This document shows, piece after piece, positions 1-63,339 of a stretch of DNA of 63,339 nucleotides; within the stretch, counting starts at the first letter, position 1; each line of letters starts with the position of its first letter. Under the pieces are notes generated by a model. It searched no databases. It was not told where the DNA came from and saw nothing but the letters and a program-made list of their open reading frames with translations. Made by a program: the position numbers and the translations under genes. This stretch comes from Prevotella sp. GTDB lineage: Bacteria; Bacteroidota; Bacteroidia; Bacteroidales; Bacteroidaceae. The stretch spans positions 1 to 63,339 of the forward strand of contig JAFYZT010000052.1 of the NCBI GenBank assembly GCA_017548605.1. Reading direction: 5' to 3'.

Positions 1-366
1 TATGGCATAGTGCTCTGTGCGGTTCGTGACGGTCAGCAGATGTGAAAAAACCATCTGTGCCACGCTCTCTGTACTATAGGCCGGCACATTGGTCACAACG
101 ATGCCTCGCTCATGAGCCGCTTCGATGTCAACAACATTGTAGCCCGTAGCCAATACTCCTATGTATTTAAGGTCGTGCAATTGGCTAATTGTTTCCTTGT
201 CTAAAACAACTTTATTTGTCAACACAATGTCTGCACCGGCTGCTCTATTTTCCGTTTCATTTGGGAATGTGCGGTCGTAAACCGTAACATCTCCTAACTT
301 TTCCAGCTCCTGCCACGACAGGTCGCCAGGATTCGCCGTATAACCGTCTAAAATAACAATCTTCAT
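1..366 (-). CDS. D-2-hydroxyacid dehydrogenase, N-terminal part (cut by window edge)
   Basis: Translating the minus strand from the ATG at 366 gives an open frame of 122 codons that runs off the left edge. It begins MKIVILDGYTANPGDLSW and contains IGVLATGYNVVDIEAA, the N-terminal substrate-binding part of the NAD-dependent 2-hydroxyacid dehydrogenase family (glycerate dehydrogenase/hydroxypyruvate reductase type). Family enzymes reduce 2-keto acids such as hydroxypyruvate in the cytoplasm. The NAD-binding Rossmann domain and the catalytic Arg-Glu-His set would lie outside the window, so the exact substrate cannot be judged. The acetyltransferase gene ends 10 bases upstream on the same strand, so the two are probably co-transcribed. 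Confidence 0.8.
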   Translation of the reverse strand, partial: MKIVILDGYTANPGDLSWQELEKLGDVTVYDRTFPNETENRAAGADIVLTNKVVLDKETISQLHDLKYIGVLATGYNVVDIEAAHERGIVVTNVPAYSTESVAQMVFSHLLTVTNRTEHYAI

Positions 367-376
367 AAGCCTATTG

Positions 377-838
377 TTATAAAATGACTTCCATGGTTGT
401 TTTTTGCACTTTCATTCCCATGTTCATGTAAAAAGACAATGCAGGGTCATTACCTTCCCAAACATTCAGGGTGATGTTATAACAACCCATTGACAGGGCG
501 TAATCACGGACGAACTCATATAATGCTTTTCCGATATGCTTGCCACGGGCCGATTCATCTACACATATATCATCAATATATAGTGTCTTGATATCTTGTA
601 GTAATAAATGATCTTTGACCTCAGTTATTTGGCAGAAAGCATAGCCTAATACGGTACCTTCAACATAGACAAATATGGGTCTCTTCTCATCATGAAGCAT
701 TGTGGCAAGCTCTTGCTCGTCGTATTTTGTCGTATGAGGTTTGAACAAGTCAGGGCGTTTCTCGTAATGCACCATGTTCACTTGGTGCAGTAACTCAATG
801 ATACGCTTAATGTCAGATTTGTCAGCTGTCCTAATCAT
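377..838 (-). CDS. GNAT family N-acetyltransferase
   Basis: A 153-residue protein with the GNAT fold: the acetyl-CoA binding loop is visible as VDESARGKHIGKALYEFV, followed by the late strand and helix LNVWEGNDPALSFYMNMGM. These enzymes move an acetyl group from acetyl-CoA to an amine; the substrate cannot be told from sequence. I chose the ATG at 838. The frame stays open further upstream, but only into the carbonic anhydrase gene and from a TTG. It lies 7 bases after the carbonic anhydrase gene and 10 before the hydroxyacid dehydrogenase gene, so these three are probably one transcript. Confidence 0.85.
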   Translation of the reverse strand: MIRTADKSDIKRIIELLHQVNMVHYEKRPDLFKPHTTKYDEQELATMLHDEKRPIFVYVEGTVLGYAFCQITEVKDHLLLQDIKTLYIDDICVDESARGKHIGKALYEFVRDYALSMGCYNITLNVWEGNDPALSFYMNMGMKVQKTTMEVIL

Positions 839-845
839 TGCATCA

Positions 846-1388
846 CTATTGTATTTCTTCCAATTCACCCGTCTTCGAATCAATAATGAAACCTCGAACC
901 ACAATGTCCTTCGGAACCAGGGGGTGAGTCTTGATGGTATCAACAGTCTTACGTACAGAAGTTGGCGTGTCCTTGAAACCCTCCAACCATGTATCGAGAT
1001 CGATGCCACATTTGCGGATGGTATCAAGCGTCTCTTCTGTTACGCCACGGGCAATCATTTCATGATGGAAATGGTCGTAACTCATGTGGCACGCTCCGCA
1101 ATGGGTGTGAGCCACTACCATGATCTCCTTAACTCCCAACTCGTAGATAGCCACAATCAGACTGCGCATGGCCGAGTCAAAAGCCGAGATGACCAGACCT
1201 CCGGCGTTCTTGATAATCTTGGCGTCCCCGTTTTTCAACCCCAGCGCTGCAGGGAGCAGCTCTGTCAGTCGGGTGTCCATACACGAGAGAACCGCCAGTT
1301 TCTTGTCGGGGTATTTGTCTGTGATGAACTTTTCGTAGTCTTTATGTTCTACGAATGTCTTGTTGTATTCGATAATCTGGTCAATCAT
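846..1388 (-). CDS. Beta-class carbonic anhydrase
   Basis: A 180-residue cytoplasmic enzyme that interconverts CO2 and bicarbonate. Zinc ligands are visible as C36 in CMDTR, H94 and C97 in HTHC, with the D38-R40 pair that gates the active site. Length and the KNGDAKIIKNAGG segment fit the short beta-class group. Bicarbonate is needed by CO2-fixing steps of succinate fermentation, which suits this organism, though that link is inference. Start at the ATG at 1388; a TACCTTTG -7 box is at 1413-1420. First gene of a likely three-gene transcript. Confidence 0.92.
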   Translation of the reverse strand: MIDQIIEYNKTFVEHKDYEKFITDKYPDKKLAVLSCMDTRLTELLPAALGLKNGDAKIIKNAGGLVISAFDSAMRSLIVAIYELGVKEIMVVAHTHCGACHMSYDHFHHEMIARGVTEETLDTIRKCGIDLDTWLEGFKDTPTSVRKTVDTIKTHPLVPKDIVVRGFIIDSKTGELEEIQ

Positions 1389-1412
1389 ACTAAATCTTAT
1401 TAATTCAATTCA

Positions 1413-1450
1413 CAAAGGTACTCATTTCTGTCAGAAATTTCGTATTTTTG
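1413..1450. promoter_or_regulatory. Divergent -7 boxes for carbonic anhydrase and ridA
   Basis: Minus strand: TACCTTTG read from 1420 to 1413, facing the carbonic anhydrase gene. Plus strand: TATTTTTG at 1443-1450, facing ridA. Both match the Bacteroidetes TAnnTTTG element; clear TTTG partners at the usual distance are not seen. Confidence 0.5.
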
Positions 1451-1507
1451 TCCTCAATATTAGGATAGTTTATGAAGAAAGGTAAGATTAATTAAACAAT
1501 AACAGGT

Positions 1508-1891
1508 ATGAAGAAAGAAATCAGTACAACTAAAGCACCATCTGCTATCGGGCCATATAGTCAGGCAATACAAGTAGGTAGTTTTGTCTATACATCTGGT
1601 CAGATTCCCATTGACCCGGCAACGGGTAATTTTATAGAGGGTGGCATTAAAGAACAAACACAACAGTCACTGCTTAATGTGAAGGCTATTCTCGAAAAAG
1701 TAGGCTTGACAATGGGTAATGTAGTGAAGACAACCGTATTCTTGGCAGATATGAAGGACTTTGCGGACATGAATTCAGTTTATGCAGAATTCTTTAAAGA
1801 GCCATATCCTGCCAGGTCTGCCGTTGCTGTAAAGACACTGCCGAAAGGAGCACTCGTCGAAATCGAAGTCGTAGCATATAATAATCTATAA
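1508..1891 (+). CDS. ridA: RidA family reactive enamine/imine deaminase
   Basis: A 127-residue protein of normal length for the family. RidA trimers hydrolyse reactive 2-aminoacrylate and related enamines, releasing ammonia and protecting PLP enzymes. Family marks seen: start KKEISTTKAPSAIGPYSQA, the SGQIP segment, R103 in YPARSAVAV (the key substrate-binding arginine of the family) and the C-terminal GALVEIEVVA with E118/E120. ATG at 1508. The Dabb gene follows after 11 bases and is probably co-transcribed. Confidence 0.93.
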   Translation: MKKEISTTKAPSAIGPYSQAIQVGSFVYTSGQIPIDPATGNFIEGGIKEQTQQSLLNVKAILEKVGLTMGNVVKTTVFLADMKDFADMNSVYAEFFKEPYPARSAVAVKTLPKGALVEIEVVAYNNL

Positions 1892-1902
1892 ATCTTTTAG
1901 AT

Positions 1903-2208
1903 ATGGTTAAACACATTATTCTCTGGACGCTGAATCCAGAACTCTCCGAAGAGGAGAAGAAGGCCGTCAAGGCAGGTATAAAGGCTGGATTGGAAAGCCT
2001 GGTAGGTAAAGTCCCCGGACTCATCGACGTCAAGGTACATATCGACGGGCGGTTGACATCTTCTAACGCTGATGTGATGCTTGACAGCACGCTGGAGAAC
2101 GAGGAAGCACTGAAAGGTTATGCTGTACACCCTGAACACGTGGCGGTGGCCAATGGGAAGGTCCGTCCTTACACCGTTCAACGCTCGTGCCTCGACTTTG
2201 AGATTTGA
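1903..2208 (+). CDS. Dabb (dimeric alpha-beta barrel) family protein
   Basis: A 101-residue protein beginning MVKHIILWTL, the usual start of the stress-responsive alpha/beta barrel (Dabb) family, with the central VPGLIDVKVH and the closing segment HPEHVAVANGKVRPYT. Dabb proteins form small homodimeric barrels; some bind or convert small hydrophobic compounds, but no function is fixed for the bacterial members. It sits 11 bases behind ridA, and a strong hairpin follows it. Confidence 0.85.
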   Translation: MVKHIILWTLNPELSEEEKKAVKAGIKAGLESLVGKVPGLIDVKVHIDGRLTSSNADVMLDSTLENEEALKGYAVHPEHVAVANGKVRPYTVQRSCLDFEI

Positions 2209-2226
2209 AATGATTATGGTTACAAC

Positions 2227-2260
2227 AAGAGGGTGTGTCAAATTCATGACACACCCTCTT
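2227..2260. terminator. Bidirectional hairpin terminator
   Basis: Perfect 14-base arms AAGAGGGTGTGTCA / TGACACACCCTCTT with a 6-base loop, followed by a T-rich stretch. It lies between the convergent Dabb gene and the GGGtGRT gene and can serve both. Confidence 0.85.
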
Positions 2261-2282
2261 ATTGTTTATGTTAGAAAGATAT

Positions 2283-3299
2283 TTACTTCTTGTTCAAGGC
2301 AAGGTCGATAGCTACGGCGATAGCAACAGTAGCACCCACCATTGGGTTGTTACCAATGCCGAGGAAGCCCATCATCTCTACGTGAGCAGGAACAGAAGAA
2401 GAACCTGCGAACTGAGCATCAGAGTGCATACGACCCATGGTATCGGTCATACCATAAGAAGCAGGACCAGCAGCCATATTATCGGGATGCAGGGTACGAC
2501 CCGTACCACCACCGGATGCTACTGAGAAGTAAGGCTTACCGGCCAATGTGCGCTCCTTTTTATAGGTACCTGCCACTGGATGCTGGAAACGGGTGGGGTT
2601 GGTAGAGTTACCTGTGATGCTAACATCGACATTTTCATGCCACAGGATGGCAACACCCTCACGAACGTCGTCAGCACCGTAGCACTTCACTTTCAGACGG
2701 CTGGGGTTCTTGCCATAGGGGATTTCCTTGACAATCTTCAGCTCTGAGGTGAAATAGTCGAACTGAGTCTGTACATAGGTAAAACCGTTGATGCGGCTGA
2801 TAATCTGAGCAGCGTCCTTGCCAAGACCATTCAGGATGACACGAAGCGGCTTCTGGCGAACCTTGTTGGCCATTTCGGCAATCTTGATGGCACCCTCGGC
2901 AGCAGCAAAGCTTTCGTGACCGGCCAGGAAGGCGAAGCACTCTGTCTCCTCGCGGAGCAGACGAGCGGCCAGGTTTCCATGACCAACACCTACCTTACGG
3001 TCGTCGGCCACTGAACCGGGAATACAGAAACTCTGCAGGCCGATACCAATGGCCTCAGCAGCGTCGGCTGCAGTCTTAACACCCTTCTTGATGGCGATGG
3101 CTGCACCGCAAACATATGCCCACTTGGCATTCTCAAAGCAGATACGCTGAGTGTCTTCACAAATCTGGTAAGGATCAACGCCTGCCTTTTCACAAATCTC
3201 ATTGGCTTCTTCAATACTATTGATGCCATTCTCTTTCAGAGCAGCAAGAACCTGGTTGATACGGCGCTCTTGACTCTCAAACTGTACTTTTCTAATCAT
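2283..3299 (-). CDS. GGGtGRT family protein of unknown function
   Basis: A 338-residue protein carrying the motif that names its family, GGGTGRT, at about residues 263-269. No established function is known to me. Other visible marks are a glycine-rich end (GFLGIGNNPMVGATVAIAVAIDLAL) and several cysteines in the first third (EICEKAG, QICEDTQRICF, YVCGAA), but no standard metal-binding set. I start at the ATG at 3299, not at the earlier in-frame start overlapping the previous gene, because AGGAGG lies 8-13 bases before it, unusual in Bacteroidetes. The NifU-like gene ends 13 bases upstream; the two are probably one operon. Confidence 0.8.
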   Translation of the reverse strand: MIRKVQFESQERRINQVLAALKENGINSIEEANEICEKAGVDPYQICEDTQRICFENAKWAYVCGAAIAIKKGVKTAADAAEAIGIGLQSFCIPGSVADDRKVGVGHGNLAARLLREETECFAFLAGHESFAAAEGAIKIAEMANKVRQKPLRVILNGLGKDAAQIISRINGFTYVQTQFDYFTSELKIVKEIPYGKNPSRLKVKCYGADDVREGVAILWHENVDVSITGNSTNPTRFQHPVAGTYKKERTLAGKPYFSVASGGGTGRTLHPDNMAAGPASYGMTDTMGRMHSDAQFAGSSSVPAHVEMMGFLGIGNNPMVGATVAIAVAIDLALNKK

Positions 3300-3312
3300 C
3301 GTCGTGTCCTCC

Positions 3313-4014
3313 TTATTCTTTACGTGGGTCAATAGCTTTTACTGCTCCCTGCTCCTCAGTCGTACGACCATAAGAACCGGTGAACTTCTTAATAGCCTCA
3401 TTGGCATCCATGCCAGCCTTGATGGCTTCCATCATCTTGCCCAGATGTACATACTCATATCCGCAAACCTCGTTGTTTTCGTCGAGGAACTGCTTGGTGA
3501 TGTATCCTTCAGTGAGTTCCAGATAACGGGTACCCTTGGCCATGGTGCCATAAAGCGTACCAGTCTGTGAGCGCAAACCCTTACCGAGATCCTCCAAACC
3601 GGCACCGATGGGCAGGCCGCCCTCAGAGAATGCGCTCTGGGTGCGTCCGTATACAATCTGAAGGAACAACTCACGCATAGCTGTGTTGATGGCATCGCAA
3701 ACGAGGTCAGTGTTCAGAGCCTCCAAGAGTGTCTTGCCAGGCAGAATCTCGCTGGCCATAGCTGCAGAATGAGTCATACCGGTGCAACCGATAGTCTCTA
3801 CAAGAGCCTCCTGGATGATACCATCCTTCACGTTCAGACTCAGTTTGCAGGCTCCCTGCTGAGGAGCACACCAACCAATACCATGGGTGTAGCCCGAAAT
3901 GTCTTTAATCTCCTTTGCCTGAATCCACTTGCCCTCTTCAGGGATGGGTGCAGGTCCATGATAAGCGCCCTTGCAGACGCTACACATGTTCTTGACTTCT
4001 GTTGAATAAATCAT
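3313..4014 (-). CDS. NifU/IscU-like scaffold protein, partner of GGGtGRT
   Basis: A 233-residue protein whose middle resembles the IscU/NifU N-terminal scaffold fold: ACKLSLNVKDGIIQEALVETIGCTGMTHSAAMASEIL resembles the strand-helix run of that family, shown here only for comparison in parts: IGCTG, SAAMASEIL. Further cysteines are in MCSVCKGAYHG near residues 10-17 and in GIGWCAPQ. Scaffold proteins assemble Fe-S clusters, but the usual three-cysteine pattern of IscU is not fully kept, so cluster transfer is inference. It comes first in a two-gene operon with the GGGtGRT gene. A promoter is at 4067-4098. Confidence 0.7.
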   Translation of the reverse strand: MIYSTEVKNMCSVCKGAYHGPAPIPEEGKWIQAKEIKDISGYTHGIGWCAPQQGACKLSLNVKDGIIQEALVETIGCTGMTHSAAMASEILPGKTLLEALNTDLVCDAINTAMRELFLQIVYGRTQSAFSEGGLPIGAGLEDLGKGLRSQTGTLYGTMAKGTRYLELTEGYITKQFLDENNEVCGYEYVHLGKMMEAIKAGMDANEAIKKFTGSYGRTTEEQGAVKAIDPRKE

Positions 4015-4066
4015 TGAAAATAAAAACTATTAAATATTAATGAATATTTTTCCTTCTTTTGGCCTA

Positions 4067-4098
4067 CAAAATTACTCGTTTTTCATGAACCATCCAAG
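4067..4098 (-). promoter_or_regulatory. Promoter of the NifU-like/GGGtGRT operon
   Basis: Read on the minus strand: CTTG (4098-4095), 20 bases, then TAATTTTG (4074-4067). This is one base off the TTTG-N19..21-TAnnTTTG form. Confidence 0.55.
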
Positions 4099-4171
4099 CC
4101 TTTTTCACTCCATTTAGATATTATTAACATCAAAAACCAGCCATTAGAAAAAGTACTTCTATATTATTTCG

Positions 4172-4179
4172 TATTTTTG
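4172..4179 (+). promoter_or_regulatory. -7 box before the C_GCAxxG_C_C gene
   Basis: TATTTTTG, matching TAnnTTTG, 18 bases before the ATG at 4198. No clear upstream TTTG at the right distance. Confidence 0.5.
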
Positions 4180-4197
4180 CAACTCTAAATAGCAATT

Positions 4198-4689
4198 ATG
4201 ACAGATTTTGAGTTGGAAAAGCGGGTTCAGCGTGCCGTAGATAACTTCATGGAGGGCTATGGTTGTTGCCAGAGTGTTGTAGCTGCATTTGCCGATATCT
4301 ATGGTCTTGACGACACCTTGGCCAAGAAGGTGGCAGCCGGCTTTGGTGGGGGTATAGGAAGGATGCGCATGATGTGTGGTGCCGTCTCAGGCATAGTGAT
4401 GCTCGTTGGTCTTGACTGTGGACAGACCGACGGTAGTGATCGCGAAGGTAAGTCGGCCTGTTACAAAGTTGTGCAAGAATTGTTGGGTCGCTCTAAAGAA
4501 GAGAACGGCAGCCTGATTTGTGCGGAGATTCTTGGACTAAAAGGCTACGAGAAGGCAGCTTGCAGTTATCAGGCCTCAGCGCGAACGGCTGCATACTACA
4601 AGCGTCGTCCTTGTGCAGCAAAGGTAGAGAGTGCCGCCCGTATCTTTGCCGATTATCTAAGGAACAAAGTACAAGAAAAACAACCGTAA
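4198..4689 (+). CDS. C_GCAxxG_C_C family protein
   Basis: A 163-residue soluble protein of the C_GCAxxG_C_C family, a redox- or metal-related family often annotated as a possible oxidoreductase. The pattern is seen as CCQSV near residue 23, then FGGGIGRMRMMCGAVSGIVM, GLDCG, and later ICAEILG and PCAAKV. The family name describes these spaced cysteines; reaction and partner are not established. It starts at the ATG at 4198 behind a -7 box. The next gene follows after 31 bases on the same strand. Confidence 0.82.
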   Translation: MTDFELEKRVQRAVDNFMEGYGCCQSVVAAFADIYGLDDTLAKKVAAGFGGGIGRMRMMCGAVSGIVMLVGLDCGQTDGSDREGKSACYKVVQELLGRSKEENGSLICAEILGLKGYEKAACSYQASARTAAYYKRRPCAAKVESAARIFADYLRNKVQEKQP

Positions 4690-4720
4690 ATCAAAGAATA
4701 ACAAAGTAATTTCAGGACGT

Positions 4721-5572
4721 ATGAGGAGAATATCATTGCTCTTTATGTCTATTGTGCCGATGTTTTTGTCGGCACAGACTAAATACTACCTTCCTACGGA
4801 TAATGCATCAACAGAAGAGGGTGCTCGTGCAGCCATTGAGGTTTACCTGCCTCAAAAGGAAAAGGCAAATGGATGTGCGGTTGTTCTTTGTCCAGGTGGC
4901 GCTATGAGGTGGCTGTCATGGGAGAGCGATGTGGTGAAGATGGCTTCGTTCTTGAATGAACAGGGGATAGCAGCCATAGGATTGCGTTATCACCTGAATA
5001 AAGCTCCCATGCCGCAAGGCATGAAGATGCCCCCCATGGTTGATGTAACGCACCCGGAACATTTTCCGCAAGCTGATGCCAACCCGATGCACGACGCTAC
5101 GGGTGATTCTATTTTGCAATTGGCAGCAAGGGATGCCAAGGCGGCAATACGTATGGTTAGGGAACATGCGGATGATTGGCATATAGCAAAGGATAGAATA
5201 GGTTTCTTGGGGTTCTCAGCGGGTGGAGGTGTTGCCATAGCGGCAACCATATCTACTACGGATGTTGTTGAACGGCCTGATTTTCTCTGTACCAACTTCG
5301 GACCTTCACTGATGCCTGTCAACGTACCTGCTGATGCGCCGCCATTGCTCATCATGTCACGTGCCGACCATCCCAATGTGGCGGCGGGACTTGTAGCTCT
5401 GTTCATGGAATGGAAAAAGGGTGGGGCAAATGCGGAAATGCATATCTATGGCGATGGTAAGGGCCCTTATGAGCTGATGCCGCAAACAGGAGAGACAACA
5501 ACTGAGACATGGAGTTCCATGTTGATACAATGGTTACAATCTAAAGGATTTTTAGGCAATTCTCGGCCTTAG
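4721..5572 (+). CDS. Secreted alpha/beta hydrolase (esterase-like), catalytic His apparently lost
   Basis: A 283-residue protein with a signal peptide ending near FLSAQ, so exported. The alpha/beta hydrolase fold is seen as VVLCPGGAMRWLSW (oxyanion loop) and GFLGFSAGGGVA with nucleophile S166. The segment that normally holds the acid Asp is there (LLIMSRADHPN), but where relatives have GGHGF the protein reads GDGKGPYELMP, with no histidine. It may therefore be inactive, use another base, or do another job. Relatives are acetyl- or feruloyl-esterases acting on plant polysaccharides. The stop overlaps the convergent gene by 4 bases. Confidence 0.75.
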   Translation: MRRISLLFMSIVPMFLSAQTKYYLPTDNASTEEGARAAIEVYLPQKEKANGCAVVLCPGGAMRWLSWESDVVKMASFLNEQGIAAIGLRYHLNKAPMPQGMKMPPMVDVTHPEHFPQADANPMHDATGDSILQLAARDAKAAIRMVREHADDWHIAKDRIGFLGFSAGGGVAIAATISTTDVVERPDFLCTNFGPSLMPVNVPADAPPLLIMSRADHPNVAAGLVALFMEWKKGGANAEMHIYGDGKGPYELMPQTGETTTETWSSMLIQWLQSKGFLGNSRP

Positions 5573-6012
5573 GGCTTCCATACGAATAATCCTTCTGAGG
5601 TAGCAAGGGCGCGAACCAATTCCAATAACTCTTCATTCGAGTTGTACAAAGCCATATAATGTTCGTTGCCATCTATGGCTATCATGGCACTTGCCGACTT
5701 CAACAATACATAAAGTGGTTTTCTTTCCGCTAACCATTGTACAAGGGTCTCTGGTGGTGGGTTGTCAGTCCATTCACCAGAAGAATGGAACACGGAAATG
5801 TTCTCATAACAATTCAGTTTGAGGAGGGTATTGCCGAAACGTCGGCAGAGCGCGTCTATCTGTGGCTCTTTCCGATAATAGTTTTCAATCTTGAAATATT
5901 GACCGTTACTGTCAGCGGGTACCTGCTTGGGCAATATGTCTATCACCCAATAAGGAGTCTCCAATAAAATGTCTATGATATTGTCCTTTTCCATCCTGTG
6001 TTTTTTACTCAT
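5569..6012 (-). CDS. Hypothetical protein, 147 residues
   Basis: Not recognised. A soluble acidic protein without signal peptide or membrane segment: DNIIDILLETPYWVIDILP at the start, FGNTLLKLNCYENISVF in the middle, and NEELLELVRALATSEGLFVWKP at the end. I prefer the ATG at 6012 with the purine-rich GAGGAA just before it; an upstream non-ATG extension and an internal ATG at 5994 are possible. It converges on the esterase-like gene with a 4-base overlap of the two stops. Confidence 0.65.
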   Translation of the reverse strand: MSKKHRMEKDNIIDILLETPYWVIDILPKQVPADSNGQYFKIENYYRKEPQIDALCRRFGNTLLKLNCYENISVFHSSGEWTDNPPPETLVQWLAERKPLYVLLKSASAMIAIDGNEHYMALYNSNEELLELVRALATSEGLFVWKP

Positions 6013-6135
6013 TTCCTCTTTCTTTCCCCATTGCAAAAATAACGTATTTTCCTGAATTCTCTTTCATTAATGACGATTATTTATTATTTTGGAGAAAAGA
6101 AGGATGTTATACTTGCTCGTTTGAAATAGTTATTG

Positions 6136-6143
6136 TACCTTTG
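6136..6143 (+). promoter_or_regulatory. -7 box before the flavodoxin gene
   Basis: TACCTTTG, an exact TAnnTTTG match, 25 bases before the ATG at 6169. Confidence 0.6.
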
Positions 6144-6168
6144 CGGAAAACATCAAAATTACTAACTT

Positions 6169-6975
6169 ATGAAAAAACTATTATTGGCAATGACACTTAT
6201 TGCATCTATCGCAACAGGCTGCGCACAGAAATCAAAAACACTGGTGCTCTACTATTCGGAAACGGGAACCACAAAGGCCGTGGCCGAAGAACTGCAAAAA
6301 CAACTTGGGGCTGACATCGAAGCTATAGAAGCTGTCGAACCCTACTCTGGCGATTTCCAACAAACCATGCAACGTGGACAAAAGGAGATGCAAAGTGGAC
6401 AAACACCGGAAATAAAACCGCTCAAGTCCAAAATCGCTGATTACGACACCATCTTCCTCGGCTATCCTATTTGGTTCGGTACCTATGCCATGCCTATCGC
6501 CACACTCGTCAAAAACAATGATTTCGAAGGAAAGACCATCATACCATTCTGTACATTCGGTAGTGGTGGACTGAATACATCAACCGATGCCCTCAAGAAA
6601 GCACTGCCCAAGGCAAAGATACAAGAGGGATATGGTGTACGTACGGCAAGAGTGGCTGCTGCGACTAAGGAACTCGACAGATACCTCAAAGAAAACGGAT
6701 ACAAAGAAGGAACGGTAGAGAAACTGCCTGATTACTCAGAACAGCAACCCGTCACCGACGAGGAGAAAGCACTCTTTGATGCGGCATGTTCAGACTACCA
6801 ATTCCCACTGGGTACGCCCTCCACTGTAGGAAAACGACAGACTCCTGATGGCGCCGACTATAAGTTCACGGTCAAAAGCAGGGGGTTCGATGGCAATGAG
6901 GCCACCTCAACCATCTACGTCACCGTAGGTAAAGAACAAGGAGCAAAACCGGAATTTACACAGGTGGTACGCTAA
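6169..6975 (+). CDS. Flavodoxin-like lipoprotein
   Basis: A 268-residue protein with a lipoprotein signal: MKKLLLAMTLIASIATGC, with C18 as the likely lipidated residue, so it is anchored outside the cytoplasmic membrane. The flavodoxin domain follows at once: LVLYYSETGTTKAVAEEL (FMN phosphate loop, residues 26-43), FLGYPIWFGTYAMP, and PFCTFGSGGLNTS. The last 60 residues form a different tail (GKRQTPDGADYKFTVKSRGF). Similar exported flavodoxins are common in Bacteroidales; the electron donor and acceptor are unknown. Confidence 0.85.
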   Translation: MKKLLLAMTLIASIATGCAQKSKTLVLYYSETGTTKAVAEELQKQLGADIEAIEAVEPYSGDFQQTMQRGQKEMQSGQTPEIKPLKSKIADYDTIFLGYPIWFGTYAMPIATLVKNNDFEGKTIIPFCTFGSGGLNTSTDALKKALPKAKIQEGYGVRTARVAAATKELDRYLKENGYKEGTVEKLPDYSEQQPVTDEEKALFDAACSDYQFPLGTPSTVGKRQTPDGADYKFTVKSRGFDGNEATSTIYVTVGKEQGAKPEFTQVVR

Positions 6976-6997
6976 ATCCATCACTTTTATTCATCAA

Positions 6998-7032
6998 GCA
7001 ATGGCGTTGCTATATATAGGCAACGCCATTGC
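6998..7032. terminator. Hairpin after the flavodoxin gene
   Basis: Perfect 13-base arms GCAATGGCGTTGC / GCAACGCCATTGC around a 9-base loop. No T-run follows, so it may be an RNA-stabilising hairpin and not a full intrinsic terminator. Further down (7110-7145) are repeats of TAATCTTT before the phosphatase gene. Confidence 0.6.
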
Positions 7033-7154
7033 TGATATGAATACGATTCCTCATCATTCTCCTTTAATCACCCATCAATACCAGTAGATAATCTTAATAA
7101 TCCATTAATCTCATAACCTGATAATCTTTTAATCTTTTAATTTTTCATTCCTCC

Positions 7155-8465
7155 ATGAAAATACTAAGAACACTGTCCTTCCTTATACTCGCTATGGCAT
7201 CTGTGGCCGTTCAGGCACAGACATCTAGGGCGGAACTGCTGGCTCATCCGGAACTGGCAAGCTCCAACTATTGTAATTACCCCAATCCCTCTGGGCTTGT
7301 CACTCCAACGCCAGCTGGATACGAACCATTCTATATCACTCATTATGGCCGTCACGGGTCACGTTACATGACCGATGATGACGTGTACAAAAACCTTTTT
7401 AATAAACTCGATTCGGCACATATCATGGGATTGCTTACACCGACAGGTGAAGAGACCCTGCGGAAGATGAGAATTGTCAACGATGATGCCAAAAAACGCT
7501 ATGGTGACCTGACACAGCTGGGAGCACGACAGCATCGGGCCATTGCCCATCGTATGGTGACGAACTTTCCTTCGCTGATGACGAAACCGCTGAAGGTTAA
7601 GGCCAACTCATCGACAGTGAGACGATGTATGCTCAGCATGGCGAATTGCTGCTTGGAACTATTGACGATGAACCCACAACTCGACATTGAGATGAATGCG
7701 AGCGAGCACGATATGTATTACCTCACTCCCAATGACAGCATCGACATTCCCAAGTCGAAGAGAGATGGTGAACTGTACGACATACTGTCAGATTTCAAAC
7801 ACAAGATGCTCAACGGGAAGCGTTTGATGACGCTTCTTTTCAACGACACGGCCAAGGCGAAAAAACTGGTCGACCCGCATATACTGGCTGATAACTTGTG
7901 GGAGGTCAATGCAGACTTGCTTTGCCTGCCGGAACTGCAATTATCGTTCAATGACGTGCTGACAGACGATGAGATTATAGATGGATTCAGGGCATACAAC
8001 GCCAGCTGGTGCCTATGGGAAGGACTCATGCCGGGAGCACAACCCAATTACTATGCCATATACCCATTGTTGAGAAATTTCATTGACGAGGCACGACAAA
8101 TGGTGAATTCAGGCGACGAGGGGGTACGCCTGCGTTTCGGACACGACAGTGTGTTGTTGCCTTTCGCATACATCATGGGAGTGAAAGAAGCTATTCATGC
8201 TACCGATGACATGGAGAACCTGCATAATTCTTTCGCATTGTATCGATTAATTCCCATGGCGGGGAATGTGCAATGGGTATTCTTCAGAAAACAGGGCAGT
8301 AACGATGTGCTCGTTAAATTCCTCATGAACGAAAACGAAACATCGATACCTATTCAAACGGATAGTTATCCTTATTATCACTGGACGGACGTGGAACGTT
8401 ATTACCGCGAAATGCTGGAAAATGCCAATATAACCTATAAATCCAATGACAATGAAAAACAATAG
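7155..8465 (+). CDS. Secreted histidine-type acid phosphatase, copy 1
   Basis: A 436-residue exported protein (signal peptide ending VAVQAQ). It belongs to clade 2 of the histidine phosphatases, the phytase / multiple inositol polyphosphate phosphatase type. The nucleophile motif is HYGRHGSR with R66-H67-G68-R70; the distal HD pair is H330-D331 in RFGHDSVLLPF. The enzyme forms a phospho-histidine and frees phosphate from organic esters in the periplasm or outside; inositol phosphates from plants are a likely but unproven substrate. A related gene follows directly, its start inside the end of this one. Confidence 0.88.
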   Translation: MKILRTLSFLILAMASVAVQAQTSRAELLAHPELASSNYCNYPNPSGLVTPTPAGYEPFYITHYGRHGSRYMTDDDVYKNLFNKLDSAHIMGLLTPTGEETLRKMRIVNDDAKKRYGDLTQLGARQHRAIAHRMVTNFPSLMTKPLKVKANSSTVRRCMLSMANCCLELLTMNPQLDIEMNASEHDMYYLTPNDSIDIPKSKRDGELYDILSDFKHKMLNGKRLMTLLFNDTAKAKKLVDPHILADNLWEVNADLLCLPELQLSFNDVLTDDEIIDGFRAYNASWCLWEGLMPGAQPNYYAIYPLLRNFIDEARQMVNSGDEGVRLRFGHDSVLLPFAYIMGVKEAIHATDDMENLHNSFALYRLIPMAGNVQWVFFRKQGSNDVLVKFLMNENETSIPIQTDSYPYYHWTDVERYYREMLENANITYKSNDNEKQ

Positions 8466-9723
8466 GATAGTGGTTGTGGCCTTTGCTATGATGGTGGCAA
8501 TAGCTTCCTCGGCACAGACCACCAAGAAAGAGATGCTCAATGACATCTACCGGACAGGGTCAAACTACTTTGCTTACCCGGGACCGCGCCAACAGAAACT
8601 CACCCCTCCGCCACAAGGTTACGAACCATTCTATATTTTCCACTATGCCCGACATGGGTCGCGTTATATGTCGAACAACCAATACTATGTCACGGCTATC
8701 AATATGCTTGATAGCGCACAGAACGTGGAATTGCTTTCGACAAAAGGTAAAGAGGTGCTCGATAAATTGCGTATTGGATATGCCGACGCATGGCACCGCG
8801 ACGGTGACCTGACGGCATTGGGTGGGCGACAGCACCGTGAAATAGCGCATCGTATGTATGAACGCTTCAAGGACTTCCTTTCACAACCATTACAAGTGGA
8901 TGCCAAATCGTCCACGTCACGACGATGTATGCTTAGTATGTTCAATTTCTGCATGGAAATGCAGTCGCTGAATCAGGAAATGGCCATTGAACTCAATGCC
9001 AGCAAGCATGACATGAAATATGTGGTCGAGGACAAGGGCCTCAAACCTGGTCCCTCTCAGGAAAGTGATGCGATGTGGCAACAAGCTAAGGTCATCTTTG
9101 ATAGGGCTCACAATCCACAACGCTTAGTGGCTTCTTTGATTACCGATACTTCAAAACTGGCATCTTCTTTCAATGGTAGAGAACTCATGGAGGCGTTGTA
9201 TAATGTGGCGGAAGACTTGCAGAACGTGCCGGAACTGGGCATTTCGCTCATTGACATATTCACTCCCGACGAACTTTTCAGTATGTGGCAAGGTTACAAC
9301 GTATCGTGGCTACTCGATACGGGATTGGTACCTGGTAGCGCACCATATTATCGTATTGTCAACGAAGTGGTCGATAGCATCGTGGCTTCCGCTGATAAAG
9401 TAATAATGGAAAGAAAGCCTGCCATGACGCTGCGCTTCAGCCACGACAGCTCAGTGCTGCCGTTGGCCTATGTGCTTGGACTGAAAGAGGCTGTAGGGGC
9501 GACAAACGACTTGGAGAACCTTTATAAGTACATCTCCATCGACAAAATTATTCCCATGGCGGCGAACATTCAGATGGTGTTCTATCGAAAGAATGAATCC
9601 AACGATATTCTAGTGAAATTCCTCCTTAACGAAAACGAGACGACAATACCCGACATCAATACAAAAACTCCTCCTTATTATCACTGGAACGATGTCAGGT
9701 CGTATATCAAATCACGGCGGTAA
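8446..9723 (+). CDS. Secreted histidine-type acid phosphatase, copy 2
   Basis: A 425-residue paralogue of the preceding gene, overlapping it by 20 bases (14 if the second ATG at 8452 is used), which points to coupled translation. Signal peptide ends ASSAQ. Catalytic marks are kept: HYARHGSR with R69-H70-G71, and H333-D334 in RFSHDSSVLPLAY. The two proteins share the same frame of landmarks (GYEPFYI, GARQHR/GGRQHR, NASEHDM/NASKHDM, NENET) but differ across most positions, so the duplication is old and both copies look intact. Different substrate preference is likely. Confidence 0.88.
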   Translation: MTMKNNRIVVVAFAMMVAIASSAQTTKKEMLNDIYRTGSNYFAYPGPRQQKLTPPPQGYEPFYIFHYARHGSRYMSNNQYYVTAINMLDSAQNVELLSTKGKEVLDKLRIGYADAWHRDGDLTALGGRQHREIAHRMYERFKDFLSQPLQVDAKSSTSRRCMLSMFNFCMEMQSLNQEMAIELNASKHDMKYVVEDKGLKPGPSQESDAMWQQAKVIFDRAHNPQRLVASLITDTSKLASSFNGRELMEALYNVAEDLQNVPELGISLIDIFTPDELFSMWQGYNVSWLLDTGLVPGSAPYYRIVNEVVDSIVASADKVIMERKPAMTLRFSHDSSVLPLAYVLGLKEAVGATNDLENLYKYISIDKIIPMAANIQMVFYRKNESNDILVKFLLNENETTIPDINTKTPPYYHWNDVRSYIKSRR

Positions 9724-9746
9724 TGAAATGGAGGTGCAGGGTGGGT

Positions 9747-10622
9747 TCACCCTACATTGCCTAAATATACATGTTTGATACCTTCTTCCTCCGCGATGCG
9801 TTTGGCCATGGCCAAGGTCTTCAACGGGGTAGGGGGAATATGCCTCATCTTGTACTGTGGAAAGAAACGACTGAAATGGAGAGGAGCACCTTCCAAATGA
9901 TGGTCAACTAACCATTTACACATATTACTTATTCCGTCGGCATCATCGTTCACCCCGGGAATGACAAGATTAGTGATTTCCAACCATACACCGGCATCAC
10001 GCAGAGCGAGGATAGTGTCTAAGACTACTGACAACCTACCGCCACTCACTTTCCTGTAGGTGTTGTCGTTGAAAGATTTCAGGTCGATATTGGCTGCATC
10101 GAGATAGGGCAACAGGTCTCGTAGGGGTTCCTTGCAGACATAACCGGCACTCACCAGGATATTCCACAACCCGCGCTCATGGGCAAGCCGGGCGATATCA
10201 GTAATATATTCTATATAAGTTAGAGGCTCGGTATAGGTATAGGCTATCCCGGGACAACCATGCTCCACGCACAGCTCGATCACCTGTTCGGGTGATAAGT
10301 CTGCTGCAGCTACTTCATGAGGTGCTGCTTGTGAGATGTCGTGGTTCTGGCAGTTCAGACAATGGAAATTACAACCTGTACAAGCGATGGACAGACATTT
10401 GGTGCCGGGATGGAAATGATACAGGGGTTTTTTCTCGATGGGGTCAATGGCTACGGCGCAAGGTCGTCCATAGACATCGCTGACAAGACGATGGCCGTCA
10501 TTCCGACGACTGCGACAGCGTCCTGTCTTGCCTTTTGCTATGTGGCAGTGGTGGGGACAGAGCAGACATTCCACGACTCCGTCGTCCAACAATTGATAAT
10601 AACGGCATTCGTGTAATTCCAT
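9747..10622 (-). CDS. amrS: AmmeMemoRadiSam system radical SAM enzyme
   Basis: A 291-residue radical SAM protein with the cluster motif C84-x3-C88-x2-C91 in CTGCNFHCLNCQN, and earlier paired cysteines (CLLCPHHCHIAKGKTGRC) typical of this family. It is the radical SAM member of the three-part Memo/AMMECR1/radical SAM association whose reaction is not established to my knowledge. No signal peptide, so cytoplasmic. Its ATG overlaps the stop of the Memo-AMMECR1 gene by one base (TGATG), a sign of coupled translation. Last gene of a long minus-strand series. Confidence 0.9.
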   Translation of the reverse strand: MELHECRYYQLLDDGVVECLLCPHHCHIAKGKTGRCRSRRNDGHRLVSDVYGRPCAVAIDPIEKKPLYHFHPGTKCLSIACTGCNFHCLNCQNHDISQAAPHEVAAADLSPEQVIELCVEHGCPGIAYTYTEPLTYIEYITDIARLAHERGLWNILVSAGYVCKEPLRDLLPYLDAANIDLKSFNDNTYRKVSGGRLSVVLDTILALRDAGVWLEITNLVIPGVNDDADGISNMCKWLVDHHLEGAPLHFSRFFPQYKMRHIPPTPLKTLAMAKRIAEEEGIKHVYLGNVG

Positions 10623-12130
10623 CAGAAAACGACGGCTTCATAAACATACAACTCAGCAGTACGCCAACCATCCCAACCCAGACCAGCCTTGTCTCGGGAA
10701 CAATGACCGAGAAACTCCTCCTTCGTCCAGTTCACTTCGTCTGCCACTTGCGGAAGGAAGGTGCCACTGCGATGTCCCTTCACAATATAGATGCCGTGAC
10801 GATGCAACTCAAACTCATCGATGCTCTTAATCCTACGCATCGGACTGAGCACAGAAATTTCAATGTCTGTAATGTCCATCTCCTCACGACGCAGGTCGGG
10901 AAAGCGTGGGTCTTCAAAGGCGGCAGCTTTAGCCATCTCGGAGATAGTTTGGTAGAGGGGTTGTGTCCCGCTGAGCATGCCGATGCAACCGCGAAGCTTA
11001 CCCTCTTGGGTGAGGGTGACAAAAGCGCCGCAATGCTGGGCAAGGGTAGGATTTGTTGTTCTGAGTTGTTGACCATCTGGATGATAGGCCTTGTGGTCAA
11101 AAACAGACATGATGCTTTCTTTTGCGATACGCTTTAACTGTTGGCGGTCGCTGTCGGAAAGGGTGAATCCGGTGGGCGAATCTTGTTTTGTGGCTTTCGC
11201 TTTTCGTAGGATGGCAAAAGAATGGTAGCCCACCACACGACCGGGGTCGTGGTGGTCGATATCACCAGAATTTTGGTACAACAGGTGTTTTATTTCATAA
11301 TCGTCATTGAGCATAAGCATCAGGGTGACGATGGGAAACTCTCCGCAGGCACTGGTGGAGAGGTTTTTCTTGCCAAGACGACTGTTGCTTTCTATTGTGG
11401 CAATGAACTGGCCCACATCACCGCCAAGAATAGCATCGCGTGTCTTTCCATCTACCTCGTAGGCGTCTTTATAGGAGGGGTAATGCGAAAAGTCACTGCT
11501 GATGACAAACAGGTTCTCATCGGTGAAATAGGGCCTCAGCACCTCGGCCATACGTTGCAATTTCGTGTAGTCATTCGTAGAGATGATGATAGGCACGATG
11601 GGGGGAACCTCTTTCATGCGTCGTTGGAGAAAAGGCAACTGTACCTCCAGGCAATGCTCGCGGTCATGGGCTTTCTTCTTATACGCGAAAACACTATCTG
11701 CACGGGTCAGTGCCAGTGCGGTCTCATGGTCTACCTTTACCCTGCCTAAAGGAGTGGCGTAGTAGTCTGCTTCAGTATTTACACTCGCACCTTCAAGCCA
11801 TTCGTAATGGCTGGGACCTAACAGGAAAATGCGCTTGTAATGTTTGTTAGAACGTATGGCCATATAGGCCGATGCAGCTACGTTACCGGAGAAATAATGC
11901 CCTGCATGGGGTACGATAACAGCGGCTAAGTTGTCATAAGCGCGCTCTTTGGCATGACGGCGGAGATAGTCGTCCACTTCTTGTCTCAATACATTGGGGT
12001 CGCTCTCATAAAATCGTCCGGCCTGCGTAGCGGGTCTGACAATAGGGGACTTTCGTTGGGCGAATATAGGCATAGTTGTAATGGTTAGTATGATGGCTAA
12101 AAGCCATGTTGTTTTTCTCTTCCCTTCCAT
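10622..12130 (-). CDS. Memo-AMMECR1 fusion (AmmeMemoRadiSam proteins B and A) with signal peptide
   Basis: A 502-residue fusion. Residues about 30-290 are a Memo domain with all four hallmark sites: VPHAGHYFSG, GPSHYEWL, SSDFSHY and TSACGEFPI, equal to the metal-site histidines and cysteine of human MEMO1. Residues about 315-500 are an AMMECR1 domain with LRGCIGMLSG. The N-terminus from the ATG at 12130 is a clear signal peptide (KRKTTWLLAIILTITT, cut near IFAQ), which would export the protein although its radical SAM partner is cytoplasmic. A start at the internal ATG at 12073 would remove most of it. It lies 16 bases after the zinc dehydrogenase gene. Confidence 0.87.
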   Translation of the reverse strand: MEGKRKTTWLLAIILTITTMPIFAQRKSPIVRPATQAGRFYESDPNVLRQEVDDYLRRHAKERAYDNLAAVIVPHAGHYFSGNVAASAYMAIRSNKHYKRIFLLGPSHYEWLEGASVNTEADYYATPLGRVKVDHETALALTRADSVFAYKKKAHDREHCLEVQLPFLQRRMKEVPPIVPIIISTNDYTKLQRMAEVLRPYFTDENLFVISSDFSHYPSYKDAYEVDGKTRDAILGGDVGQFIATIESNSRLGKKNLSTSACGEFPIVTLMLMLNDDYEIKHLLYQNSGDIDHHDPGRVVGYHSFAILRKAKATKQDSPTGFTLSDSDRQQLKRIAKESIMSVFDHKAYHPDGQQLRTTNPTLAQHCGAFVTLTQEGKLRGCIGMLSGTQPLYQTISEMAKAAAFEDPRFPDLRREEMDITDIEISVLSPMRRIKSIDEFELHRHGIYIVKGHRSGTFLPQVADEVNWTKEEFLGHCSRDKAGLGWDGWRTAELYVYEAVVF

Positions 12131-12146
12131 GGCATGTGGAAAAAGG

Positions 12147-13175
12147 TTATCGCCCAGAACTAAAATCCACCAGTATCCTAAACACCTTGCCGGGTGCCTC
12201 AGACCACTGCTGCATAGCCGTGGCAGCATCCTCGGGCGTTACAACCTTACTAATGAGAGCATCCACCGGGCATGTTCCTCTTTCCAAATAATGAATGACG
12301 GCACGGAAATCACTGGGCTCGGCATTGCGAGAACCACGGATGTCCAACTCTTTTTGAACGAAATATTTGGTTTGGAAAGATACCTCGGCCTTGGCGTAGC
12401 CGATGCAGATGACGCGACCCGTGAAAGCCACTTCATCAACGGCCATCTGGTAGGTGATGGGACTGCCAACAGCTTCTATCACCACATCGGGGCCGAAACC
12501 GGAAGTAATCTCCAACAGACGGGCATGAACATCCTCTGTCATTGTGTTGATGACATAACTGGCACCCATCTCCTTGGCCAACGAGAGTTTTTCATCGTCG
12601 ATGTCTGCGGCGACAACGGTAGCACCGCGCTGCACGCTACGGACAACGGCTCCCATGCCCACCATACCGCATCCGATAACCATCACTACGTCAATATCTG
12701 TCACTTGGGCACGGCTCACTGCGTGGAAACCAACACTCATGGGCTCTATCAAAGCACAGGTGCGGGGAGTGAGCAATCCTGCTGGAATGACCTTCTCCCA
12801 CGGTAATGCGATAAATTCACGCATGGCTCCATTGCGTTGAACGCCCAATGTCTCGTTATGCTGACAGGCATTGACACGTTTGTTTCTGCACGAGGCGCAC
12901 TTGCCACAGTTGGTGTACGGGTTCACCGTCACAACCATCCCGGGCTTTAGGCCTTCGGGAACAGCACTGCCTACTTTCTCTATCACGGCACCCACTTCAT
13001 GACCTGGTATCACGGGCATTTTCACCATGGGATTCTTGCCCAAATAGGTACTCAAGTCGGAACCGCAAAAACCGACATATTCCAAACGAAGGAGCACCTC
13101 ATTGTCCTTCATCCCTTCCTCTGGAATATTGACTACTCCCATCTCCCTAACTCCACTTATCTGAATTGCTTTCAT
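12147..13175 (-). CDS. Zinc-dependent medium-chain alcohol/polyol dehydrogenase
   Basis: A 342-residue MDR enzyme. The catalytic zinc site is C37 (CGSD), H59-E60 (GHE); the structural zinc site is C90, C93, C96 and C104. The NAD(P) loop VIGCGMVGMG is at about 168-177. Such enzymes oxidise sugar alcohols, sugars or sugar acids (sorbitol, L-idonate, L-threonine type). Its place behind a fucosidase, an aldo/keto reductase and an amidohydrolase suggests a step in oxidative deoxy-sugar breakdown, for example oxidation of 2-keto-3-deoxy-fuconate; this is inference. A 190-base tandem repeat separates it from the upstream amidohydrolase. Confidence 0.82.
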   Translation of the reverse strand: MKAIQISGVREMGVVNIPEEGMKDNEVLLRLEYVGFCGSDLSTYLGKNPMVKMPVIPGHEVGAVIEKVGSAVPEGLKPGMVVTVNPYTNCGKCASCRNKRVNACQHNETLGVQRNGAMREFIALPWEKVIPAGLLTPRTCALIEPMSVGFHAVSRAQVTDIDVVMVIGCGMVGMGAVVRSVQRGATVVAADIDDEKLSLAKEMGASYVINTMTEDVHARLLEITSGFGPDVVIEAVGSPITYQMAVDEVAFTGRVICIGYAKAEVSFQTKYFVQKELDIRGSRNAEPSDFRAVIHYLERGTCPVDALISKVVTPEDAATAMQQWSEAPGKVFRILVDFSSGR

Positions 13176-13201
13176 ATCTAAACAGTCAACTATTATTTAT
13201 G

Positions 13202-13390
13202 TTCAACCTTCAATGTTCAACTATCCACCTTCAACGTTCAATGTTCCACCTTCAACGTTCAATGTTCCACCTTCAACGTTCAATGTTCCACCTTCAACGT
13301 TCAATGTTCCACCTTCAACGTTCAATGTTCCACCTTCAACGTTCAATGTTCCACCTTCAATGTTCAACGTTTCACGTTCAACGTCTTTCA
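13202..13390 (-). repeat. Heptamer-based tandem repeat after the amidohydrolase stop codon
   Basis: About 27 units of 7 bases, on the plus strand TTCAACG, TTCAATG and TTCCACC in rotation. Six perfect copies of the 21-base triple plus one variant lie at 13225-13371. Read in the sense of the minus-strand gene, units are CGTTGAA, CATTGAA and GGTGGAA, so TGA recurs. The array starts at the amidohydrolase stop codon (13390-13388) and runs to 27 bases before the dehydrogenase start, inside what looks like one operon. It also gives a spurious repeat-only frame on the plus strand. Confidence 0.95.
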
Positions 13391-14314
13391 CTCTGCCATA
13401 TGCTTCACGTAAGGCAGTCGTGGCAATGCTCCAAAGCCATAGAATACCTTTGCATTACCACCAAGCAGCATCAGTATCTCTTCCCACGTCAATTCTTTAC
13501 TCTTCACGATGAAGTCATACGACATACGATAGGTGATGGCGGCGATGGTGCGGGGATAGTCGCTGCCCCACATTATCTTGTCCATGCCCACCAGCTCTGC
13601 TGCTTCACGGATAACACGTATAGCGGTAGGGTACGGGTAAAACTCAGAATTGTATAGCCACGTGATACCGCCAGTCTCTATTCTCACATGCTCATAGCTT
13701 GCCAATTTCACCTGACGTCGCCAAGAGGCATTCTCCCAAGGGGATATAACAGGTGGATTGGCCATGCATAGATGACCGATGGCGACCCGAAGTAGGGGAT
13801 ATTCTTGAATAACTTGTTCCAATTCGTTTACCTGCTGGTCGCTATCGGCAAGGGTGATGGACAATAGTATGTCTTTCTCCTCCATGTAATGGAACATTTT
13901 CATCATCTCTTCGCTCAACAACGAACGACCCAATAATCGATGACCAGGGATGGCGATGCCCTTGAATCCTTTTTCTATCAAAGAACGGGCTTGTTCGAAG
14001 AAGCCTTCTTTCAAGTAGTCCGCCATGCCGCATACGAAGAATCGGTCGGGATAACGTTGGCGTACAGTATCAAGATAGTCGTTCTGGATGCCGTCGATAA
14101 ATTCTTGCACGACTACGGCTCCAGCAACCTGCGCAAAATCCATGTTGCTCAGGAATACTTCAGCGGTGTTTTTCCCGTCAATCATAAACGGTGGAAGCAT
14201 CTGCACTTCCTCACCGAGGAACAGCGAGCGCCCATTCTTTGTAGTGCGGATAACTTGACCATTCCAACTGGTATCTTGACGCAGCCACAAATGACTGTGC
14301 GCGTCAATAATCAT
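13388..14314 (-). CDS. Amidohydrolase family protein (possible sugar-lactone hydrolase)
   Basis: A 308-residue metal-dependent hydrolase of the amidohydrolase-2 type (TIM barrel). The first strand motif is IDAHSHLW; later marks are IAIPGHRLLG, VAIGHLCMANPP and MWGSDYPRT, whose Asp is the usual catalytic residue. Relatives include L-fuconolactonase and 2-pyrone-4,6-dicarboxylate lactonase. Beside an aldo/keto reductase and a GH95 fucosidase, opening of fuconolactone is a reasonable guess. I start at the ATG at 14314, which overlaps the previous stop as ATGA and has GGAAGAA before it; an ATG at 14326 is the alternative. Confidence 0.8.
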   Translation of the reverse strand: MIIDAHSHLWLRQDTSWNGQVIRTTKNGRSLFLGEEVQMLPPFMIDGKNTAEVFLSNMDFAQVAGAVVVQEFIDGIQNDYLDTVRQRYPDRFFVCGMADYLKEGFFEQARSLIEKGFKGIAIPGHRLLGRSLLSEEMMKMFHYMEEKDILLSITLADSDQQVNELEQVIQEYPLLRVAIGHLCMANPPVISPWENASWRRQVKLASYEHVRIETGGITWLYNSEFYPYPTAIRVIREAAELVGMDKIMWGSDYPRTIAAITYRMSYDFIVKSKELTWEEILMLLGGNAKVFYGFGALPRLPYVKHMAE

Positions 14315-15261
14315 GAGTTCTTCCATCGCACAAACATTTGGTCGCCAATAATCGCTTGCACTTCCTTCACTAAGTTTGTATCCATAGGCTCGTTCACGTA
14401 ACCGATGTTTTTCAGTACGTTGGCGGGGTTGGCGCTGCTGAACAGGGTACTTGTGATGCGGAGGTTAAGGCTAGTGGAGAATTGAATAGCTAACTTTTCA
14501 ATGGGATATCCTTCTTTTTGGCAGAAGGCAGCTGCTTTTGCACAAGCGTCCTTCAACGGTTTGGGAGCAGGATGCCAGTCTGGAGTACCACGACTTGACA
14601 ATAGGCCCATTGACAAGGGGGAGGCGTTAATAACTCCTACACCGTGACTCTCAAAGAAATCAAGGTATTCGGTGAGCAATGTGTCGTTTAATGAATAGTG
14701 GCAGAAATTCAGGATACTCTCTACGGTGCCATCATCGCATCGTTCAATGACCCATTTCAGGTTCTCTGGCTGGAGATCGGTAATGCCAACATGACCTACC
14801 ACGCCTTTCTCGCGGAGGGCGACCAGGGCGGGCAACGTCTCATCGACAACCTTTTGCAAACCACCATCCAGACCAGCCTGAAACTCGATGTCGTGGACAT
14901 TGATCAGGTCGATATAATCCAGATGCAGACGTTCCATACTTTCATACACACTGTCGGTAACGCGTTGTGTGGAATAGTCCCATGTGTTTACGCCGTCTTT
15001 CCCATAGCGGCCTACCTTCGTTGATAGGTAATATTTGTTTCGCGGTATTTCTTGTAGTGCTTTACCCAATACCGTTTCGGCTTTCAGATGACCGTAGTAA
15101 GGAGATACATCGATGAAGTTGATGCCGTTGTCCACTGCCGTATGGACGGCACGGATGCCTTCGTCTTCACGAATACCACGGAATACGCCGCCCAATGATG
15201 ATGCTCCGAAACTAAGATTTGATAAGCGCAAGCCTGTCTTCCCTAATTCATTGTAAACCAT
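14311..15261 (-). CDS. Aldo/keto reductase (possible L-fucose dehydrogenase)
   Basis: A 316-residue AKR barrel with the catalytic tetrad D51, Y56, K82 and H123 (FIDVSPYYG, STKVG, NVHDIEF). It begins YNELGKTGLRLSNLSFGASSLGG, close to the D-threo-aldose 1-dehydrogenase/L-fucose dehydrogenase branch, which oxidises free fucose or related aldoses at C1 to lactones with NAD(P). The following amidohydrolase overlaps it by 4 bases (ATGA) and could open the lactone. Upstream lie a small secreted protein and the GH95 gene. Substrate assignment rests on context. Confidence 0.85.
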   Translation of the reverse strand: MVYNELGKTGLRLSNLSFGASSLGGVFRGIREDEGIRAVHTAVDNGINFIDVSPYYGHLKAETVLGKALQEIPRNKYYLSTKVGRYGKDGVNTWDYSTQRVTDSVYESMERLHLDYIDLINVHDIEFQAGLDGGLQKVVDETLPALVALREKGVVGHVGITDLQPENLKWVIERCDDGTVESILNFCHYSLNDTLLTEYLDFFESHGVGVINASPLSMGLLSSRGTPDWHPAPKPLKDACAKAAAFCQKEGYPIEKLAIQFSTSLNLRITSTLFSSANPANVLKNIGYVNEPMDTNLVKEVQAIIGDQMFVRWKNS

Positions 15262-15354
15262 TACTATATTGTTTAGTGTTCAGTGCCTTAATATAATTAT
15301 TCTTTTAAATAATTTTATAATCTTTTAATTTTATAATTATTCAATCTTACCACG

Positions 15355-15786
15355 TTATTGTATCTTCGTCGCCGCAACAACAAACTCATATTCTATCATG
15401 TCTTGTCCCCAGTGGGCTATAAGGCGTTTCTTGCCCTTGGTGATGGTGACAATCTTAGTACCCTTAGCCACGTTAAAACCCATATTGTCATCTTGGGGAC
15501 TGTCATAGTAGATGGTAAGTTTATTACCCTCTACCTCGGCATAGACATTGGCACGTACCATGCACTGCCATCCGTCTATAGACATAGATCCGTAATAGGT
15601 GTCGTCATGGTCAATCTCAAAACTGATGTTATAACAGATGCTTGTGCCTCCGGCGGTCTTGCCGGCGCAATGCGACGCAACATAACTGCCCGCCCATCCC
15701 TTTTTCTGGGCGTTAACTTGGATACTGAATGCGAGAAGGGCCACTATCAGCAAACCCACCTTCTCAATACGTTTGATAGTCTTCAT
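15355..15786 (-). CDS. Small secreted protein of unknown function
   Basis: Not recognised. 143 residues, with a signal peptide (KVGLLIVALLAFSIQVNAQ). The mature part is about 117 residues, rich in beta-strand patterns (YYGSMSIDGWQCMVRANVYAEV, TKIVTITKGKKRLIAHWG) with three cysteines (SHCAGK, SICYN, QCMV). It lies 28 bases after the GH95 gene and 93 before the aldo/keto reductase, on the same strand, so it may be part of the same transcript. An AT-rich stretch with repeated TTTTAATT-like units lies downstream (15290-15345). Confidence 0.7.
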   Translation of the reverse strand: MKTIKRIEKVGLLIVALLAFSIQVNAQKKGWAGSYVASHCAGKTAGGTSICYNISFEIDHDDTYYGSMSIDGWQCMVRANVYAEVEGNKLTIYYDSPQDDNMGFNVAKGTKIVTITKGKKRLIAHWGQDMIEYEFVVAATKIQ

Positions 15787-15814
15787 AATGGTTTATTTAT
15801 GTTGTCAAAAATCT

Positions 15815-18379
15815 CTATCTATTTTTAAGGACAATCTCGTCTCCTTTCTTCGTGTCAATGTCATATTCATACACTTGACGGAATGAGGCTGTGGGCACCT
15901 GCGACAATTCAGGTGAAACCACAGTCTGCTTCACTTCGGCACCGTTCAACAGAGGATTAGGACACCCGCCCTGTGCGGGACGGAGCCCCTTGCCTTCCAA
16001 AGGTAGATAAGAACGAACACGTAACACACCTCCTAAGGTGGACTTTACCTTCACCTCCAGAGATACTGGGCCATCGACAGACCATTCCTCATCCACGATA
16101 AATCCGCCACGAGCTTTCAATCCCGTCACTTTGCCTTTGTGCCATGCCTCGGGAAGGGCAGGCAACAGATGGACGGCACCGTCATGGCTTTGTAACAGCA
16201 TTTCTGCCACACCAGCGGTGAAACCGAAATTGCCGTCAATCTGGAAGGGGGGATGGGCATCAAAAAGATTAGGATAGGTACGGCCCAAAGCCATCTGCCT
16301 CCTGCCGTCTTCCCCGAAATAGTATGACTCTCGTCCTTGCGATGGCAACAGATGGAGCATATTCGAGATGATACGGTAGGCATGGTTGCCATCAAGCATG
16401 CGTGCCCAGAAATTGATTTTCCAACCAAGGCTCCATCCTGTGGCCATGTCGCCTCGCTGTGCTAAGGTGGTAGCAGCGGCGGCAAATAATTCTGGGTGGC
16501 TGAAAGGGGAAATCTGGTTCGAGGGATAAAGACCGTACAGATGGGAGATATGACGGTGCTCATCTTTCGGATCGTCGCCGTCGATGAGCCATTCCTGTAA
16601 CTGTCCGTGACGGCCAATCATCATGGGTGGTAATTGGGCGATGGTTTGGCGAAGACGCTCTTGGTATTCTGATGATTCTCCTAAGACGCGGGCGGCAGAC
16701 AACGTGTTGCTCAAAGCGTCGAACACGATTTGGTTATCCATCGTGCATCCAGCGGTTACGGCAGTTCGCTTGCCCATGGGACCGTGTTCGGGCGATACAG
16801 ATGGCACGGCGACCAACCAGCCATATTGCGGATGAGGCTGTAAGTAGTCGAGATAGAAGTCTGCAGTGCCTTTGATGACAGGATACCACGTCCGTAAAAA
16901 TTCCTTGTCACCACTGAACAGGTAATGTTGCCACAGATGGGTGGCCAACCATGCACCACCATTGGGGAACATACCCCATTGGGCACCGTCGATGGGCCCT
17001 GCAATACGCCAAAGGTCAGTGTTGTGATGGGCTACCCAGCCGCCACAGTGGTACATCTGCTGGGCGGTCTTAGCTCCCGTCTCACTCAAATCCTTAATCA
17101 TCGAAAACAAGGGCTCCTGGGTTTCGCAAATATTACAAACCTCTGAGGGCCAATAGTTCATTTCGGCATTGATATTGATGGTATATTTCGAGTCCCACGG
17201 GGCATTCAACTGGTCGTTCCACAGTCCTTGCAGATTGGCAGGTTGGGTGCCAGGTTGTGAACTGGTAATCAGCAGGTAACGGCCATACTGGAACATCAAG
17301 GCGACGAAACTGTTGTCCTGCTTCTCTGAGAAATGTAACAGACGCTGGTCGGTGGGGGCATTTTGGCTCTCGTCAGCATAACCCAGTTCCAGACTCACTC
17401 GGCGATATTGCTCTTGGTATTTGGCCAGATGACGGTCTAATAGCGTGCGATAGGGTACCCCTTCTATTGCTGCAAGAGTGCGCGTGTTTTTGGCACTGGC
17501 ATCGCCGCTGATATCATGGTAGTTTACATAGTTTGTGGCGGCTGTGATGTATAGCGTCACTTCGGAGGCGTTGTTAACCGTTATACCCTCAGTTCCTTCC
17601 GATAATGTACCATTGGTAACTATTTTTACCCTGCATTCGGCACCCAGACCGGCTTTTATTCCTTCATGGTCGGCTCCATCGACATGGGCGATGAGCACGC
17701 CCTTTTCTATGCGCTGATGAACGGGCAATTGACTGCGGAAACCAGCAGTGATAGATATGTCCTTGCCTTTGTCGGTAGCATATCGGACGACAATCACGTC
17801 GTCGGCCATAGAAGAGAAGACGGTTTCTGTGCAGGTGGAGGCCCTGCGCTTTTTTGGATTGGGCAATACTTTGAAACTGGCTGAAGCCACAGCACGGTCC
17901 AGTTCCAAACGACGGCCTAAATAGGTGCTGTCGCCGGAAGACGCGAAACGAAGATACAATTCACCCAGAGGAAGGAAACGCATACCATGTGGACCCTTGA
18001 TGAAATACTGGTCTATCAACCGACTGGCCTCTTCTTCATGACCATCAAAAATCAACTGACGCACCTCGTCAAGATGGGCATACGACTCCGTAGAGTTGTT
18101 GTCATGGGGAGAACCGCTCCAAAAGGTGTCTTCATTCAATTGGATAATTTCTTCATTGTTTCGACCATAAACCATGGCTCCTAAATGGCCATTGCCCACA
18201 GGAAGGGCCTCCAGCCAATTGGCAGCAGGCTGGTCATAAAATAATTGGTAATCCTGTGCAGATATATGTTGGATTCCATGAAAAAAAAGGAAAAGCACAG
18301 ACACGAAAACAATAGCTGAATGAAAATGGCTCTTGTTCTTGAAGGAGGAATTAAAAAGTCTTTCTTTCACGTCTTTCAT
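15815..18379 (-). CDS. GH95 alpha-L-fucosidase (or alpha-L-galactosidase)
   Basis: An 854-residue exported glycoside hydrolase. A signal segment ([15 protein letters not shown], cut near HISAQ) precedes the beta-sandwich domain with [14 protein letters not shown] and [11 protein letters not shown], typical for GH95. The (alpha/alpha)6 barrel follows; N402 and N404 in [14 protein letters not shown] match the two asparagines that activate water in the Bifidobacterium enzyme AfcA, and [14 protein letters not shown] is the later conserved segment. The enzyme removes alpha-1,2-linked L-fucose (some members L-galactose) from plant xyloglucan or glycans by inversion. I start at the ATG at 18379. It leads the series that ends with the Memo and radical SAM genes. 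Confidence 0.93.
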
Positions 18380-18420
18380 AAACCTTTTGTTGTTTAGGGT
18401 TCTGATGTGCAAAAATAAAC

Positions 18421-18457
18421 AAAAAATCGCTAACTCGGTAAGAGTTGGCGATTTTTT
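18421..18457 (-). terminator. Terminator of the two-domain esterase gene
   Basis: Arms of 16 bases (AAAAAATCGC-TAACTC / GAGTT-GGCGATTTTTT) with one G-T pair and a 5-base loop; on the minus strand it ends in a T-run. The -7-like TATTTTTG (18417-18410) for the GH95 gene follows directly. Confidence 0.8.
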
Positions 18458-18475
18458 GTTGAATAAAAATACTGT

Positions 18476-19924
18476 TCACTTCGCTTTTATGGCCTCTGAA
18501 ATAATCTTAGCCATCAGACCTACTCCCTTGTCGTTGGGATGGATACCGTCATCCTGCAACAGTGTCTCTGGGTTAGTGAAGAGCGAGTGGAGGTCAATCA
18601 GCTGCAAACCATATTCTTGTGCTACTTCTTTCTGGATGGGGATAATATCATTGGTGATGATAGCGTCGTTGATGGCCCATGAAGACTTTAAGGCGGGTGG
18701 GGGAGTGCAGAGGAAGATGCGGGGCTTTGCCGATGGTTTCATCTTCACTGCCTTTTTGCCTTTTTTCTGGCTGGGGAAAGACAACTCGGGACGCAGTTGG
18801 CTAATCATCTGTACCAAGTCGTTCTTGAACTCGGACGAATACTGCCAGTTCTGAGGCTTCGAGTCATTAGTGCCCAGACCGATAATCACGATGTCTGGGT
18901 CAAATGCCAAAGCATCACGCCAAGCTTGCTCGTTCATATAAGGCAGGTCGCCCTTATTTAGCATAGTACGGCCGCTGACACCGAAATTCCTTACCCAATA
19001 GTCTTTACCAAGCGCTTTCTGTAACTGCGCGGGATAGCCATGCTGTGTGGCCATGTCTATGCCATGACCATCAGTGATGCTGTTGCCGATACATGCCACA
19101 CGGAGAGCGTCAGCAGCAGGAGTCTTGCGGGCATCAAGCCAATTGCCAATGTCGGTGAGCAACTGTTGGTGATAGGGGAACCAGGGACCGAACCCGAAGC
19201 CGTGGTCACCGGATGGGTAGATATACATGGCACACTCGTTTCCGGCATTGCGCATGGCAGAATAGTATGCCACACCATTGGTCACAGGGGGAACCAAACG
19301 GTCGTCGTTGGCCATGACAATAAGTGCAGGAGGTGTCAAGTGACGTTTCACAGCATTTTGAGTCGAGAAATCATTAACCAACGCTGGGTCTTTCTGGCCT
19401 TCCTCGCCAAGGAAATTGATACATGAGTATTTATGCGACACACGCTCGTCCATTGAAATCACAGGATAGAACAGTATCGTGAAGTCGGGACGTACCTCAT
19501 AGGCGGAATGAGTGGAGATGACCGATGCCAGATGACCACCTGCTGAAAAGCCCATGATACCGATGTCACGAGGATGGATATTCCACACACTGGCCGAGTC
19601 GCGAACAATGCGGAAAGCTTTCTCCACATCACTGATAGGCCGTGTCCTGTCACCATTGGGCAATCGGTAGTTTACCACAAAATAGGAGATGCCGCGCTGG
19701 TTCAACCATCCGTGGGCCATGGTACCCTCATGGTTGTTCGACAATACGGAGTAACCGCCGCCGGGAATACCAACAATAGCTTTCCCCGTGGGATTCTCAG
19801 CTAAATAACAAACCATTTGGGCCTGACCGTCGTCGGTCAGGTCCAAAGTAAACGTTCTAGCAGTCTGCGCAAGTGCTGATAAACACAACACCAACACGCA
19901 GCTCGTCAAAAAGAATCGTTTCAT
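18476..19924 (-). CDS. Two-domain secreted esterase: alpha/beta hydrolase plus SGNH hydrolase
   Basis: A 482-residue protein with signal peptide (VLCLSALAQ). Residues about 25-265 are an alpha/beta hydrolase with GIPGGGY, nucleophile S127 (GFSAGG), acid near D207/D208 and H241 (DHGFG), all intact. Residues about 274-482 are an SGNH/GDSL hydrolase with S282 (IGNSITDG), G320-region (NFGVSGR), N353 (GTND) and the D459-x-x-H462 pair (DDGIHPND). Both types remove acetyl or other acyl groups from polysaccharides, so one polypeptide may strip two kinds of ester from acetylated xylan or pectin. A terminator follows. Confidence 0.88.
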   Translation of the reverse strand: MKRFFLTSCVLVLCLSALAQTARTFTLDLTDDGQAQMVCYLAENPTGKAIVGIPGGGYSVLSNNHEGTMAHGWLNQRGISYFVVNYRLPNGDRTRPISDVEKAFRIVRDSASVWNIHPRDIGIMGFSAGGHLASVISTHSAYEVRPDFTILFYPVISMDERVSHKYSCINFLGEEGQKDPALVNDFSTQNAVKRHLTPPALIVMANDDRLVPPVTNGVAYYSAMRNAGNECAMYIYPSGDHGFGFGPWFPYHQQLLTDIGNWLDARKTPAADALRVACIGNSITDGHGIDMATQHGYPAQLQKALGKDYWVRNFGVSGRTMLNKGDLPYMNEQAWRDALAFDPDIVIIGLGTNDSKPQNWQYSSEFKNDLVQMISQLRPELSFPSQKKGKKAVKMKPSAKPRIFLCTPPPALKSSWAINDAIITNDIIPIQKEVAQEYGLQLIDLHSLFTNPETLLQDDGIHPNDKGVGLMAKIISEAIKAK

Positions 19925-19999
19925 TATATAGACAAAACGAATTGAAATGATAATAGTCTCGCCATACTCAAGCTTTTGTTGATAAAACGAGCATTTGGC

Positions 20000-20039
20000 T
20001 TAACTACTTAACTCCTTAACTTCTTAACTCCTTTAATTA
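20000..20039 (-). repeat. Octamer tandem repeat at the stop codon of the 20037 gene
   Basis: Four units TTAACTAC, TTAACTCC, TTAACTTC, TTAACTCC at 20000-20031, then TTTAATTA (20032-20039), whose last three bases are the stop codon of the minus-strand gene. In the sense direction units read GGAGTTAA/GAAGTTAA, each with TAA. Confidence 0.85.
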
Positions 20040-20561
20040 CTCATAATAAGTAATTGTGCGGGTCTGCTCCATTTCTTGACCCATCATGCTACCCTTACGA
20101 CTAATCCAGTTGCCATGGTCGTCATATTTGTAGTCAGTATAAGGAGTTACCATTTCATTGCCGCCAAAGTTCATGCTTTCCGTGGCTGTTGCTCCCTTTT
20201 CATTGTAAGTGCGGGTGATGGTAAAGCCCTGGCCACCCATATCCATTGTCTGGCTAACTACTTTGCCGTTTTCCCATTTATAGGTGACACTCATCTCCAT
20301 GCCTTGAACTTCCATCTTATACGAACGAAGGTAACCGTCGCCGTCGTAAAGGACATCACTGATACCCTCGCGCTGCATCTTGCCTTCTTCCGTAAATAAA
20401 GTGGTCTGGAGGTTGCCCATCACATCCTGAGTGATTGACTTCACGGGACCCGTGGCTTCGTTCAACTCTACGTCGTGGTACTTCACCTGAGCTTGCATGG
20501 CCATCGGAAGTGCCAACAATGCAAACATCATCATGAATGCTTTTTTCATTGTTTTTTTCAT
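20037..20561 (-). CDS. Secreted protein with YD-repeat-like strands
   Basis: Not recognised by family name. 174 residues, with a methionine-rich signal peptide (KKAFMMMFALLALPMAMQAQ). The mature part is a run of short strand-turn units: VLYDGDGYLRSYKM, YKWENGKVVSQTMD, RTYNEKGATATES, YKYDDHGNWISRK, much like the YD/RHS-type repeats found in many Bacteroidales exported proteins. I start at the ATG at 20561; 20549 is an alternative. A near-perfect promoter lies at 20731-20762, giving a leader of about 160 bases. Confidence 0.75.
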   Translation of the reverse strand: MKKTMKKAFMMMFALLALPMAMQAQVKYHDVELNEATGPVKSITQDVMGNLQTTLFTEEGKMQREGISDVLYDGDGYLRSYKMEVQGMEMSVTYKWENGKVVSQTMDMGGQGFTITRTYNEKGATATESMNFGGNEMVTPYTDYKYDDHGNWISRKGSMMGQEMEQTRTITYYE

Positions 20562-20893
20562 TGGTTGATAAATTTGGTGAATATAAGTTAGTAAATGAAT
20601 CAAGCGTTGTATGTTGAAATAATGATATACATTATAAATAATAAGGTCTTTTAAGTCATTTTTCTCTTTGACGTTTATTAACGGAAAAGGTTTAATATCT
20701 TACTTATAGAAAGAAATCCTTTTCATACCGCAAAGTTAAGAAATAATCGCGATAATAACAAAATATGGCAATTGAAATGTATCAAAAACTATTCATTTTA
20801 TATCATATTGATGATAATGAATTATCCAACAACAATTCTTAGAAAAATAATTGCTATCTTCGCACTAAAATAATCCTAATCTATCAACAGACA
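20562..20893. other. Divergent intergenic region between the 20037 gene and GH51
   Basis: AT-rich, no gene seen. It holds the strong minus-strand promoter (20731-20762) and, facing GH51, the near-match TATCTTCG at 20855-20862, 32 bases before the GH51 ATG. Confidence 0.7.
20731..20762 (-). promoter_or_regulatory. Consensus promoter for the 20037 gene
   Basis: On the minus strand: TTTG (20762-20759), 20 bases, TAACTTTG (20738-20731). Both elements match the Bacteroidetes consensus exactly. Confidence 0.8.
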
Positions 20894-22879
20894 ATGAAAA
20901 GACTTACGTTTTTCTGCTGCGCTTTCATGATGTCGTTTCTCGGCATCCACGCGCAAAAAGCTATCATTCCCCCAGCCGGTGGTAAAGCCATCAGCAATGA
21001 ATTAATCGGAATATTCTTCGAGGATATCAGTAGTGCCGCTGATGGTGGCTTGTATGCTGAATTACTCCAAAACGGGTCGTTTGAGTTCAGTCCAGCGGAA
21101 CGCGACGGATGGGGAGCTGGAACGGCATGGAAGAGTGTCAGGCCAGGACATTCGTTGGGATATATACAACCGTTGGGGACAAATCCCATACATCCTAATA
21201 ACCCCACTTACATGCGACTGAATGTTGAAAGAGTGGGGCATTACTATGATTTCAAAGGGTGGACGGGTTTTGGCATACAAAACGATGGCTTTAACGGCAT
21301 CAGCGTCAAGGCAAACAAAGACTACTGTTTCTCTGCTTTCTTCAGAAATGTGGAAGGTGGCGAGAAAACGGTGCGTGTGGCGCTCGTCGTACCACAGCAG
21401 GGGTGGGGAAAAGACCCCATACTGCTGGCGGATGCTGAGGTGAAAGTGTCTTCAAACAGTTGGCAGAAATATGAGGCACAACTGTCTGTTTCCGAAGACG
21501 CTACCAACGCAGTGCTACAGATACTCATACTCGACAAGGGTGTCATCGATATCGACATGGTGTCGCTCATGCCGGGCGAGACATTCAAAGGTCATGGACT
21601 TCGCCCAGATCTGGCACAAGCTCTGGCTGACCTTCACCCGAAATTCATGCGTTTCCCCGGTGGATGCGTGGTACATGGTGGCGGTGACGGATTCTGGGAT
21701 ACCTATCGCTGGAAGACAACGGTTGGTCCGAAAGAACAACGTCGTGGACTGAAAAACACTTGGGGTTACCACCAATCAATGGGACTTGGTTACTATGAGT
21801 ACTTCCAGTTCTGCGAAGACCTGGGCATGCAGCCGGTGCCTATCCTCCCGTGTGGAGTGAGTTGTCAAGGTACTAATGGCGGATGGGGAATGAAAGATCA
21901 GGCACAGGACTGGGTGCCCATGTCGGAAATGGACGAGTGGGTGAACGAAGCGCTCGACCTCATTGAATGGGCCAATGGCGATGTGACAACCAAATGGGGA
22001 CGTATTCGTGCTGAAGCGGGACATCCTGCTCCTTTCAACCTCAAATACTTGGGTTTGGGCAATGAAGAGCGTATCTCGCCGGAGTTCATCGAACGATTCA
22101 AATACATTTATGAAAGAGTACACAAGGCACATCCCGAAATTGTCATCGTAGGAACAGCGGGACCAGGCTCACATCCTGGAAACCGTGATTTTGAGACAGG
22201 GTGGAAACTGGCAGAGGAAATCGATTTGCCCATCCTCGACGAACATTATTATGAGCCTCGTACCTTCTTCCTTAACAACCGTCAGTACGACAACTACCCT
22301 CGTGATCGCAAGACAAAGGTCTATCTGGGTGAGTATGCGGCCAAAGACAAGAAACTTATCGACGCATTGGCGGAAGGTCTTTATCTCCTCCATGTAGAGC
22401 GCAATGGCGACGTGGTATGTATGACTTCCTATGCGCCCCTGTTTGCTCGTAAGGACAACACTAACTGGAACCCCGACCTTATCTATTTCGACAACGAAAG
22501 GCCCTATCTTACATGTAGCTATTATGTGCAACAGATGTTTGGCCTTTCTTCGGGTGACTATTACTATGGCGATTGTGTAAACATCAACGATGCTTCCAAC
22601 CTGCAAGGACAGTCTGTTATCCTCAATACCAAGACACGGCAATTGTTCGTCAAACTATGCAATGCCAGTGCAGACAAGAAACAGGCCGAAATCGACCTCT
22701 CCCGTTTCAAGGGCATGAAGACGACGGCTGTAAAGACGGTTATCCAAGGCAATGCTGAGGATGAAAATAATTATGACAGCCAACCCATTCAGCCTCAAAA
22801 GGAGAATGTGAAAATCCAGAAAAAGATGAAGGTTGACATGCCACCGTACTCAATCCAAATGTTTGAAATCAGTCTTTAA
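20894..22879 (+). CDS. GH51 alpha-L-arabinofuranosidase with N-terminal carbohydrate-binding domain
   Basis: A 661-residue exported enzyme (signal ending GIHAQ). The N-terminal half has the start of the GH51 fold (ISNELIGIFFEDIS) and an inserted jelly-roll binding domain at about residues 75-235 (SWQKYEAQLSVSEDATNAVLQI). The catalytic barrel has the acid/base E391 in LGLGNEE and the nucleophile E480 in YLGEYAA, both intact. It releases L-arabinofuranose from arabinoxylan or arabinan. A terminator follows at 22933-22974. Confidence 0.93.
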   Translation: MKRLTFFCCAFMMSFLGIHAQKAIIPPAGGKAISNELIGIFFEDISSAADGGLYAELLQNGSFEFSPAERDGWGAGTAWKSVRPGHSLGYIQPLGTNPIHPNNPTYMRLNVERVGHYYDFKGWTGFGIQNDGFNGISVKANKDYCFSAFFRNVEGGEKTVRVALVVPQQGWGKDPILLADAEVKVSSNSWQKYEAQLSVSEDATNAVLQILILDKGVIDIDMVSLMPGETFKGHGLRPDLAQALADLHPKFMRFPGGCVVHGGGDGFWDTYRWKTTVGPKEQRRGLKNTWGYHQSMGLGYYEYFQFCEDLGMQPVPILPCGVSCQGTNGGWGMKDQAQDWVPMSEMDEWVNEALDLIEWANGDVTTKWGRIRAEAGHPAPFNLKYLGLGNEERISPEFIERFKYIYERVHKAHPEIVIVGTAGPGSHPGNRDFETGWKLAEEIDLPILDEHYYEPRTFFLNNRQYDNYPRDRKTKVYLGEYAAKDKKLIDALAEGLYLLHVERNGDVVCMTSYAPLFARKDNTNWNPDLIYFDNERPYLTCSYYVQQMFGLSSGDYYYGDCVNINDASNLQGQSVILNTKTRQLFVKLCNASADKKQAEIDLSRFKGMKTTAVKTVIQGNAEDENNYDSQPIQPQKENVKIQKKMKVDMPPYSIQMFEISL

Positions 22880-23253
22880 TAACGGCTGATAACTGTTGGA
22901 ATACATTTAAATAGATATTACTCATCTCATAAATGAACGGTCCGCCAAGAACAATCATTTGGCGGACCGTTCATTTTCTATCCCTTTCCATAACATCAAT
23001 AGCGTTCATAAATCGTTAGCATCCATATCGTCTATACTGTTTATGAAAACTATGTCATCTATCCTCCTGTAACCTCCAAAAAACTCGAATTCCGACAATT
23101 TTTGCAGCCATTTCCTCCTTATGTCGCAAATATTCTCCTCTGTCGCATCGTTTATTTGAAAAAAAACGGAGAAAGTTTTATGGAACAAACAACTCGCATT
23201 ACTTTTGCATCGAAAACAAAAGATAACACATAAATTTAAAAAATAATACTACA
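22880..23253. other. Intergenic region with terminator and promoter
   Basis: No convincing gene. The left part holds the GH51 terminator. The right part has TTTT (23176-23179), 20 bases, TACTTTTG (23200-23207), a good promoter for the barrel protein at 23254. A 60-codon minus-strand frame (23188-23006) begins only with TTG and runs across the promoter, so I do not call it. Confidence 0.6.
22933..22974. terminator. Terminator after GH51
   Basis: Perfect 16-base arms ATGAACGGTCCGCCAA / TTGGCGGACCGTTCAT with a 10-base loop, followed by TTTCT. Confidence 0.88.
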
Positions 23254-23862
23254 ATGAAAAAGTTTTTGGTATTGGTTGCAGCCGCCATGATGGCTGTAGT
23301 AAATGTGAACGCACAGAGTGTTGAACGCAGACATGAAATCGGCGTATCCTATGGACTCGGTTGCTCGGCCATCTTCGATACATTTGGCGAGAGGTTGACA
23401 AACGGTATCTTCGATCATGTCGATGGATGTAAGATGGACAACGAGAAGGAATTCGGTACATTATCCGTTGAGTACTTCTATCACTTTGACAACCCGCGTA
23501 TGGCAATCGGTGGTATATTTGGCTATGCCCATTTTAGCGAAGACGTGGTAAAGAAAGATGGTGGTGCCCTGGTAGGCGACAGATCCCGTGACTATTTTAC
23601 CGTGATGCCGGCTCTTAAGTACGACTGGGTGCATAAAGATAATTTCGCTCTCTATTCCAAACTCGGTGCTGGTGTTATGATGCTCAACGAAAAAAGCGAA
23701 GACAAGGAACTGAAAAAATCGGATAGTGATAACGATTTCTTCTTCATGTGGCAGGCTTCTCTCATTGGTTTGGAAGCCGGTGGAGAGAACGTGAGATTCT
23801 TCTTTGAAGCAGGTGTCGGTGAACAAGGCATCATCCTTGGTGGTCTCAAATACAAATTCTAA
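23254..23862 (+). CDS. Outer membrane beta-barrel family protein
   Basis: A 202-residue protein with signal peptide (VAAAMMAVVNVNAQ). The mature part has alternating amphipathic strands (FGTLSVEYFYHFDN, MAIGGIFGYAHFS, YFTVMPALKYDWV, FALYSKLGAGVMML, VRFFFEAGVGEQGIILGGLKYKF) and ends in an aromatic residue, F202, as outer membrane barrels do. Probably an eight-stranded barrel; no known ligand or partner. It stands alone between a promoter at 23176-23207 and a terminator at 23907-23936. Confidence 0.78.
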   Translation: MKKFLVLVAAAMMAVVNVNAQSVERRHEIGVSYGLGCSAIFDTFGERLTNGIFDHVDGCKMDNEKEFGTLSVEYFYHFDNPRMAIGGIFGYAHFSEDVVKKDGGALVGDRSRDYFTVMPALKYDWVHKDNFALYSKLGAGVMMLNEKSEDKELKKSDSDNDFFFMWQASLIGLEAGGENVRFFFEAGVGEQGIILGGLKYKF

Positions 23863-23906
23863 CAAAACGATATAAACCAAAAAACCAAGCGATTATAATA
23901 TAACCC

Positions 23907-23936
23907 AATCGGGCAGGCCAGATGGTCCGCCCGATT
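23907..23936 (+). terminator. Terminator after the barrel protein gene
   Basis: Arms AATCGGGC / GCCCGATT with a partly paired interior, followed by TTCTTTCT. Confidence 0.7.
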
Positions 23937-23983
23937 TTCTTTCTATACCGTTTACTTCTTACAATAATACAATATACCACTAT

Positions 23984-24071
23984 TTTTACCCTTTTACCTT
24001 TTTACCCTTTTACCTTTTTACCTTTTTACCCTTTTACCCTTTTACCTTTTTACCTTTTTACCTTTTTACCC
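23984..24071 (-). repeat. Octamer tandem repeat TTTTACC(C/T), 11 units
   Basis: The A of each unit falls at 23988, 23996 and every 8 bases up to 24068, so the period is exactly 8 over 88 bases. The stop codon of the DUF4380-like gene (24052-24050) lies inside the array, and the last seven residues of that protein are coded by it. In the sense direction units read GGGTAAAA/AGGTAAAA, each with TAA. Confidence 0.95.
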
Positions 24072-24958
24072 TTTATTACTTTTTTCACGGTCTTTACTAA
24101 TGCTTTAGAAGGAATGCATTCTCCGTTATATGGTATCAGGCTCCAACGCACTGTCCAATGCAACTGTCCGCCTGGCTCCAACGTTGTGTAGGCTCCCTGA
24201 CTTTCTAATTCAATATATGTCTTTCGCATGTTCACATAGACCTGTATCTCGGCCTCTCCCGGAGCAGGTTGTGTGGGCGTGAGGTCTTCGAACTGCTTCA
24301 CCATTAATAGTCCGTTGCTGCAATAGGCCAGCCAACCCTTGCCATCGGCATTGATCTTACGATTCTGAGGAGCCTCGTCGGAACGGTACCAAACGGCACC
24401 ATCCTTGGCTTCAAATGACAAAAGGCCTGCAGGAGTGATACCGTCTAAAGGAGCATCGAAGAAGATGAGACCGCCATCATTAGCCACACGGGTGATTTCC
24501 CATGGGGCGACCTGGCGGGTCTCGTCCGACTCATTGATGATGGTGTAAGTGACGAGAATGGCGTTGTTTGTTGCATCCACGGTAAATTCTTTGCGAATGC
24601 GATACTTCATCCGCTCCGATACTTGACTGGTCATCAACAGATGGCTGTCACTGCACTCATCAACAGTGTAGGGGTTTTTGTCGTACTCAGGCACTGGGGG
24701 CCAGTTCCACTCCTTCTGTGGACTGGTCCAGAAAGTACTGCCGAACGCTTCGCGCCGAGGTGACTGAGAGATAATCTCTTGATCCTTATACTTATAGGAG
24801 AGTATCTTTCCGCCTTGGTTGGCATCAATAGTCATCGATACATCGCCCATGTTTAATACATGCTTGCCATCGCTCTCTCCCGGGGAGGTAGATGTGACTT
24901 GGGCCGACAGCGTGAAAACACTGGCAGTCATCAGAAGGAAAACAATAATTTTTTTCAT
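24050..24958 (-). CDS. Secreted DUF4380-like protein
   Basis: A 302-residue protein with signal peptide (FLLMTASVFTLSAQ). The body looks like a galactose-mutarotase-type beta sandwich: GGKILSYKYKDQEIIS, FGSTFWTSPQKEWNWPP, RKEFTVDATNNAILVTYTIINES, and the DUF4380-type PWEITRV. Function unknown; a carbohydrate-related role is likely from the fold. Its C-terminal residues KGKKVKR and its stop codon are read from the octamer repeat at 23984-24071. A -7 box TATTTTTG lies at 25009-25002. Confidence 0.75.
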   Translation of the reverse strand: MKKIIVFLLMTASVFTLSAQVTSTSPGESDGKHVLNMGDVSMTIDANQGGKILSYKYKDQEIISQSPRREAFGSTFWTSPQKEWNWPPVPEYDKNPYTVDECSDSHLLMTSQVSERMKYRIRKEFTVDATNNAILVTYTIINESDETRQVAPWEITRVANDGGLIFFDAPLDGITPAGLLSFEAKDGAVWYRSDEAPQNRKINADGKGWLAYCSNGLLMVKQFEDLTPTQPAPGEAEIQVYVNMRKTYIELESQGAYTTLEPGGQLHWTVRWSLIPYNGECIPSKALVKTVKKVIKGKKVKR

Positions 24959-25283
24959 GTCTTTTTTAGCTTCTTTTTACCCTATTTAGGTTCTCAGACT
25001 ACAAAAATACATTATTTTCTTTAACCTCACAACATAAGGCCGTTATTTTATTTGAATGACTTCTTTATAACGGAGGAAAACAGCTTTGTCTATGTCGGTA
25101 AAGAAGTAAAAATAAGACCAAAAGAGCTTGACATACCACAGTTAATAACCTCAAAATCACAAAAAATCCTTAAATGGAAACATTATTTATAGAAAAATTT
25201 GGTTTATTCGAGAAAAGTTAGTAATTTTGCACGCTGTTTGGAATAGGTATATTTAATACGAAAACAAAAAAGTTAAGATAGCA
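24959..25283. other. Intergenic region upstream of rpmB
   Basis: Contains the -7 box for the DUF4380-like gene at 25002-25009 and the rpmB promoter at 25198-25229. Between them, 25033-25190 has a 50-codon plus-strand frame without ATG that reads like protein (NDFFITEENSFVYVG); it may be a gene remnant, but I cannot support a call. Confidence 0.6.
25198..25229 (+). promoter_or_regulatory. Consensus promoter for the rpmB-rpmG-DUF4295 operon
   Basis: TTTG (25198-25201), 20 bases, TAATTTTG (25222-25229): exact matches to both Bacteroidetes promoter elements. Confidence 0.85.
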
Positions 25284-25547
25284 ATGTCGAAAATTTGTCA
25301 GATTACGGGGAAAAAGGCTCAGATAGGCAACAACGTTTCCCATTCAAAACATCGCACCAAGCGCAGTTTTGACGTCAATTTGTTCAGCAAGAAATTCTAC
25401 TATGTAGAAGAAGAATGCTGGATCAGTCTTAAGATTAGCGCCGCTGGTTTGCGCATCATCAATAAACTCGGTCTTGATGCCGCCCTCAAGCAGGCCGTGG
25501 CTAAAGGTTACTGCGATTGGAAAGACATTAAAGTTATAGGAGATTAA
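25284..25547 (+). CDS. rpmB: Large-subunit ribosomal protein bL28
   Basis: An 87-residue basic protein beginning [21 protein letters not shown], the standard L28 start, with [12 protein letters not shown] and the C-terminal [18 protein letters not shown]. It binds 23S rRNA near the exit-site side of the large subunit. It leads a three-gene operon with rpmG and the DUF4295 gene behind a consensus promoter. bL28 next to bL33 is a usual bacterial order. Confidence 0.97.
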
Positions 25548-25552
25548 TCACC

Positions 25553-25744
25553 ATGGCATCAAAAAAAGCGAAAGGTAATAGGGTGCAGGTTATCCTCGAA
25601 TGCACCGAAATGAAAAATAGTGGTCTGCCCGGTACAAGCCGTTATGTGACGACAAAAAACCGTAAGAACACTCCCGAGAGAATGGAACTCAAGAAATACA
25701 ATCCCATCCTGAAAAGGATGACTATCCACAAGGAGATTAAATAA
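25553..25744 (+). CDS. rpmG: Large-subunit ribosomal protein bL33
   Basis: A 63-residue protein: [20 protein letters not shown], then [23 protein letters not shown], the L33 signature. It lacks the paired CxxC motifs of zinc-binding L33 forms (only one Cys), so it is the zinc-independent type. It follows rpmB by 5 bases. Confidence 0.96.
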
Positions 25745-25752
25745 CATAAACT

Positions 25753-25911
25753 ATGGCAAAGAAAGTTGTTGCTACCCTCCATGAAGGTTCGAAGGACGGG
25801 CGTGCTTATACCAAAGTAATCAAAATGGTGAAAAGCCCCAAGACGGGTGCTTACATCTTCGACGAGCAGATGGTTCCCAACGAGGAAGTGAAAGACTTCT
25901 TTAAGAATTAA
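25753..25911 (+). CDS. DUF4295 small basic protein, probably ribosome-associated
   Basis: A 52-residue protein, MAKKVVATLHEGSKDGRAY to EEVKDFFKN, found by direct translation. It lies 8 bases after rpmG and before a terminator. DUF4295 proteins occur in Bacteroidetes directly behind L28-L33. The size, charge and position point to a ribosomal component; it may be the Bacteroidetes-specific protein I recall as bL38 from Flavobacterium ribosome structures, but I cannot confirm that identity here. Confidence 0.85.
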   Translation: MAKKVVATLHEGSKDGRAYTKVIKMVKSPKTGAYIFDEQMVPNEEVKDFFKN

Positions 25912-25933
25912 TGCTCATTGATAACCATATACC

Positions 25934-25966
25934 AAAAAGGTCGCAATAACATATTGCGGCCTTTTT
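25934..25966 (+). terminator. Terminator after the ribosomal protein operon
   Basis: Arms AAAAAGGTCGCAATA / TATTGCGGCCTTTTT, 15 bases with one G-T pair and a 3-base loop; ends in a T-run. A TAATTTTG -7 box for ftsY follows at 25990-25997. Confidence 0.9.
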
Positions 25967-26013
25967 CGGTGTTTATCATTTTTTTTCACTAATTTTGTAC
26001 CAAAATTCTGATT

Positions 26014-26979
26014 ATGGCATTTTTCGGTATATTCAACAAAAAGAAAAAGGAAACGCTCGACAAAGGATTGGAAAAAACCAAACAGAGCGTGTTCAGTAAG
26101 TTAACAAGAGCCATTGCGGGTAAATCGAAGGTTGACGACGAGGTGCTCGATAACCTTGAAGAAGTGCTCATCACTTCCGATGTGGGCGTAGAGACTACCA
26201 TTAAGATTATCGAAAGAATAGAGGAACGAGTGGCCAAAGATAAATATGTGTCCACTCAGGAACTCAACAATATCCTCAAAGAGGAGATTGCCGACCTGCT
26301 TATGGAAAACAATTCCGATGATAATGAAGACTGGGAGTTGCCGGTTGACCATAAGCCTTACGTGATATTGGTAGTGGGAGTGAACGGTGTAGGAAAAACG
26401 ACAACCATTGGTAAACTGGCTTATCAGTTCAAACAGGCGGGCAAAAAGGTGTACCTTGGAGCCGCCGATACGTTCCGTGCTGCTGCCGTGGAACAGTTGT
26501 GTATCTGGGGCGAAAGAGTAGGGGTTCCTGTTGTCAAACAACAGATGGGCTCTGACCCGGCATCGGTAGCCTTCGACACTCTCAGTTCGGCAAAAGCGAA
26601 CGATGCTGATGTAGTACTCATTGATACGGCAGGAAGGTTACACAATAAAGTGGGCCTGATGAACGAACTGAAGAAAATCAAGCAGGTGATGAAGAAAGTC
26701 CTCCCCGATGCACCCGATGAAGTGTTGCTCGTCCTTGATGGAAGTACCGGACAGAACGCGTTCGAGCAGGCTAAACAGTTCTCTGCCGTGACACAGATTA
26801 CCAGTTTGGCCATCACCAAGCTTGACGGAACGGCTAAGGGTGGGGTGGTCATCGGCATTAGTGACCAACTGAAGGTTCCCGTAAAATACATCGGTCTGGG
26901 TGAAGGCATGGAGGATCTGCAACTGTTCAGCAGAAGGCAGTTTGTCGATTCTTTGTTCGAGGAAGAGGAAAAAGCATGA
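26014..26979 (+). CDS. ftsY: Signal recognition particle receptor FtsY
   Basis: A 321-residue GTPase that docks SRP-ribosome complexes at the membrane. The N domain (about 20-100) is followed by the G domain with GVNGVGKTTTIGKL near residue 121, DTFRAAAVEQL, DTAGR and TKLDGTAKGG, and GLGEGMEDLQLF near the end. The acidic A domain of E. coli FtsY is almost absent, as usual in this phylum. The stop overlaps rimO by 4 bases (ATGA), so the two are coupled. Confidence 0.96.
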   Translation: MAFFGIFNKKKKETLDKGLEKTKQSVFSKLTRAIAGKSKVDDEVLDNLEEVLITSDVGVETTIKIIERIEERVAKDKYVSTQELNNILKEEIADLLMENNSDDNEDWELPVDHKPYVILVVGVNGVGKTTTIGKLAYQFKQAGKKVYLGAADTFRAAAVEQLCIWGERVGVPVVKQQMGSDPASVAFDTLSSAKANDADVVLIDTAGRLHNKVGLMNELKKIKQVMKKVLPDAPDEVLLVLDGSTGQNAFEQAKQFSAVTQITSLAITKLDGTAKGGVVIGISDQLKVPVKYIGLGEGMEDLQLFSRRQFVDSLFEEEEKA

Positions 26980-28295
26980 AAAAGCCACATGTAGATATCA
27001 TCACCATGGGGTGCTCGAAGAACCTGGTTGACAGTGAACGGCTCATCCAGATGTTCTTGGACAAGGGGTACACATGTTCTCATGACAGCGACCAACCCTC
27101 TGGCCCTATTGTGGTTGTCAACACATGTGGATTTATAGGAGATGCCAAGGAAGAAAGCATCAACATGATTTTGCAGCTCGCTCAAGCCAAGGAACAAGGT
27201 GAGATAGAAAAACTCTTCGTCATGGGCTGTCTGTCACAGCGTTATCAGGCGGAACTGGAAACGGAAATACCGCAGGTGGACAAATACTATGGTAAATTCA
27301 ACTTTGGACAGTTACTCGACGACTTGGAGGAGTCAAACACAGATGTTGCGGCCTCTTCCTCCAATAGCTGGCAGAGACATATTACCACGCCAAATCATTA
27401 TGCCTACCTGAAAATCAGTGAGGGATGCAACCGTCACTGTGCCTATTGTGCTATTCCTATTATTACAGGAAAGCACGTAAGCCGACCGATGGACGAGATA
27501 CTCGACGAGGTGAGGACGCTGGTGGCTCAAGGGGTTAAGGAATTTCAGGTTATCGCACAGGAACTTACCTATTATGGTGTTGATATAGATGGCAAACAGC
27601 ATATTGCGGAATTGGTAGCTAAAATGGCTGATATTCCCGGCGTGGAATGGATACGTTTGCACTATGCCTATCCAACACATTTCCCCATGGAATTGCTCGA
27701 CGTGATGAGGGAGAAGAAAAACGTTTGCAAGTATTTGGACATCGCACTGCAACATATTTCTGACCATGTGCTTAAAAACATGCGTAGAGAGACTTCGAAG
27801 AAAGAAACATATGCCCTTCTCAACAAAATCCGGGAAAAAGTGCCCGGTATCGCCTTGCGCACCACGCTGATGGTGGGATTCCCAGGTGAAACGGAAGAAG
27901 ATTTCGAGGAACTGATGGATTTCGTGCGAACGGCGAGATTTGAAAGGATGGGGGCTTTCGCCTATTCAGAAGAGGAACAGACATATAGCGCAAAACATTA
28001 TGAGGATGATATCCCGGAAGAGATAAAAGAAAGAAGGTTGGACATGTTGATGCAACTGCAACAGGACATCAGCGCGTCGATACACGAGGAAATGGTAGGG
28101 AAGAGATACAGGGTTATCATTGACAAAAAAGAAAACGATTACTACATCGGCAGAACGGAATATTCCTCACCGGAGGTTGACCCGGAAGTGCTTATTCCAT
28201 GTAAGGACAAACGACTGACAATAGGAAATTTTTACGATGTGACGATTACCGATGCTGTGGAATTTGATCTCTATGGTAAGGTGGAACAAGAATAG
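26976..28295 (+). CDS. rimO: Ribosomal protein uS12 methylthiotransferase RimO
   Basis: A 439-residue radical SAM enzyme that adds a methylthio group to the conserved aspartate of uS12. An N-terminal domain binds an auxiliary cluster (TMGCSKNLVDSE, NTCGFIGDAKEES, MGCLSQRY); the radical SAM motif is C151-x3-C155-x2-C158 in EGCNRHCAYC; the TRAM domain is at the C-terminus (EMVGKRYRVIID onward). Overlaps ftsY by 4 bases; the HU gene follows after 8 bases, so the three are likely one transcript. Confidence 0.96.
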   Translation: MKKPHVDIITMGCSKNLVDSERLIQMFLDKGYTCSHDSDQPSGPIVVVNTCGFIGDAKEESINMILQLAQAKEQGEIEKLFVMGCLSQRYQAELETEIPQVDKYYGKFNFGQLLDDLEESNTDVAASSSNSWQRHITTPNHYAYLKISEGCNRHCAYCAIPIITGKHVSRPMDEILDEVRTLVAQGVKEFQVIAQELTYYGVDIDGKQHIAELVAKMADIPGVEWIRLHYAYPTHFPMELLDVMREKKNVCKYLDIALQHISDHVLKNMRRETSKKETYALLNKIREKVPGIALRTTLMVGFPGETEEDFEELMDFVRTARFERMGAFAYSEEEQTYSAKHYEDDIPEEIKERRLDMLMQLQQDISASIHEEMVGKRYRVIIDKKENDYYIGRTEYSSPEVDPEVLIPCKDKRLTIGNFYDVTITDAVEFDLYGKVEQE

Positions 28296-28303
28296 CTGTA
28301 TTT

Positions 28304-29512
28304 ATGAATAATAAAGATTTCTTGCTGGAGGTGGCCACCATCTCCAAAATCAACGGCGACGAGGCGCAGACTTGTTGCGATGGCATATTGCAAACCATTG
28401 AAAACATGCTCTCCGAAGGGGAAGAAGTGAGTATCCGTGGTTTCGGACGTTTCGGCGTAACGAAGACATACGAACATATCGTGGAGAAGGATGGCAAGAA
28501 AATACTCATGCCACCTCAACTGGCTGTTGATTATGATTCCGACAGTGCCAATGACTTCGAAAAAGAGGGTGCCAATACAGCGTCGGGCTCTTTCAACAGT
28601 CTTTTGGCGCAACGGTTGTCTTGTTCTGCCGAGGATGCAGAGATACTGACCTTTGCATTCTTCAAGGCAATTGTAAATGGATTGGCCAATGACAAGGTGG
28701 TGAAAGTGAAGGGGTTGGGACAATTCAAAATCAACTCGTCGAAAGGCAAGGATAAAGAAATGGTGAGCAGCAGTTCGTTGTTCCTCTCCGAAGCATTAGG
28801 TTTTGTTACGTTTACCCCTGATAATTCACTGAAATCGGCTATAAACAAACCCTTTGAACATTTTCAACCTGTAGAATTGAAAGAGGGTGTGCAGTTCGAC
28901 GACTTGAAAGAGGGTGAAATCAAGAAAGAACGGGTCTCCGGCGAAGGACCGGTGGTAACCCCGTCATCGCAGCCAGTTGCGATTGTGGAGTCGGCTCCAG
29001 AGGAAACACAGAATGTTTCAGAGACTGTTGTTACAAATAACGGAACAACAGATACGGTACCTGAGGTAGATACATCGGTCAATGAACAAAAAACGGTGAT
29101 GGATATGTCACAGTCCAAACATGGCTTGAACTGGAAATGGTTGGTCGCCTCATTATGCGCTGTGGCAGCCATCGTTGCCCTGGTACTTGTGCTGTTGCCA
29201 AAGCAGGGTGACAATTCTGCCGATTTAACTGCATCCTCTACTGATGTACCAACGGATACGGCAACAACGGCAGTTGCTCCCGTGGCAAAGGAAGACTTCA
29301 CGGAAGCTAACGACCGCGTGAGGTATGGAGCTTATAAAATTGTTGGAGTAGATACTGCCATTATCCTGCAACAGGGGCAAACCTTGATGACCATTTCCGC
29401 TACTTATTTTGGTGGCGTGGAAATGGAACCGTATATCAAAGCAATAAATGACGGGAAAAGTGATTTCGTGGCGGGCGACTACGTGAAAATACCTAAGTTG
29501 GAGGTAAAATAA
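28304..29512 (+). CDS. Membrane-anchored double HU-domain protein with LysM-like C-terminus
   Basis: A 402-residue protein with an unusual order. Residues 1-85 form an HU/IHF-type DNA-binding domain (EEVSIRGFGRFGVTK); about 95-175 a second one (DKVVKVKGLGQFKINS). A long acidic, Ser/Thr/Glu-rich linker follows, then one membrane span at about 279-297 (LVASLCAVAAIVALVLVLL), and a C-terminal domain of about 60 residues (YKIVGVDTAIILQQGQTLMTISATYFG, GDYVKIPKLEV) that resembles LysM. DNA would be held on the cytoplasmic side and cell wall on the other. It follows rimO by 8 bases. DNA binding and wall binding are inferred from domains only. Confidence 0.82.
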   Translation: MNNKDFLLEVATISKINGDEAQTCCDGILQTIENMLSEGEEVSIRGFGRFGVTKTYEHIVEKDGKKILMPPQLAVDYDSDSANDFEKEGANTASGSFNSLLAQRLSCSAEDAEILTFAFFKAIVNGLANDKVVKVKGLGQFKINSSKGKDKEMVSSSSLFLSEALGFVTFTPDNSLKSAINKPFEHFQPVELKEGVQFDDLKEGEIKKERVSGEGPVVTPSSQPVAIVESAPEETQNVSETVVTNNGTTDTVPEVDTSVNEQKTVMDMSQSKHGLNWKWLVASLCAVAAIVALVLVLLPKQGDNSADLTASSTDVPTDTATTAVAPVAKEDFTEANDRVRYGAYKIVGVDTAIILQQGQTLMTISATYFGGVEMEPYIKAINDGKSDFVAGDYVKIPKLEVK

Positions 29513-29520
29513 TCAAGATT

Positions 29521-29588
29521 GAGGAAGTTTATTCGGTATTGTCCACTTTAACTTCCATTTTAACTTCCTCTTTTAACTCCCAATTCTA
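29521..29588 (-). repeat. GGRAGTTAA-type repeats between convergent genes, at the FHA stop codon
   Basis: In the sense of the minus-strand gene: GGGAGTAG (the stop codon, TAG), then GGGAGTTAA, GGAAGTTAA, GGAAGTTAA, spaced 12-13 bases. GAGGAAGTT (29521-29529) and AACTTCCTC (29562-29570) also form a 9-base inverted pair that could act as a weak hairpin for the HU gene. Confidence 0.7.
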
Positions 29589-30107
29589 CTCCCAGGAAGT
29601 TTTCAATATCACACTCGTGGCTCCTATCGTGAAGAGGGAGCCATCTTCCAATGTACGGCGCTCACCATCTGCTAGTATGTCGTTGTCGACGAATGTGCCA
29701 GTGTTGCTCGGACCGTCCATCAACGTATAACGTATCCTTCCTTTCTTGTCACGCGACACCTGTATCTTGCAGTGCAGCAAGTCCATACTGGGGTCGTTGG
29801 TCTCTATTGGCGACGTAATATTAGAGCCTTTCATGTAACGGCCGATGGTGTTCATGCCCATGTGCAAAGGTATCACCTGCTTATAATGGAACACGTTCTC
29901 TATCACCAACAAAGAACCCACACCATCGTTGCTTTCAGCTTCAGGATCTTCTTCACGCTGCACATTGCGAAGTGGGTTCACACCCATACGAATGCCGAAC
30001 TGCTTATTGCAGTTCGGACAAACAAAGACCAAAGATTGTCCTTTGGCGTATTTCGTTTCGTCAAAGGTAATGAAAGATTCACATTTTGGACATCTGACTC
30101 TTTTCAT
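29586..30107 (-). CDS. Zinc-ribbon plus FHA domain protein
   Basis: A 173-residue protein. The N-terminus has a zinc-ribbon: CPKC at residues 6-9 and CPNC at about 30-33. From about residue 65 to the end is an FHA domain with NTIGRYMKGS, DPSMDLLHCKIQV and SNTGTFVDN, the loop residues that bind phosphothreonine peptides. FHA proteins read Ser/Thr kinase signals. Its ATG overlaps the stop of the HU-SPOR gene (ATGA), so the two are made together. No kinase lies in the window. Confidence 0.85.
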   Translation of the reverse strand: MKRVRCPKCESFITFDETKYAKGQSLVFVCPNCNKQFGIRMGVNPLRNVQREEDPEAESNDGVGSLLVIENVFHYKQVIPLHMGMNTIGRYMKGSNITSPIETNDPSMDLLHCKIQVSRDKKGRIRYTLMDGPSNTGTFVDNDILADGERRTLEDGSLFTIGATSVILKTSWE

Positions 30108-31045
30108 CGGTGGAGTATCCAGGCATTGGTGAAGGCCGACTCTCCACGAAGCTGTTGCAAGGCAGCGTAGGCCTGCTGATCAGTAGGGTAGTTGCCATAG
30201 ACGACCATGCTTTCTGCTTCGCTGCCAATGACTTCTACCTCATAGCCTTTGTCACGGATGGTACGGGCAAATTGCTCGGCATTGCTTCTGGGGATTTTAC
30301 ATGCAAGAACCATGGAATAGCCGTTGGCGACAGGCGATTCCTCAGAAACAGATTCCTCAGTGATTGCAGGTGTCTGAGCCAGCGTGGTGAACAGGGCGGT
30401 CATGTCCTGTTCTTGGCTTTCTACCGTGGGAGAAGGCAGCATCTTGCTGATGGAAACAATACCAGCCTGGCTGAATGTGTTCTTTCCACTGCCGAAGAAG
30501 GTGCCGGCAACCATCAATACGCCAAGGAAAACAGCTGCTGCAGAGGCGGCAACGGTCTTCAGTGTCCGTACTTTAATGCGGATGTAAGGCTCTTCATCTT
30601 CAGAAAGGCTGTCTATAAGTGCTTGTTTAGTAAGTGTGCGGAACTCGAACAGGTCGAGACCGTACAGAGTGGGGGATAGGACACCTGCTTCTTTGGGTTC
30701 AAACTCAATACTACCCTCGTCGTTGATGGTGAAAACACCCAGACTGGCAAATTCATAACGACCAGTATGGTACAAGGTACCTGTCACTTCATCGACGGCC
30801 TGTTTCACCAACGCTGTGGCCTCTTCGTAGGAGATGCCGTGGACAGCCATGTACGACTGTACCAACAATGAATCGTTCAGGCTCAATTGAGGATTGAAAC
30901 CTAACGACCTGTATGGAGGCAGGAAGGTGTTCTCTGCTTCTTCATAACGAGCTGGTACATAATGGGAGATAAAACCACCCATTCCGGGAACCATTACACA
31001 GTCATTGTGCAATAGCAACGATTCGATATGTCTTTCTAATTCCAT
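30104..31045 (-). CDS. HU-like and SPOR domain membrane protein
   Basis: A 313-residue protein. Residues 1-about 75 and 75-150 resemble the two HU-CCDC81-type domains (ELERHIESLLLHNDCVMVPGMGGFISHYVPA; GTLYHTGRYEFASLGVFTI in shorter form: VPGMGGFISH, FASLGVFTI). A membrane span follows (VAASAAAVFLGVLMVAGTFFG), then a linker and a C-terminal SPOR domain (YSMVLACKIPRSNAEQFA, VVYGNYPTDQQAYAALQQL), which binds denuded glycan strands at division sites. I start at the ATG at 31045 (31048 is equally possible). A consensus promoter lies at 31073-31104; the FHA gene overlaps its end. Confidence 0.83.
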   Translation of the reverse strand: MELERHIESLLLHNDCVMVPGMGGFISHYVPARYEEAENTFLPPYRSLGFNPQLSLNDSLLVQSYMAVHGISYEEATALVKQAVDEVTGTLYHTGRYEFASLGVFTINDEGSIEFEPKEAGVLSPTLYGLDLFEFRTLTKQALIDSLSEDEEPYIRIKVRTLKTVAASAAAVFLGVLMVAGTFFGSGKNTFSQAGIVSISKMLPSPTVESQEQDMTALFTTLAQTPAITEESVSEESPVANGYSMVLACKIPRSNAEQFARTIRDKGYEVEVIGSEAESMVVYGNYPTDQQAYAALQQLRGESAFTNAWILHR

Positions 31046-31072
31046 CATACTGGAAGGATTTCTATTATTGTG

Positions 31073-31104
31073 CAAAGATAATATAATTCTCTCACATGGC
31101 CAAA
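31073..31104 (-). promoter_or_regulatory. Consensus promoter for the HU-SPOR/FHA operon
   Basis: Minus strand: TTTG (31104-31101), 20 bases, TATCTTTG (31080-31073); exact consensus, leader of about 20-25 bases. Confidence 0.8.
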
Positions 31105-31168
31105 ATCCTTTGTGAAAAAAACATCGAGATTTTTACGTAATTATCGGGAATATTTTTGCATTCAACTA

Positions 31169-33733
31169 TTACTTTAACGACAACTTCTTCAAATCTGTCG
31201 TTTTACTTGATGTACCAACCCAAATTTCGTATTCTCCTGGTTGATAACATATGGTGTTAGTCGCTGAATTCCACCATTCTAAGTCATTCTCATTCAAGGA
31301 AAAGTTTACTGCTTTTGTTTCCCCTGGTTGAAGTAATACTTTTGAGAATTTGCGTAATGCCTTGATGGGTCCGTCGTTATCTCCTTTTTTCTTGATGTAT
31401 ACTTGGATAGTCTCACTTCCTTCACGCTGACCTGTATTGGTGACATCAACACTCAGTACTTGATTTTGAAGGGAGGGCTGTGAGAGAGAGAACGTGGTAT
31501 AGCTCATACCGAAACCAAATGGAAACAGTGCATCGCCCTGGAAATAACGGTAGGTACGTCCTGCCATGCCGTAATCGAGGAAGTCGGGCAGTTGACTAAC
31601 ACTGCGATAGAAGGTCACGGGCAGTTTGCCTGAGGGGTTATAGTCGCCAAAGAGCACATCGGCCACTGCTTTACCTCCAGACTCGCCAGGATACCAAGCC
31701 TGGATGATGGCGTCGGCATTCTTTGTCTCAGGTACCATGGCGATGGCACAACCCGAACAGTTCACATACACAATCTTCTTGCCGGCATTATGTAGCAGCG
31801 CTATCACGTCACGTTGTGCCTTGGGCAATTCAATATCGGTACGGTCGCCTCCTTTAAAGCCCACTTCGTCAACTCTCATCTCTTCTCCTTCCAAACTGGG
31901 TGAAATGCCACCTACGAAGACAACCACGTCGGCATCGGCGGTGGCAGCTAACAGTTCTTCATTAGTCGGGGCTGAACGATGGATGATGTCGAATTGCAAC
32001 AGGGCCATGTCATTATTCTGCACGTAGTCTATCTGGATATGGTATCTTTTTCCCTTGGTCACGGTCATTGCCTTTTCTATCTTCTGCACGCGTTCACGTC
32101 CATTCCAGATGGCACCCAATGTGTCGCCATTGACAATCAGACGGACACCGTCGTCGAAACGCGCCAAAAACACCACTTCCTCATCATGGGAGGGAACAAA
32201 AAAACCTTCATAACGGGCACTGAAATGTTCCAATGGCACATTGGGCGCGAAGACGGTGCTGCCGCCGTTGCAAAGATTGATAGGAGAGGTCATCTGCATG
32301 GTGGCACAAGGCTTGCCCTGTAGATTCACATTATTATAATAAGTGGCTGAGAGACCATGCGCGCCATTGGCTGATACAATTTCACTGAAACGGCTGTTCT
32401 CCACAAGGTTACGTGTCAGTCCGCAGCCCTGCACATAACGCACGTCGCTGCATTTCTCTTGAATACCTTTCAGAATAGTGGTGGTTGCCGTGGGATAGCC
32501 AGAATAATTGCCCCACTGCATAATCGAGTCGTTGGCGTTGGGTCCCATGACTACTATCCGCTGGCCTGTCTTCTTCATAGGTAACATCTGATTATTATTC
32601 TGTAAAAGGACGATGGATTCGCGGGCAGCCTGCAAAGCCAACTGATGATGCTCCTTGGAAGCGATGACATCGGAAGGAATCCGTTTCCAGTCCACCTCTT
32701 CCTCGGAATCGAAGTCGCCCAGTTCGAAACGGGCTTTCAACAACCGCCTGACGCTGACATCCAACTCTGCCTCGGTGATAAAACCGGCTGATACAGCCTC
32801 TTTTAGATGCCGGTAATTGCTTCCACACTCCACGTCAGTACCCGCATGGACAGCCATGGCCGAGGCACTGCTGGCATCCTTTGACACGCCGTGGCGACCA
32901 GCCACCCAGAAATCGCTGATGGCACCGCAGTCGCTCACCACCAATCCGTCGAAGTTCCATTCGCCACGAAGAATCTGCGTGAGATAACGGGTGTTGCCGC
33001 AGCAGGGCTCTCCGTCAATACGTTGGTAGGCGCACATCACTTCAGCCACATGACCGTCCTGCACCAGACTCTTGAAGGCGGGCAGGTAGGTCTCCCAGAG
33101 GTCGCGTGCGGGCACATCTTCTACGTTAAACTCATGGCGGTTCCATTCCGGGCCGCTATGTACGGCATAATGTTTGGCACAGGCCAGCAGCTTGGCGTAT
33201 TTGGTATCAGTAGGTCCTTGCAGACCCTTAACAACAGCGAGTCCCATACGTGTGGTGAGGTAGGGATCTTCACCGTAGGTCTCTTGTCCTCGTCCCCAAC
33301 GTGGGTCTCGGAAGATATTGATGTTGGGTGTCCAGAATGACAGACTTTGGTAACGTTTGAACCGACCCGAATGGCGTGCCTCATTGTTCTTGGCACGTGC
33401 CTCATCGCTTGCGGCGCTGAACACGTCATATACCAACTGTTCATCGAACGAGGCGGCCATGCCCATCGTGATGGGAAAGACTGTGGCAAAACCGTTGCGT
33501 GCCACGCCATGTAATGCTTCGCTCCACCATTCAAATTCAGGGATGCCCAGGCGAGGAATGGCAGGTGATGCATTTTGCATCAGGCTGATTTTCTCATCAA
33601 GTGTCAAACGGGAACACAGGTCTGAAGCCCGCTGCTCAAACGAAAGGTTCACATCTTGATAGGGATACGTTTGTGCCTGACATGACAAAGAAATACATGT
33701 CATGGCCATGCTAATAAAGATGTTTTGGTTCAT
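31169..33733 (-). CDS. GH3 beta-glycosidase with PA14 insert (xylosidase/glucosidase)
   Basis: An 854-residue exported enzyme (signal ending CISLSCQAQ). The GH3 barrel has FWTPNINIFRDPRWGRGQETYGEDP, KHYAVHSGPEWNRH (in parts: KHYAVHSG) and the nucleophile D268 in GLVVSDCGAI. A PA14-like domain is inserted at about residues 455-595 (LSATYYNNVNLQG, FLARFDDGVRLIVNGD), then the second GH3 domain with VFVGGISPSLEGEEM and a C-terminal fibronectin-III-like domain. The layout resembles Bacteroidetes beta-xylosidases such as Xyl3A of Prevotella bryantii; beta-glucosidase activity remains possible. Own promoter at 33764-33794. Confidence 0.9.
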   Translation of the reverse strand: MNQNIFISMAMTCISLSCQAQTYPYQDVNLSFEQRASDLCSRLTLDEKISLMQNASPAIPRLGIPEFEWWSEALHGVARNGFATVFPITMGMAASFDEQLVYDVFSAASDEARAKNNEARHSGRFKRYQSLSFWTPNINIFRDPRWGRGQETYGEDPYLTTRMGLAVVKGLQGPTDTKYAKLLACAKHYAVHSGPEWNRHEFNVEDVPARDLWETYLPAFKSLVQDGHVAEVMCAYQRIDGEPCCGNTRYLTQILRGEWNFDGLVVSDCGAISDFWVAGRHGVSKDASSASAMAVHAGTDVECGSNYRHLKEAVSAGFITEAELDVSVRRLLKARFELGDFDSEEEVDWKRIPSDVIASKEHHQLALQAARESIVLLQNNNQMLPMKKTGQRIVVMGPNANDSIMQWGNYSGYPTATTTILKGIQEKCSDVRYVQGCGLTRNLVENSRFSEIVSANGAHGLSATYYNNVNLQGKPCATMQMTSPINLCNGGSTVFAPNVPLEHFSARYEGFFVPSHDEEVVFLARFDDGVRLIVNGDTLGAIWNGRERVQKIEKAMTVTKGKRYHIQIDYVQNNDMALLQFDIIHRSAPTNEELLAATADADVVVFVGGISPSLEGEEMRVDEVGFKGGDRTDIELPKAQRDVIALLHNAGKKIVYVNCSGCAIAMVPETKNADAIIQAWYPGESGGKAVADVLFGDYNPSGKLPVTFYRSVSQLPDFLDYGMAGRTYRYFQGDALFPFGFGMSYTTFSLSQPSLQNQVLSVDVTNTGQREGSETIQVYIKKKGDNDGPIKALRKFSKVLLQPGETKAVNFSLNENDLEWWNSATNTICYQPGEYEIWVGTSSKTTDLKKLSLK

Positions 33734-33763
33734 GTTGTAGGTTTTTAGTGTAATTCTTCATTG

Positions 33764-33794
33764 CAAAGATAACAAATAGTTATTGATTGTCAAA
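33764..33794 (-). promoter_or_regulatory. Consensus promoter for GH3
   Basis: Minus strand: TTTG (33794-33791), 19 bases, TATCTTTG (33771-33764), 31 bases before the ATG. The reconstructed original end of fic lies just upstream. Confidence 0.85.
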
Positions 33795-33833
33795 AACTAA
33801 ATGTCAGCTTTTTTTCTTATATTCTTTCATTAG

Positions 33834-35145
33834 TGTCCCGTTAAAATTGGGACGAGTTAAATATTAATCAAACAACCCCGGAATAAGGGGGCCAAGTTGG
33901 TCTTTGACATCATTGGAAAAAGTCTTATCGAACAGTTCACTGAGGGGTGTCTTGTCCGTGAGTGAAATGCTGAGGATTTGCAAGACCTCACAGGTCGAGC
34001 GCTTCTGCAAGTCATGCTGGACAATCGCCACGAGGCAGTAAGCTGTAATGGCTGCACTGATCTGTATTCTGACAGCGTTCTCCGTAGTGCCCCAGAACTT
34101 CTTGATTTTGAGGTGCTGCTTGAGCCACTTGAAGAACAGCTCTATCTGCCATCTGTTCTTGTAGAGGTCGGCTATCTGCTGGGCTGTCAAGTCCATCGCG
34201 TTGGTCAGGAACATGAACTCCCTGTCCTGTTCTTCGTCATAGTATCTGACGAGACGCAGATTCTCGGGATAGTCCTTGCGGCTCTTATAGACCGTCAGTA
34301 CAATCTCTGCATCAGTGAGAATGTTCTTTGGCGTCCGCCGCTTCCATCTGACACACTTGTACTGCAAGTTGGTCTTGGCTCTGACAACGAAGAAGGACTC
34401 CATCCGCTGTATGCGGTAAAGTTCCCCAAAGTTGTTGTAGCCACGGTCAAAGACATAGTAAGCACCTGTCTCATAAGGAATTTCCGGCATTGCCTTGGAG
34501 TCGTAGACTGAAGCTGTGGTGATATGATAGAAGGCAGGCACCTGTGCCTCCAGGTCATAGAGGACATGAGCCTTGACGCCACCTTTCCTCTTGCGGAACT
34601 TCGCCCACCAGAACACCGACAGACAAAGCGGTATCGTCGTGGAGTCAAATGCATAGACCTTGCCTCCGAGCTTGAATATGTCCGCCGCCCGCTTCTTCTT
34701 GGCCTGCGCCATCATGTAGAAAGCAAACTCCTCAAAGATGCGATAGTCGCGGTTCTGGTTGGCTGTAGCCAGCGTCGTCTTGGCGATGGGCTTTCGCCCT
34801 AAGCCGAGGTGGAAGCACTTGGACTGATGGGCTTCAAGAGCGACTATCAGGTCTCGCAGGCTTTCACGGTTGCTGAGTTGCCCGAACATCAGTGCAAGAA
34901 GCTGGTTCCAGCAGGTGAGATGCTTGACATAACGGTTCCCATCGTACTTGTCAACAAGACGGCGAAACTTGTCATTGTTCAGAAACTCTATCAATTGGGT
35001 GAATACATATTTGTCTTTGTTCATCTTGCAGTCAATCTGTTTGGCTGCAAAAATACAAATTCAAATCGTCGCGCTCTCAAAACTGCTCGTAAAAGACTAT
35101 ATTTCAGTGATTTCAAAGAACGATTCGTCCACTTTAACGGGACAG
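33834..35145 (-). mobile_element. IS4-family insertion sequence
   Basis: About 1.31 kb bounded by inverted ends: TGTCCCGTTAAA at 33834-33845 on the plus strand and its complement TTTAACGGGACA at 35133-35144. It holds one transposase gene. A TAG triplet flanks both sides (33831-33833 and 35146-35148) and may be a 3-base target duplication; no longer one is seen. The right end lies inside the 3' end of the fic gene. Confidence 0.88.
33864..35024 (-). CDS. IS4-family transposase
   Basis: A 386-residue DDE transposase: first Asp in VYAFDSTTIPLCL, second in YYVFDRGYNNFG, and the Glu in the IS4 signature YKNRWQIELFFKWLKQHLKIKKF (in parts: Y-x2-R-x3-E-x6-K). It carries out cut-and-paste movement of the element. 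The frame is intact from the ATG at 35024, and a TATTTTTG -7 box lies within the element upstream, so it may still be active. The gene fills most of the element. Confidence 0.93.
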   Translation of the reverse strand: MNKDKYVFTQLIEFLNNDKFRRLVDKYDGNRYVKHLTCWNQLLALMFGQLSNRESLRDLIVALEAHQSKCFHLGLGRKPIAKTTLATANQNRDYRIFEEFAFYMMAQAKKKRAADIFKLGGKVYAFDSTTIPLCLSVFWWAKFRKRKGGVKAHVLYDLEAQVPAFYHITTASVYDSKAMPEIPYETGAYYVFDRGYNNFGELYRIQRMESFFVVRAKTNLQYKCVRWKRRTPKNILTDAEIVLTVYKSRKDYPENLRLVRYYDEEQDREFMFLTNAMDLTAQQIADLYKNRWQIELFFKWLKQHLKIKKFWGTTENAVRIQISAAITAYCLVAIVQHDLQKRSTCEVLQILSISLTDKTPLSELFDKTFSNDVKDQLGPLIPGLFD

Positions 35146-36087
35146 TAGTGATCTGGTTTTGTTTTTTATCTGATTCAATACATCTGTCATTGACTGCAAA
35201 CGCTGCTCAAGATATTCGGCTATCAGCATGGTCATCGTATCTGGTGAGCCGCTACGGGCATAATCGTCGAAGGCTTGATAATAGCGGCGACGGTCAGAAA
35301 ACTTCACATTGATGGGAGGATAGCCAGCCTTGATGAGCTGGAGGTTCATCAGCAGACGACCCGTACGGCCGTTACCGTCGATAAATGGATGTATCGCTTC
35401 GAAACGCAGATGGAACAGTGCAGCCTTCTCCACCACATGCAAATGGCGATAAAGGCTATCCATATCGGCCAGCAGGGCACTCATCATCGGTTCAATCTGA
35501 TAGGGCTGAACTGGTGTAGTCAAGGCTCCGGCAATGCGCACAGGCACACGGCGAAATCGGCCACGGTCTTCCTGACGGTCGGAAAGCACGAGCGAATGGA
35601 TAGAACAGATTTCGTAGAGGGTGAGTTCACGCTGCTCACCTGCCAATAGTTCCATATATTCGTAGGCCTCTTTGTATCCAACGGCCTCAAGATGATCCTT
35701 CAAGGGCTTTTGGTCGATGGTGATGCCTTGTAGCACCAACTGTGTCTCTTGTAGTGTTAGCGTATTGCCCTCAATGGCATTACTATTGTAGGTGTGCTCA
35801 ACGATAAACTCTTGTCGCAGGGCCTCAGTCTCAGCTGGTGTGAGGGGACGAAAGTTGGAGAGATTGGCTTTCAGCAGGTCTATACGGTTCAACAGGGACT
35901 TATGGTCGGATGTAGATGTTGTTGTACGCTGCCGCCCATCAGTCGGACGCAGGGCATCAGCAGGAATCATATAAAGATTTCCCTTCCTGACAACACCGCC
36001 AATACGTCCTTCGGCACAGAGGATTCTAACCCTTCGTGCACTGAGCCCCCACTTGGCTGCCGCTTCACTTACTTTTATATACTCCAT
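35134..36087 (-). CDS. Fic family protein, C-terminus replaced by the IS end
   Basis: A 317-residue protein. The N-terminus (1-48) is a small helix-turn-helix (VSEAAAKWGLSARRVRILCAEGRI). The inhibitory helix motif S102-NAI-E106-G107 precedes the Fic core, as in class II Fic proteins. The core has H233 in HPFIDGNGRTGRL, the full AMP-transfer motif, so the enzyme should attach AMP (or another phosphate moiety) to a target hydroxyl once the helix is moved. The last residues and the stop are read from the IS terminal repeat (CTG TCC CGT TAA); without the element the frame would end a few residues later. Confidence 0.88.
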   Translation of the reverse strand: MEYIKVSEAAAKWGLSARRVRILCAEGRIGGVVRKGNLYMIPADALRPTDGRQRTTTSTSDHKSLLNRIDLLKANLSNFRPLTPAETEALRQEFIVEHTYNSNAIEGNTLTLQETQLVLQGITIDQKPLKDHLEAVGYKEAYEYMELLAGEQRELTLYEICSIHSLVLSDRQEDRGRFRRVPVRIAGALTTPVQPYQIEPMMSALLADMDSLYRHLHVVEKAALFHLRFEAIHPFIDGNGRTGRLLMNLQLIKAGYPPINVKFSDRRRYYQAFDDYARSGSPDTMTMLIAEYLEQRLQSMTDVLNQIKNKTRSLLSR

Positions 36088-36458
36088 TTATTCCTATTTT
36101 TCTATAATAACGTAAAAATTAGTCTTTTATTATTCCTATTTTTTTAATTTTAGGAATAATAGTGCCGCATTTATAAGACATCTTCACTCTGGATTTCGGG
36201 ACTCTGAATCGTTTGCCTCATCATTTCCATAGGACGACTACTCTTGCCTATCTTTACTCAATCCTCGCGAACGCAGGGTTAGTATGTCTTGTCATGTTTT
36301 AGTTCGTAAGATGTTCATGCAAATTTACTCATTTTTTTCAAGAAATATGGTTGTAACCAGGAAAAAATAGAAAATAGTGTCCATATCTAAAAAAAACACA
36401 TTATATTTGCAGCATATTACCATAAATATCAGATATTAACCTATTCACAACTTAAATT
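36088..36458. other. Intergenic region between fic and GH5
   Basis: No gene seen. Near fic are the repeated operator-like elements (36089-36160). Facing GH5 is the -7 box TATATTTG at 36402-36409, 50 bases before its ATG; no clear upstream partner. The middle part (36170-36330) has no structure I can name. Confidence 0.6.
36089..36160. promoter_or_regulatory. Operator-like repeats upstream of fic
   Basis: TATTCCTA occurs at 36089-36096, just before the fic ATG, and again at 36131-36138, 42 bases apart (four helical turns). The second copy faces an inverted TAGGAATA at 36151-36158; the arms extend to 10 bases. The Fic protein has a helix-turn-helix and could be its own regulator. Confidence 0.55.
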
Positions 36459-38132
36459 ATGAAGATGAAATACCTATTTTTTGCTATCTCCATGATGCTG
36501 GCACCTTTGGCCGTACATGCAGATGGTTTTGAAAGTGCTACCGACGCAGTAAAGAACATGGGCGTAGGATGGAACTTGGGCAACACACTCGACAGCTGGA
36601 CTACAAATACCTATTCTTCTTGGGAAGACCAAGAAAAATGTTGGGGACAGCCAATAACTACTCCCGAACTAATCACCATGATGAAAAATGCCGGATTCAA
36701 TGCCATCCGTGTGCCTGTTACTTGGTTCAAATGGATGGACGGCAACGGCATGGTGGCAGAACAATGGATGAACCGCGTTCATGAGGTGGTCGACTATGTT
36801 ATCAACAATGGCATGTACTGCATCCTCAATGTTCACCATGACACGGGAAGTGGCGACCAGGCATGGCTCATTGCCGATGAAACAGTGTACCAGAACACGA
36901 AACAGCGCTACGAAACCCTCTGGCACCAAATTGCCGAGGAATTCAAGGATTACGACCATCACCTGCTCTTCGAAGGATATAATGAGATGCTCGACATCAA
37001 GAAGTCATGGTGTTTTGCCTCTTACGCTGCCGCCGGTCAGTATGACGCTGCTATCGCTCAGTCGGCTTATAACGCCATCAACAGCTATGCACAGAGTTTT
37101 GTCAATGCGGTCCGTGCTACGGGAGGCAACAATACATATCGCAACCTCATCATCAACACCTATGCTGCAGCTAATGGTGCGGGTAACTGGAATTCACATC
37201 TCACCGAACCGCTCTCAAAGTTGAACATGCCCACGGATGTTATGAGTGGACATATCGCTTTCGAGGTACATGCCTACCCGAACATTCAGAACCTCAGCAA
37301 TGCTAAATCGGAGGTGAACGACATCGTGAATAAAGTGAAAACATATCTTGTATCCAAGGGTGGACCCGTCATCCTCGGTGAGTGGGGTACCAGCAATGTC
37401 GATGCAGGGGAAGGTAAGACCGACTATGATATCCGTAGGACCACGATGCTCAATTTTTGCGATTACTTAGTCAAGACGATGAAGGCAAACAATATTGCCA
37501 CGTTCTATTGGATGGGGCTATCCGACGGTTGGGCTCGCTCTATTCCTGCATTTAATCAGCCCGACTTGGCGGAGACAATTACAAAGGCATATCATGGCGA
37601 GGACTTCCAAGGCGTATATCCAGATGTAAATGATGTACAGTTCGACTATGAAGTGGTGTATAACGGCGACTGGCAGGAATTGAACCTTTACAGTGGCAGC
37701 GTTATCAGGTTGGCTGATTATACAGGCATCAAGGTTGTCATGGCCGACGATACGGCGATTGACAAACTACAAGTGAAAATATATAGTTCCCCTGAAGGTT
37801 ATAAACCGCTTACGGGAATAGAGACTCTCGTTGAATTCGATTCTTCCATGGGAACCACTACACAACGCATCACCCTGCAGACCATTGTGGGTGCATGTAC
37901 AGCCACCTTGCGTGAGGCTAAGCTTATCAAGAAAGATGGAACAGAGGTTGAACTGACTCCTACTGTGTTCTGGGGTTGCTCTGTCAATCCTGTGCCAAGG
38001 ACAACAGGCATCAACACTCCTTTCATCACCGAAGCTGAAGACGGTGCTATCTACAATCTCGCCGGACAACGCGTACAAACGCTTTCCAAAGGTATCTACA
38101 TCAAGAATGGCAAAAAGTTTGTGGTGAGATAG
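36459..38132 (+). CDS. GH5 endoglucanase with C-terminal sorting-type tail
   Basis: A 557-residue exported enzyme (signal ending PLAVHA). The GH5 barrel spans about 25-385: NMGVGWNLGNTLDSW, the RVPVTW strand, LNVHHDTG, acid/base E176 in FEGYNEM and nucleophile E308 in ILGEWG, all intact. About 390-515 is a beta-sandwich of unknown binding role. The last 30 residues (YNLAGQRVQ, GIYIKNGKKFVVR) match the tail common in Prevotella secreted enzymes and likely used in type IX-like sorting. It cuts beta-1,4-glucan, perhaps xyloglucan or mannan as subfamily is not fixed. Tandem repeats start at its stop codon. Confidence 0.92.
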   Translation: MKMKYLFFAISMMLAPLAVHADGFESATDAVKNMGVGWNLGNTLDSWTTNTYSSWEDQEKCWGQPITTPELITMMKNAGFNAIRVPVTWFKWMDGNGMVAEQWMNRVHEVVDYVINNGMYCILNVHHDTGSGDQAWLIADETVYQNTKQRYETLWHQIAEEFKDYDHHLLFEGYNEMLDIKKSWCFASYAAAGQYDAAIAQSAYNAINSYAQSFVNAVRATGGNNTYRNLIINTYAAANGAGNWNSHLTEPLSKLNMPTDVMSGHIAFEVHAYPNIQNLSNAKSEVNDIVNKVKTYLVSKGGPVILGEWGTSNVDAGEGKTDYDIRRTTMLNFCDYLVKTMKANNIATFYWMGLSDGWARSIPAFNQPDLAETITKAYHGEDFQGVYPDVNDVQFDYEVVYNGDWQELNLYSGSVIRLADYTGIKVVMADDTAIDKLQVKIYSSPEGYKPLTGIETLVEFDSSMGTTTQRITLQTIVGACTATLREAKLIKKDGTEVELTPTVFWGCSVNPVPRTTGINTPFITEAEDGAIYNLAGQRVQTLSKGIYIKNGKKFVVR

Positions 38133-38159
38133 TAATGAGGGGTGAGGGGTGAGAGAATA
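38132..38159 (+). repeat. Heptamer repeats after the GH5 stop codon
   Basis: GTAATGA, GGGGTGA, GGGGTGA, GAGAATA: period 7 with TGA in three units, directly behind the TAG stop (38130-38132). Complementary to the array at 38243-38270. Confidence 0.8.
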
Positions 38160-38177
38160 CCCTGAGAATCAAATACG

Positions 38178-38217
38178 AACAAGGCGGCCATCACGATTTC
38201 GTGATGGCCGCCTTGTT
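38178..38217. terminator. Long bidirectional hairpin terminator
   Basis: Perfect 19-base arms, AACAAGGCGGCCATCACGA and its complement, with a 2-base loop, between convergent GH5 and the sodium-pump beta gene. Nested within an outer pair of imperfect arms (38133-38159 / 38243-38270). Confidence 0.9.
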
Positions 38218-38249
38218 TGTTATATAAGTTTATTACTCGGACTATTCTC

Positions 38250-38284
38250 TCACCTCTTACCCCTCACTACTCACCCCTCACTTA
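38250..38284 (-). repeat. Heptamer repeats at the stop codon of the sodium-pump beta gene
   Basis: TCACCTC, TTACCCC, TCACTAC, TCACCCC, TCACTTA: five units of 7; the last contains the stop codon (TAA, 38284-38282). In the sense direction: GGGGTGA-type units. Confidence 0.85.
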
Positions 38285-39439
38285 CGAGAAGAATCCCAAA
38301 AGCACACCGGCGGCAACAGCCGAACCGATAACACCAGCCACATTGGGACCCATAGCGTGCATCAAGAGGAAGTTGTGGCGGTCGTATTCCAAACCGATAT
38401 TGTTGGAGATTCGTGCACTCATGGGCACGGCGCTTACACCAGCATTACCGATAAGCGGATTGATTTTCTTTCCCTTAGGCAGGAATAGGTTCATCACCTT
38501 GACAAACAAGATACCACTGGTACTGGCGATGATAAAGGCCATGGCTCCCAGGAAGAAAATCTTGATGGTGTTCAAGGTCAGGAACTCACTGGCTTGGGTG
38601 GAGCAGCCTACGGTGAGGCCCAACAGCATAACGACGATGTCGTTCAGTGCCGAACCAGCAGTCTTAGCCAGACGGGTTGTCTTGCCACTCTCCTTCAATA
38701 GGTTACCGAAGAACAGCATGCCCAACAATGGTAAGCCGGAAGGCACAAGGAAGGTTGTAAGCAGCAGACCAATAATCGGGAAGAGGATGCGTTCTGTTTG
38801 GCTCACATTGCGAACCGGCGGCATGTGAATAACACGCTCTTTCTTGGTGGTCAACAGACGCATGAGGGGCGGCTGGATAACAGGTACCAAGGCCATGTAC
38901 GAATAGGCGCATACGGCAATGGCACCCATCAGGTTCGGGCTTAGTTTGGATGACAGGAATATGGCTGTAGGACCGTCGGCGCCACCGATAATGGCGATAC
39001 CAGCGGCCTGGTTGGGCTCGAAGCCCAAGGCAAGAGCCACCATATAGGCGCCAAAGACACCAAACTGTGCGGATGCACCAATCAAAATCAGTTTCGGGTT
39101 ACTGATAAGGGCTGAGAAGTCGGTCATGGCACCTATGCCCAAGAATACCAGGGGTGGATACCATCCTTGACGTACTCCTTGGTAGAAGATATTCAATACC
39201 GAATTGTCCTCATACAGACCTATTTCCAAACCGGCATCAGCCTTAAATGGAATGTTACCCAGGATAATGCCTAAACCGATAGGTACGAGCAACAAAGGCT
39301 CAAAATCCTTGCGGATGGCCAACCAAATGAATATCGCACCCACCACAATCATGATGAGATTGGGCACGGTGGCATTGGCGAATCCTGTGAACGACAAGAA
39401 TTCGTTAAAGTTATTGATGATGAAATCTGTAAATCCCAT
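38282..39439 (-). CDS. Sodium-translocating decarboxylase beta subunit
   Basis: A 385-residue membrane protein of the OadB/MmdB/GcdB family, with about ten spans. The family motif GGADGPTAIFLSSKL holds the Asp that binds sodium; GNAGVSAVPMSARI near the C-terminus is also typical. This subunit couples decarboxylation of carboxybiotin to export of sodium. With mutA/mutB next door, methylmalonyl-CoA decarboxylase is the likely complex, but no carboxyltransferase alpha subunit is in the window. It follows the biotin carrier gene by 9 bases. Confidence 0.92.
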   Translation of the reverse strand: MGFTDFIINNFNEFLSFTGFANATVPNLIMIVVGAIFIWLAIRKDFEPLLLVPIGLGIILGNIPFKADAGLEIGLYEDNSVLNIFYQGVRQGWYPPLVFLGIGAMTDFSALISNPKLILIGASAQFGVFGAYMVALALGFEPNQAAGIAIIGGADGPTAIFLSSKLSPNLMGAIAVCAYSYMALVPVIQPPLMRLLTTKKERVIHMPPVRNVSQTERILFPIIGLLLTTFLVPSGLPLLGMLFFGNLLKESGKTTRLAKTAGSALNDIVVMLLGLTVGCSTQASEFLTLNTIKIFFLGAMAFIIASTSGILFVKVMNLFLPKGKKINPLIGNAGVSAVPMSARISNNIGLEYDRHNFLLMHAMGPNVAGVIGSAVAAGVLLGFFS

Positions 39440-39448
39440 TGCCTGTAA

Positions 39449-39898
39449 TTATCCTATGGTTAATAGCACTGAACCTTCCATGACCGTGTCACCACGATTG
39501 ACAAGCACAGAGGTCACCGTTCCGGAATATTCCGATTCGATGTTATTCTGCATCTTCATGGCTTCGAGAATAATCACGGTATCGCCAGCTTTCACGGTAT
39601 CGCCTTCTTTCACCTTCAATTCGGTGATGGTTCCTGGCAGCGGAGCCATAATCTTGGAACCTGCACCGGCAGGAACAGCCGCTTTGGCGGCGGGTTTCTC
39701 GACGGGCTTGGCTTCTGCTGCTGCAGGCTGAGGAGCAACAACAGGTTTGCGAACATGGCTCTGGGTGGGTTTAACAGCTTGTTTCAACTCTACCTCAAAA
39801 GGTATGCCATTGACCGACACCTTGGCTAAATTGCCTTCAATCTCTTCTATTTCAACGTCGTAATCGACACCTTCAACAGTATATTGGTATTTGCTCAT
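39449..39898 (-). CDS. Biotin carrier subunit of the sodium-pump decarboxylase
   Basis: A 149-residue protein. The first 70 residues form a small strand-rich part (KYQYTVEGVDYDVEIEEIEG), followed by an Ala/Pro-rich hinge (KPVEKPAAKAAVPAGAG) and a biotinyl domain with the target lysine in LEAMKMQNNIESEYSG. It carries carboxybiotin from the carboxyltransferase to the beta subunit. I start at the ATG at 39898; the frame stays open upstream but without support. It lies between the gamma-like gene (22 bases) and the beta gene (9 bases). Confidence 0.92.
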   Translation of the reverse strand: MSKYQYTVEGVDYDVEIEEIEGNLAKVSVNGIPFEVELKQAVKPTQSHVRKPVVAPQPAAAEAKPVEKPAAKAAVPAGAGSKIMAPLPGTITELKVKEGDTVKAGDTVIILEAMKMQNNIESEYSGTVTSVLVNRGDTVMEGSVLLTIG

Positions 39899-39920
39899 AA
39901 TGATTATGTTGTTTGCTAGT

Positions 39921-40865
39921 TTATACTCTGGTCCATTTTGTTTGTTTGGGGCGGATGGTGATGATGCCGCTTTCCACGTCATGCACATCATCCATATATT
40001 GTTTCAAGGCCATGGAGATAACGGCAATGTAAATCTCCTTGTCAATACCTTTGGTGCGCAAACCGTCTTTCAGTACCACATTGGCTTTGTGACCCAGATC
40101 GGCTACATCTTCGCCCATCTTGCTGACAGTCCTCAAGGGCTGTTTGTCGATAGCACCTTTAATGGCTTGTTTATGCTTCATATAGATGCCAAAGAGAGTG
40201 AAGAAAATAAACAATAAGGCGAGACAAGAGAAGACGACACCCATGGAAAGAACAGTGATGCCGAAGCCATGAGGGTCTTCACGCTTAATCTTGGCTACCT
40301 TGGTCTCCTCCACCTGGATGAAATTCTCAATGCCCGGAGTGACGGCATCAACGGCTTTAATCACCCAATCTGAAGAGCCGTCTTGGCTTCGTGCATAGGA
40401 ACAGTCCTTGGGTAACACTGGCACACTGACGGAGTCAATCAGGTCAACACCATTGCCGTCGTACAAAGCTACCCATAGGGGTTTGCCTGCTTCCACCTTG
40501 AGCGACAGATGCAGACCGCCTTTAGAAGGGTTGCTGTTAAAGAAGAACAACAGATGCTGACGCGCTGACAAACTGGTCCGTTTCTCGTTGTTGGGGATGA
40601 GCACCATCTTGGCAATGCGCTCAGGAGCCGTCATCGATTTGTTTAATACGGATTTGTCGGTAGTAAGGTACATGCCACGGACATTATAGGTGGAGTAGGC
40701 GATGTTCGACAGTTCCAACCATGCCAGATGGTTGCCAAACTCATCTTGAACGCTCGTGCTATTGTCCGTTAGCACTTCGTTGATTTGAATGTTCTTCGCT
40801 CCCTGACCCCACATCAACAGGGTGCAGGTAAGCAAAAGACCAAATGTTAATGATAGCCGTTTCAT
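39921..40865 (-). CDS. OadG-like gamma subunit with N-terminal lamin-tail-like domain
   Basis: A 314-residue protein. A signal peptide (LLLTCTLLMWGQG) leads into an extracytoplasmic domain at about 22-165 that resembles the lamin-tail domain (IQINEVLTDNSTSVQDEFGN, LAWLELSN, NVRGMYLTTD). A membrane span follows at about 203-228 (GITVLSMGVVFSCLALLFIFFTLFGIYM), as in OadG, then a cytoplasmic tail of about 85 residues. Classical gamma subunits are under 100 residues, so this form is three times longer. It is first of three pump genes; the AspT-type transporter gene lies 34 bases upstream. Confidence 0.82.
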   Translation of the reverse strand: MKRLSLTFGLLLTCTLLMWGQGAKNIQINEVLTDNSTSVQDEFGNHLAWLELSNIAYSTYNVRGMYLTTDKSVLNKSMTAPERIAKMVLIPNNEKRTSLSARQHLLFFFNSNPSKGGLHLSLKVEAGKPLWVALYDGNGVDLIDSVSVPVLPKDCSYARSQDGSSDWVIKAVDAVTPGIENFIQVEETKVAKIKREDPHGFGITVLSMGVVFSCLALLFIFFTLFGIYMKHKQAIKGAIDKQPLRTVSKMGEDVADLGHKANVVLKDGLRTKGIDKEIYIAVISMALKQYMDDVHDVESGIITIRPKQTKWTRV

Positions 40866-40899
40866 TCAAAAACTCTTATATGTTGATTGCTTAGACGAT

Positions 40900-42588
40900 T
40901 CATCCACAGAAGAAAAGCACCAATAGTTGTGCTGTGAAAATCCTCAAGAACATGCTCAGTGGATAGACGGTGGAATAACCCACAGCAGGGGCTTCCTTGC
41001 TGCACACCTGGTTGGCGTAGGCCAAGGCTGGCGGGTCAGTATAAGAACCAGCCAACATACCCATGATAGTGAAATAGTTGAACTTGTAGCGATAACGCAC
41101 CAATGGACCTATTATTAAAATAGGTATGACCGTGATGAGAAATCCGGAATAAACATATTTCAAACCGTCTCCTTGCACCACAGTGTCCCAGAAACCGGCT
41201 CCCGCCTTAATACCCACACTGGCCAGGAACAGGACCAAACCTATTTCACGCAACATCATGTTGGCACTGGTCGTCGTATAGGTAACCAATTTTACCCTGT
41301 AACCGAAACGGCCAATCAATATGGCTATGATGAGCGGACCGCCGGCGATACCCAGACGCAAAGGAACTGGCATGCCGGGTATGGCAAAGGGAAGGCTTCC
41401 GAAGACGATTCCGACAAGGATGCCCACGAAGATGGTGGCAATGTTGGGCGCGTCGAGACGCTTAACGGAATTACCCATCATTTCTGCTACACGGTTCACA
41501 TTGTCTTCGGGACCGACAACCATCACACGGTCGCCAATATGGAAATGGTGGTTGCGACCTGCAAACATGTCCATGCCATGACGTGTGATACGGGTAACAT
41601 TGACACCCCAGAGGCTGGAGAAATGCATCTTACCCAAGGTCTTGCCGTTCATGGATGGGCGGGTGACAACAATACGGCGCGACACCATAGGCTGTTTTTC
41701 CATCTCAGCGTTCCAGTCTGCCTCAATCTCTGGACCGATGAATGCCTTGATAGGCTCGGAATCAGCTTCGGCACACACTACCAACAGCTCATCACCAATT
41801 TCAAAGATAGTATTGCGGTTGGGGATGCTCACCTGACCATCATGCAAGATGCGTGAGCACACAAAATCACGATTCAGGAATTCACTGATTTGCAACAAGG
41901 TACGGCCAGCTAAATAGATGTTGGTCACTCGCAGGTGCATCTTATATGGCTTTTCGTGAGGGTTAGCCGCTTCCTCTTCTTCCAACTGACGCTCTTCTGC
42001 TTCCAGACGGATACGGGAGATATACCTTACGGCAATGGTAGCGCAGATAATACCCACCACACCCAAAGGATAGGCACAGGCGTAACCCGATGCTATCTGT
42101 GGTACATCGTCTGGAAACACTGAAGTAAGAGCCTCCGAGGCGGCACCTAAACCTGGCGTGTTGGTGACGGCACCATACATGGTGCCTATCAACATTGGCA
42201 GGTTGACGGGGTTCGATGTATCGAAGAAGAGAAAATAACAGGCAAACATCACAGCGATGTTCAACAATATCAGACAAGATGCCATGATATTCAGTGACAC
42301 ACCGCCTTTCTTGAAACTGGCAAAGAAACCAGGACCTACCTGGATACCTATCATGAAGACAAACAGGATGAGGCCGAAGTCCTGACAGAAATTCAAAATC
42401 GCATTAGGTGCTGTAAAATGCAAATGCCCCGCTAAGATACCTGCAAATAATACGAAAGTCACACCTAAAGAGACCCCGAAAAATTTTATTTTCCCCAAAT
42501 AGACGCCGATGGCTATCACTACCGCGTACAAGATCGCGATATGAGCAACAGACTCAGTATTTGTAAATAAATCAGTAAGCCACTCCAT
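40900..42588 (-). CDS. AspT/YidE-type transporter with two RCK_C (TrkA-C) domains
   Basis: A 562-residue membrane protein. Two blocks of about five spans each carry the AspT-YidE-YbjL repeats ([25 protein letters not shown]-like [46 protein letters not shown]). Between them lie two TrkA-C domains (about 205-375: [34 protein letters not shown]). AspT exchanges aspartate for alanine; here a dicarboxylate such as succinate is a reasonable guess, as the gene stands before the decarboxylase pump. Start at ATG 42588; a TAATTTTG -7 box is at 42614-42607. Confidence 0.85.
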
Positions 42589-42606
42589 AATATGAAAAAA
42601 TCGGTG

Positions 42607-42747
42607 CAAAATTACTTAAATAATTGCGCATTTTACATATTTTTGAGCAATTTTTTTCTGAAATATAGTAAGATTTGTTTTTTTTCACGTTACCAATTCT
42701 TTTTCTCCGCTTTTATTTCGATAATTTGGAAAAATTCAATATCTTTG
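42607..42747. promoter_or_regulatory. Divergent -7 boxes for the transporter and mutA
   Basis: Minus strand TAATTTTG (42614-42607) for the transporter. Plus strand TATCTTTG (42740-42747) for mutA, with TTTC at 42716-42719, 20 bases upstream, as near-match. No B12 riboswitch-like box was seen in this 225-base gap. Confidence 0.6.
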
Positions 42748-42813
42748 CATGTCAATTTAATCCGAACTGTCATTTTTTGAAAAAGGATTTTTTATAACTT
42801 ATTTTAATACACT

Positions 42814-44670
42814 ATGTCAAACAACAAAGAAAGACTCTTCAACGAGTTTCAGGCTCCAACAACACAAGAATGGCTTGACAAAATACAAGTTGACTTGAAA
42901 GGTGCCGACTTCAACAAAAAACTCGTATGGAGAACGAATGAGGGTTTCAACGTCCAACCCTTTTACCGTAGGGAAGATGTGTTGAAATTGAAGACACCCG
43001 ATGCGCTGCCCGGCGAATTTCCTTTTGTCAGAGGTAACAAAAAAGACAACAACAATTGGTATGTCAGGCAAGAGATCTTTGCTGCAGATGCCAAAGAAGC
43101 CAACGCCAAGGCGCTGGACATTCTGAACAAAGGTATCGATTCTCTGGGCTTCCACATTCCTGGCGACAAGGTTAGCAAGGAGTTTATTGAAACATTGTTA
43201 GACAACATCCTTTGTGATATTGTCGAGGTGAATTTCTCCACATGCAAACGTCACACACTGGAACTGGCACAGATTCTCGTTGAGTATTTTGATAAGAAAG
43301 GCTATGACAAGGCCAAGGTGGTCGGCTCCATCGATTTCGACCCCATCGAGAAGATTGTCATGAAAGGGAAGAACGTGGAAGCGTTGATGCAAGTGGCTCC
43401 CCAACTTGTTGAAGCTTTCAAAGATTATCCTCAGTTCCGCTGCATTGCTGTCAACACTGTTGCGCTCAACAATGCTGGTGCATACATCGCCCAGGAATTG
43501 GGCTATGCCTTGGCGTGGGGCAATGAGTATTTGCAGCAAATGACAGATGCTGGCGTGGATGTTGACTTGGCTGCTAACAAAATCAAGTTCAACATGGGCG
43601 TTTCTGAAAACTATTTCATGGAACTGGCAAAATTCCGCGCTGCGCGACTGTTATGGGCACAAATCGTCAAACAGTATGAGCCCAAAGACGACAATTCCTG
43701 CCAGATGGTGGTCAATGCCATTACGTCGAAGTATAACCAGACACTCTTCGACAGCTATGTCAACCTGCTGAGAAGCCAGACCGAGGCTATGAGTGCTGCG
43801 TTGGGTGGCATCCATTCCATGGTGGTCACACCGTTCGATGCTCCCTACGAAATTCCTTCTGATTTCTCGGAGCGTATCGCCCGTAACCAACAGCTCTTGC
43901 TTAAAGAGGAGTGCCATTTCGGTCAGATAGTCGATGCGGGAGCCGGTTCCTATTATATTGAGCATCTCACCAACAGTCTTGCAGAAGAGGGATGGAAATT
44001 GTTCCTCAAGGTGGAAGAAGAGGGTGGATTTCTCGAAGCTGCTAAAAAGGGCACCGTTCAGGATGTCATCAATGCCACCAACGCCAAACGCCATGAAGAT
44101 GCGGCTAAACGGAAGGAATTCCTTCTGGGAACCAACCAATTCCCCAACTTCACGGAGAAATCGGATGGTAAAGAGGCTCTTGATAAGAAATGCTGCTGTC
44201 ATCATAAGGACGACGAATGTGGTGAATTCAAGAAAATTGAAAGTTCCCGTCTGGCAGCCGACTTTGAAGAGTTGCGTATACATACGGAGAAAGCCAAGAC
44301 TCCCGTCGCTTTCATGCTGACCATTGGCAATCTTGCCATGCGTCAGGCTCGTGCGCAGTTCTCCTGCAACTTCCTCGCTTGTGCTGGCTACAAGGTGATT
44401 GACAACCTCGGCTTCAAGACTGTGGAAGAAGGTGTTGACGCTGCCCTTGAGGCAAAAGCCGACATTGTGGTGCTCTGCTCCAGCGATGATGAATATGCTG
44501 AATACGCCATTCCCGCGTTCAAGTACCTTGATGGCCGTGCCATGTTTGTAGTGGCTGGTGCTCCTGCATGCATGGATGATTTGAAAGCCGCCGGCATCGA
44601 GAACTTCGTCCACGTTCGCTGCAATGTGTTGCAAACGCTGAAAGAGTATAATGAGAAATTAGGTATTTAA
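42814..44670 (+). CDS. mutA: Methylmalonyl-CoA mutase small (beta) subunit
   Basis: A 618-residue partner of MutB. It keeps the barrel half ([56 protein letters not shown]) and a C-terminal B12-type domain that lacks the cobalt-binding DxHxxG, as expected for the non-catalytic subunit. Between them, residues 460-469 read [10 protein letters not shown], a cysteine/histidine cluster in the linker that is not a usual mark of the family to my knowledge. The 2-propionate path interconverts succinyl-CoA and methylmalonyl-CoA. mutB follows after 19 bases. Confidence 0.95.
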
Positions 44671-44689
44671 TGATGTTAGATTTACAGTC

Positions 44690-46855
44690 ATGAGAAAGAA
44701 TTTCAATAACATAGATATTTATGCAGGCATCAAGCCTGTCAATGGAACAGAATGGCTTAAGTCTAATAACATTGAGCCTAACTGGAAGACACCTGAACAT
44801 ATCAATGTCAGGCCGGTATACACCAAGGAAGACCTGGAAGGCATGGAACACTTGGACTTCGCTGCCGGTATTCCTCCGTTCCTCCGTGGTCCGTATTCCA
44901 TGATGTATCCTTTCCGTCCCTGGACCATCCGACAGTATGCTGGATTCTCCACCGCTGAGGAGTCCAATGCTTTCTATCGCCGTAACTTGGCTTCAGGACA
45001 GAAGGGTCTCTCCGTGGCCTTCGACCTTCCCACACACCGTGGCTACGACCCCGACAATGCACGTGTGGTGGGCGATGTCGGTAAGGCTGGTGTGTCTATC
45101 TGCTCGTTGGAGAACATGAAGGTGTTGTTTGCTGGTATTCCCTTGAACAAGATGTCAGTGTCAATGACCATGAATGGAGCTGTGCTACCCATCCTGGCTT
45201 TCTATATCAATGCCGGATTGGAGCAGGGTGCCAAACTGGAAGAGATGGCTGGTACCATCCAGAACGATATCCTCAAGGAGTTCATGGTGCGTAACACCTA
45301 CATCTATCCGCCGGCATTCTCCATGAAGATTATTGCTGATATCTTCGAGTACACCTCGCAGTTCATGCCGAAGTTCAACTCTATCTCTATCTCCGGCTAT
45401 CACATGCAGGAAGCAGGTGCCACTGCTGATATCGAATTGGCTTATACCTTGGCCGACGGTATGGATTATCTGCGCACAGGTGTGAATGCGGGTATTCCTG
45501 TCGACAAGTTTGCACCTCGTCTGTCCTTCTTCTGGGCCATCGGTATGAATCACTTCATGGAGATTGCCAAGATGAGGGCTGGTCGTCTGCTCTGGGCTAA
45601 GATCGTGAAGAGTTTCGGAGCCAAAGATCCGAAGTCAATGGCTTTGCGTACACATAGCCAGACTTCTGGTTGGTCCCTCACCGAGCAAGACCCGTTTAAT
45701 AATGTGGGTCGTACGTGTATCGAGGCTATGGCAGCTGTCTTGGGTCACACCCAGTCGCTTCACACCAACGCTCTCGACGAGGCCATCGCCTTGCCTACGG
45801 ACTTCTCCGCGCGTATCGCTCGTAACACACAGATTTACATTCAGAACGAGACCAAGGTGTGCAAGCAGATTGACCCGTGGGCTGGTTCCTATTATGTGGA
45901 GACGCTGACCAATGAGTTGGTTCACAAGGCTTGGGAGCATATCCAGGAAATCGAGAAACTCGGCGGTATGGCCAAGGCTATTGAGACTGGTCTGCCCAAG
46001 ATGCGTATCGAAGAAGCTGCCGCACGCACTCAGGCTCGTATTGACTCAGGTGTTCAGACCATCGTTGGTACGAACAAGTATCGTCTGGAGCATGAGGATC
46101 CCATCGATATCCTCGAAGTGGACAATACTGCAGTGCGCAAACAGCAGGAAGAGAGCTTGGCAGAGGTTCGCGGCAAACGCGACGAAGCGGCATGCAAGGC
46201 TGCTCTTGCCGAGATTACCCAATGTGTTAAGGAGTTCAACGAAGGAAAGAAGTCCCAAAACAACTTGCTCGCTCTCGCCGTCAAGGCTGCCGGTTTGCGC
46301 TGTACCTTGGGTGAGATTAGTGATGCCTGCGAGGAAATCGTGGGCCGTTATAAAGCAGTAATCAGAACCATTTCAGGCGTGTATTCATCAGAAAGCAAAA
46401 ACGACTCGGATTTCGAGAAAGCATGTGAACTCACTGAAGAGTTTGCTAAGAAAGAAGGTAGAAGGCCGCGTATATTCGTGGCTAAGATGGGACAGGACGG
46501 TCACGACCGTGGTGCCAAGGTGGTGGCTACGGGCTATGCCGACTGTGGTTTCGACGTAGATATGGGACCTTTGTTCCAGACTCCGGCGGAAGCAGCTCGC
46601 GAGGCTGTGGAGAACGACGTGCATATCGTTGGTGCCTCTTCACTGGCTGCAGGTCATAAGACCTTGATTCCTCAATTGATAGAAGAATTGAAGAAGCTTG
46701 GTCGTGAAGACATCATGGTTATCGCCGGCGGTGTTATCCCCGCCCAGGACTACGACTACCTCTACAAGGCAGGCGTGGCTGCAATCTTCGGCCCCGGCAC
46801 CTCGGTTGCCAAGGCTGCCTGCGAGATGATGAACATCCTGCTCGACAAAGAGTAA
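44690..46855 (+). CDS. mutB: Methylmalonyl-CoA mutase large (alpha) subunit
   Basis: A 721-residue adenosylcobalamin enzyme. The TIM-barrel part begins near [18 protein letters not shown] and has [28 protein letters not shown] (substrate tunnel) and [18 protein letters not shown]-like [11 protein letters not shown]. The C-terminal B12 domain has the cobalt-ligand motif in [13 protein letters not shown], then [19 protein letters not shown] and GGVIPAQDY. It converts succinyl-CoA to methylmalonyl-CoA in propionate formation, feeding a decarboxylase of the kind coded just upstream on the other strand. A strong terminator follows. Confidence 0.97.
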
Positions 46856-46871
46856 TCAGGTTATTCCCAAC

Positions 46872-46902
46872 AAAAACGGGGCGGAAAATCCGCCCCGTTT
46901 TT
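46872..46902. terminator. Bidirectional terminator between mutB and mgtC
   Basis: Perfect 14-base arms AAAAACGGGGCGGA / TCCGCCCCGTTTTT with a 3-base loop; A-run and T-run on both sides fit use in both directions. Confidence 0.93.
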
Positions 46903-46909
46903 AATTTCC

Positions 46910-46944
46910 TCACTTCTCACCTCTCACTTCTCACTTCTCACCCC
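46910..46944 (-). repeat. Heptamer repeats after the mgtC stop codon
   Basis: TCACTTC, TCACCTC, TCACTTC, TCACTTC, TCACCCC: five units of 7, ending 2 bases from the mgtC stop codon. In the sense direction GAAGTGA/GGGGTGA, each with TGA. Confidence 0.88.
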
Positions 46945-46946
46945 TT

Positions 46947-47612
46947 TTATATCAATTCTAATACTTGGATGGCTTCGTCTGATTCAAGCATGTCGTATAG
47001 ATGCTTGTCAAACTGACGGCGTTTCATGTTTAGTTCCAACGATACAACATATCGCCGCTCACCTCCAATCATACTTTCTTCCTGCTTAAAGGTTTCAATC
47101 ACAGCATCCCATTCCTTGAAATGGTTGAGCATATCCTGCACATCATTCAGACTACCTGCGGAAATCTTGAGATAAACGTTCTTATTACCAATTCTACGCA
47201 TGATGATATGCATGGCTTCCAGACAAAGAAGCACCAAAACCGTACATACTATGGAGAGAGTATATAATCCCGCTCCGGTAGCCATACCAATGGCAGAGGT
47301 CACCCATAGGCCTGCAGCGGTGGTCAATCCTCTGACGATATGTTTGGTGAAGATGATGGTACCTGCTCCTATGAAACCGATGCCGGAAACCACTTGTGCG
47401 GCTATACGTGCGGGGTCGAGACGCACATTTAATCCAGATGTCAATATGCCCTCAAAGCCGTATTGTGAGATGAGCATGAACAAGGCGCTGCCCAGGGCTA
47501 CGAGGAAATGGGTGCGGAATCCGGCCTCTTTGGCACGGTATTCACGCTCCAGTCCTATCAATCCGCCTAAGAGTGCGGCAACCAATATTCGTATGATAAG
47601 TTGTTCTGTCAT
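46947..47612 (-). CDS. MgtC/SapB family membrane protein
   Basis: A 221-residue protein. The first 130 residues hold four to five membrane spans with the MgtC signature (AALLGGLIGLEREYRAKEAGFRTHFLVALGSALFMLIS; QVVSGIGFIGAGTII; RGLTTAAGLWVTSAIGMATGAG). The rest is a cytoplasmic ACT-like domain (VYLKISAGSLNDVQDMLNHF). MgtC-type proteins affect membrane potential, magnesium stress and polyphosphate/phosphate balance; the transport role is debated. It starts 5 bases after the clpC stop, so it is co-transcribed. Confidence 0.9.
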   Translation of the reverse strand: MTEQLIIRILVAALLGGLIGLEREYRAKEAGFRTHFLVALGSALFMLISQYGFEGILTSGLNVRLDPARIAAQVVSGIGFIGAGTIIFTKHIVRGLTTAAGLWVTSAIGMATGAGLYTLSIVCTVLVLLCLEAMHIIMRRIGNKNVYLKISAGSLNDVQDMLNHFKEWDAVIETFKQEESMIGGERRYVVSLELNMKRRQFDKHLYDMLESDEAIQVLELI

Positions 47613-47617
47613 AGATG

Positions 47618-50167
47618 CTATTCTTTATTAAAAGTCAGCTGCTCACTGCCTTCAGCCACGTCCACCTTGACATCACCTTGTAATGGGTTGTCCTCAAGCA
47701 ACATCTCACAAACCTTGTCTTCCACGTGATTTTGAAGAGCACGCTTCAAAGGACGGGCACCGAACTGAACGTCGTAGCCTTTCTTAGCCAGGAATTCCTT
47801 GGCGGCATCTGTCAGGTGTAAGGTAACACCCAAATCCTCCATGCGTTTCTGCAAACCAATCAGTTCGATATCAACAATGCGCTTGATAGCATCCATGTCT
47901 AATTGGTCGAACATGATGATTTCATCAAGACGGTTGAGGAATTCTGGGGCAAACTGTCTGCTCAGGCTCTTTTGGATGATGGAACGGGCACGCTCACGGT
48001 CATTGTCGTTCATGTCGAGACCGAAACTGCTTGCGTTAAATCCCACGCCGCGGCCGAACTCCTTCAGTTGGCGTGTTCCAGCATTTGAGGTCATGATGAT
48101 GATGGTGTTGCGGAAATCTACCAATCGGCCATTGCCGTCGGTAAGACGTCCTTCGTCCAACACCTGCAACAAGAGATTGAACACATTACCATGTGCCTTC
48201 TCTATCTCATCAAGCAGGACGATAGAGTAGGGGTGACGACGCACTTTTTCCGTCAGCTGGCCACCTTCATCGTAGCCCACATATCCGGGAGGCGAACCCA
48301 CGAGTCTCGACACATTGAACGCTTCTGTATATTCGCTCATGTCAACACGTATCAGGTCATCGGCACTGCCGAACATATACTCTGCTAACTGCTTGGCCAG
48401 ATAAGTCTTACCCACGCCCGTAGGACCCAGGAACATGAACACGCCGATAGGGCGGTTCGGGTCTTTTAGTCCTATGCGGTTGCGTTGGATGGCTTTCACC
48501 ATCTTATCGATGGCAGCATCCTGAGCTACCACCTTCTCCTTAAGTACCGATGCCATTTTGCGCAGACGGGAACCTTCCGACTCCTCCAAGCGTTGCAGGG
48601 GAACGCCGGTCATCACCGATACCACATCGGCCACATCGGCTTCCGTCACCATCTCGCGATCGCCCTTGCTGCCATTCGACCACTCTTCGTTGAGCTTTTT
48701 CAACTGGCCTTCCAATTTGCTTTGGCGGTCACGGTAACTGGCAGCCAATTCGAAGTTCTGGTTTTTTACCGCTTCGGTCTTTTTCTTCTTCACCTCTACG
48801 ATTTCCTTTTCCATCTCACCGATTTCCGGTGGCATGTGAACATTCTTCAGGTGAACTTTGGCACCAGACTCATCAAGGGCATCGATAGCTTTGTCGGGGA
48901 AAGACCGGTCGGTAACATAGCGCTCTGTCAATTTGACACATGCACGAATAGCCTCGTCCGAATAGGTCACATGGTGGTGATCTTCGTACCTGCCCTTGAT
49001 ATTTTGAAGAATCTGTAAGGTTTCATCTGTGGTGGTGGGTTCGACAAGCACTTTCTGGAAACGTCGCTCCAATGCACCATCTTTTTCTATGCTCTTGCGG
49101 TACTCGTCGAGCGTGGTGGCACCAATACATTGTATCGTTCCCCTGGCGAGTGCCGGTTTGAGGATATTGGCGGCATCCATCGAGCCAGGAGCTGAACCAG
49201 CTCCGATAATGGTGTGTATCTCGTCCATGAACACGATGATTTCCGGGTGCTGCTCCATCTCATTGAGGATGGCCTTGATACGTTCCTCAAACTGTCCACG
49301 GTATTTGGTGCCGGCCACGACAGATGCCATGTCCAGACTGACCACCCGTTTGTTAAAGAGTAGTGGCGATGTCTTGTGTTGAACGATCATCTGGGCCAGT
49401 CCCTCTACGATGGCACTTTTACCCACACCGGGTTCGCCGATGAGCACGGGGTTGTTTTTCTTCCTGCGGCAAAGGATTTCTGTTACGCGGAGCATCTCTT
49501 CCTCACGTCCCACCACAGGGTCAAGGGCATGTTCCCGAGCCGCCTTGGTCAGGTCATGTGAGAAATTGTCGAGCACGGGCGTACCGCCTGAAGATGCCGG
49601 ACTTTGAACCTGCACATTGCTGCCGCGTGTATTGCCACCATTGTCGCTGTCCATATATTCGTCTTCTTCCGGCTCGTCAACACCCAGGCTGTCCAATGTA
49701 GAGGAAGAAGACTCTCCTGCCGGACTATGCGCTTGTTGGAAATAGCGAGCGGCTTTGTCGTAAGTGACGGACGATTGCTCTAACGAATCCTTGGCTCCGT
49801 TGGGCATCTGGTCATGCAGAATGGCCAGAAGAATATGTTTCACTTCCACGTCCATACTGTGTTGTAGGGTGGCTTCGAGAATAGCACGGCGCATCACATT
49901 ATTGGCATCTTCATTCATTACCAACTCACGTGCATTTGTGGGAATGGTGTTCTCATCCCTCTTTACACGTTGTTCCAAATCATGCTTGAGCGAGGGTAGG
50001 TCTACATTCATCTCTTGGAAAAAACCGTTGACATCGGTTTCTCCACCACGAAGAATGGCTATCAGCAAATGTTCTGGAGCCACACTCGTACTATATAAAC
50101 GGGATGCTTCTTCACGGCTATACGCAAACAATTCCGTTACTTCCCGCGAAAATTTTACACTGTTCAT
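47618..50167 (-). CDS. clpC: ClpC-type AAA+ unfoldase of the Clp protease
   Basis: An 849-residue ATP-dependent unfoldase that feeds proteins to ClpP. Order: Clp N repeats (1-145; [23 protein letters not shown]), an acidic linker (150-195), AAA+ 1 with K250 in GEPGVGKS, a UVR-type coiled middle ([17 protein letters not shown]), AAA+ 2 with K587 in GPTGVGKT and [14 protein letters not shown], and the D2-small domain. The UVR-like middle domain marks ClpC over ClpA. I start at the ATG at 50167; an upstream open stretch lacks an ATG and crosses the repeat. It sits between ispE and mgtC on one strand. Confidence 0.93.
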
Positions 50168-50234
50168 TCGTTTCCTTTTCAATAATACTACATCATTCAA
50201 GCAAATATCGTGCCAAACGAATAGTCCTTTATCT

Positions 50235-50262
50235 GTGGTCACCCGTCATTCTTCATTCGTCA
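50235..50262 (-). repeat. Heptamer repeats starting with the ispE stop codon
   Basis: In the sense direction: TGACGAA, TGAAGAA, TGACGGG, TGACCAC, each exactly 7 bases, the first TGA being the ispE stop codon (50262-50260). Short, but it fits the pattern of other arrays here. Confidence 0.7.
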
Positions 50263-51096
50263 CATCTCCAGCGGATATACTTGACATCCACTGAATAATG
50301 ACGGGTCGAAGGTCGGCTTATGCTTGAAAATGCCGAACAAGGCACTGCCACTGCCACTCATTTGTGCATATTCGGCTCCCAATTCATAGAGCTTGTTCTT
50401 GATGTCCGCCAACTCGGGGAGTAGGGCGAACACACTCTCCTCAAAGTCATTCGTTAATTCCTCACGCCATGTCTTAATGGGCTGCTGAACGATATCCCGG
50501 CATGACTTCTCTGGCATCTGGGGAACGATGGAGGCGTAAGCTTCTCGAGTGGATACTGCCACGGGCGGCTTGACCACCAACAGATGATAGCCAGCCAGAC
50601 TTCCGTGAGCATCAACGGGAGAGAGCACCTCGCCAATACCTGTGGCGTATGATGGTTCTGCACTGATAAAGAAAGGACAGTCGGCCCCCAACCGGGTGGC
50701 GTAACGCTCCATCTCAGCCAGACCCATGTCTAACTTGAACATCTCATCCAGCAACTTAATCATGAAGGCAGCATCACTCGACCCTCCTCCAAGACCTGCC
50801 TGTGAAGGAATACCTTTATATAGATGTACGTGTATTCGGGGCAAACTAAAATCCTTAGACAATAAATGATATGCCTTAACCACCAAATTATCCTGACTGT
50901 CTCCGTCTAAAACCATGCCGCTGACCAACAGGTCACAGGGTACGTCGGAAGGAAACTCCTCGTTCATAACATGCACCTCCATGGCATCGTAAAGTGGGAT
51001 GGGGTGGAACACGGTCTGTAAATCGTGATATCCGTCTGGTCTTTTGGCAACGATGTTAAGACCCAGATTAATTTTTGCGCAAGGAAAGACTATCAT
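50260..51096 (-). CDS. ispE: 4-diphosphocytidyl-2-C-methyl-D-erythritol kinase
   Basis: A 278-residue GHMP kinase of the non-mevalonate isoprenoid path: it phosphorylates CDP-methylerythritol with ATP. Marks: CAKINLGLNIVAKRPDGYHDLQTVFHPI at the start, the ATP loop GIPSQAGLGGGSSDAAF at about 95-110, DCPFF, and MSGSGSALFGIF near the end. The length is normal. The promoter at 51108-51138 leaves a leader of only a few bases. clpC and mgtC follow on the same strand. Confidence 0.95.
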   Translation of the reverse strand: MIVFPCAKINLGLNIVAKRPDGYHDLQTVFHPIPLYDAMEVHVMNEEFPSDVPCDLLVSGMVLDGDSQDNLVVKAYHLLSKDFSLPRIHVHLYKGIPSQAGLGGGSSDAAFMIKLLDEMFKLDMGLAEMERYATRLGADCPFFISAEPSYATGIGEVLSPVDAHGSLAGYHLLVVKPPVAVSTREAYASIVPQMPEKSCRDIVQQPIKTWREELTNDFEESVFALLPELADIKNKLYELGAEYAQMSGSGSALFGIFKHKPTFDPSLFSGCQVYPLEM

Positions 51097-51107
51097 ACTT
51101 TTTTTTG

Positions 51108-51138
51108 CAAAGATAGTGTAAACCGAAGATAAAACAAA
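51108..51138 (-). promoter_or_regulatory. Consensus promoter for ispE
   Basis: Minus strand: TTTG (51138-51135), 19 bases, TATCTTTG (51115-51108); exact consensus. The expected transcript start is within about 10 bases of the ATG at 51096. Confidence 0.82.
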
Positions 51139-51241
51139 ACAAATTGTGTTTGTTTTTATTGTTTAGGCTCAACCTGTCTTCATGGCTAAGTTTTTTTTTC
51201 TAAAACTACGTTCCAATCAAATTTAAATCATTTTTTTTTCT

Positions 51242-51249
51242 TACTTTTG
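51242..51249 (+). promoter_or_regulatory. -7 box before dnaB
   Basis: TACTTTTG, matching TAnnTTTG, 31 bases before the dnaB ATG; no exact upstream TTTG. Confidence 0.55.
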
Positions 51250-51280
51250 CACCTAATTCGACTCTATAAACTTAATAACC

Positions 51281-52792
51281 ATGGCCAACGACAATAGAAA
51301 CTCCCAGAGAAACAACAACATCGACCCTGCTTACGGTCATTTGCAGCCACAGGCGACAGAAATAGAACGGCTCGTGCTCGGTGCCTTGATGATTGACAGC
51401 GATGCTTTCACCGTAGTGAGCGAAATTCTTCGTCCCGAAACTTTCTACGAGAAACGTCACGAAAAAATCTACCATGCCATCCAATCACTGAACATGGAAG
51501 AGAAAGCTGTTGATATAACAACCGTTGTGGAACAGCTTAAGAGGGAAGGAACGCTTGAAGACGTGGGCGGTGCGGTATATATCGTGGAACTGTCACAACA
51601 TGTGGTATCTTCGGCCCATATCGAATTTCATTCACGCATACTTGCCCAAAAATTCCTCGCCCGACAGCTCATCACCTTTGCCAGCATGGTCGAGACGAAG
51701 GCTTTCGACGAATCGATAGATGTTGACGACCTCATGCAGGAGGCGGAAAGCAAACTGTTTGAATTGTCGCAGAAAAACATGCGACAGGACTACACACAAA
51801 TTGACCCCATTATTGCTGAGGCACAGGAGAAAATACAGATTGCTGCAGGTAGCAAGGGCGGTCTTACTGGTGTCCCCAGCGGATTTACTAAACTTGATGA
51901 TATTACTTCAGGATGGCAGCCAAGTGACTTGGTCATCATTGCCGGACGTCCTGCTATGGGTAAGACCTCATTTGCCCTCTCCATCGCAAAGAACATTGTT
52001 GTCGACTATGATGTCCCCATGGCTTTCTTCTCCTTGGAAATGAACAAGGTTCAGTTGGCCAATCGTCTGATTTCTAATGTCTGTGAGATTGCCGGTAGCA
52101 AAATCATGAATGGTCAGCTCAACGATGCCGAATGGCAACGGTTAGACAAGAACATACGAAAGTTGTATGGCAAACCGTTGTATATCGATGATACCGCCGC
52201 CCTCTCCATTTTCGAGCTGCGCACGAAAGCACGCCGTTTGGTGCGAGAGAAAGGCGTGAAACTCATCATGATCGACTATTTGCAGCTTATGAATGCCACA
52301 GGCACTAAATTCGGCAATCGTCAAGAAGAGGTGTCCACCATCAGCCGTTCGCTCAAGGGCCTGGCAAAGGAGCTCGACATCCCCATCTTGGCATTGTCGC
52401 AGTTGAACCGTACCGTGGAAAACCGCGAAGGTATCGAAGGCAAACGTCCGCAATTGAGCGACTTGCGCGAGTCGGGTGCTATTGAGCAGGATGCTGATAT
52501 GGTGCTCTTCGTTCACCGTCCCGAATACTATCATATCTATACTGACGGCAACAATAATGACCTGCGTGGTATGGCACAAATCATCATTGCTAAACACAGA
52601 AAGGGTGCTGTTGGCGATGTGCTGCTCAACTTCAAGGGTGAATTTACTCGTTTTGCCAATCCCGAAGAGGCGTATGTGGCACCCAATGTGGGTGGCGAGT
52701 TCATCGGTTCACGAATGAATGATGGTGACCCAGGGCCAGACCCCGATCCTCTTGGCCCTATGCCTGTTGGTGACGGCGTAACACCATATTAA
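51281..52792 (+). CDS. dnaB: Replicative DNA helicase DnaB
   Basis: A 503-residue hexameric helicase. The N-terminal domain (EIERLVLGALMIDSDAF, about 25-125) is followed by a linker helix and the RecA-like core with Walker A K228 in GRPAMGKTS, EMNKVQLANRLIS, LIMIDYLQLM (Walker B) and SDLRESGAIEQDADMVLFVHR. The C-terminal tail is Gly/Pro/Asp-rich (DGDPGPDPDPLGP). No intein is inserted. It unwinds DNA ahead of the replication fork. Start at ATG 51281. Confidence 0.97.
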   Translation: MANDNRNSQRNNNIDPAYGHLQPQATEIERLVLGALMIDSDAFTVVSEILRPETFYEKRHEKIYHAIQSLNMEEKAVDITTVVEQLKREGTLEDVGGAVYIVELSQHVVSSAHIEFHSRILAQKFLARQLITFASMVETKAFDESIDVDDLMQEAESKLFELSQKNMRQDYTQIDPIIAEAQEKIQIAAGSKGGLTGVPSGFTKLDDITSGWQPSDLVIIAGRPAMGKTSFALSIAKNIVVDYDVPMAFFSLEMNKVQLANRLISNVCEIAGSKIMNGQLNDAEWQRLDKNIRKLYGKPLYIDDTAALSIFELRTKARRLVREKGVKLIMIDYLQLMNATGTKFGNRQEEVSTISRSLKGLAKELDIPILALSQLNRTVENREGIEGKRPQLSDLRESGAIEQDADMVLFVHRPEYYHIYTDGNNNDLRGMAQIIIAKHRKGAVGDVLLNFKGEFTRFANPEEAYVAPNVGGEFIGSRMNDGDPGPDPDPLGPMPVGDGVTPY

Positions 52793-52817
52793 AAGGGGCA
52801 AAATAAACCCACCCAGG

Positions 52818-52834
52818 CCCTCCCAAAGGGAGGG
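52818..52834. repeat. CCCTCCC/GGGAGGG short hairpin
   Basis: Arms of 7 with a 3-base AAA loop, in a stretch with further GGGAGG motifs (52846-52855). Similar to the pair at 53596-53649; such hairpins look like small dispersed repeats. Confidence 0.6.
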
Positions 52835-52896
52835 GGATAGAGACTGGGAGGGAGGACTCAAACTCATAAACTTAAAACTCATATACATAAAAACTT

Positions 52897-53565
52897 ATGA
52901 AAAAAATATTTAGCATCTTGGCCTTGTCGCTGTATGTAGTGTTTACACAGGCTCAATCCGTTTCTATTCTGGGCGATTCCTATTCTACTTTTGAGGGGTA
53001 CGTAACCCCCAATACCAATGAGATGTGGTATTATGAAGAGAATGGCAACAAGGTGGATGTCAGTGATGTTACACAGACATGGTGGTGGCAGGTCATCAAG
53101 GAAAGTGGCTATAAGTTTTGTATCAATAATTCTTACAGTGGCTCTACCATAGGCTACCAGGGATATGATGGCAATGATTATTTCGATCGTTCGTTTCTCA
53201 CCCGTATGGACAACCTTGGCACACCCGATATCATCTTTATCTTCGGTGCCACCAACGACAGTTGGGCTGGTGAACCGGTAGGCGAGTATAAATACGACAA
53301 TTGGCGAAAGAGTGATTTTTATACTTTCCGTCCGGCTATGGCCTATATGCTTAACCACATGACCCGCCGCTATCCGAATGTTGATATCTATTTTATCCTG
53401 AACAGCGAACTGCGTGATGACATCTCTGAATCATGTCGACAGATTTGCCGTCATTACAACGTTCCCTGTATCGAATTGCACGACATCGATAAGCAGAATG
53501 GCCATCCCTCCGTTAAAGGTATGCGCAGTATAGCCGACCAGGTAAAGGCAGCCATGAAAAGATAA
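52897..53565 (+). CDS. Secreted SGNH/GDSL hydrolase
   Basis: A 222-residue exported protein (signal ending YVVFTQAQ). SGNH blocks: S28 in ILGDSYSTFEG, G-block NNSYSGSTIG, N in FGATND, and H203 in NGHPSVKGM, with an Asp three residues before the N-G-H step. The family removes acyl groups from carbohydrates or lipids; a polysaccharide acetylesterase is likely given the other enzymes in the window. It stands alone, between two dispersed C/G-rich hairpins. Confidence 0.85.
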   Translation: MKKIFSILALSLYVVFTQAQSVSILGDSYSTFEGYVTPNTNEMWYYEENGNKVDVSDVTQTWWWQVIKESGYKFCINNSYSGSTIGYQGYDGNDYFDRSFLTRMDNLGTPDIIFIFGATNDSWAGEPVGEYKYDNWRKSDFYTFRPAMAYMLNHMTRRYPNVDIYFILNSELRDDISESCRQICRHYNVPCIELHDIDKQNGHPSVKGMRSIADQVKAAMKR

Positions 53566-53595
53566 TTCTTCCTCCTTTCCCAAAGGCATCTTCAC

Positions 53596-53649
53596 TCCCC
53601 TCCTTTTCCAAATCAGGCATATTTTTCCCCTCCTTTTCCAAAGGAGGGG
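53596..53649. repeat. Duplicated CCCCTCCTTTTCC element with hairpin
   Basis: TCCCCTCCTTTTCCAAA occurs at 53596-53612 and 53626-53642. The second copy forms a hairpin CCCCTCCTTT / AAAGGAGGGG with a 3-base loop (53627-53649), followed by CAGGGGTGG. It can act as a terminator for the SGNH gene, though its T-run is weak. Confidence 0.65.
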
Positions 53650-53761
53650 GCAGGGGTGGTTTGTAAATCACGGTCCCATCCTTATTCTCTCACAGAAATC
53701 ACATAAATACACAGAAAGGGATGGTTTGTCATAAAAATATATCTACCGCTTACTTTTTTCC

Positions 53762-53790
53762 AAAAAACTAATCAGTTTACTTAGTTTTTT
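53762..53790 (+). promoter_or_regulatory. Inverted repeat upstream of the sigma factor gene
   Basis: AAAAAACTAA and TTAGTTTTTT, 10-base arms 9 bases apart, 27 bases before the sigma factor ATG. It shares the AAAACTA half with the palindromes upstream of the TlpA-like genes but is spaced differently. Confidence 0.5.
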
Positions 53791-53816
53791 ATCCCACTGA
53801 ACCGTCATAGTAATGT

Positions 53817-54317
53817 ATGGACCGATTAAAGTTTGAATCGATATATCGTCGGTATTATACCAAGATGTACTGTTTGGCAAAGACGATACTCTATGACACC
53901 GATGAGAGCAAGGACGTGGTGAGTGAGGTCTTTGCCCGTCTGCTCAGGGGCGGGTTATATCCAGACGATGACAAGATGGAAGGATACCTGATGACCAGCG
54001 TACGTAACCGTTGTCGGGATGTTATCAACCATAAGTCTGTGCGGGAAAGAGTGGAGAAACTGTTCTTGGAAGAGCAGAAACAAGACCAAAGTGCATACAA
54101 TATCGATGATAACCGCATGGAGGAGATACAACTGTTCATCAACGGTTTGCCTCCTCTTACTCAAAAGATTTTCCGGTTGCGTTTCCTTCGGGAGATGACA
54201 TACGAGGAAGTGGCTCTGGCAACGGGCATCAGCAAAGTCACGGTGTACAACCACCTGTCGCAATCTCTTCAACAGATGAAAAAATATTTCCATAATCAGC
54301 AAAACGATACCCCATGA
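53817..54317 (+). CDS. ECF-type RNA polymerase sigma factor
   Basis: A 166-residue sigma-70 family factor with regions 2 (FESIYRRYYTKMYCLAKTILYD, DVVSEVFARLL) and 4 (LPPLTQKIFRLRFLREMTYEEVALATGISKVTVYNHLSQSLQQM) only. It belongs to the Bacteroidetes group paired with trans-envelope anti-sigma factors. The stop overlaps the anti-sigma start by 4 bases (ATGA), so both are made together. It probably drives the receptor operon behind it and maybe the neighbouring TlpA-like genes. Confidence 0.92.
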   Translation: MDRLKFESIYRRYYTKMYCLAKTILYDTDESKDVVSEVFARLLRGGLYPDDDKMEGYLMTSVRNRCRDVINHKSVRERVEKLFLEEQKQDQSAYNIDDNRMEEIQLFINGLPPLTQKIFRLRFLREMTYEEVALATGISKVTVYNHLSQSLQQMKKYFHNQQNDTP

Positions 54318-55048
54318 TGGAAAAGCAAGAAAAAATTAGGCTCCTGCTTGCCATGCAGGAACATCCAGAAAACTATACCGACGAGCAACTAAGAAAGTTG
54401 CTTGCCGATGACCCGGAGTTGGCTGACATGATACGTCATCTTACCTTGGTGAAGCAAGCGCTCGCTAAACAAGATGCCGAAGAAGAGTCTATTTCAGTAG
54501 ATGAGGAATGGGCAGCATTTGCGACAGAGCACGGCGATGAACTGGATGCACTCGACAAAGAAGAGGATTACGATAAGCAATCCTGCCAGCCTCGTTTGCT
54601 CACGAATTGGAAGGAAAGACTTCCTTTCAGGATTGCAGCAAGCATCATCGGTTTTCTTTTTATAGCCGGTGTGGCTTTTGCCGCAATTCACATAGTACGC
54701 TCCTTTAGTCGCCAAGAACCGATAAAAGACGCACAGGAAAAGGTAGAACCAGAACCAACGACCACAATAAATAATAACGTTTCTTCTGTTATTGTTGACA
54801 CGCTGAAAACGGATACAGTCCCGACAACAGAATCTATTACTTTCGACAATATTTCGTTGGATAGGATGATTTCAGAGATAGCTGCATATTATAAAGTCGA
54901 TGTGGAGTTCCTGAATGACGAGGTACGACAACTCCGTTTCTTTTTTGAGTGGAGGCATGAGGAAACAATTGAACATGTGTTGAATCGGCTGAACCAGTTC
55001 GAAAGTGTCAAGATAGAATTGAATGATAATAGGATAACCGTGGAGTAA
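54314..55048 (+). CDS. Membrane anti-sigma factor with STN-like periplasmic domain
   Basis: A 244-residue protein. The cytoplasmic part (1-105) is acidic and should bind the sigma factor. One span lies at about 106-128 (IAASIIGFLFIAGVAFAAIHIV). The periplasmic part has a linker and, from about 177, a domain of 65 residues (FDNISLDRMISEIAAYYKVDVEFLNDEVRQLRF...: ISLDRMISEIAAYYKVD) that resembles the STN/DUF4974 fold found in TonB-receptor systems. The usual FecR middle domain is missing. Overlaps the sigma gene; the receptor gene follows after one base. Confidence 0.82.
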   Translation: MMEKQEKIRLLLAMQEHPENYTDEQLRKLLADDPELADMIRHLTLVKQALAKQDAEEESISVDEEWAAFATEHGDELDALDKEEDYDKQSCQPRLLTNWKERLPFRIAASIIGFLFIAGVAFAAIHIVRSFSRQEPIKDAQEKVEPEPTTTINNNVSSVIVDTLKTDTVPTTESITFDNISLDRMISEIAAYYKVDVEFLNDEVRQLRFFFEWRHEETIEHVLNRLNQFESVKIELNDNRITVE

Positions 55049-55049
55049 C

Positions 55050-57614
55050 ATGAAGCGCATACTATTCTCTTTCCTTTGCTGTTGTGTTGTTTGCCAGTCC
55101 TTTGCCCAACGTGTCACACGGCAATATCATGATGTGTCCATCAGCGATGCCTTGCGGCAGTTGAACGGCCTGTCGAAAGATTATTCCATCAGTTTTCTCT
55201 ATAACGAACTGGAAGACTTTCGCGTGACCACATACATACACCGAAAGACAATCCCTGAGGCCATTCGCCAGATGATAGGCTTTTATCCTATCCGCATGGA
55301 AGTACGCGATTCAGATATCGTTGTAGAATGTGTGCAGAAGACAACCTCACGCTATAAGGGTAGGGTAGTTGACAACGACGGACAACCGGTTGCATACGCC
55401 AATGTGGCGTTGCTCTCACCTTTGGACTCAACATTGATAACGGGTGGTGTGACTAATGAAAGCGGACTTTTTGTGGTGCCATGTGAGCAGCAACCTGTTA
55501 TCGCCCGCATATCCTTTGTTGGCTACAAGACGACCTATCGCTTATGCAACAATAAACAAGCAGGAACCATTCAGTTAATGCCGGAAGCACATGTCATCAA
55601 TGGATTAGTGGTGAAAGGAGAACGGCCTAAGGTGCAGTTGCAGGGGAATTCATTGGTCATGAATGTGGAGGGAACGGTGATGGAGCGGCTCGGCACGGCA
55701 GAGGATGTGCTCACACGTGTTCCAATGATTGCCAAACAGGGCGAGGGCTTTGAAATCTTAGGCAAGGGTGCACCACTCATCTATCTGAACAACCGCAAAC
55801 TGACCGACCTGACTGAACTGAAGAATGTCCAATCGGACAACATCCGCAGCGTGGAGGTCATCCAAAATCCAGGTGCCCGCTATGATGCTACTGTCAATGC
55901 CGTCATTGTCATTCGCACCAAGCGGACAACAGGCGAAGGTCTGGGCGTGGAACTGAGCTCGTGGAGCCGCAAGGGACACGGCTATGCCAATAACGAGCGC
56001 GTGAACCTGACCTACCGCACAGGCGGTTTGGAACTCTTTGCCAATCTCTTCGGGGCCTATAACAAAAGATGGAGTCGTGGCGAGTTCGAGCAGACCGTCT
56101 TTGCCGACACGCTGTGGACTATTACCAACCGACAGCATGCTATAGCACGCAATCCCTACTTCGAAGGACGATTCGGCTTCAACTACCAGATCAACGACAA
56201 TCACTCCTTCGGCGGGTTCTATCAGAACACATACGACTATGTGAAGACGCGCAGCGAATATGATGATGATTTGCTGGCCGACGGAAAGCCATACGACCAC
56301 TTGCAAAACAGTAGTGTCCGGCGTGACAAGAACGCGCCCACGCATCAGATCAATCTCTACTATACGGGCAAGGTGGGACAACTCAGCATCGACTTCAATG
56401 CCGACTATACTTCCCGCAAGCAGCAGAGTGTCAATCAGCAGCAGGAACTCAGTACCGAGTACGAAGACCGCGATGTGAATACCGAGAGCCAGACGCGCAG
56501 CAAGATGTTTGCTGAGAAACTATTCGTCACCCATCCACTGTGGAAAGGTCAGATAGAGATTGGTGAGGAATACACCAATACGCGCTGGCGCAGCAGATTC
56601 GACAATCAGGAGGGATACATTGCCAATAGCAACAATGAACAGCACGAGAGCAACATTGCGCCCTTCATGGAACTGCGCCAACAGCTGGGTCGCTTTCAAC
56701 TCTCGGCAGGAATTCGCTACGAACACGTGAAGTCGGAGTATTTCGTCAGTGGACAGCGACGCGATGAGCAGTGCCGTACCTACGATGATTTCTTCCCGTC
56801 TGTATCTGTATCGATGTCAGCCAAGAATCTACAACTTTCCTTCAGCTATGCCAAGCGCACCGCACGCCCTGCCTACTGGCTGCTGAGCAGCGATGTCACC
56901 TACGAGAATCGCCTGAACCGGCAAACGGGTAATCCCTATCTGAGACCCGTCAAGTACCACAACCTGAACGTGACGGTGATGTGGAAGTGGCTCTATATGA
57001 TGACCAATTTCTCCCATTGTGTTGATCCCATCATCTCCGAGGCGCAAAGCATGGAGGACGACTCAAAGGTGAACCTTGTCACCAGCAAGAACTACGACCA
57101 CGCCGACTGGATTACCGTCACCCTTGGTGCACAGAAGAATATCAAGTTGGGCGGCGGAATGACATGGACGCCACAATATAATATAACGTTGATGAAGCCG
57201 TGGCTTGAAGGGACGTTTTTAGGCCAAAAGAAAAGTTTCAACCATACTATGCTATCCCTGCAATTAGGCAATATCGTAATGCTGCCCCACGAGTGGCTGC
57301 TACAAGCCGATTTTAACGTGCATACCCACGGCAATACAGGTTCAAATATTAGGGTTGATTGCATCAATCCGATGCTCTCGCTTAGTGTCAGTAAAGACTT
57401 CTTCCAGCACCGCCTCAATGTCAAGTTGACAGGTAATGACCTTTTCAATGGCGGCATCAACCATGTCATGCTTTACAGCAACCGGATGATGTTTCAAAAG
57501 ATGGAGGACAACGACTCCCGTTGCGTCCAACTCTCATTGCGCTACCGTTTCAACGTCACACCGTCAAAATACAAGGGAACGGGTGCTGGCAATGCTGAAA
57601 AAGACCGTCTATAA
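55050..57614 (+). CDS. TonB-dependent receptor-type outer membrane protein with N-terminal STN domain
   Basis: An 854-residue outer membrane protein. Signal peptide (LFSFLCCCVVCQSFAQ), then an STN domain at about 25-92 (ISDALRQLNGLSKDYSISFLY), a carboxypeptidase-regulatory-like domain at about 98-180 (YKGRVVDNDGQPVAYANVAL), a plug (TAEDVLTRVPMIAKQGEGFEILGKGAPLIYLNNRKLTDL) and a beta barrel from about 290 on of the outer-membrane-barrel-3 type. The STN domain fits signalling to the anti-sigma factor coded upstream. Ligand unknown; no SusD partner is present. Third gene of the sigma/anti-sigma operon. Confidence 0.85.
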   Translation: MKRILFSFLCCCVVCQSFAQRVTRQYHDVSISDALRQLNGLSKDYSISFLYNELEDFRVTTYIHRKTIPEAIRQMIGFYPIRMEVRDSDIVVECVQKTTSRYKGRVVDNDGQPVAYANVALLSPLDSTLITGGVTNESGLFVVPCEQQPVIARISFVGYKTTYRLCNNKQAGTIQLMPEAHVINGLVVKGERPKVQLQGNSLVMNVEGTVMERLGTAEDVLTRVPMIAKQGEGFEILGKGAPLIYLNNRKLTDLTELKNVQSDNIRSVEVIQNPGARYDATVNAVIVIRTKRTTGEGLGVELSSWSRKGHGYANNERVNLTYRTGGLELFANLFGAYNKRWSRGEFEQTVFADTLWTITNRQHAIARNPYFEGRFGFNYQINDNHSFGGFYQNTYDYVKTRSEYDDDLLADGKPYDHLQNSSVRRDKNAPTHQINLYYTGKVGQLSIDFNADYTSRKQQSVNQQQELSTEYEDRDVNTESQTRSKMFAEKLFVTHPLWKGQIEIGEEYTNTRWRSRFDNQEGYIANSNNEQHESNIAPFMELRQQLGRFQLSAGIRYEHVKSEYFVSGQRRDEQCRTYDDFFPSVSVSMSAKNLQLSFSYAKRTARPAYWLLSSDVTYENRLNRQTGNPYLRPVKYHNLNVTVMWKWLYMMTNFSHCVDPIISEAQSMEDDSKVNLVTSKNYDHADWITVTLGAQKNIKLGGGMTWTPQYNITLMKPWLEGTFLGQKKSFNHTMLSLQLGNIVMLPHEWLLQADFNVHTHGNTGSNIRVDCINPMLSLSVSKDFFQHRLNVKLTGNDLFNGGINHVMLYSNRMMFQKMEDNDSRCVQLSLRYRFNVTPSKYKGTGAGNAEKDRL

Positions 57615-57820
57615 TAAAAGTCTCTCATTACAATAACTTTTTGGGGCGTTCTATGGCATTACAACTTTACCTGCTTCATCGTTTCAAGTGAAGTACAACA
57701 GGCCATCAAGAACGCCTTCTTTCATGTATTTTGTTATGAGTTAAGAAGATTTAACAGCGTTGGATGCAATCTTTCTCGTCTTTGCGTGTATAAATAAGTA
57801 GAGGAAGATTATAAACAACT

Positions 57821-58393
57821 ATGGAACAGAAATTCGGCATCAACAGCATTGACATGAGTTTGCTACGCGACTTCTGCGAACGTGAGGGAAAAATTGTCAG
57901 TTATATGAAGGGGGAACAATTTGAATGTGAGGATGAACCCTCCTCGTCGTTCGGCTTCGTGGAAAGTGGATGTTTCAAGTACATGAAACGAGGTATCAGC
58001 GATAACCTTGATCACATCACATGGTTCTCGTTTGAGGGCGAATTTGTGGGAGACTATCCCAGTTGCGTCAACGGCACACCGTCCCAGACGACGATCGAGG
58101 CGATGATGCCCAGCCGCGTTTTCCAAGTTAGTAAAGAACAAATGACACAACTGTTTCAACAGAACATGAAGATGATGGAAATGCGCGCGCTCATAGCAGA
58201 GCATCTGCTTAATCAGGCACGTGCCCGTTATATGGACTTTCATCGTGCTTCACCACGAGAACGATACGAGCTGTTGCTTCACCGCTGTCCTGGTATTGTG
58301 GAACATCTACCCTTGGCTGCCATCGCTTCGTTTCTAAATATCACCCCCGTCTACCTAAGTAAAATTCGCAAAGAAATCTCTCTCGGTCAGTAA
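57821..58393 (+). CDS. Crp/Fnr family transcription regulator
   Basis: A 190-residue regulator. An N-terminal cyclic-nucleotide-type barrel (about 15-115: FGFVESGCFKYMKRG, WFSFEGEFVGDYPSCVNG) is followed by the dimer helix and a winged-helix domain with LPLAAIASFLNITPVYLSKIRKEIS at about 163-187. There are no Fnr-type N-terminal cysteines for an Fe-S cluster. The ligand is unknown. A 28-base element with a palindromic core begins 34 bases after its stop, upstream of the next gene, and is a candidate binding site. Confidence 0.9.
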   Translation: MEQKFGINSIDMSLLRDFCEREGKIVSYMKGEQFECEDEPSSSFGFVESGCFKYMKRGISDNLDHITWFSFEGEFVGDYPSCVNGTPSQTTIEAMMPSRVFQVSKEQMTQLFQQNMKMMEMRALIAEHLLNQARARYMDFHRASPRERYELLLHRCPGIVEHLPLAAIASFLNITPVYLSKIRKEISLGQ

Positions 58394-58427
58394 GATTTTT
58401 TTGCGTTTTTGGGCGGTTTTTCCCCCT

Positions 58428-58455
58428 AAAACATAAAACTAGTTTTAGATTTTCA
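58428..58455 (+). promoter_or_regulatory. Operator-like element, copy 1
   Basis: 28 bases identical to 61967-61994, with the 12-base palindrome AAAACTAGTTTT at 58435-58446. Its centre (58440.5) is 68.5 bases upstream of the -7 box at 58509. Confidence 0.75.
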
Positions 58456-58508
58456 TCTTCAACATGTTTTTTTCAGTTCATTCTGATCGATTTTGATCTA
58501 GTTTGTCA

Positions 58509-58516
58509 TAATTTTG
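58509..58516 (+). promoter_or_regulatory. -7 box of the first TlpA-like operon
   Basis: TAATTTTG, preceded by GTTTGTCA; the matching site before the third gene has GTTTATCC then TATTTTTG. A TTTG lies 13 bases upstream (58492-58495). Confidence 0.65.
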
Positions 58517-58552
58517 TGACCGAGTAAATAATCATAAAACTCACTTGTTATG

Positions 58553-58584
58553 GGGCAGCTGCCGACGTGAAGTCGGCACTGCCC
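58553..58584 (+). promoter_or_regulatory. Leader hairpin before the first TlpA-like gene
   Basis: Two-part stem GGGCAG-ct-GCCGAC / GTCGGC-a-CTGCCC with a GTGAA loop, 22 bases before the ATG at 58607 and downstream of the -7 box, so it is in the transcript. No T-run follows. It may affect translation or RNA stability. Confidence 0.6.
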
Positions 58585-58606
58585 GTTATAAACGGAAAAA
58601 GACGTT

Positions 58607-59929
58607 ATGAAAAAGAATAACCAAATTATCATTACCAGTTTACGGGGATTTGTAATCTCCCTGTTCGCTCTCGTCGTCATGACGGGACATGGACAAATCA
58701 AATGCAATATTGAGGGCGAGATTATGACAGATAAGTACGGCGATGAAGTCGTGATATGTGAGCTCGGTACCGACCTGCGTTTACACGACGACCCCTCTTT
58801 TCACTTGAAAGCCGTCAATGGCAAGTTCAGTACAACCATCGAATGTCAGCATCTATCGAGGTATAAAGTATTCTTGTACCAACAATATCTGGAAGGCCAG
58901 TATTATTATGGAACATTTCTGGCGGAGAACGGTCATGTCCACATCAAGTTATATCCAGACAGAGCGGGAGAGGTTCTGAGTGAAGGCATTGAAGGTAAGA
59001 AACGACAGGTGCTCGACAGCATATTGCGTAAACAATACCAGGAACCGATAGCTGCAATCGATGCGCTTATGGAAGACCCCGAACGGCTGTCAGAATACTA
59101 TAATGCTGACTTCATATCAACGGTAACCATCCTCAATGAAACGGATATGAGCACGATGCCTCAGGCATACGTTGATTCAGTCGCCAAAGTTTACGAGCAG
59201 TACCGCAATAACCCAGACAGAGAATACACCCCGAAAGGATTGGAGTTGGAAAAAAGGAGAAAAGAGTTGGTCGAAGGATGTCAAAACTATCAATATCAAT
59301 ACTATACCGAGCATCCCACGATATGGGCACTCTACGAGACATTGAATGCCTGTGAACAGCTCCACGGTGCACACAGGTACACCAACTTTGACCCCAAATC
59401 CTACGAGCGTTATCTCGCCCTCTATCACGACAAATTGGAAACGCTCTATCCCAATCATCCTGTTCACGAGCAGATAGCCACAGCCGAGGCAGCCTACTAT
59501 CTGCAACCCGGCAAGCCATATATTGACTATACGGTGCGGAATACGGATGGTAAACTTGTTTCCATTTCCTCTCTGACCAAGGGTAAGGTCACACTCATCG
59601 ACCTCTGGGCATCGTGGTGCGGACCCTGCCGTCGCCATAGCAAGGCCTTGATTCCTGTGTATGAAAAATATAAAGACAAAGGGTTTGCCATCGTTGCCAT
59701 TGCCCGTGAACGTGACCGCAAAGATATGGAGGAGGCAGCGAAGAAAGACGGCTATCCTTGGCAGAGCCTGTTAGAACTGAACGATGAGAATCAGGTATGG
59801 CGCAAGAACGGAGCTGGCAATGGCAGCGGTGCCATGTTCCTCATCGACCGCGATGGCACCATACTTTCCACTTCAACCGAAGCGTCAGAGTTGGAACCTA
59901 TCATCAAGAAAGCATTAAACGTCGAATAA
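58607..59929 (+). CDS. TlpA-like thiol-disulfide oxidoreductase, first
   Basis: A 440-residue exported protein (signal segment ISLFALVVMTGHGQ). An N-terminal DUF4369-like strand domain (about 30-130: CNIEGEIMTDKYGDEVVICE) and a helical middle precede a thioredoxin domain from about 305: LIDLWASWCGPCRRHSKALIP with the redox pair C338-C341. Such Bacteroidetes proteins sit in the periplasm or on the membrane and reduce or exchange disulfides; several work in oxidative stress or cytochrome maturation. Its operator-like element and leader hairpin lie upstream; the next gene starts 3 bases after its stop. Confidence 0.88.
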   Translation: MKKNNQIIITSLRGFVISLFALVVMTGHGQIKCNIEGEIMTDKYGDEVVICELGTDLRLHDDPSFHLKAVNGKFSTTIECQHLSRYKVFLYQQYLEGQYYYGTFLAENGHVHIKLYPDRAGEVLSEGIEGKKRQVLDSILRKQYQEPIAAIDALMEDPERLSEYYNADFISTVTILNETDMSTMPQAYVDSVAKVYEQYRNNPDREYTPKGLELEKRRKELVEGCQNYQYQYYTEHPTIWALYETLNACEQLHGAHRYTNFDPKSYERYLALYHDKLETLYPNHPVHEQIATAEAAYYLQPGKPYIDYTVRNTDGKLVSISSLTKGKVTLIDLWASWCGPCRRHSKALIPVYEKYKDKGFAIVAIARERDRKDMEEAAKKDGYPWQSLLELNDENQVWRKNGAGNGSGAMFLIDRDGTILSTSTEASELEPIIKKALNVE

Positions 59930-59932
59930 AAG

Positions 59933-61948
59933 ATGACTAGACGACTCTTCATCTCCATTCTGTTTGCCTTCGTTGTGGTAGCGGGACGCTCCCAAGTAAA
60001 GTCAGGTCTCGACCTTTGCTTGCGTGATGATACGACGGGTGAATGGCTTATCGGGCTGTTCGACGATTACGCTATCTACGACTGCGACTATTGGGAATAT
60101 GCCAAGGTGGATAAAAACCAGGTGGTGCTGACAAAAAACGAACAGTATAAGGAAATACAGCTAAGGAAGAATGCTACCGTCATTGACGGGAAGAAATATA
60201 AGACGTCGGTGTTGACGACGTCGTTTATGCCCGACTATCCGACCAAGGATGAGACGGCATGGACAAATAATCTTCGTGCCGAAGAAGGCTGTTTCACGTT
60301 ACGTGTTTGTATCCGTACGACTAAGGAAAATGTTGGTTTCCTTTCTTTCATCAACCGTCTTATCAATGGTAAGCAAATCGTAGAATATTCGAAAATCGAC
60401 GAACGAGGCCGTTTTGATGTGAAAATGCCTGTGTGCGGCCCAACAGTGATGGGTATCCGCAATGAGTTCGAACAATCGTTAGAACACTTTTTCTCGGGTA
60501 GGTTGGCAGTGGAAAATGGAGACACGCTGTTGCTTTATATCGACGATGATTCTTCCTCCTCACCGTATTCAACTGCTCCCGTTAGGCAAGGGAGTAAACG
60601 CATCTACCTGATGGGTGGCAAATATGCCAGATTCAATAATGAACTGTTGGGTGGTGACTTTCATCCCGATTTCGTGGTAACTGACAAACTGACAATGGAC
60701 AGCACGATAACACAACAACGTCATCGACTGGAAGTGTGCCAGACAAGGATAGACTCCCTCTATGCTGCCCGTCCGAACCTGTCCCGTCGTTTCCGCACCT
60801 ACTATCAGGATGACATACAAAGTCAGTTTGCCTATCCGATGCTCCTTAAGTGTTGCTGGCCGGCAAGTGGAGAGAATCAGGGTGAGTTATTGCGCAAGAC
60901 CGATGGCCAACTGAACTCACTGCATTGGATGCGCTCCGAGGTTCCATTGATGTGTCGCGACGGTTTCACTACTAATATTGGCTACTACATTTCGACAATG
61001 ACGGATATTAGGAGCAAGGCGATGACGGATCCCGATGTCTTCCTTCTTCAACTTTACAAAGAGGGTAAGGTGCGACTGACCGACGAAGAGATAAGGAAAG
61101 TAAAGGATTTCCAAGACTTGCGTGCCCGAAAAAGCGGGGATGAATTGTTAAACAAAGCCTTCAAGACCGACATCATCCCCATTTTGGGCAAGCCGCTCAT
61201 CGCACAATATTGGGACTGGGAACAGAGCGAACAGAATGTACCACTTGAAATCAACGTTCTGAATTCGCTTGATTTGGACGATGTTACCCGCGAGATTTTG
61301 AAAACACAGACTTTTATGAAAGATATTGATGGTAAAAGTCATGTCGCCTCACCGTGTGTGTTGGAACTGGCCCATCAGGAGATTCGCCATCCCCTTCTCA
61401 TCCAAGCTATTGACGAGGCCAATCAACGAATAAAGGATTTTTTGGAAGAACATCAACGTAAGCAGACGGTGGTGGCTACAGCAGGGGAGGGGAACCCCAT
61501 ATTACAACGTGTATCTGAAGAGGACCTGTTGGGTATTACCGATGGTCAAGCGCTTTTTGAGCGAATCATAGCCCCTTTCCGTGGATATGTCATTTATGTG
61601 GATTTTTGGGGAACATGGTGTGGCCCTTGTCGGACCGATTTGGAGAAAGTTCCCAACCTGAAGAAAATGCTTGAAGGAATGCCCGTCGTTTTTCTCTATT
61701 TCTGTAACAATACTCCTGAAGAGGCACGGCGTATCTATATCAGCCAGAATCATCTTGAAAGTGGTAATGCCGTTCATTACAACCTGCCCCAGGAACTGGA
61801 GTATGCCATTGAGCAATACATGGAGGTGAGTGGTTTTCCCTCATATCGACTAGTAGATGCTTCAGGACAACTTATGCCCGGTAGTGCTCCCAGACCTTCT
61901 AACCCAAGTGCCGTTGTTGGAGCCATAGAGCAACTACTGAACTGGTGA
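59933..61948 (+). CDS. TlpA-like thiol-disulfide oxidoreductase, second (large N-terminal extension)
   Basis: A 671-residue exported protein (signal LFAFVVVAGRSQ). The first 530 residues form an extension with strands and helices and no known catalytic motif (GCFTLRVCIRTTKENVGF; NPILQRVSEEDLLG at the hinge). The thioredoxin domain is at about 530-671: YVDFWGTWCGPCRTDLEKVPNL with C563-C566 and the cis-proline loop VSGFPSYRLVDASG. It follows the first TlpA-like gene by 3 bases and is surely co-transcribed. Two such proteins side by side suggest a division of substrates. Confidence 0.86.
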   Translation: MTRRLFISILFAFVVVAGRSQVKSGLDLCLRDDTTGEWLIGLFDDYAIYDCDYWEYAKVDKNQVVLTKNEQYKEIQLRKNATVIDGKKYKTSVLTTSFMPDYPTKDETAWTNNLRAEEGCFTLRVCIRTTKENVGFLSFINRLINGKQIVEYSKIDERGRFDVKMPVCGPTVMGIRNEFEQSLEHFFSGRLAVENGDTLLLYIDDDSSSSPYSTAPVRQGSKRIYLMGGKYARFNNELLGGDFHPDFVVTDKLTMDSTITQQRHRLEVCQTRIDSLYAARPNLSRRFRTYYQDDIQSQFAYPMLLKCCWPASGENQGELLRKTDGQLNSLHWMRSEVPLMCRDGFTTNIGYYISTMTDIRSKAMTDPDVFLLQLYKEGKVRLTDEEIRKVKDFQDLRARKSGDELLNKAFKTDIIPILGKPLIAQYWDWEQSEQNVPLEINVLNSLDLDDVTREILKTQTFMKDIDGKSHVASPCVLELAHQEIRHPLLIQAIDEANQRIKDFLEEHQRKQTVVATAGEGNPILQRVSEEDLLGITDGQALFERIIAPFRGYVIYVDFWGTWCGPCRTDLEKVPNLKKMLEGMPVVFLYFCNNTPEEARRIYISQNHLESGNAVHYNLPQELEYAIEQYMEVSGFPSYRLVDASGQLMPGSAPRPSNPSAVVGAIEQLLNW

Positions 61949-61966
61949 TATGGCTGTTTTCAATAA

Positions 61967-61994
61967 AAAACATAAAACTAGTTTTAGATTTTCA
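61967..61994 (+). promoter_or_regulatory. Operator-like element, copy 2
   Basis: 28 bases identical to copy 1, palindrome AAAACTAGTTTT at 61974-61985. Its centre (61979.5) is again 68.5 bases upstream of the -7 box at 62048. Confidence 0.75.
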
Positions 61995-62047
61995 CCATCT
62001 TTATTCAATTTAACAATCCAGCTGATAGTATTTCTATAGGTTTATCC

Positions 62048-62055
62048 TATTTTTG
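62048..62055 (+). promoter_or_regulatory. -7 box of the last gene
   Basis: TATTTTTG preceded by GTTTATCC; TTTC lies 13 bases upstream at 62031-62034, in the same place as the TTTG of the first promoter. Confidence 0.65.
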
Positions 62056-62083
62056 TAGCTAAAGTTATCCGAATAACAATTAT

Positions 62084-63339
62084 ATGAACAAGAAATCCAT
62101 CATCATCGTACTGCTCGCCTTCGTCGCAATGACGGGACAAGCAAAAAAGACAATCGTATGGGAAAACCCATCTGTTGCCTATTCAGCCTTTTCGTATTTT
62201 GAAATCCAAAAGGTGGAAATGACGAAGGAAAAGACTGCCATGTATGTTAGGATGGTTCATTTACCAGGTCATGGTTTCCGAATCAGCAAAGACAGTTATC
62301 TGCAAACAAATGGGAAGCAGTATGGCATCATTGGAAGCGACAGCATACCTCTGGGAGGAGATTACATCATTTTGGACGACACAGGAAGGAAAGACTTCAT
62401 TCTCTATTTCAGGCCATTGCCTTTGGACACGAAGGAATTTGACTTCTTGGAAGGTTTGGCGAAAGGCGACTACAAAGTGTTTGGCATCCACGACAAGGAC
62501 TACACGATTCCTCCCGCTTCCGTGCCTACTGAATACATGCCCGATGATAATGGGGAAGGATTGACGGAACTGAAGTTCGATGCTACGCCTGCCACCATAC
62601 ATTTCAAGTCGTTGAACTATCGTAAGGGAATGAACACGGAGATTCGAGTGCAATATGTTGATTTGAAGAATCCTGCAAAGCCTATGGATGTCTACACGAA
62701 TCTGAATGATGATGGTGAAGCCAGTCTTAGTCTCCCTATCTGCCTGCCTCAAATTGTGTGGATTGTTATCGTTAACATTCCATGGAGTTCAATGAGTTGT
62801 GTATATCTTTCACCAGGTAAGGAAGTGACCGTCCTAGTTGATATGCTACACGATGACAGCGAAGCCAATAACAAGATTGTAGGTGCCAAAGGCTATTACG
62901 CAAAATTCGGCAAAGATTGGCTTCGGTCTACTCATGACGAGGAAACTGAAAATGGTCCTCAGAAACCAACCATTAAAAAGGAAGACATACACGATGTGCA
63001 GACGCTGATAAGATATTGTGATGAAGAACGGGAGAACTACGACAAATGGGTAAAGAACTCAAACTATTGCAAGGCAATCAAAGAGTATTTGACACAATAC
63101 GCATATTCCCCGTTATTCATGTTTGAAGGCGAACAAGATTCCCTGTCCAAAACAAAAGGATTTACTGACTATGTGCTTAAGTATTATACAGGGAATCTAT
63201 ACAAGAAGAATATCGTTTTCAACAATGAATACCCAAGAGCCAGCAAATACTATGCAATGACTGATGCACGAGGATTCAATGCCGACCTTGCCCGCTATTG
63301 TTACTATCTGCCACAGGTGCTTGACTCCAAACAATTGGA
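62084..63339 (+). CDS. Exported protein related to the TlpA-like series, N-terminal part (cut by window edge)
   Basis: An open frame of 418 codons from the ATG at 62084 with no stop before the window ends. It begins with a signal peptide like its neighbours (IIIVLLAFVAMTGQA). The visible part has strand-rich segments (MYVRMVHLPGHGFRISKDSY, LKFDATPATIHFKSLNYRKGMNTEIRV) and a later helical part (EYLTQYAYSPLFMFEGEQDS). This matches the N-terminal half of Bacteroidetes thioredoxin-family proteins, whose CxxC domain would lie beyond the edge. It has its own promoter with the shared operator-like element. Confidence 0.75.
   Translation, partial: MNKKSIIIVLLAFVAMTGQAKKTIVWENPSVAYSAFSYFEIQKVEMTKEKTAMYVRMVHLPGHGFRISKDSYLQTNGKQYGIIGSDSIPLGGDYIILDDTGRKDFILYFRPLPLDTKEFDFLEGLAKGDYKVFGIHDKDYTIPPASVPTEYMPDDNGEGLTELKFDATPATIHFKSLNYRKGMNTEIRVQYVDLKNPAKPMDVYTNLNDDGEASLSLPICLPQIVWIVIVNIPWSSMSCVYLSPGKEVTVLVDMLHDDSEANNKIVGAKGYYAKFGKDWLRSTHDEETENGPQKPTIKKEDIHDVQTLIRYCDEERENYDKWVKNSNYCKAIKEYLTQYAYSPLFMFEGEQDSLSKTKGFTDYVLKYYTGNLYKKNIVFNNEYPRASKYYAMTDARGFNADLARYCYYLPQVLDSKQL

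Follow-up and report, generated by a model that had tools for sequence, protein, structure and literature searches.

Long simple sequence repeats with units of 5–11 nt were surveyed in bacteria by Mrazek et al. in 2007; as cited in two later papers (PMC4679880, PMC4692102), heptamers form the most frequent class in the majority of genomes, slippage of the polymerase was proposed, and a rule of edge, orientation or tail is not among the features described there. The G-rich heptamers GGGAATC and GGGGA(C/T)T were then described in Xanthomonas and Nostoc (Rehm et al., 2015; PMC4692102). According to the sections of that paper drawn on here, they lie on the sense strand within 50 nt of stop codons, overlaps included, and on the non-coding strand in the 50 nt that precede start codons, with a preference for four units per array. 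TAACTGA direct repeats are known from Beggiatoaceae, Cyanobacteria and five Bacteroidetes (MacGregor, 2015; PMC4679880), and in two close Cyanothece strains their differences are, in the data given there, mostly indels in 7-nt steps. Literature searches on Prevotella, Bacteroidetes or stop-adjacent repeats brought up, by title and abstract, no description of arrays such as those below.

The window, meaning the whole stretch of DNA analysed (63,339 nt, contig JAFYZT010000052.1, from a rumen Prevotella-like bacterium), holds eight named arrays at stop codons. Array finding was by TRF, and the gene ends concerned are as follows.

13199..13384, minus strand: TTGAACR-type heptamer array, period 7/14/21, 8.9 copies of 21; 3 nt past the stop of an amidohydrolase gene (13388-14326, minus; PF04909).
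19999..20033, minus strand: GRRGTTAA octamer array, period 8/16; 3 nt past the stop of a minus-strand gene ending at 20037, without Pfam match at E 0.001.
23983..24085, minus strand: RRGTAAAA octamer array, period 8, 12.6 copies; covers the last 36 nt of a DUF4380 gene (24050-24958, minus; PF14315).
29542..29582, minus strand: GRRGTTAA-type array, period about 12; 3 nt past the stop of an FHA-domain gene (29586-30107, minus; PF00498).
38136..38153, plus strand: GRRGTGA array, period 7, 2.6 copies, followed by the tail GAGAATACC; 3 nt past the stop of a GH5 gene (36459-38132, plus; PF00150).
38242..38281, minus strand: degenerate GRRGTGA array, last letters GAGAATAG; abuts the stop of a sodium-pump decarboxylase beta gene (38282-39439, minus; PF03977); absent from the TRF list at score at least 30.
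46909..46941, minus strand: GRRGTGA array, period 7, 4.7 copies; 5 nt past the stop of an MgtC-family gene (46947-47612, minus; PF02308).
50244..50262, minus strand: weak heptamer array, 2.7 copies, TRF score 31; overlaps the stop of a GHMP-kinase gene (50260-51096, minus; PF00288/PF08544).

The arrays are real: of the eight, six were recovered at a TRF score of at least 36, the array at the GHMP-kinase gene (ispE in the initial annotation) is marginal, and the one at the sodium-pump gene, first placed at 38250-38284, is seen by eye alone. As had been claimed, they touch stops and are purine-rich in the sense of the gene, each overlapping its stop or lying at most 5 nt away. The arrays of the GH5 and sodium-pump genes face each other with a terminator-like hairpin between them. 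Rfam gave no match to the window at the gathering threshold, nor did the region of the MgtC-gene array (46801-46980) match the plasmid collection.

With the Xanthomonas and Nostoc heptamers, as these are presented in PMC4692102, such arrays have in common the 7-nt unit, the many intergenic copies, the edge rule and the convergent inverted pairs. The initial annotation, which knew of no description of the phenomenon, was in this respect overtaken by a strand-and-edge rule already in print. The same sections, however, describe a single, quadruplex-capable G-rich motif type, whereas here there are several families with units of 7 and 8 nt, mostly lacking a G3 quadruplex motif, one of which carries a common tail. 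The TAACTGA repeats are also heptameric and mostly intergenic, but in their main species they lie, as reported in PMC4679880, mostly just upstream of starts, in one orientation and with another sequence, while the excess here is at stops.

How far the arrays extend beyond the window was surveyed in gaps from 1.26 Mb of the 3.25-Mb genome (TRF score at least 40, with five dinucleotide shuffles as control). The sampled gaps hold 313 tandem arrays against 11–17 in the shuffles, and in 182 of the 313 the period is divisible by 7 (87) or 8 (95). Intergenic arrays outnumber coding ones (337 to 107); since only 118 array-stop contacts within 15 nt come from the 337, the population is not restricted to stops. 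Stops are nevertheless enriched: over the first 463 kb, 87 arrays have a 3' neighbour, and 39 of these are at most 10 nt from a stop; uniform placement would give 24.8, and the highest of 2000 draws gave 36. The larger sample places the excess precisely, with 28 arrays overlapping the stop or starting 0–3 nt past it (18.2 expected) and no excess 4–15 nt past it (28 against 45.4).

Orientation was called by the position of the purine strand relative to gene sense. Within 60 nt of stops, and at a score of at least 40, the purine strand is the sense strand in 102 cases and the antisense strand in 22; within 60 nt of starts the rule is mirrored (15 sense, 39 anti), more weakly so at a score of at least 30 (38:55). 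Among arrays that touch a start, 12 are sense, 16 anti and 28 unoriented. The sister genome gives 34:11 at stops and 7:11 at starts, and a third genome, G202, 15:3 and 7:6. Convergent stops (22:2) and co-directional stops (56:8) share the sense bias. It is not a general need for a purine-rich 3' flank that is being served: the 90 nt following 221 array-free stops are 47–54% purine, which explains nothing of the rule and rules that idea out.

Seven unit families, with units of 7 or 8 nt, are recognised. Per-family orientation counts, from which the unclassified arrays (the "other" row) are left out, include two of particular weight: GRRGCAA arrays, with no stop triplet on either strand of the unit, are sense at stops 13:1, and RATTAAAA arrays, whose unit lacks GG, 10:1. 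A four-run G3 quadruplex motif, counted as a sequence motif only, occurs in 10 of the 216 oriented arrays, and its G2 version in 55. The edge rule, holding without the quadruplex motif and even without a stop triplet, is therefore uncoupled from both of these proposed causes. One family ends in the 3' tail GAGAWWWS in 33 of 58 arrays of the genome itself and 21 of 28 of the sister, while the same letters follow lone units at 2 of 1627 and 3 of 541 sites, respectively; in G202 the tail on arrays is weak (3 of 8).

Array direction also follows replication. Judged by fourfold-site GC skew, the array strand agrees with one replication strand at 174:53, and a further table of 96/24/55/23 gives p=2e-12; this polarity differs from the Xanthomonas heptamers, for which the cited sections of PMC4692102 report no leading/lagging preference. 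In one family, 26 of 27 sites agree with the majority strand of their own contig. The sister genome shows 77:12 and 13 of 13, respectively; in G202 the bias is weak (21:15) and contig agreement reaches 8 of 9 sites (p=0.26). In G122, G143 and G021, AGTGRRG arrays stand on both strands within several contigs. The label "lagging" derives from the sign of the fourfold-site skew and, for four contigs, from genes of the L14/EF type. Against it, the sign of intergenic GC skew is reversed in 12 of 17 segments, the fit of contigs C1, C13 and C39 is poor, a PF00006 match on contig C36 lies on the array strand, and calibration on the single-contig relative G005 proved too noisy in 20-kb stretches. A logistic model (n=216) separates three independent orientation effects, namely replication strand, stop edge and start edge, with coefficients of 1.30, 1.98 and 1.25 and lower bootstrap bounds of 0.95, 1.42 and 0.71. 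Orientation is set by these three statistically independent factors.

Turnover appears rapid at individual gene ends: from one species to another, a given orthologous stop may be followed by arrays of different families. Among 102 orthologous stops (TRF score at least 40), 81 are array-free in both species and only 5 have arrays in both, with at least one of the two being sense. The oadB stop is conserved, and arrays seen by eye follow it in 3 of 21 relatives, two of them with other units. Of 17 orthologue pairs in which a purine-sense array is present, 11 have the protein end in common, and some array-free orthologues also retain it. Arrays also enter proteins: loops of GuaA, GH94 and ComEC hold them in the stop-free orientation, and orthologues lack them or differ there.

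What, then, produces such a distribution? The initial annotation had suggested that the stop region is repeatedly duplicated by slippage, separately at each gene. This would fit the 22 of 29 stop-overlapping arrays that are in register with the stop (4.2 expected), but that agreement is mostly built in, as a stop that is overlapped falls within the array. Past the stop, 0 of 17 testable arrays are in register against 2.2 expected, a count biased low since a TRF-type finder tends to absorb an in-register stop. A few unit families and the common tail recur at many sites, and some array-free orthologues share the same protein end, so that local duplication is disfavoured and has become very improbable. 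Hardly better placed is an artefact of ORF calling, whereby sense arrays carry stops and ORFs running into one end there: simulated insertion does yield 3:1 sense among overlapping arrays by itself, but 44:3 is observed, and non-overlapping arrays 0–15 nt past the stop, for which the simulation gives 1:1, stand at 35:8. With the protein end common to the orthologue in the 11 of 17 pairs above, such an artefact is largely excluded as the cause.

That arrays are kept as a guard, their multi-frame stops catching readthrough and frameshifted ribosomes, draws on a genuine property. As the initial annotation noted, stops often fall in all three frames: of 69 stops with a sense array, 55% have every frame closed inside 30 nt, as do 7% of 606 array-free stops, and for arrays 0–8 nt past the stop closure reaches 52% of 27, against 25% with columns permuted. 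Its further statement that every unit carries stop triplets holds mostly as a matter of composition (9.8 per 100 nt, and 8.6 once the array columns are permuted) and fails for the abundant GRRGCAA family, whose consensus unit is stop-free. Because this family still obeys the rule at 13:1, the guard fails as a general cause; it is also countered by the mirrored rule upstream of starts and the independent replication-strand effect. TGA usage is just 0.38 at array-bearing stops against 0.31 at array-free ones, and a survey (PMC6764699) reports, in the part relied on here, that eubacteria show no selection for additional 3' stops. We therefore consider a guard improbable. Somewhat less so, if still unlikely, is a signal at the RNA or DNA level, in which the arrays would form G-quadruplexes, as put forward for Xanthomonas and Nostoc, or else, as C-rich antisense arrays, would load Rho and so shield genes against transcription entering at either edge. 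Transcripts entering from outside do read mostly the pyrimidine-rich strand, and the geometry is identical to that published for other heptamers in the sections cited of PMC4692102. Against it stand the scarcity of the G3 motif, the obedience of the GG-free RATTAAAA arrays, the poor conservation of array presence at orthologous stops, and the like bias at convergent and co-directional stops, which a Rho model does not need.

Mobilisation of REP/RAYT-type elements by a transposase, with insertion into the single-stranded lagging template, would account for a defined 3' tail, for the replication-strand bias and for arrays within ORFs. REP/RAYT elements have a Y1 single-strand transposase and a palindromic unit. 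The one transposase family searched (PF01797) gave no match in the 92%-complete genome, although its profile matches in 5 of 14 control genomes, and palindromes at the ends of the GRRGYRA arrays (score at least 7) are at control level, with 3 of 58 on the 3' side and 3 of 58 on the 5' side (2 and 2 in the sister); this origin is accordingly doubtful, and much as improbable as the guard. Rickettsia palindromic elements are short dispersed repeats found in ORFs and inserted in frame; they too are palindromic, unlike the array ends tested here. The same palindrome counts led us to reject a model in which arrays make up the paired arms of one palindromic element, which had been prompted by 4 plus-minus against 1 minus-plus neighbour pairs. 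No terminal mini-hairpin with covariation of unit type and tail was evident among 63 arrays. A separate hairpin family is also present in the genome.

The reading we favour, to which we give about an even chance, is that the arrays are dispersing, short tandem-repeat cassettes, a population that spans the genome and turns over fast and whose orientation is sorted by selection at ORF edges, rather than a stop-codon device. Cassettes would be copied or expanded at the DNA level with a strand bias, through slippage or template switching, the purine strand probably being on the lagging strand, and selection would afterwards sort orientation. The purine strand, usually stop-bearing, may be tolerated at the 3' edges of ORFs because the frame closes harmlessly, and the mostly stop-free pyrimidine strand within ORFs; the G-rich strand would be disfavoured immediately upstream of start codons because leaders here are G-poor (at -20..-1). 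Several results pull against selection acting on cassettes in this way: an ORF filter does not predict the sense bias of the stop-free GRRGCAA, arrays 0–15 nt past a stop harm no ORF and are still 35:8 sense, the start rule is weak at a score of at least 30 and in both the sister and G202, replication bias and tail are weak in G202, and the search of PF01797 found no cassette-copying enzyme. More tentatively, the arrays may represent a new class of polar cassette: a tandem heptamer array that ends in a fixed 3' tail and is copied, with no transposase of its own, by a single-strand process linked to replication, landing preferentially right behind stops in sense and, stop-free, in protein loops, and re-colonising the same gene ends with new units in each Prevotella lineage.

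As array direction tracks replication and the nearest gene edge, what is seen at stop codons is one visible part of a fast-changing repeat population spread over the genome, and probably does not serve as a safeguard of translation termination. The edge rule itself was known from the heptamers described in PMC4692102; new, relative to the sections cited, are its occurrence in repeats lacking a quadruplex motif, the replication polarity and the tail. An edge rule in such repeats suggests a broader process at work on bacterial heptamer repeats, and polarity and common tail make the origin of the arrays testable. Their presence in enzymes such as GuaA offers a route from intergenic repeat to protein sequence.

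The genome to which the window belongs comprises 3.25 Mb in 55 contigs, the window being contig C51, whose oxaloacetate decarboxylase beta gene is 99% identical to that of its nearest named relative, the uncultured Prevotellaceae RUG812. A sample of 1.263 Mb (39% of the genome), made up of the window and 1.20 Mb of further stretches, was analysed with gene boundaries predicted by a purpose-made codon-usage script, independent of any annotation. The eight short tandem arrays that the initial annotation had placed at stop codons in the window are real, both by Tandem Repeats Finder (TRF) and by direct reading, two of them being weak. Across the sample, TRF scores of at least 40 are reached by 313 arrays in the 659 between-gene segments (169 kb), whereas the five dinucleotide-shuffled controls yield 11, 12, 16, 17, and 17; the period is a multiple of 7 in 87 of the 313 and of 8 in 95. 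When array ends are permitted to overlap genes, 337 intergenic and 107 coding arrays are obtained. Pattern-based sorting takes 186 of the 337 into seven families of 7–8-nt units, a hairpin family and CCTAGGA repeats, with 151 unclassified.

Families among the 337 intergenic arrays (number of arrays; ratio at the genome's own stops of sense arrays, whose purine strand lies on the sense strand of the neighbouring gene, to anti arrays)
RRGTAAAA: 52; 31:1
RATTAAAA: 26; 10:1
GRRGTGA: 21; 3:1
GRRGTTAA: 21; 3:0
GRRGCAA: 20; 13:1
GAGTGAY: 16; 6:2
TTGAACR: 10; 8:0
Hairpin family: 10
CCTAGGA repeats: 10

The RATTAAAA unit is devoid of GG, and a G3 quadruplex motif with four runs occurs in just 10 of 216 oriented arrays. 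In pattern searches of the whole genome, three-unit GRRGTGA has 89 matches and its reversed pattern none. Such triple units are present in 21 of 201 genomes of the taxonomic family, this one counted, which makes the unit family lineage-specific.

Orientation depends on the nearest gene edge. Within 60 nt of a stop, sense and anti arrays number 102 and 22, and within 60 nt of a start 15 and 39 (score at least 40); farther away, the ratios are 10:15 for stops and 23:21 for starts. The start-edge bias is 38:55 at a looser score of at least 30. Stop and start edges give 34:11 and 7:11 in the sister genome, and 15:3 and 7:6 in a third genome (G202). Among the arrays that touch a stop at 78 loci of more than 5 kb in relatives, 21 are sense, 5 anti, and 20 without orientation. 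How much of this could be due to ORF calling? Part of the overlap signal is, as simulated insertion yields a sense excess of 3:1 for overlapping arrays and 1:1 for non-overlapping ones, vs. 44:3 and 35:8 observed. By position alone, arrays overlapping the stop or 0–3 nt past it are in excess (28 vs. 18.2 under uniform placement), and those 4–15 nt from it are in deficit (28 vs. 45.4). At 38132-38282 of the window, two GRRGTGA arrays face each other in the gap separating convergent genes, with a terminator-like hairpin between them; in the transcript from either side, their pairing could form a long stem.

The arrays are also oriented along the replicon. Strand bias is strong within contigs (plus:minus 59:9 on C36, 5:32 on C32, 0:6 on C51), and 26 of 27 GRRGTGA sites match their contig's majority strand (seven contigs with at least two sites; shuffled mean 18.8). 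The same holds for all 13 sites of the sister genome, for 8 of 9 in G202 (p 0.26) and, uninformatively, for 4 of 4 in the related genome G203. Array strand follows the replication component of fourfold-site GC skew (table 96/24/55/23, p=2e-12), the purine strand being the one with negative skew. Since the genes for ribosomal protein L14 and EF-type GTPase lie opposite the GRRGTGA strand of their own contig on C33, C32, C39, and C36, we infer that the purine strand is the lagging strand. Against this label, C1, C13, and C39 fit poorly, a PF00006 match on C36 is on the array strand, and array-masked intergenic GC skew is opposite in sign to the fourfold-site replication component in 12 of 17 segments; decayed arrays are perhaps the source of this reversal. 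In a logistic model, replication strand, stop edge and start edge are three independent effects. Among stops with a gap of at least 40 nt, a sense array is found at 50 of 293 in lagging genes and 19 of 291 in leading genes.

Duplication of the stop region, as first suggested, is disfavoured: register with the stop could be tested for 46 sense arrays, and none of the 17 that lie past the stop shows it (2.2 expected), a test biased low because the repeat finder would absorb an in-register stop. For 21 of the 102 reciprocal orthologues shared with the sister, one species or both carry a stop array, 17 of these cases including a purine-sense array. Both proteins align to the last residue in 11 of these 17 pairs; in 12, the TRF array is present in one species only, with the protein ending at the same place in 8. 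Weaker repeats are visible by eye in some partners without a TRF array, and array and none stand clearly behind the same stop at C32_21, C32_33, and C32_63. Inspection by eye of the oadB stop (array at 38242..38281 in the window) shows arrays in three of 21 relatives, with units of degenerate GRRGTGA, GAATGAA, and GAATTGA, respectively. The proposal that stop triplets act as a guard is right as to frame closure: within 30 nt, every frame meets a stop at 55% of the 69 stops that carry a sense array vs. 7% of 606 array-free stops; for the 27 arrays 0–8 nt past the stop the figure is 52%, and 25% after column permutation. Closure is nonetheless not supported as the general cause of the arrays, as GRRGCAA, a unit without any stop triplet, is one-sided too (13:1). 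In eubacteria, Ho and Hurst (2019; PMC6764699) detected no selection in favour of additional 3′ stops. The stop codon is probably not what causes the arrays.

Other features are suggestive of a cassette. A GAGAWWWS 3′ tail follows GRRGYRA arrays of at least three units in 33 of 58 cases, 21 of 28 in the sister and 3 of 8 in G202; after single isolated units, used as control, it occurs in 2 of 1627 and, in the sister, 3 of 541. Arrays also lie inside enzymes:

L126:15415-15444, L148:3296-3331, L147:6373-6404, and L169:1292-1317 (stretches with local coordinates): intergenic-type arrays inside genes (GH94, ComEC, GMP synthase, pullulanase-like), stop-free orientation

The GH94 array sits between the two Pfam domains; the sister, G164, and G203 are without it, and at its position G202 carries a different, unrelated insertion. 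In GMP synthase (GuaA), a TTCAACA array occupies the loop directly preceding a conserved segment; this loop is short in the sister, G202, G164, G005, and G033, and carries a different heptamer, GTCAATT, in G203. The ComEC array lies in a linker between Pfam domains, which has other repeats in the sister and is short in G203 and G005. Family arrays of at least three units in ORF interiors are anti:sense 5:2, 1:1 in the sister and 4:1 in G202.

Another repeat dispersed through the genome, made up of tandem ACCCACCC..CCCTCCCAAAGGGAGGG hairpins with periods of about 27–43 (e.g., L127:16374-16443, L128:283-394, L130:15107-15219), is likewise one-way (7:0 at stops, 10:0 by replication). A composite element, limited by GGACAATAGC / ATGTCC, has an RRGTAAAA array at its centre, and its inverted arms on either side consist of GRRGTTAA arrays and GCGAAGCGAA modules (e.g., L159:6256-6400, L147:9323-9460). 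The AGTGRRG heptamer arrays of G122, G143, and G021, on both strands within several contigs and in the first two often seen as two overlapping matches (about four units), are possibly a different dispersed element.

Our search of open-licence papers found no description of such arrays in Prevotella, in keeping with the initial annotation; its broader claim of novelty gives way, as the edge rule is published. Rehm et al. (2015; PMC4692102) report an identical rule for quadruplex-forming heptamers, shared with the present arrays; they found no function for these heptamers, which in Xanthomonas favour neither the leading nor the lagging strand. The TAACTGA repeats of MacGregor (2015; PMC4679880) are mostly before starts in the main species.

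Cassettes would disperse or expand in place with a replication-strand bias, and selection at ORF edges would then filter them. Start leaders are G-poor (12–14% G at -20..-1 of 303 array-free starts), and the G-rich strand would therefore be disfavoured before starts. This filter does not account for the sense bias of arrays wholly past the stop, nor for that of GRRGCAA, and the arrays may also act at the level of RNA or of the chromosome. The arrays are most likely such dispersing or in-place expanding cassettes, biased by replication strand and filtered at ORF edges, and we see in their stop content what allows ORF ends to tolerate the sense orientation, rather than the reason for their existence.
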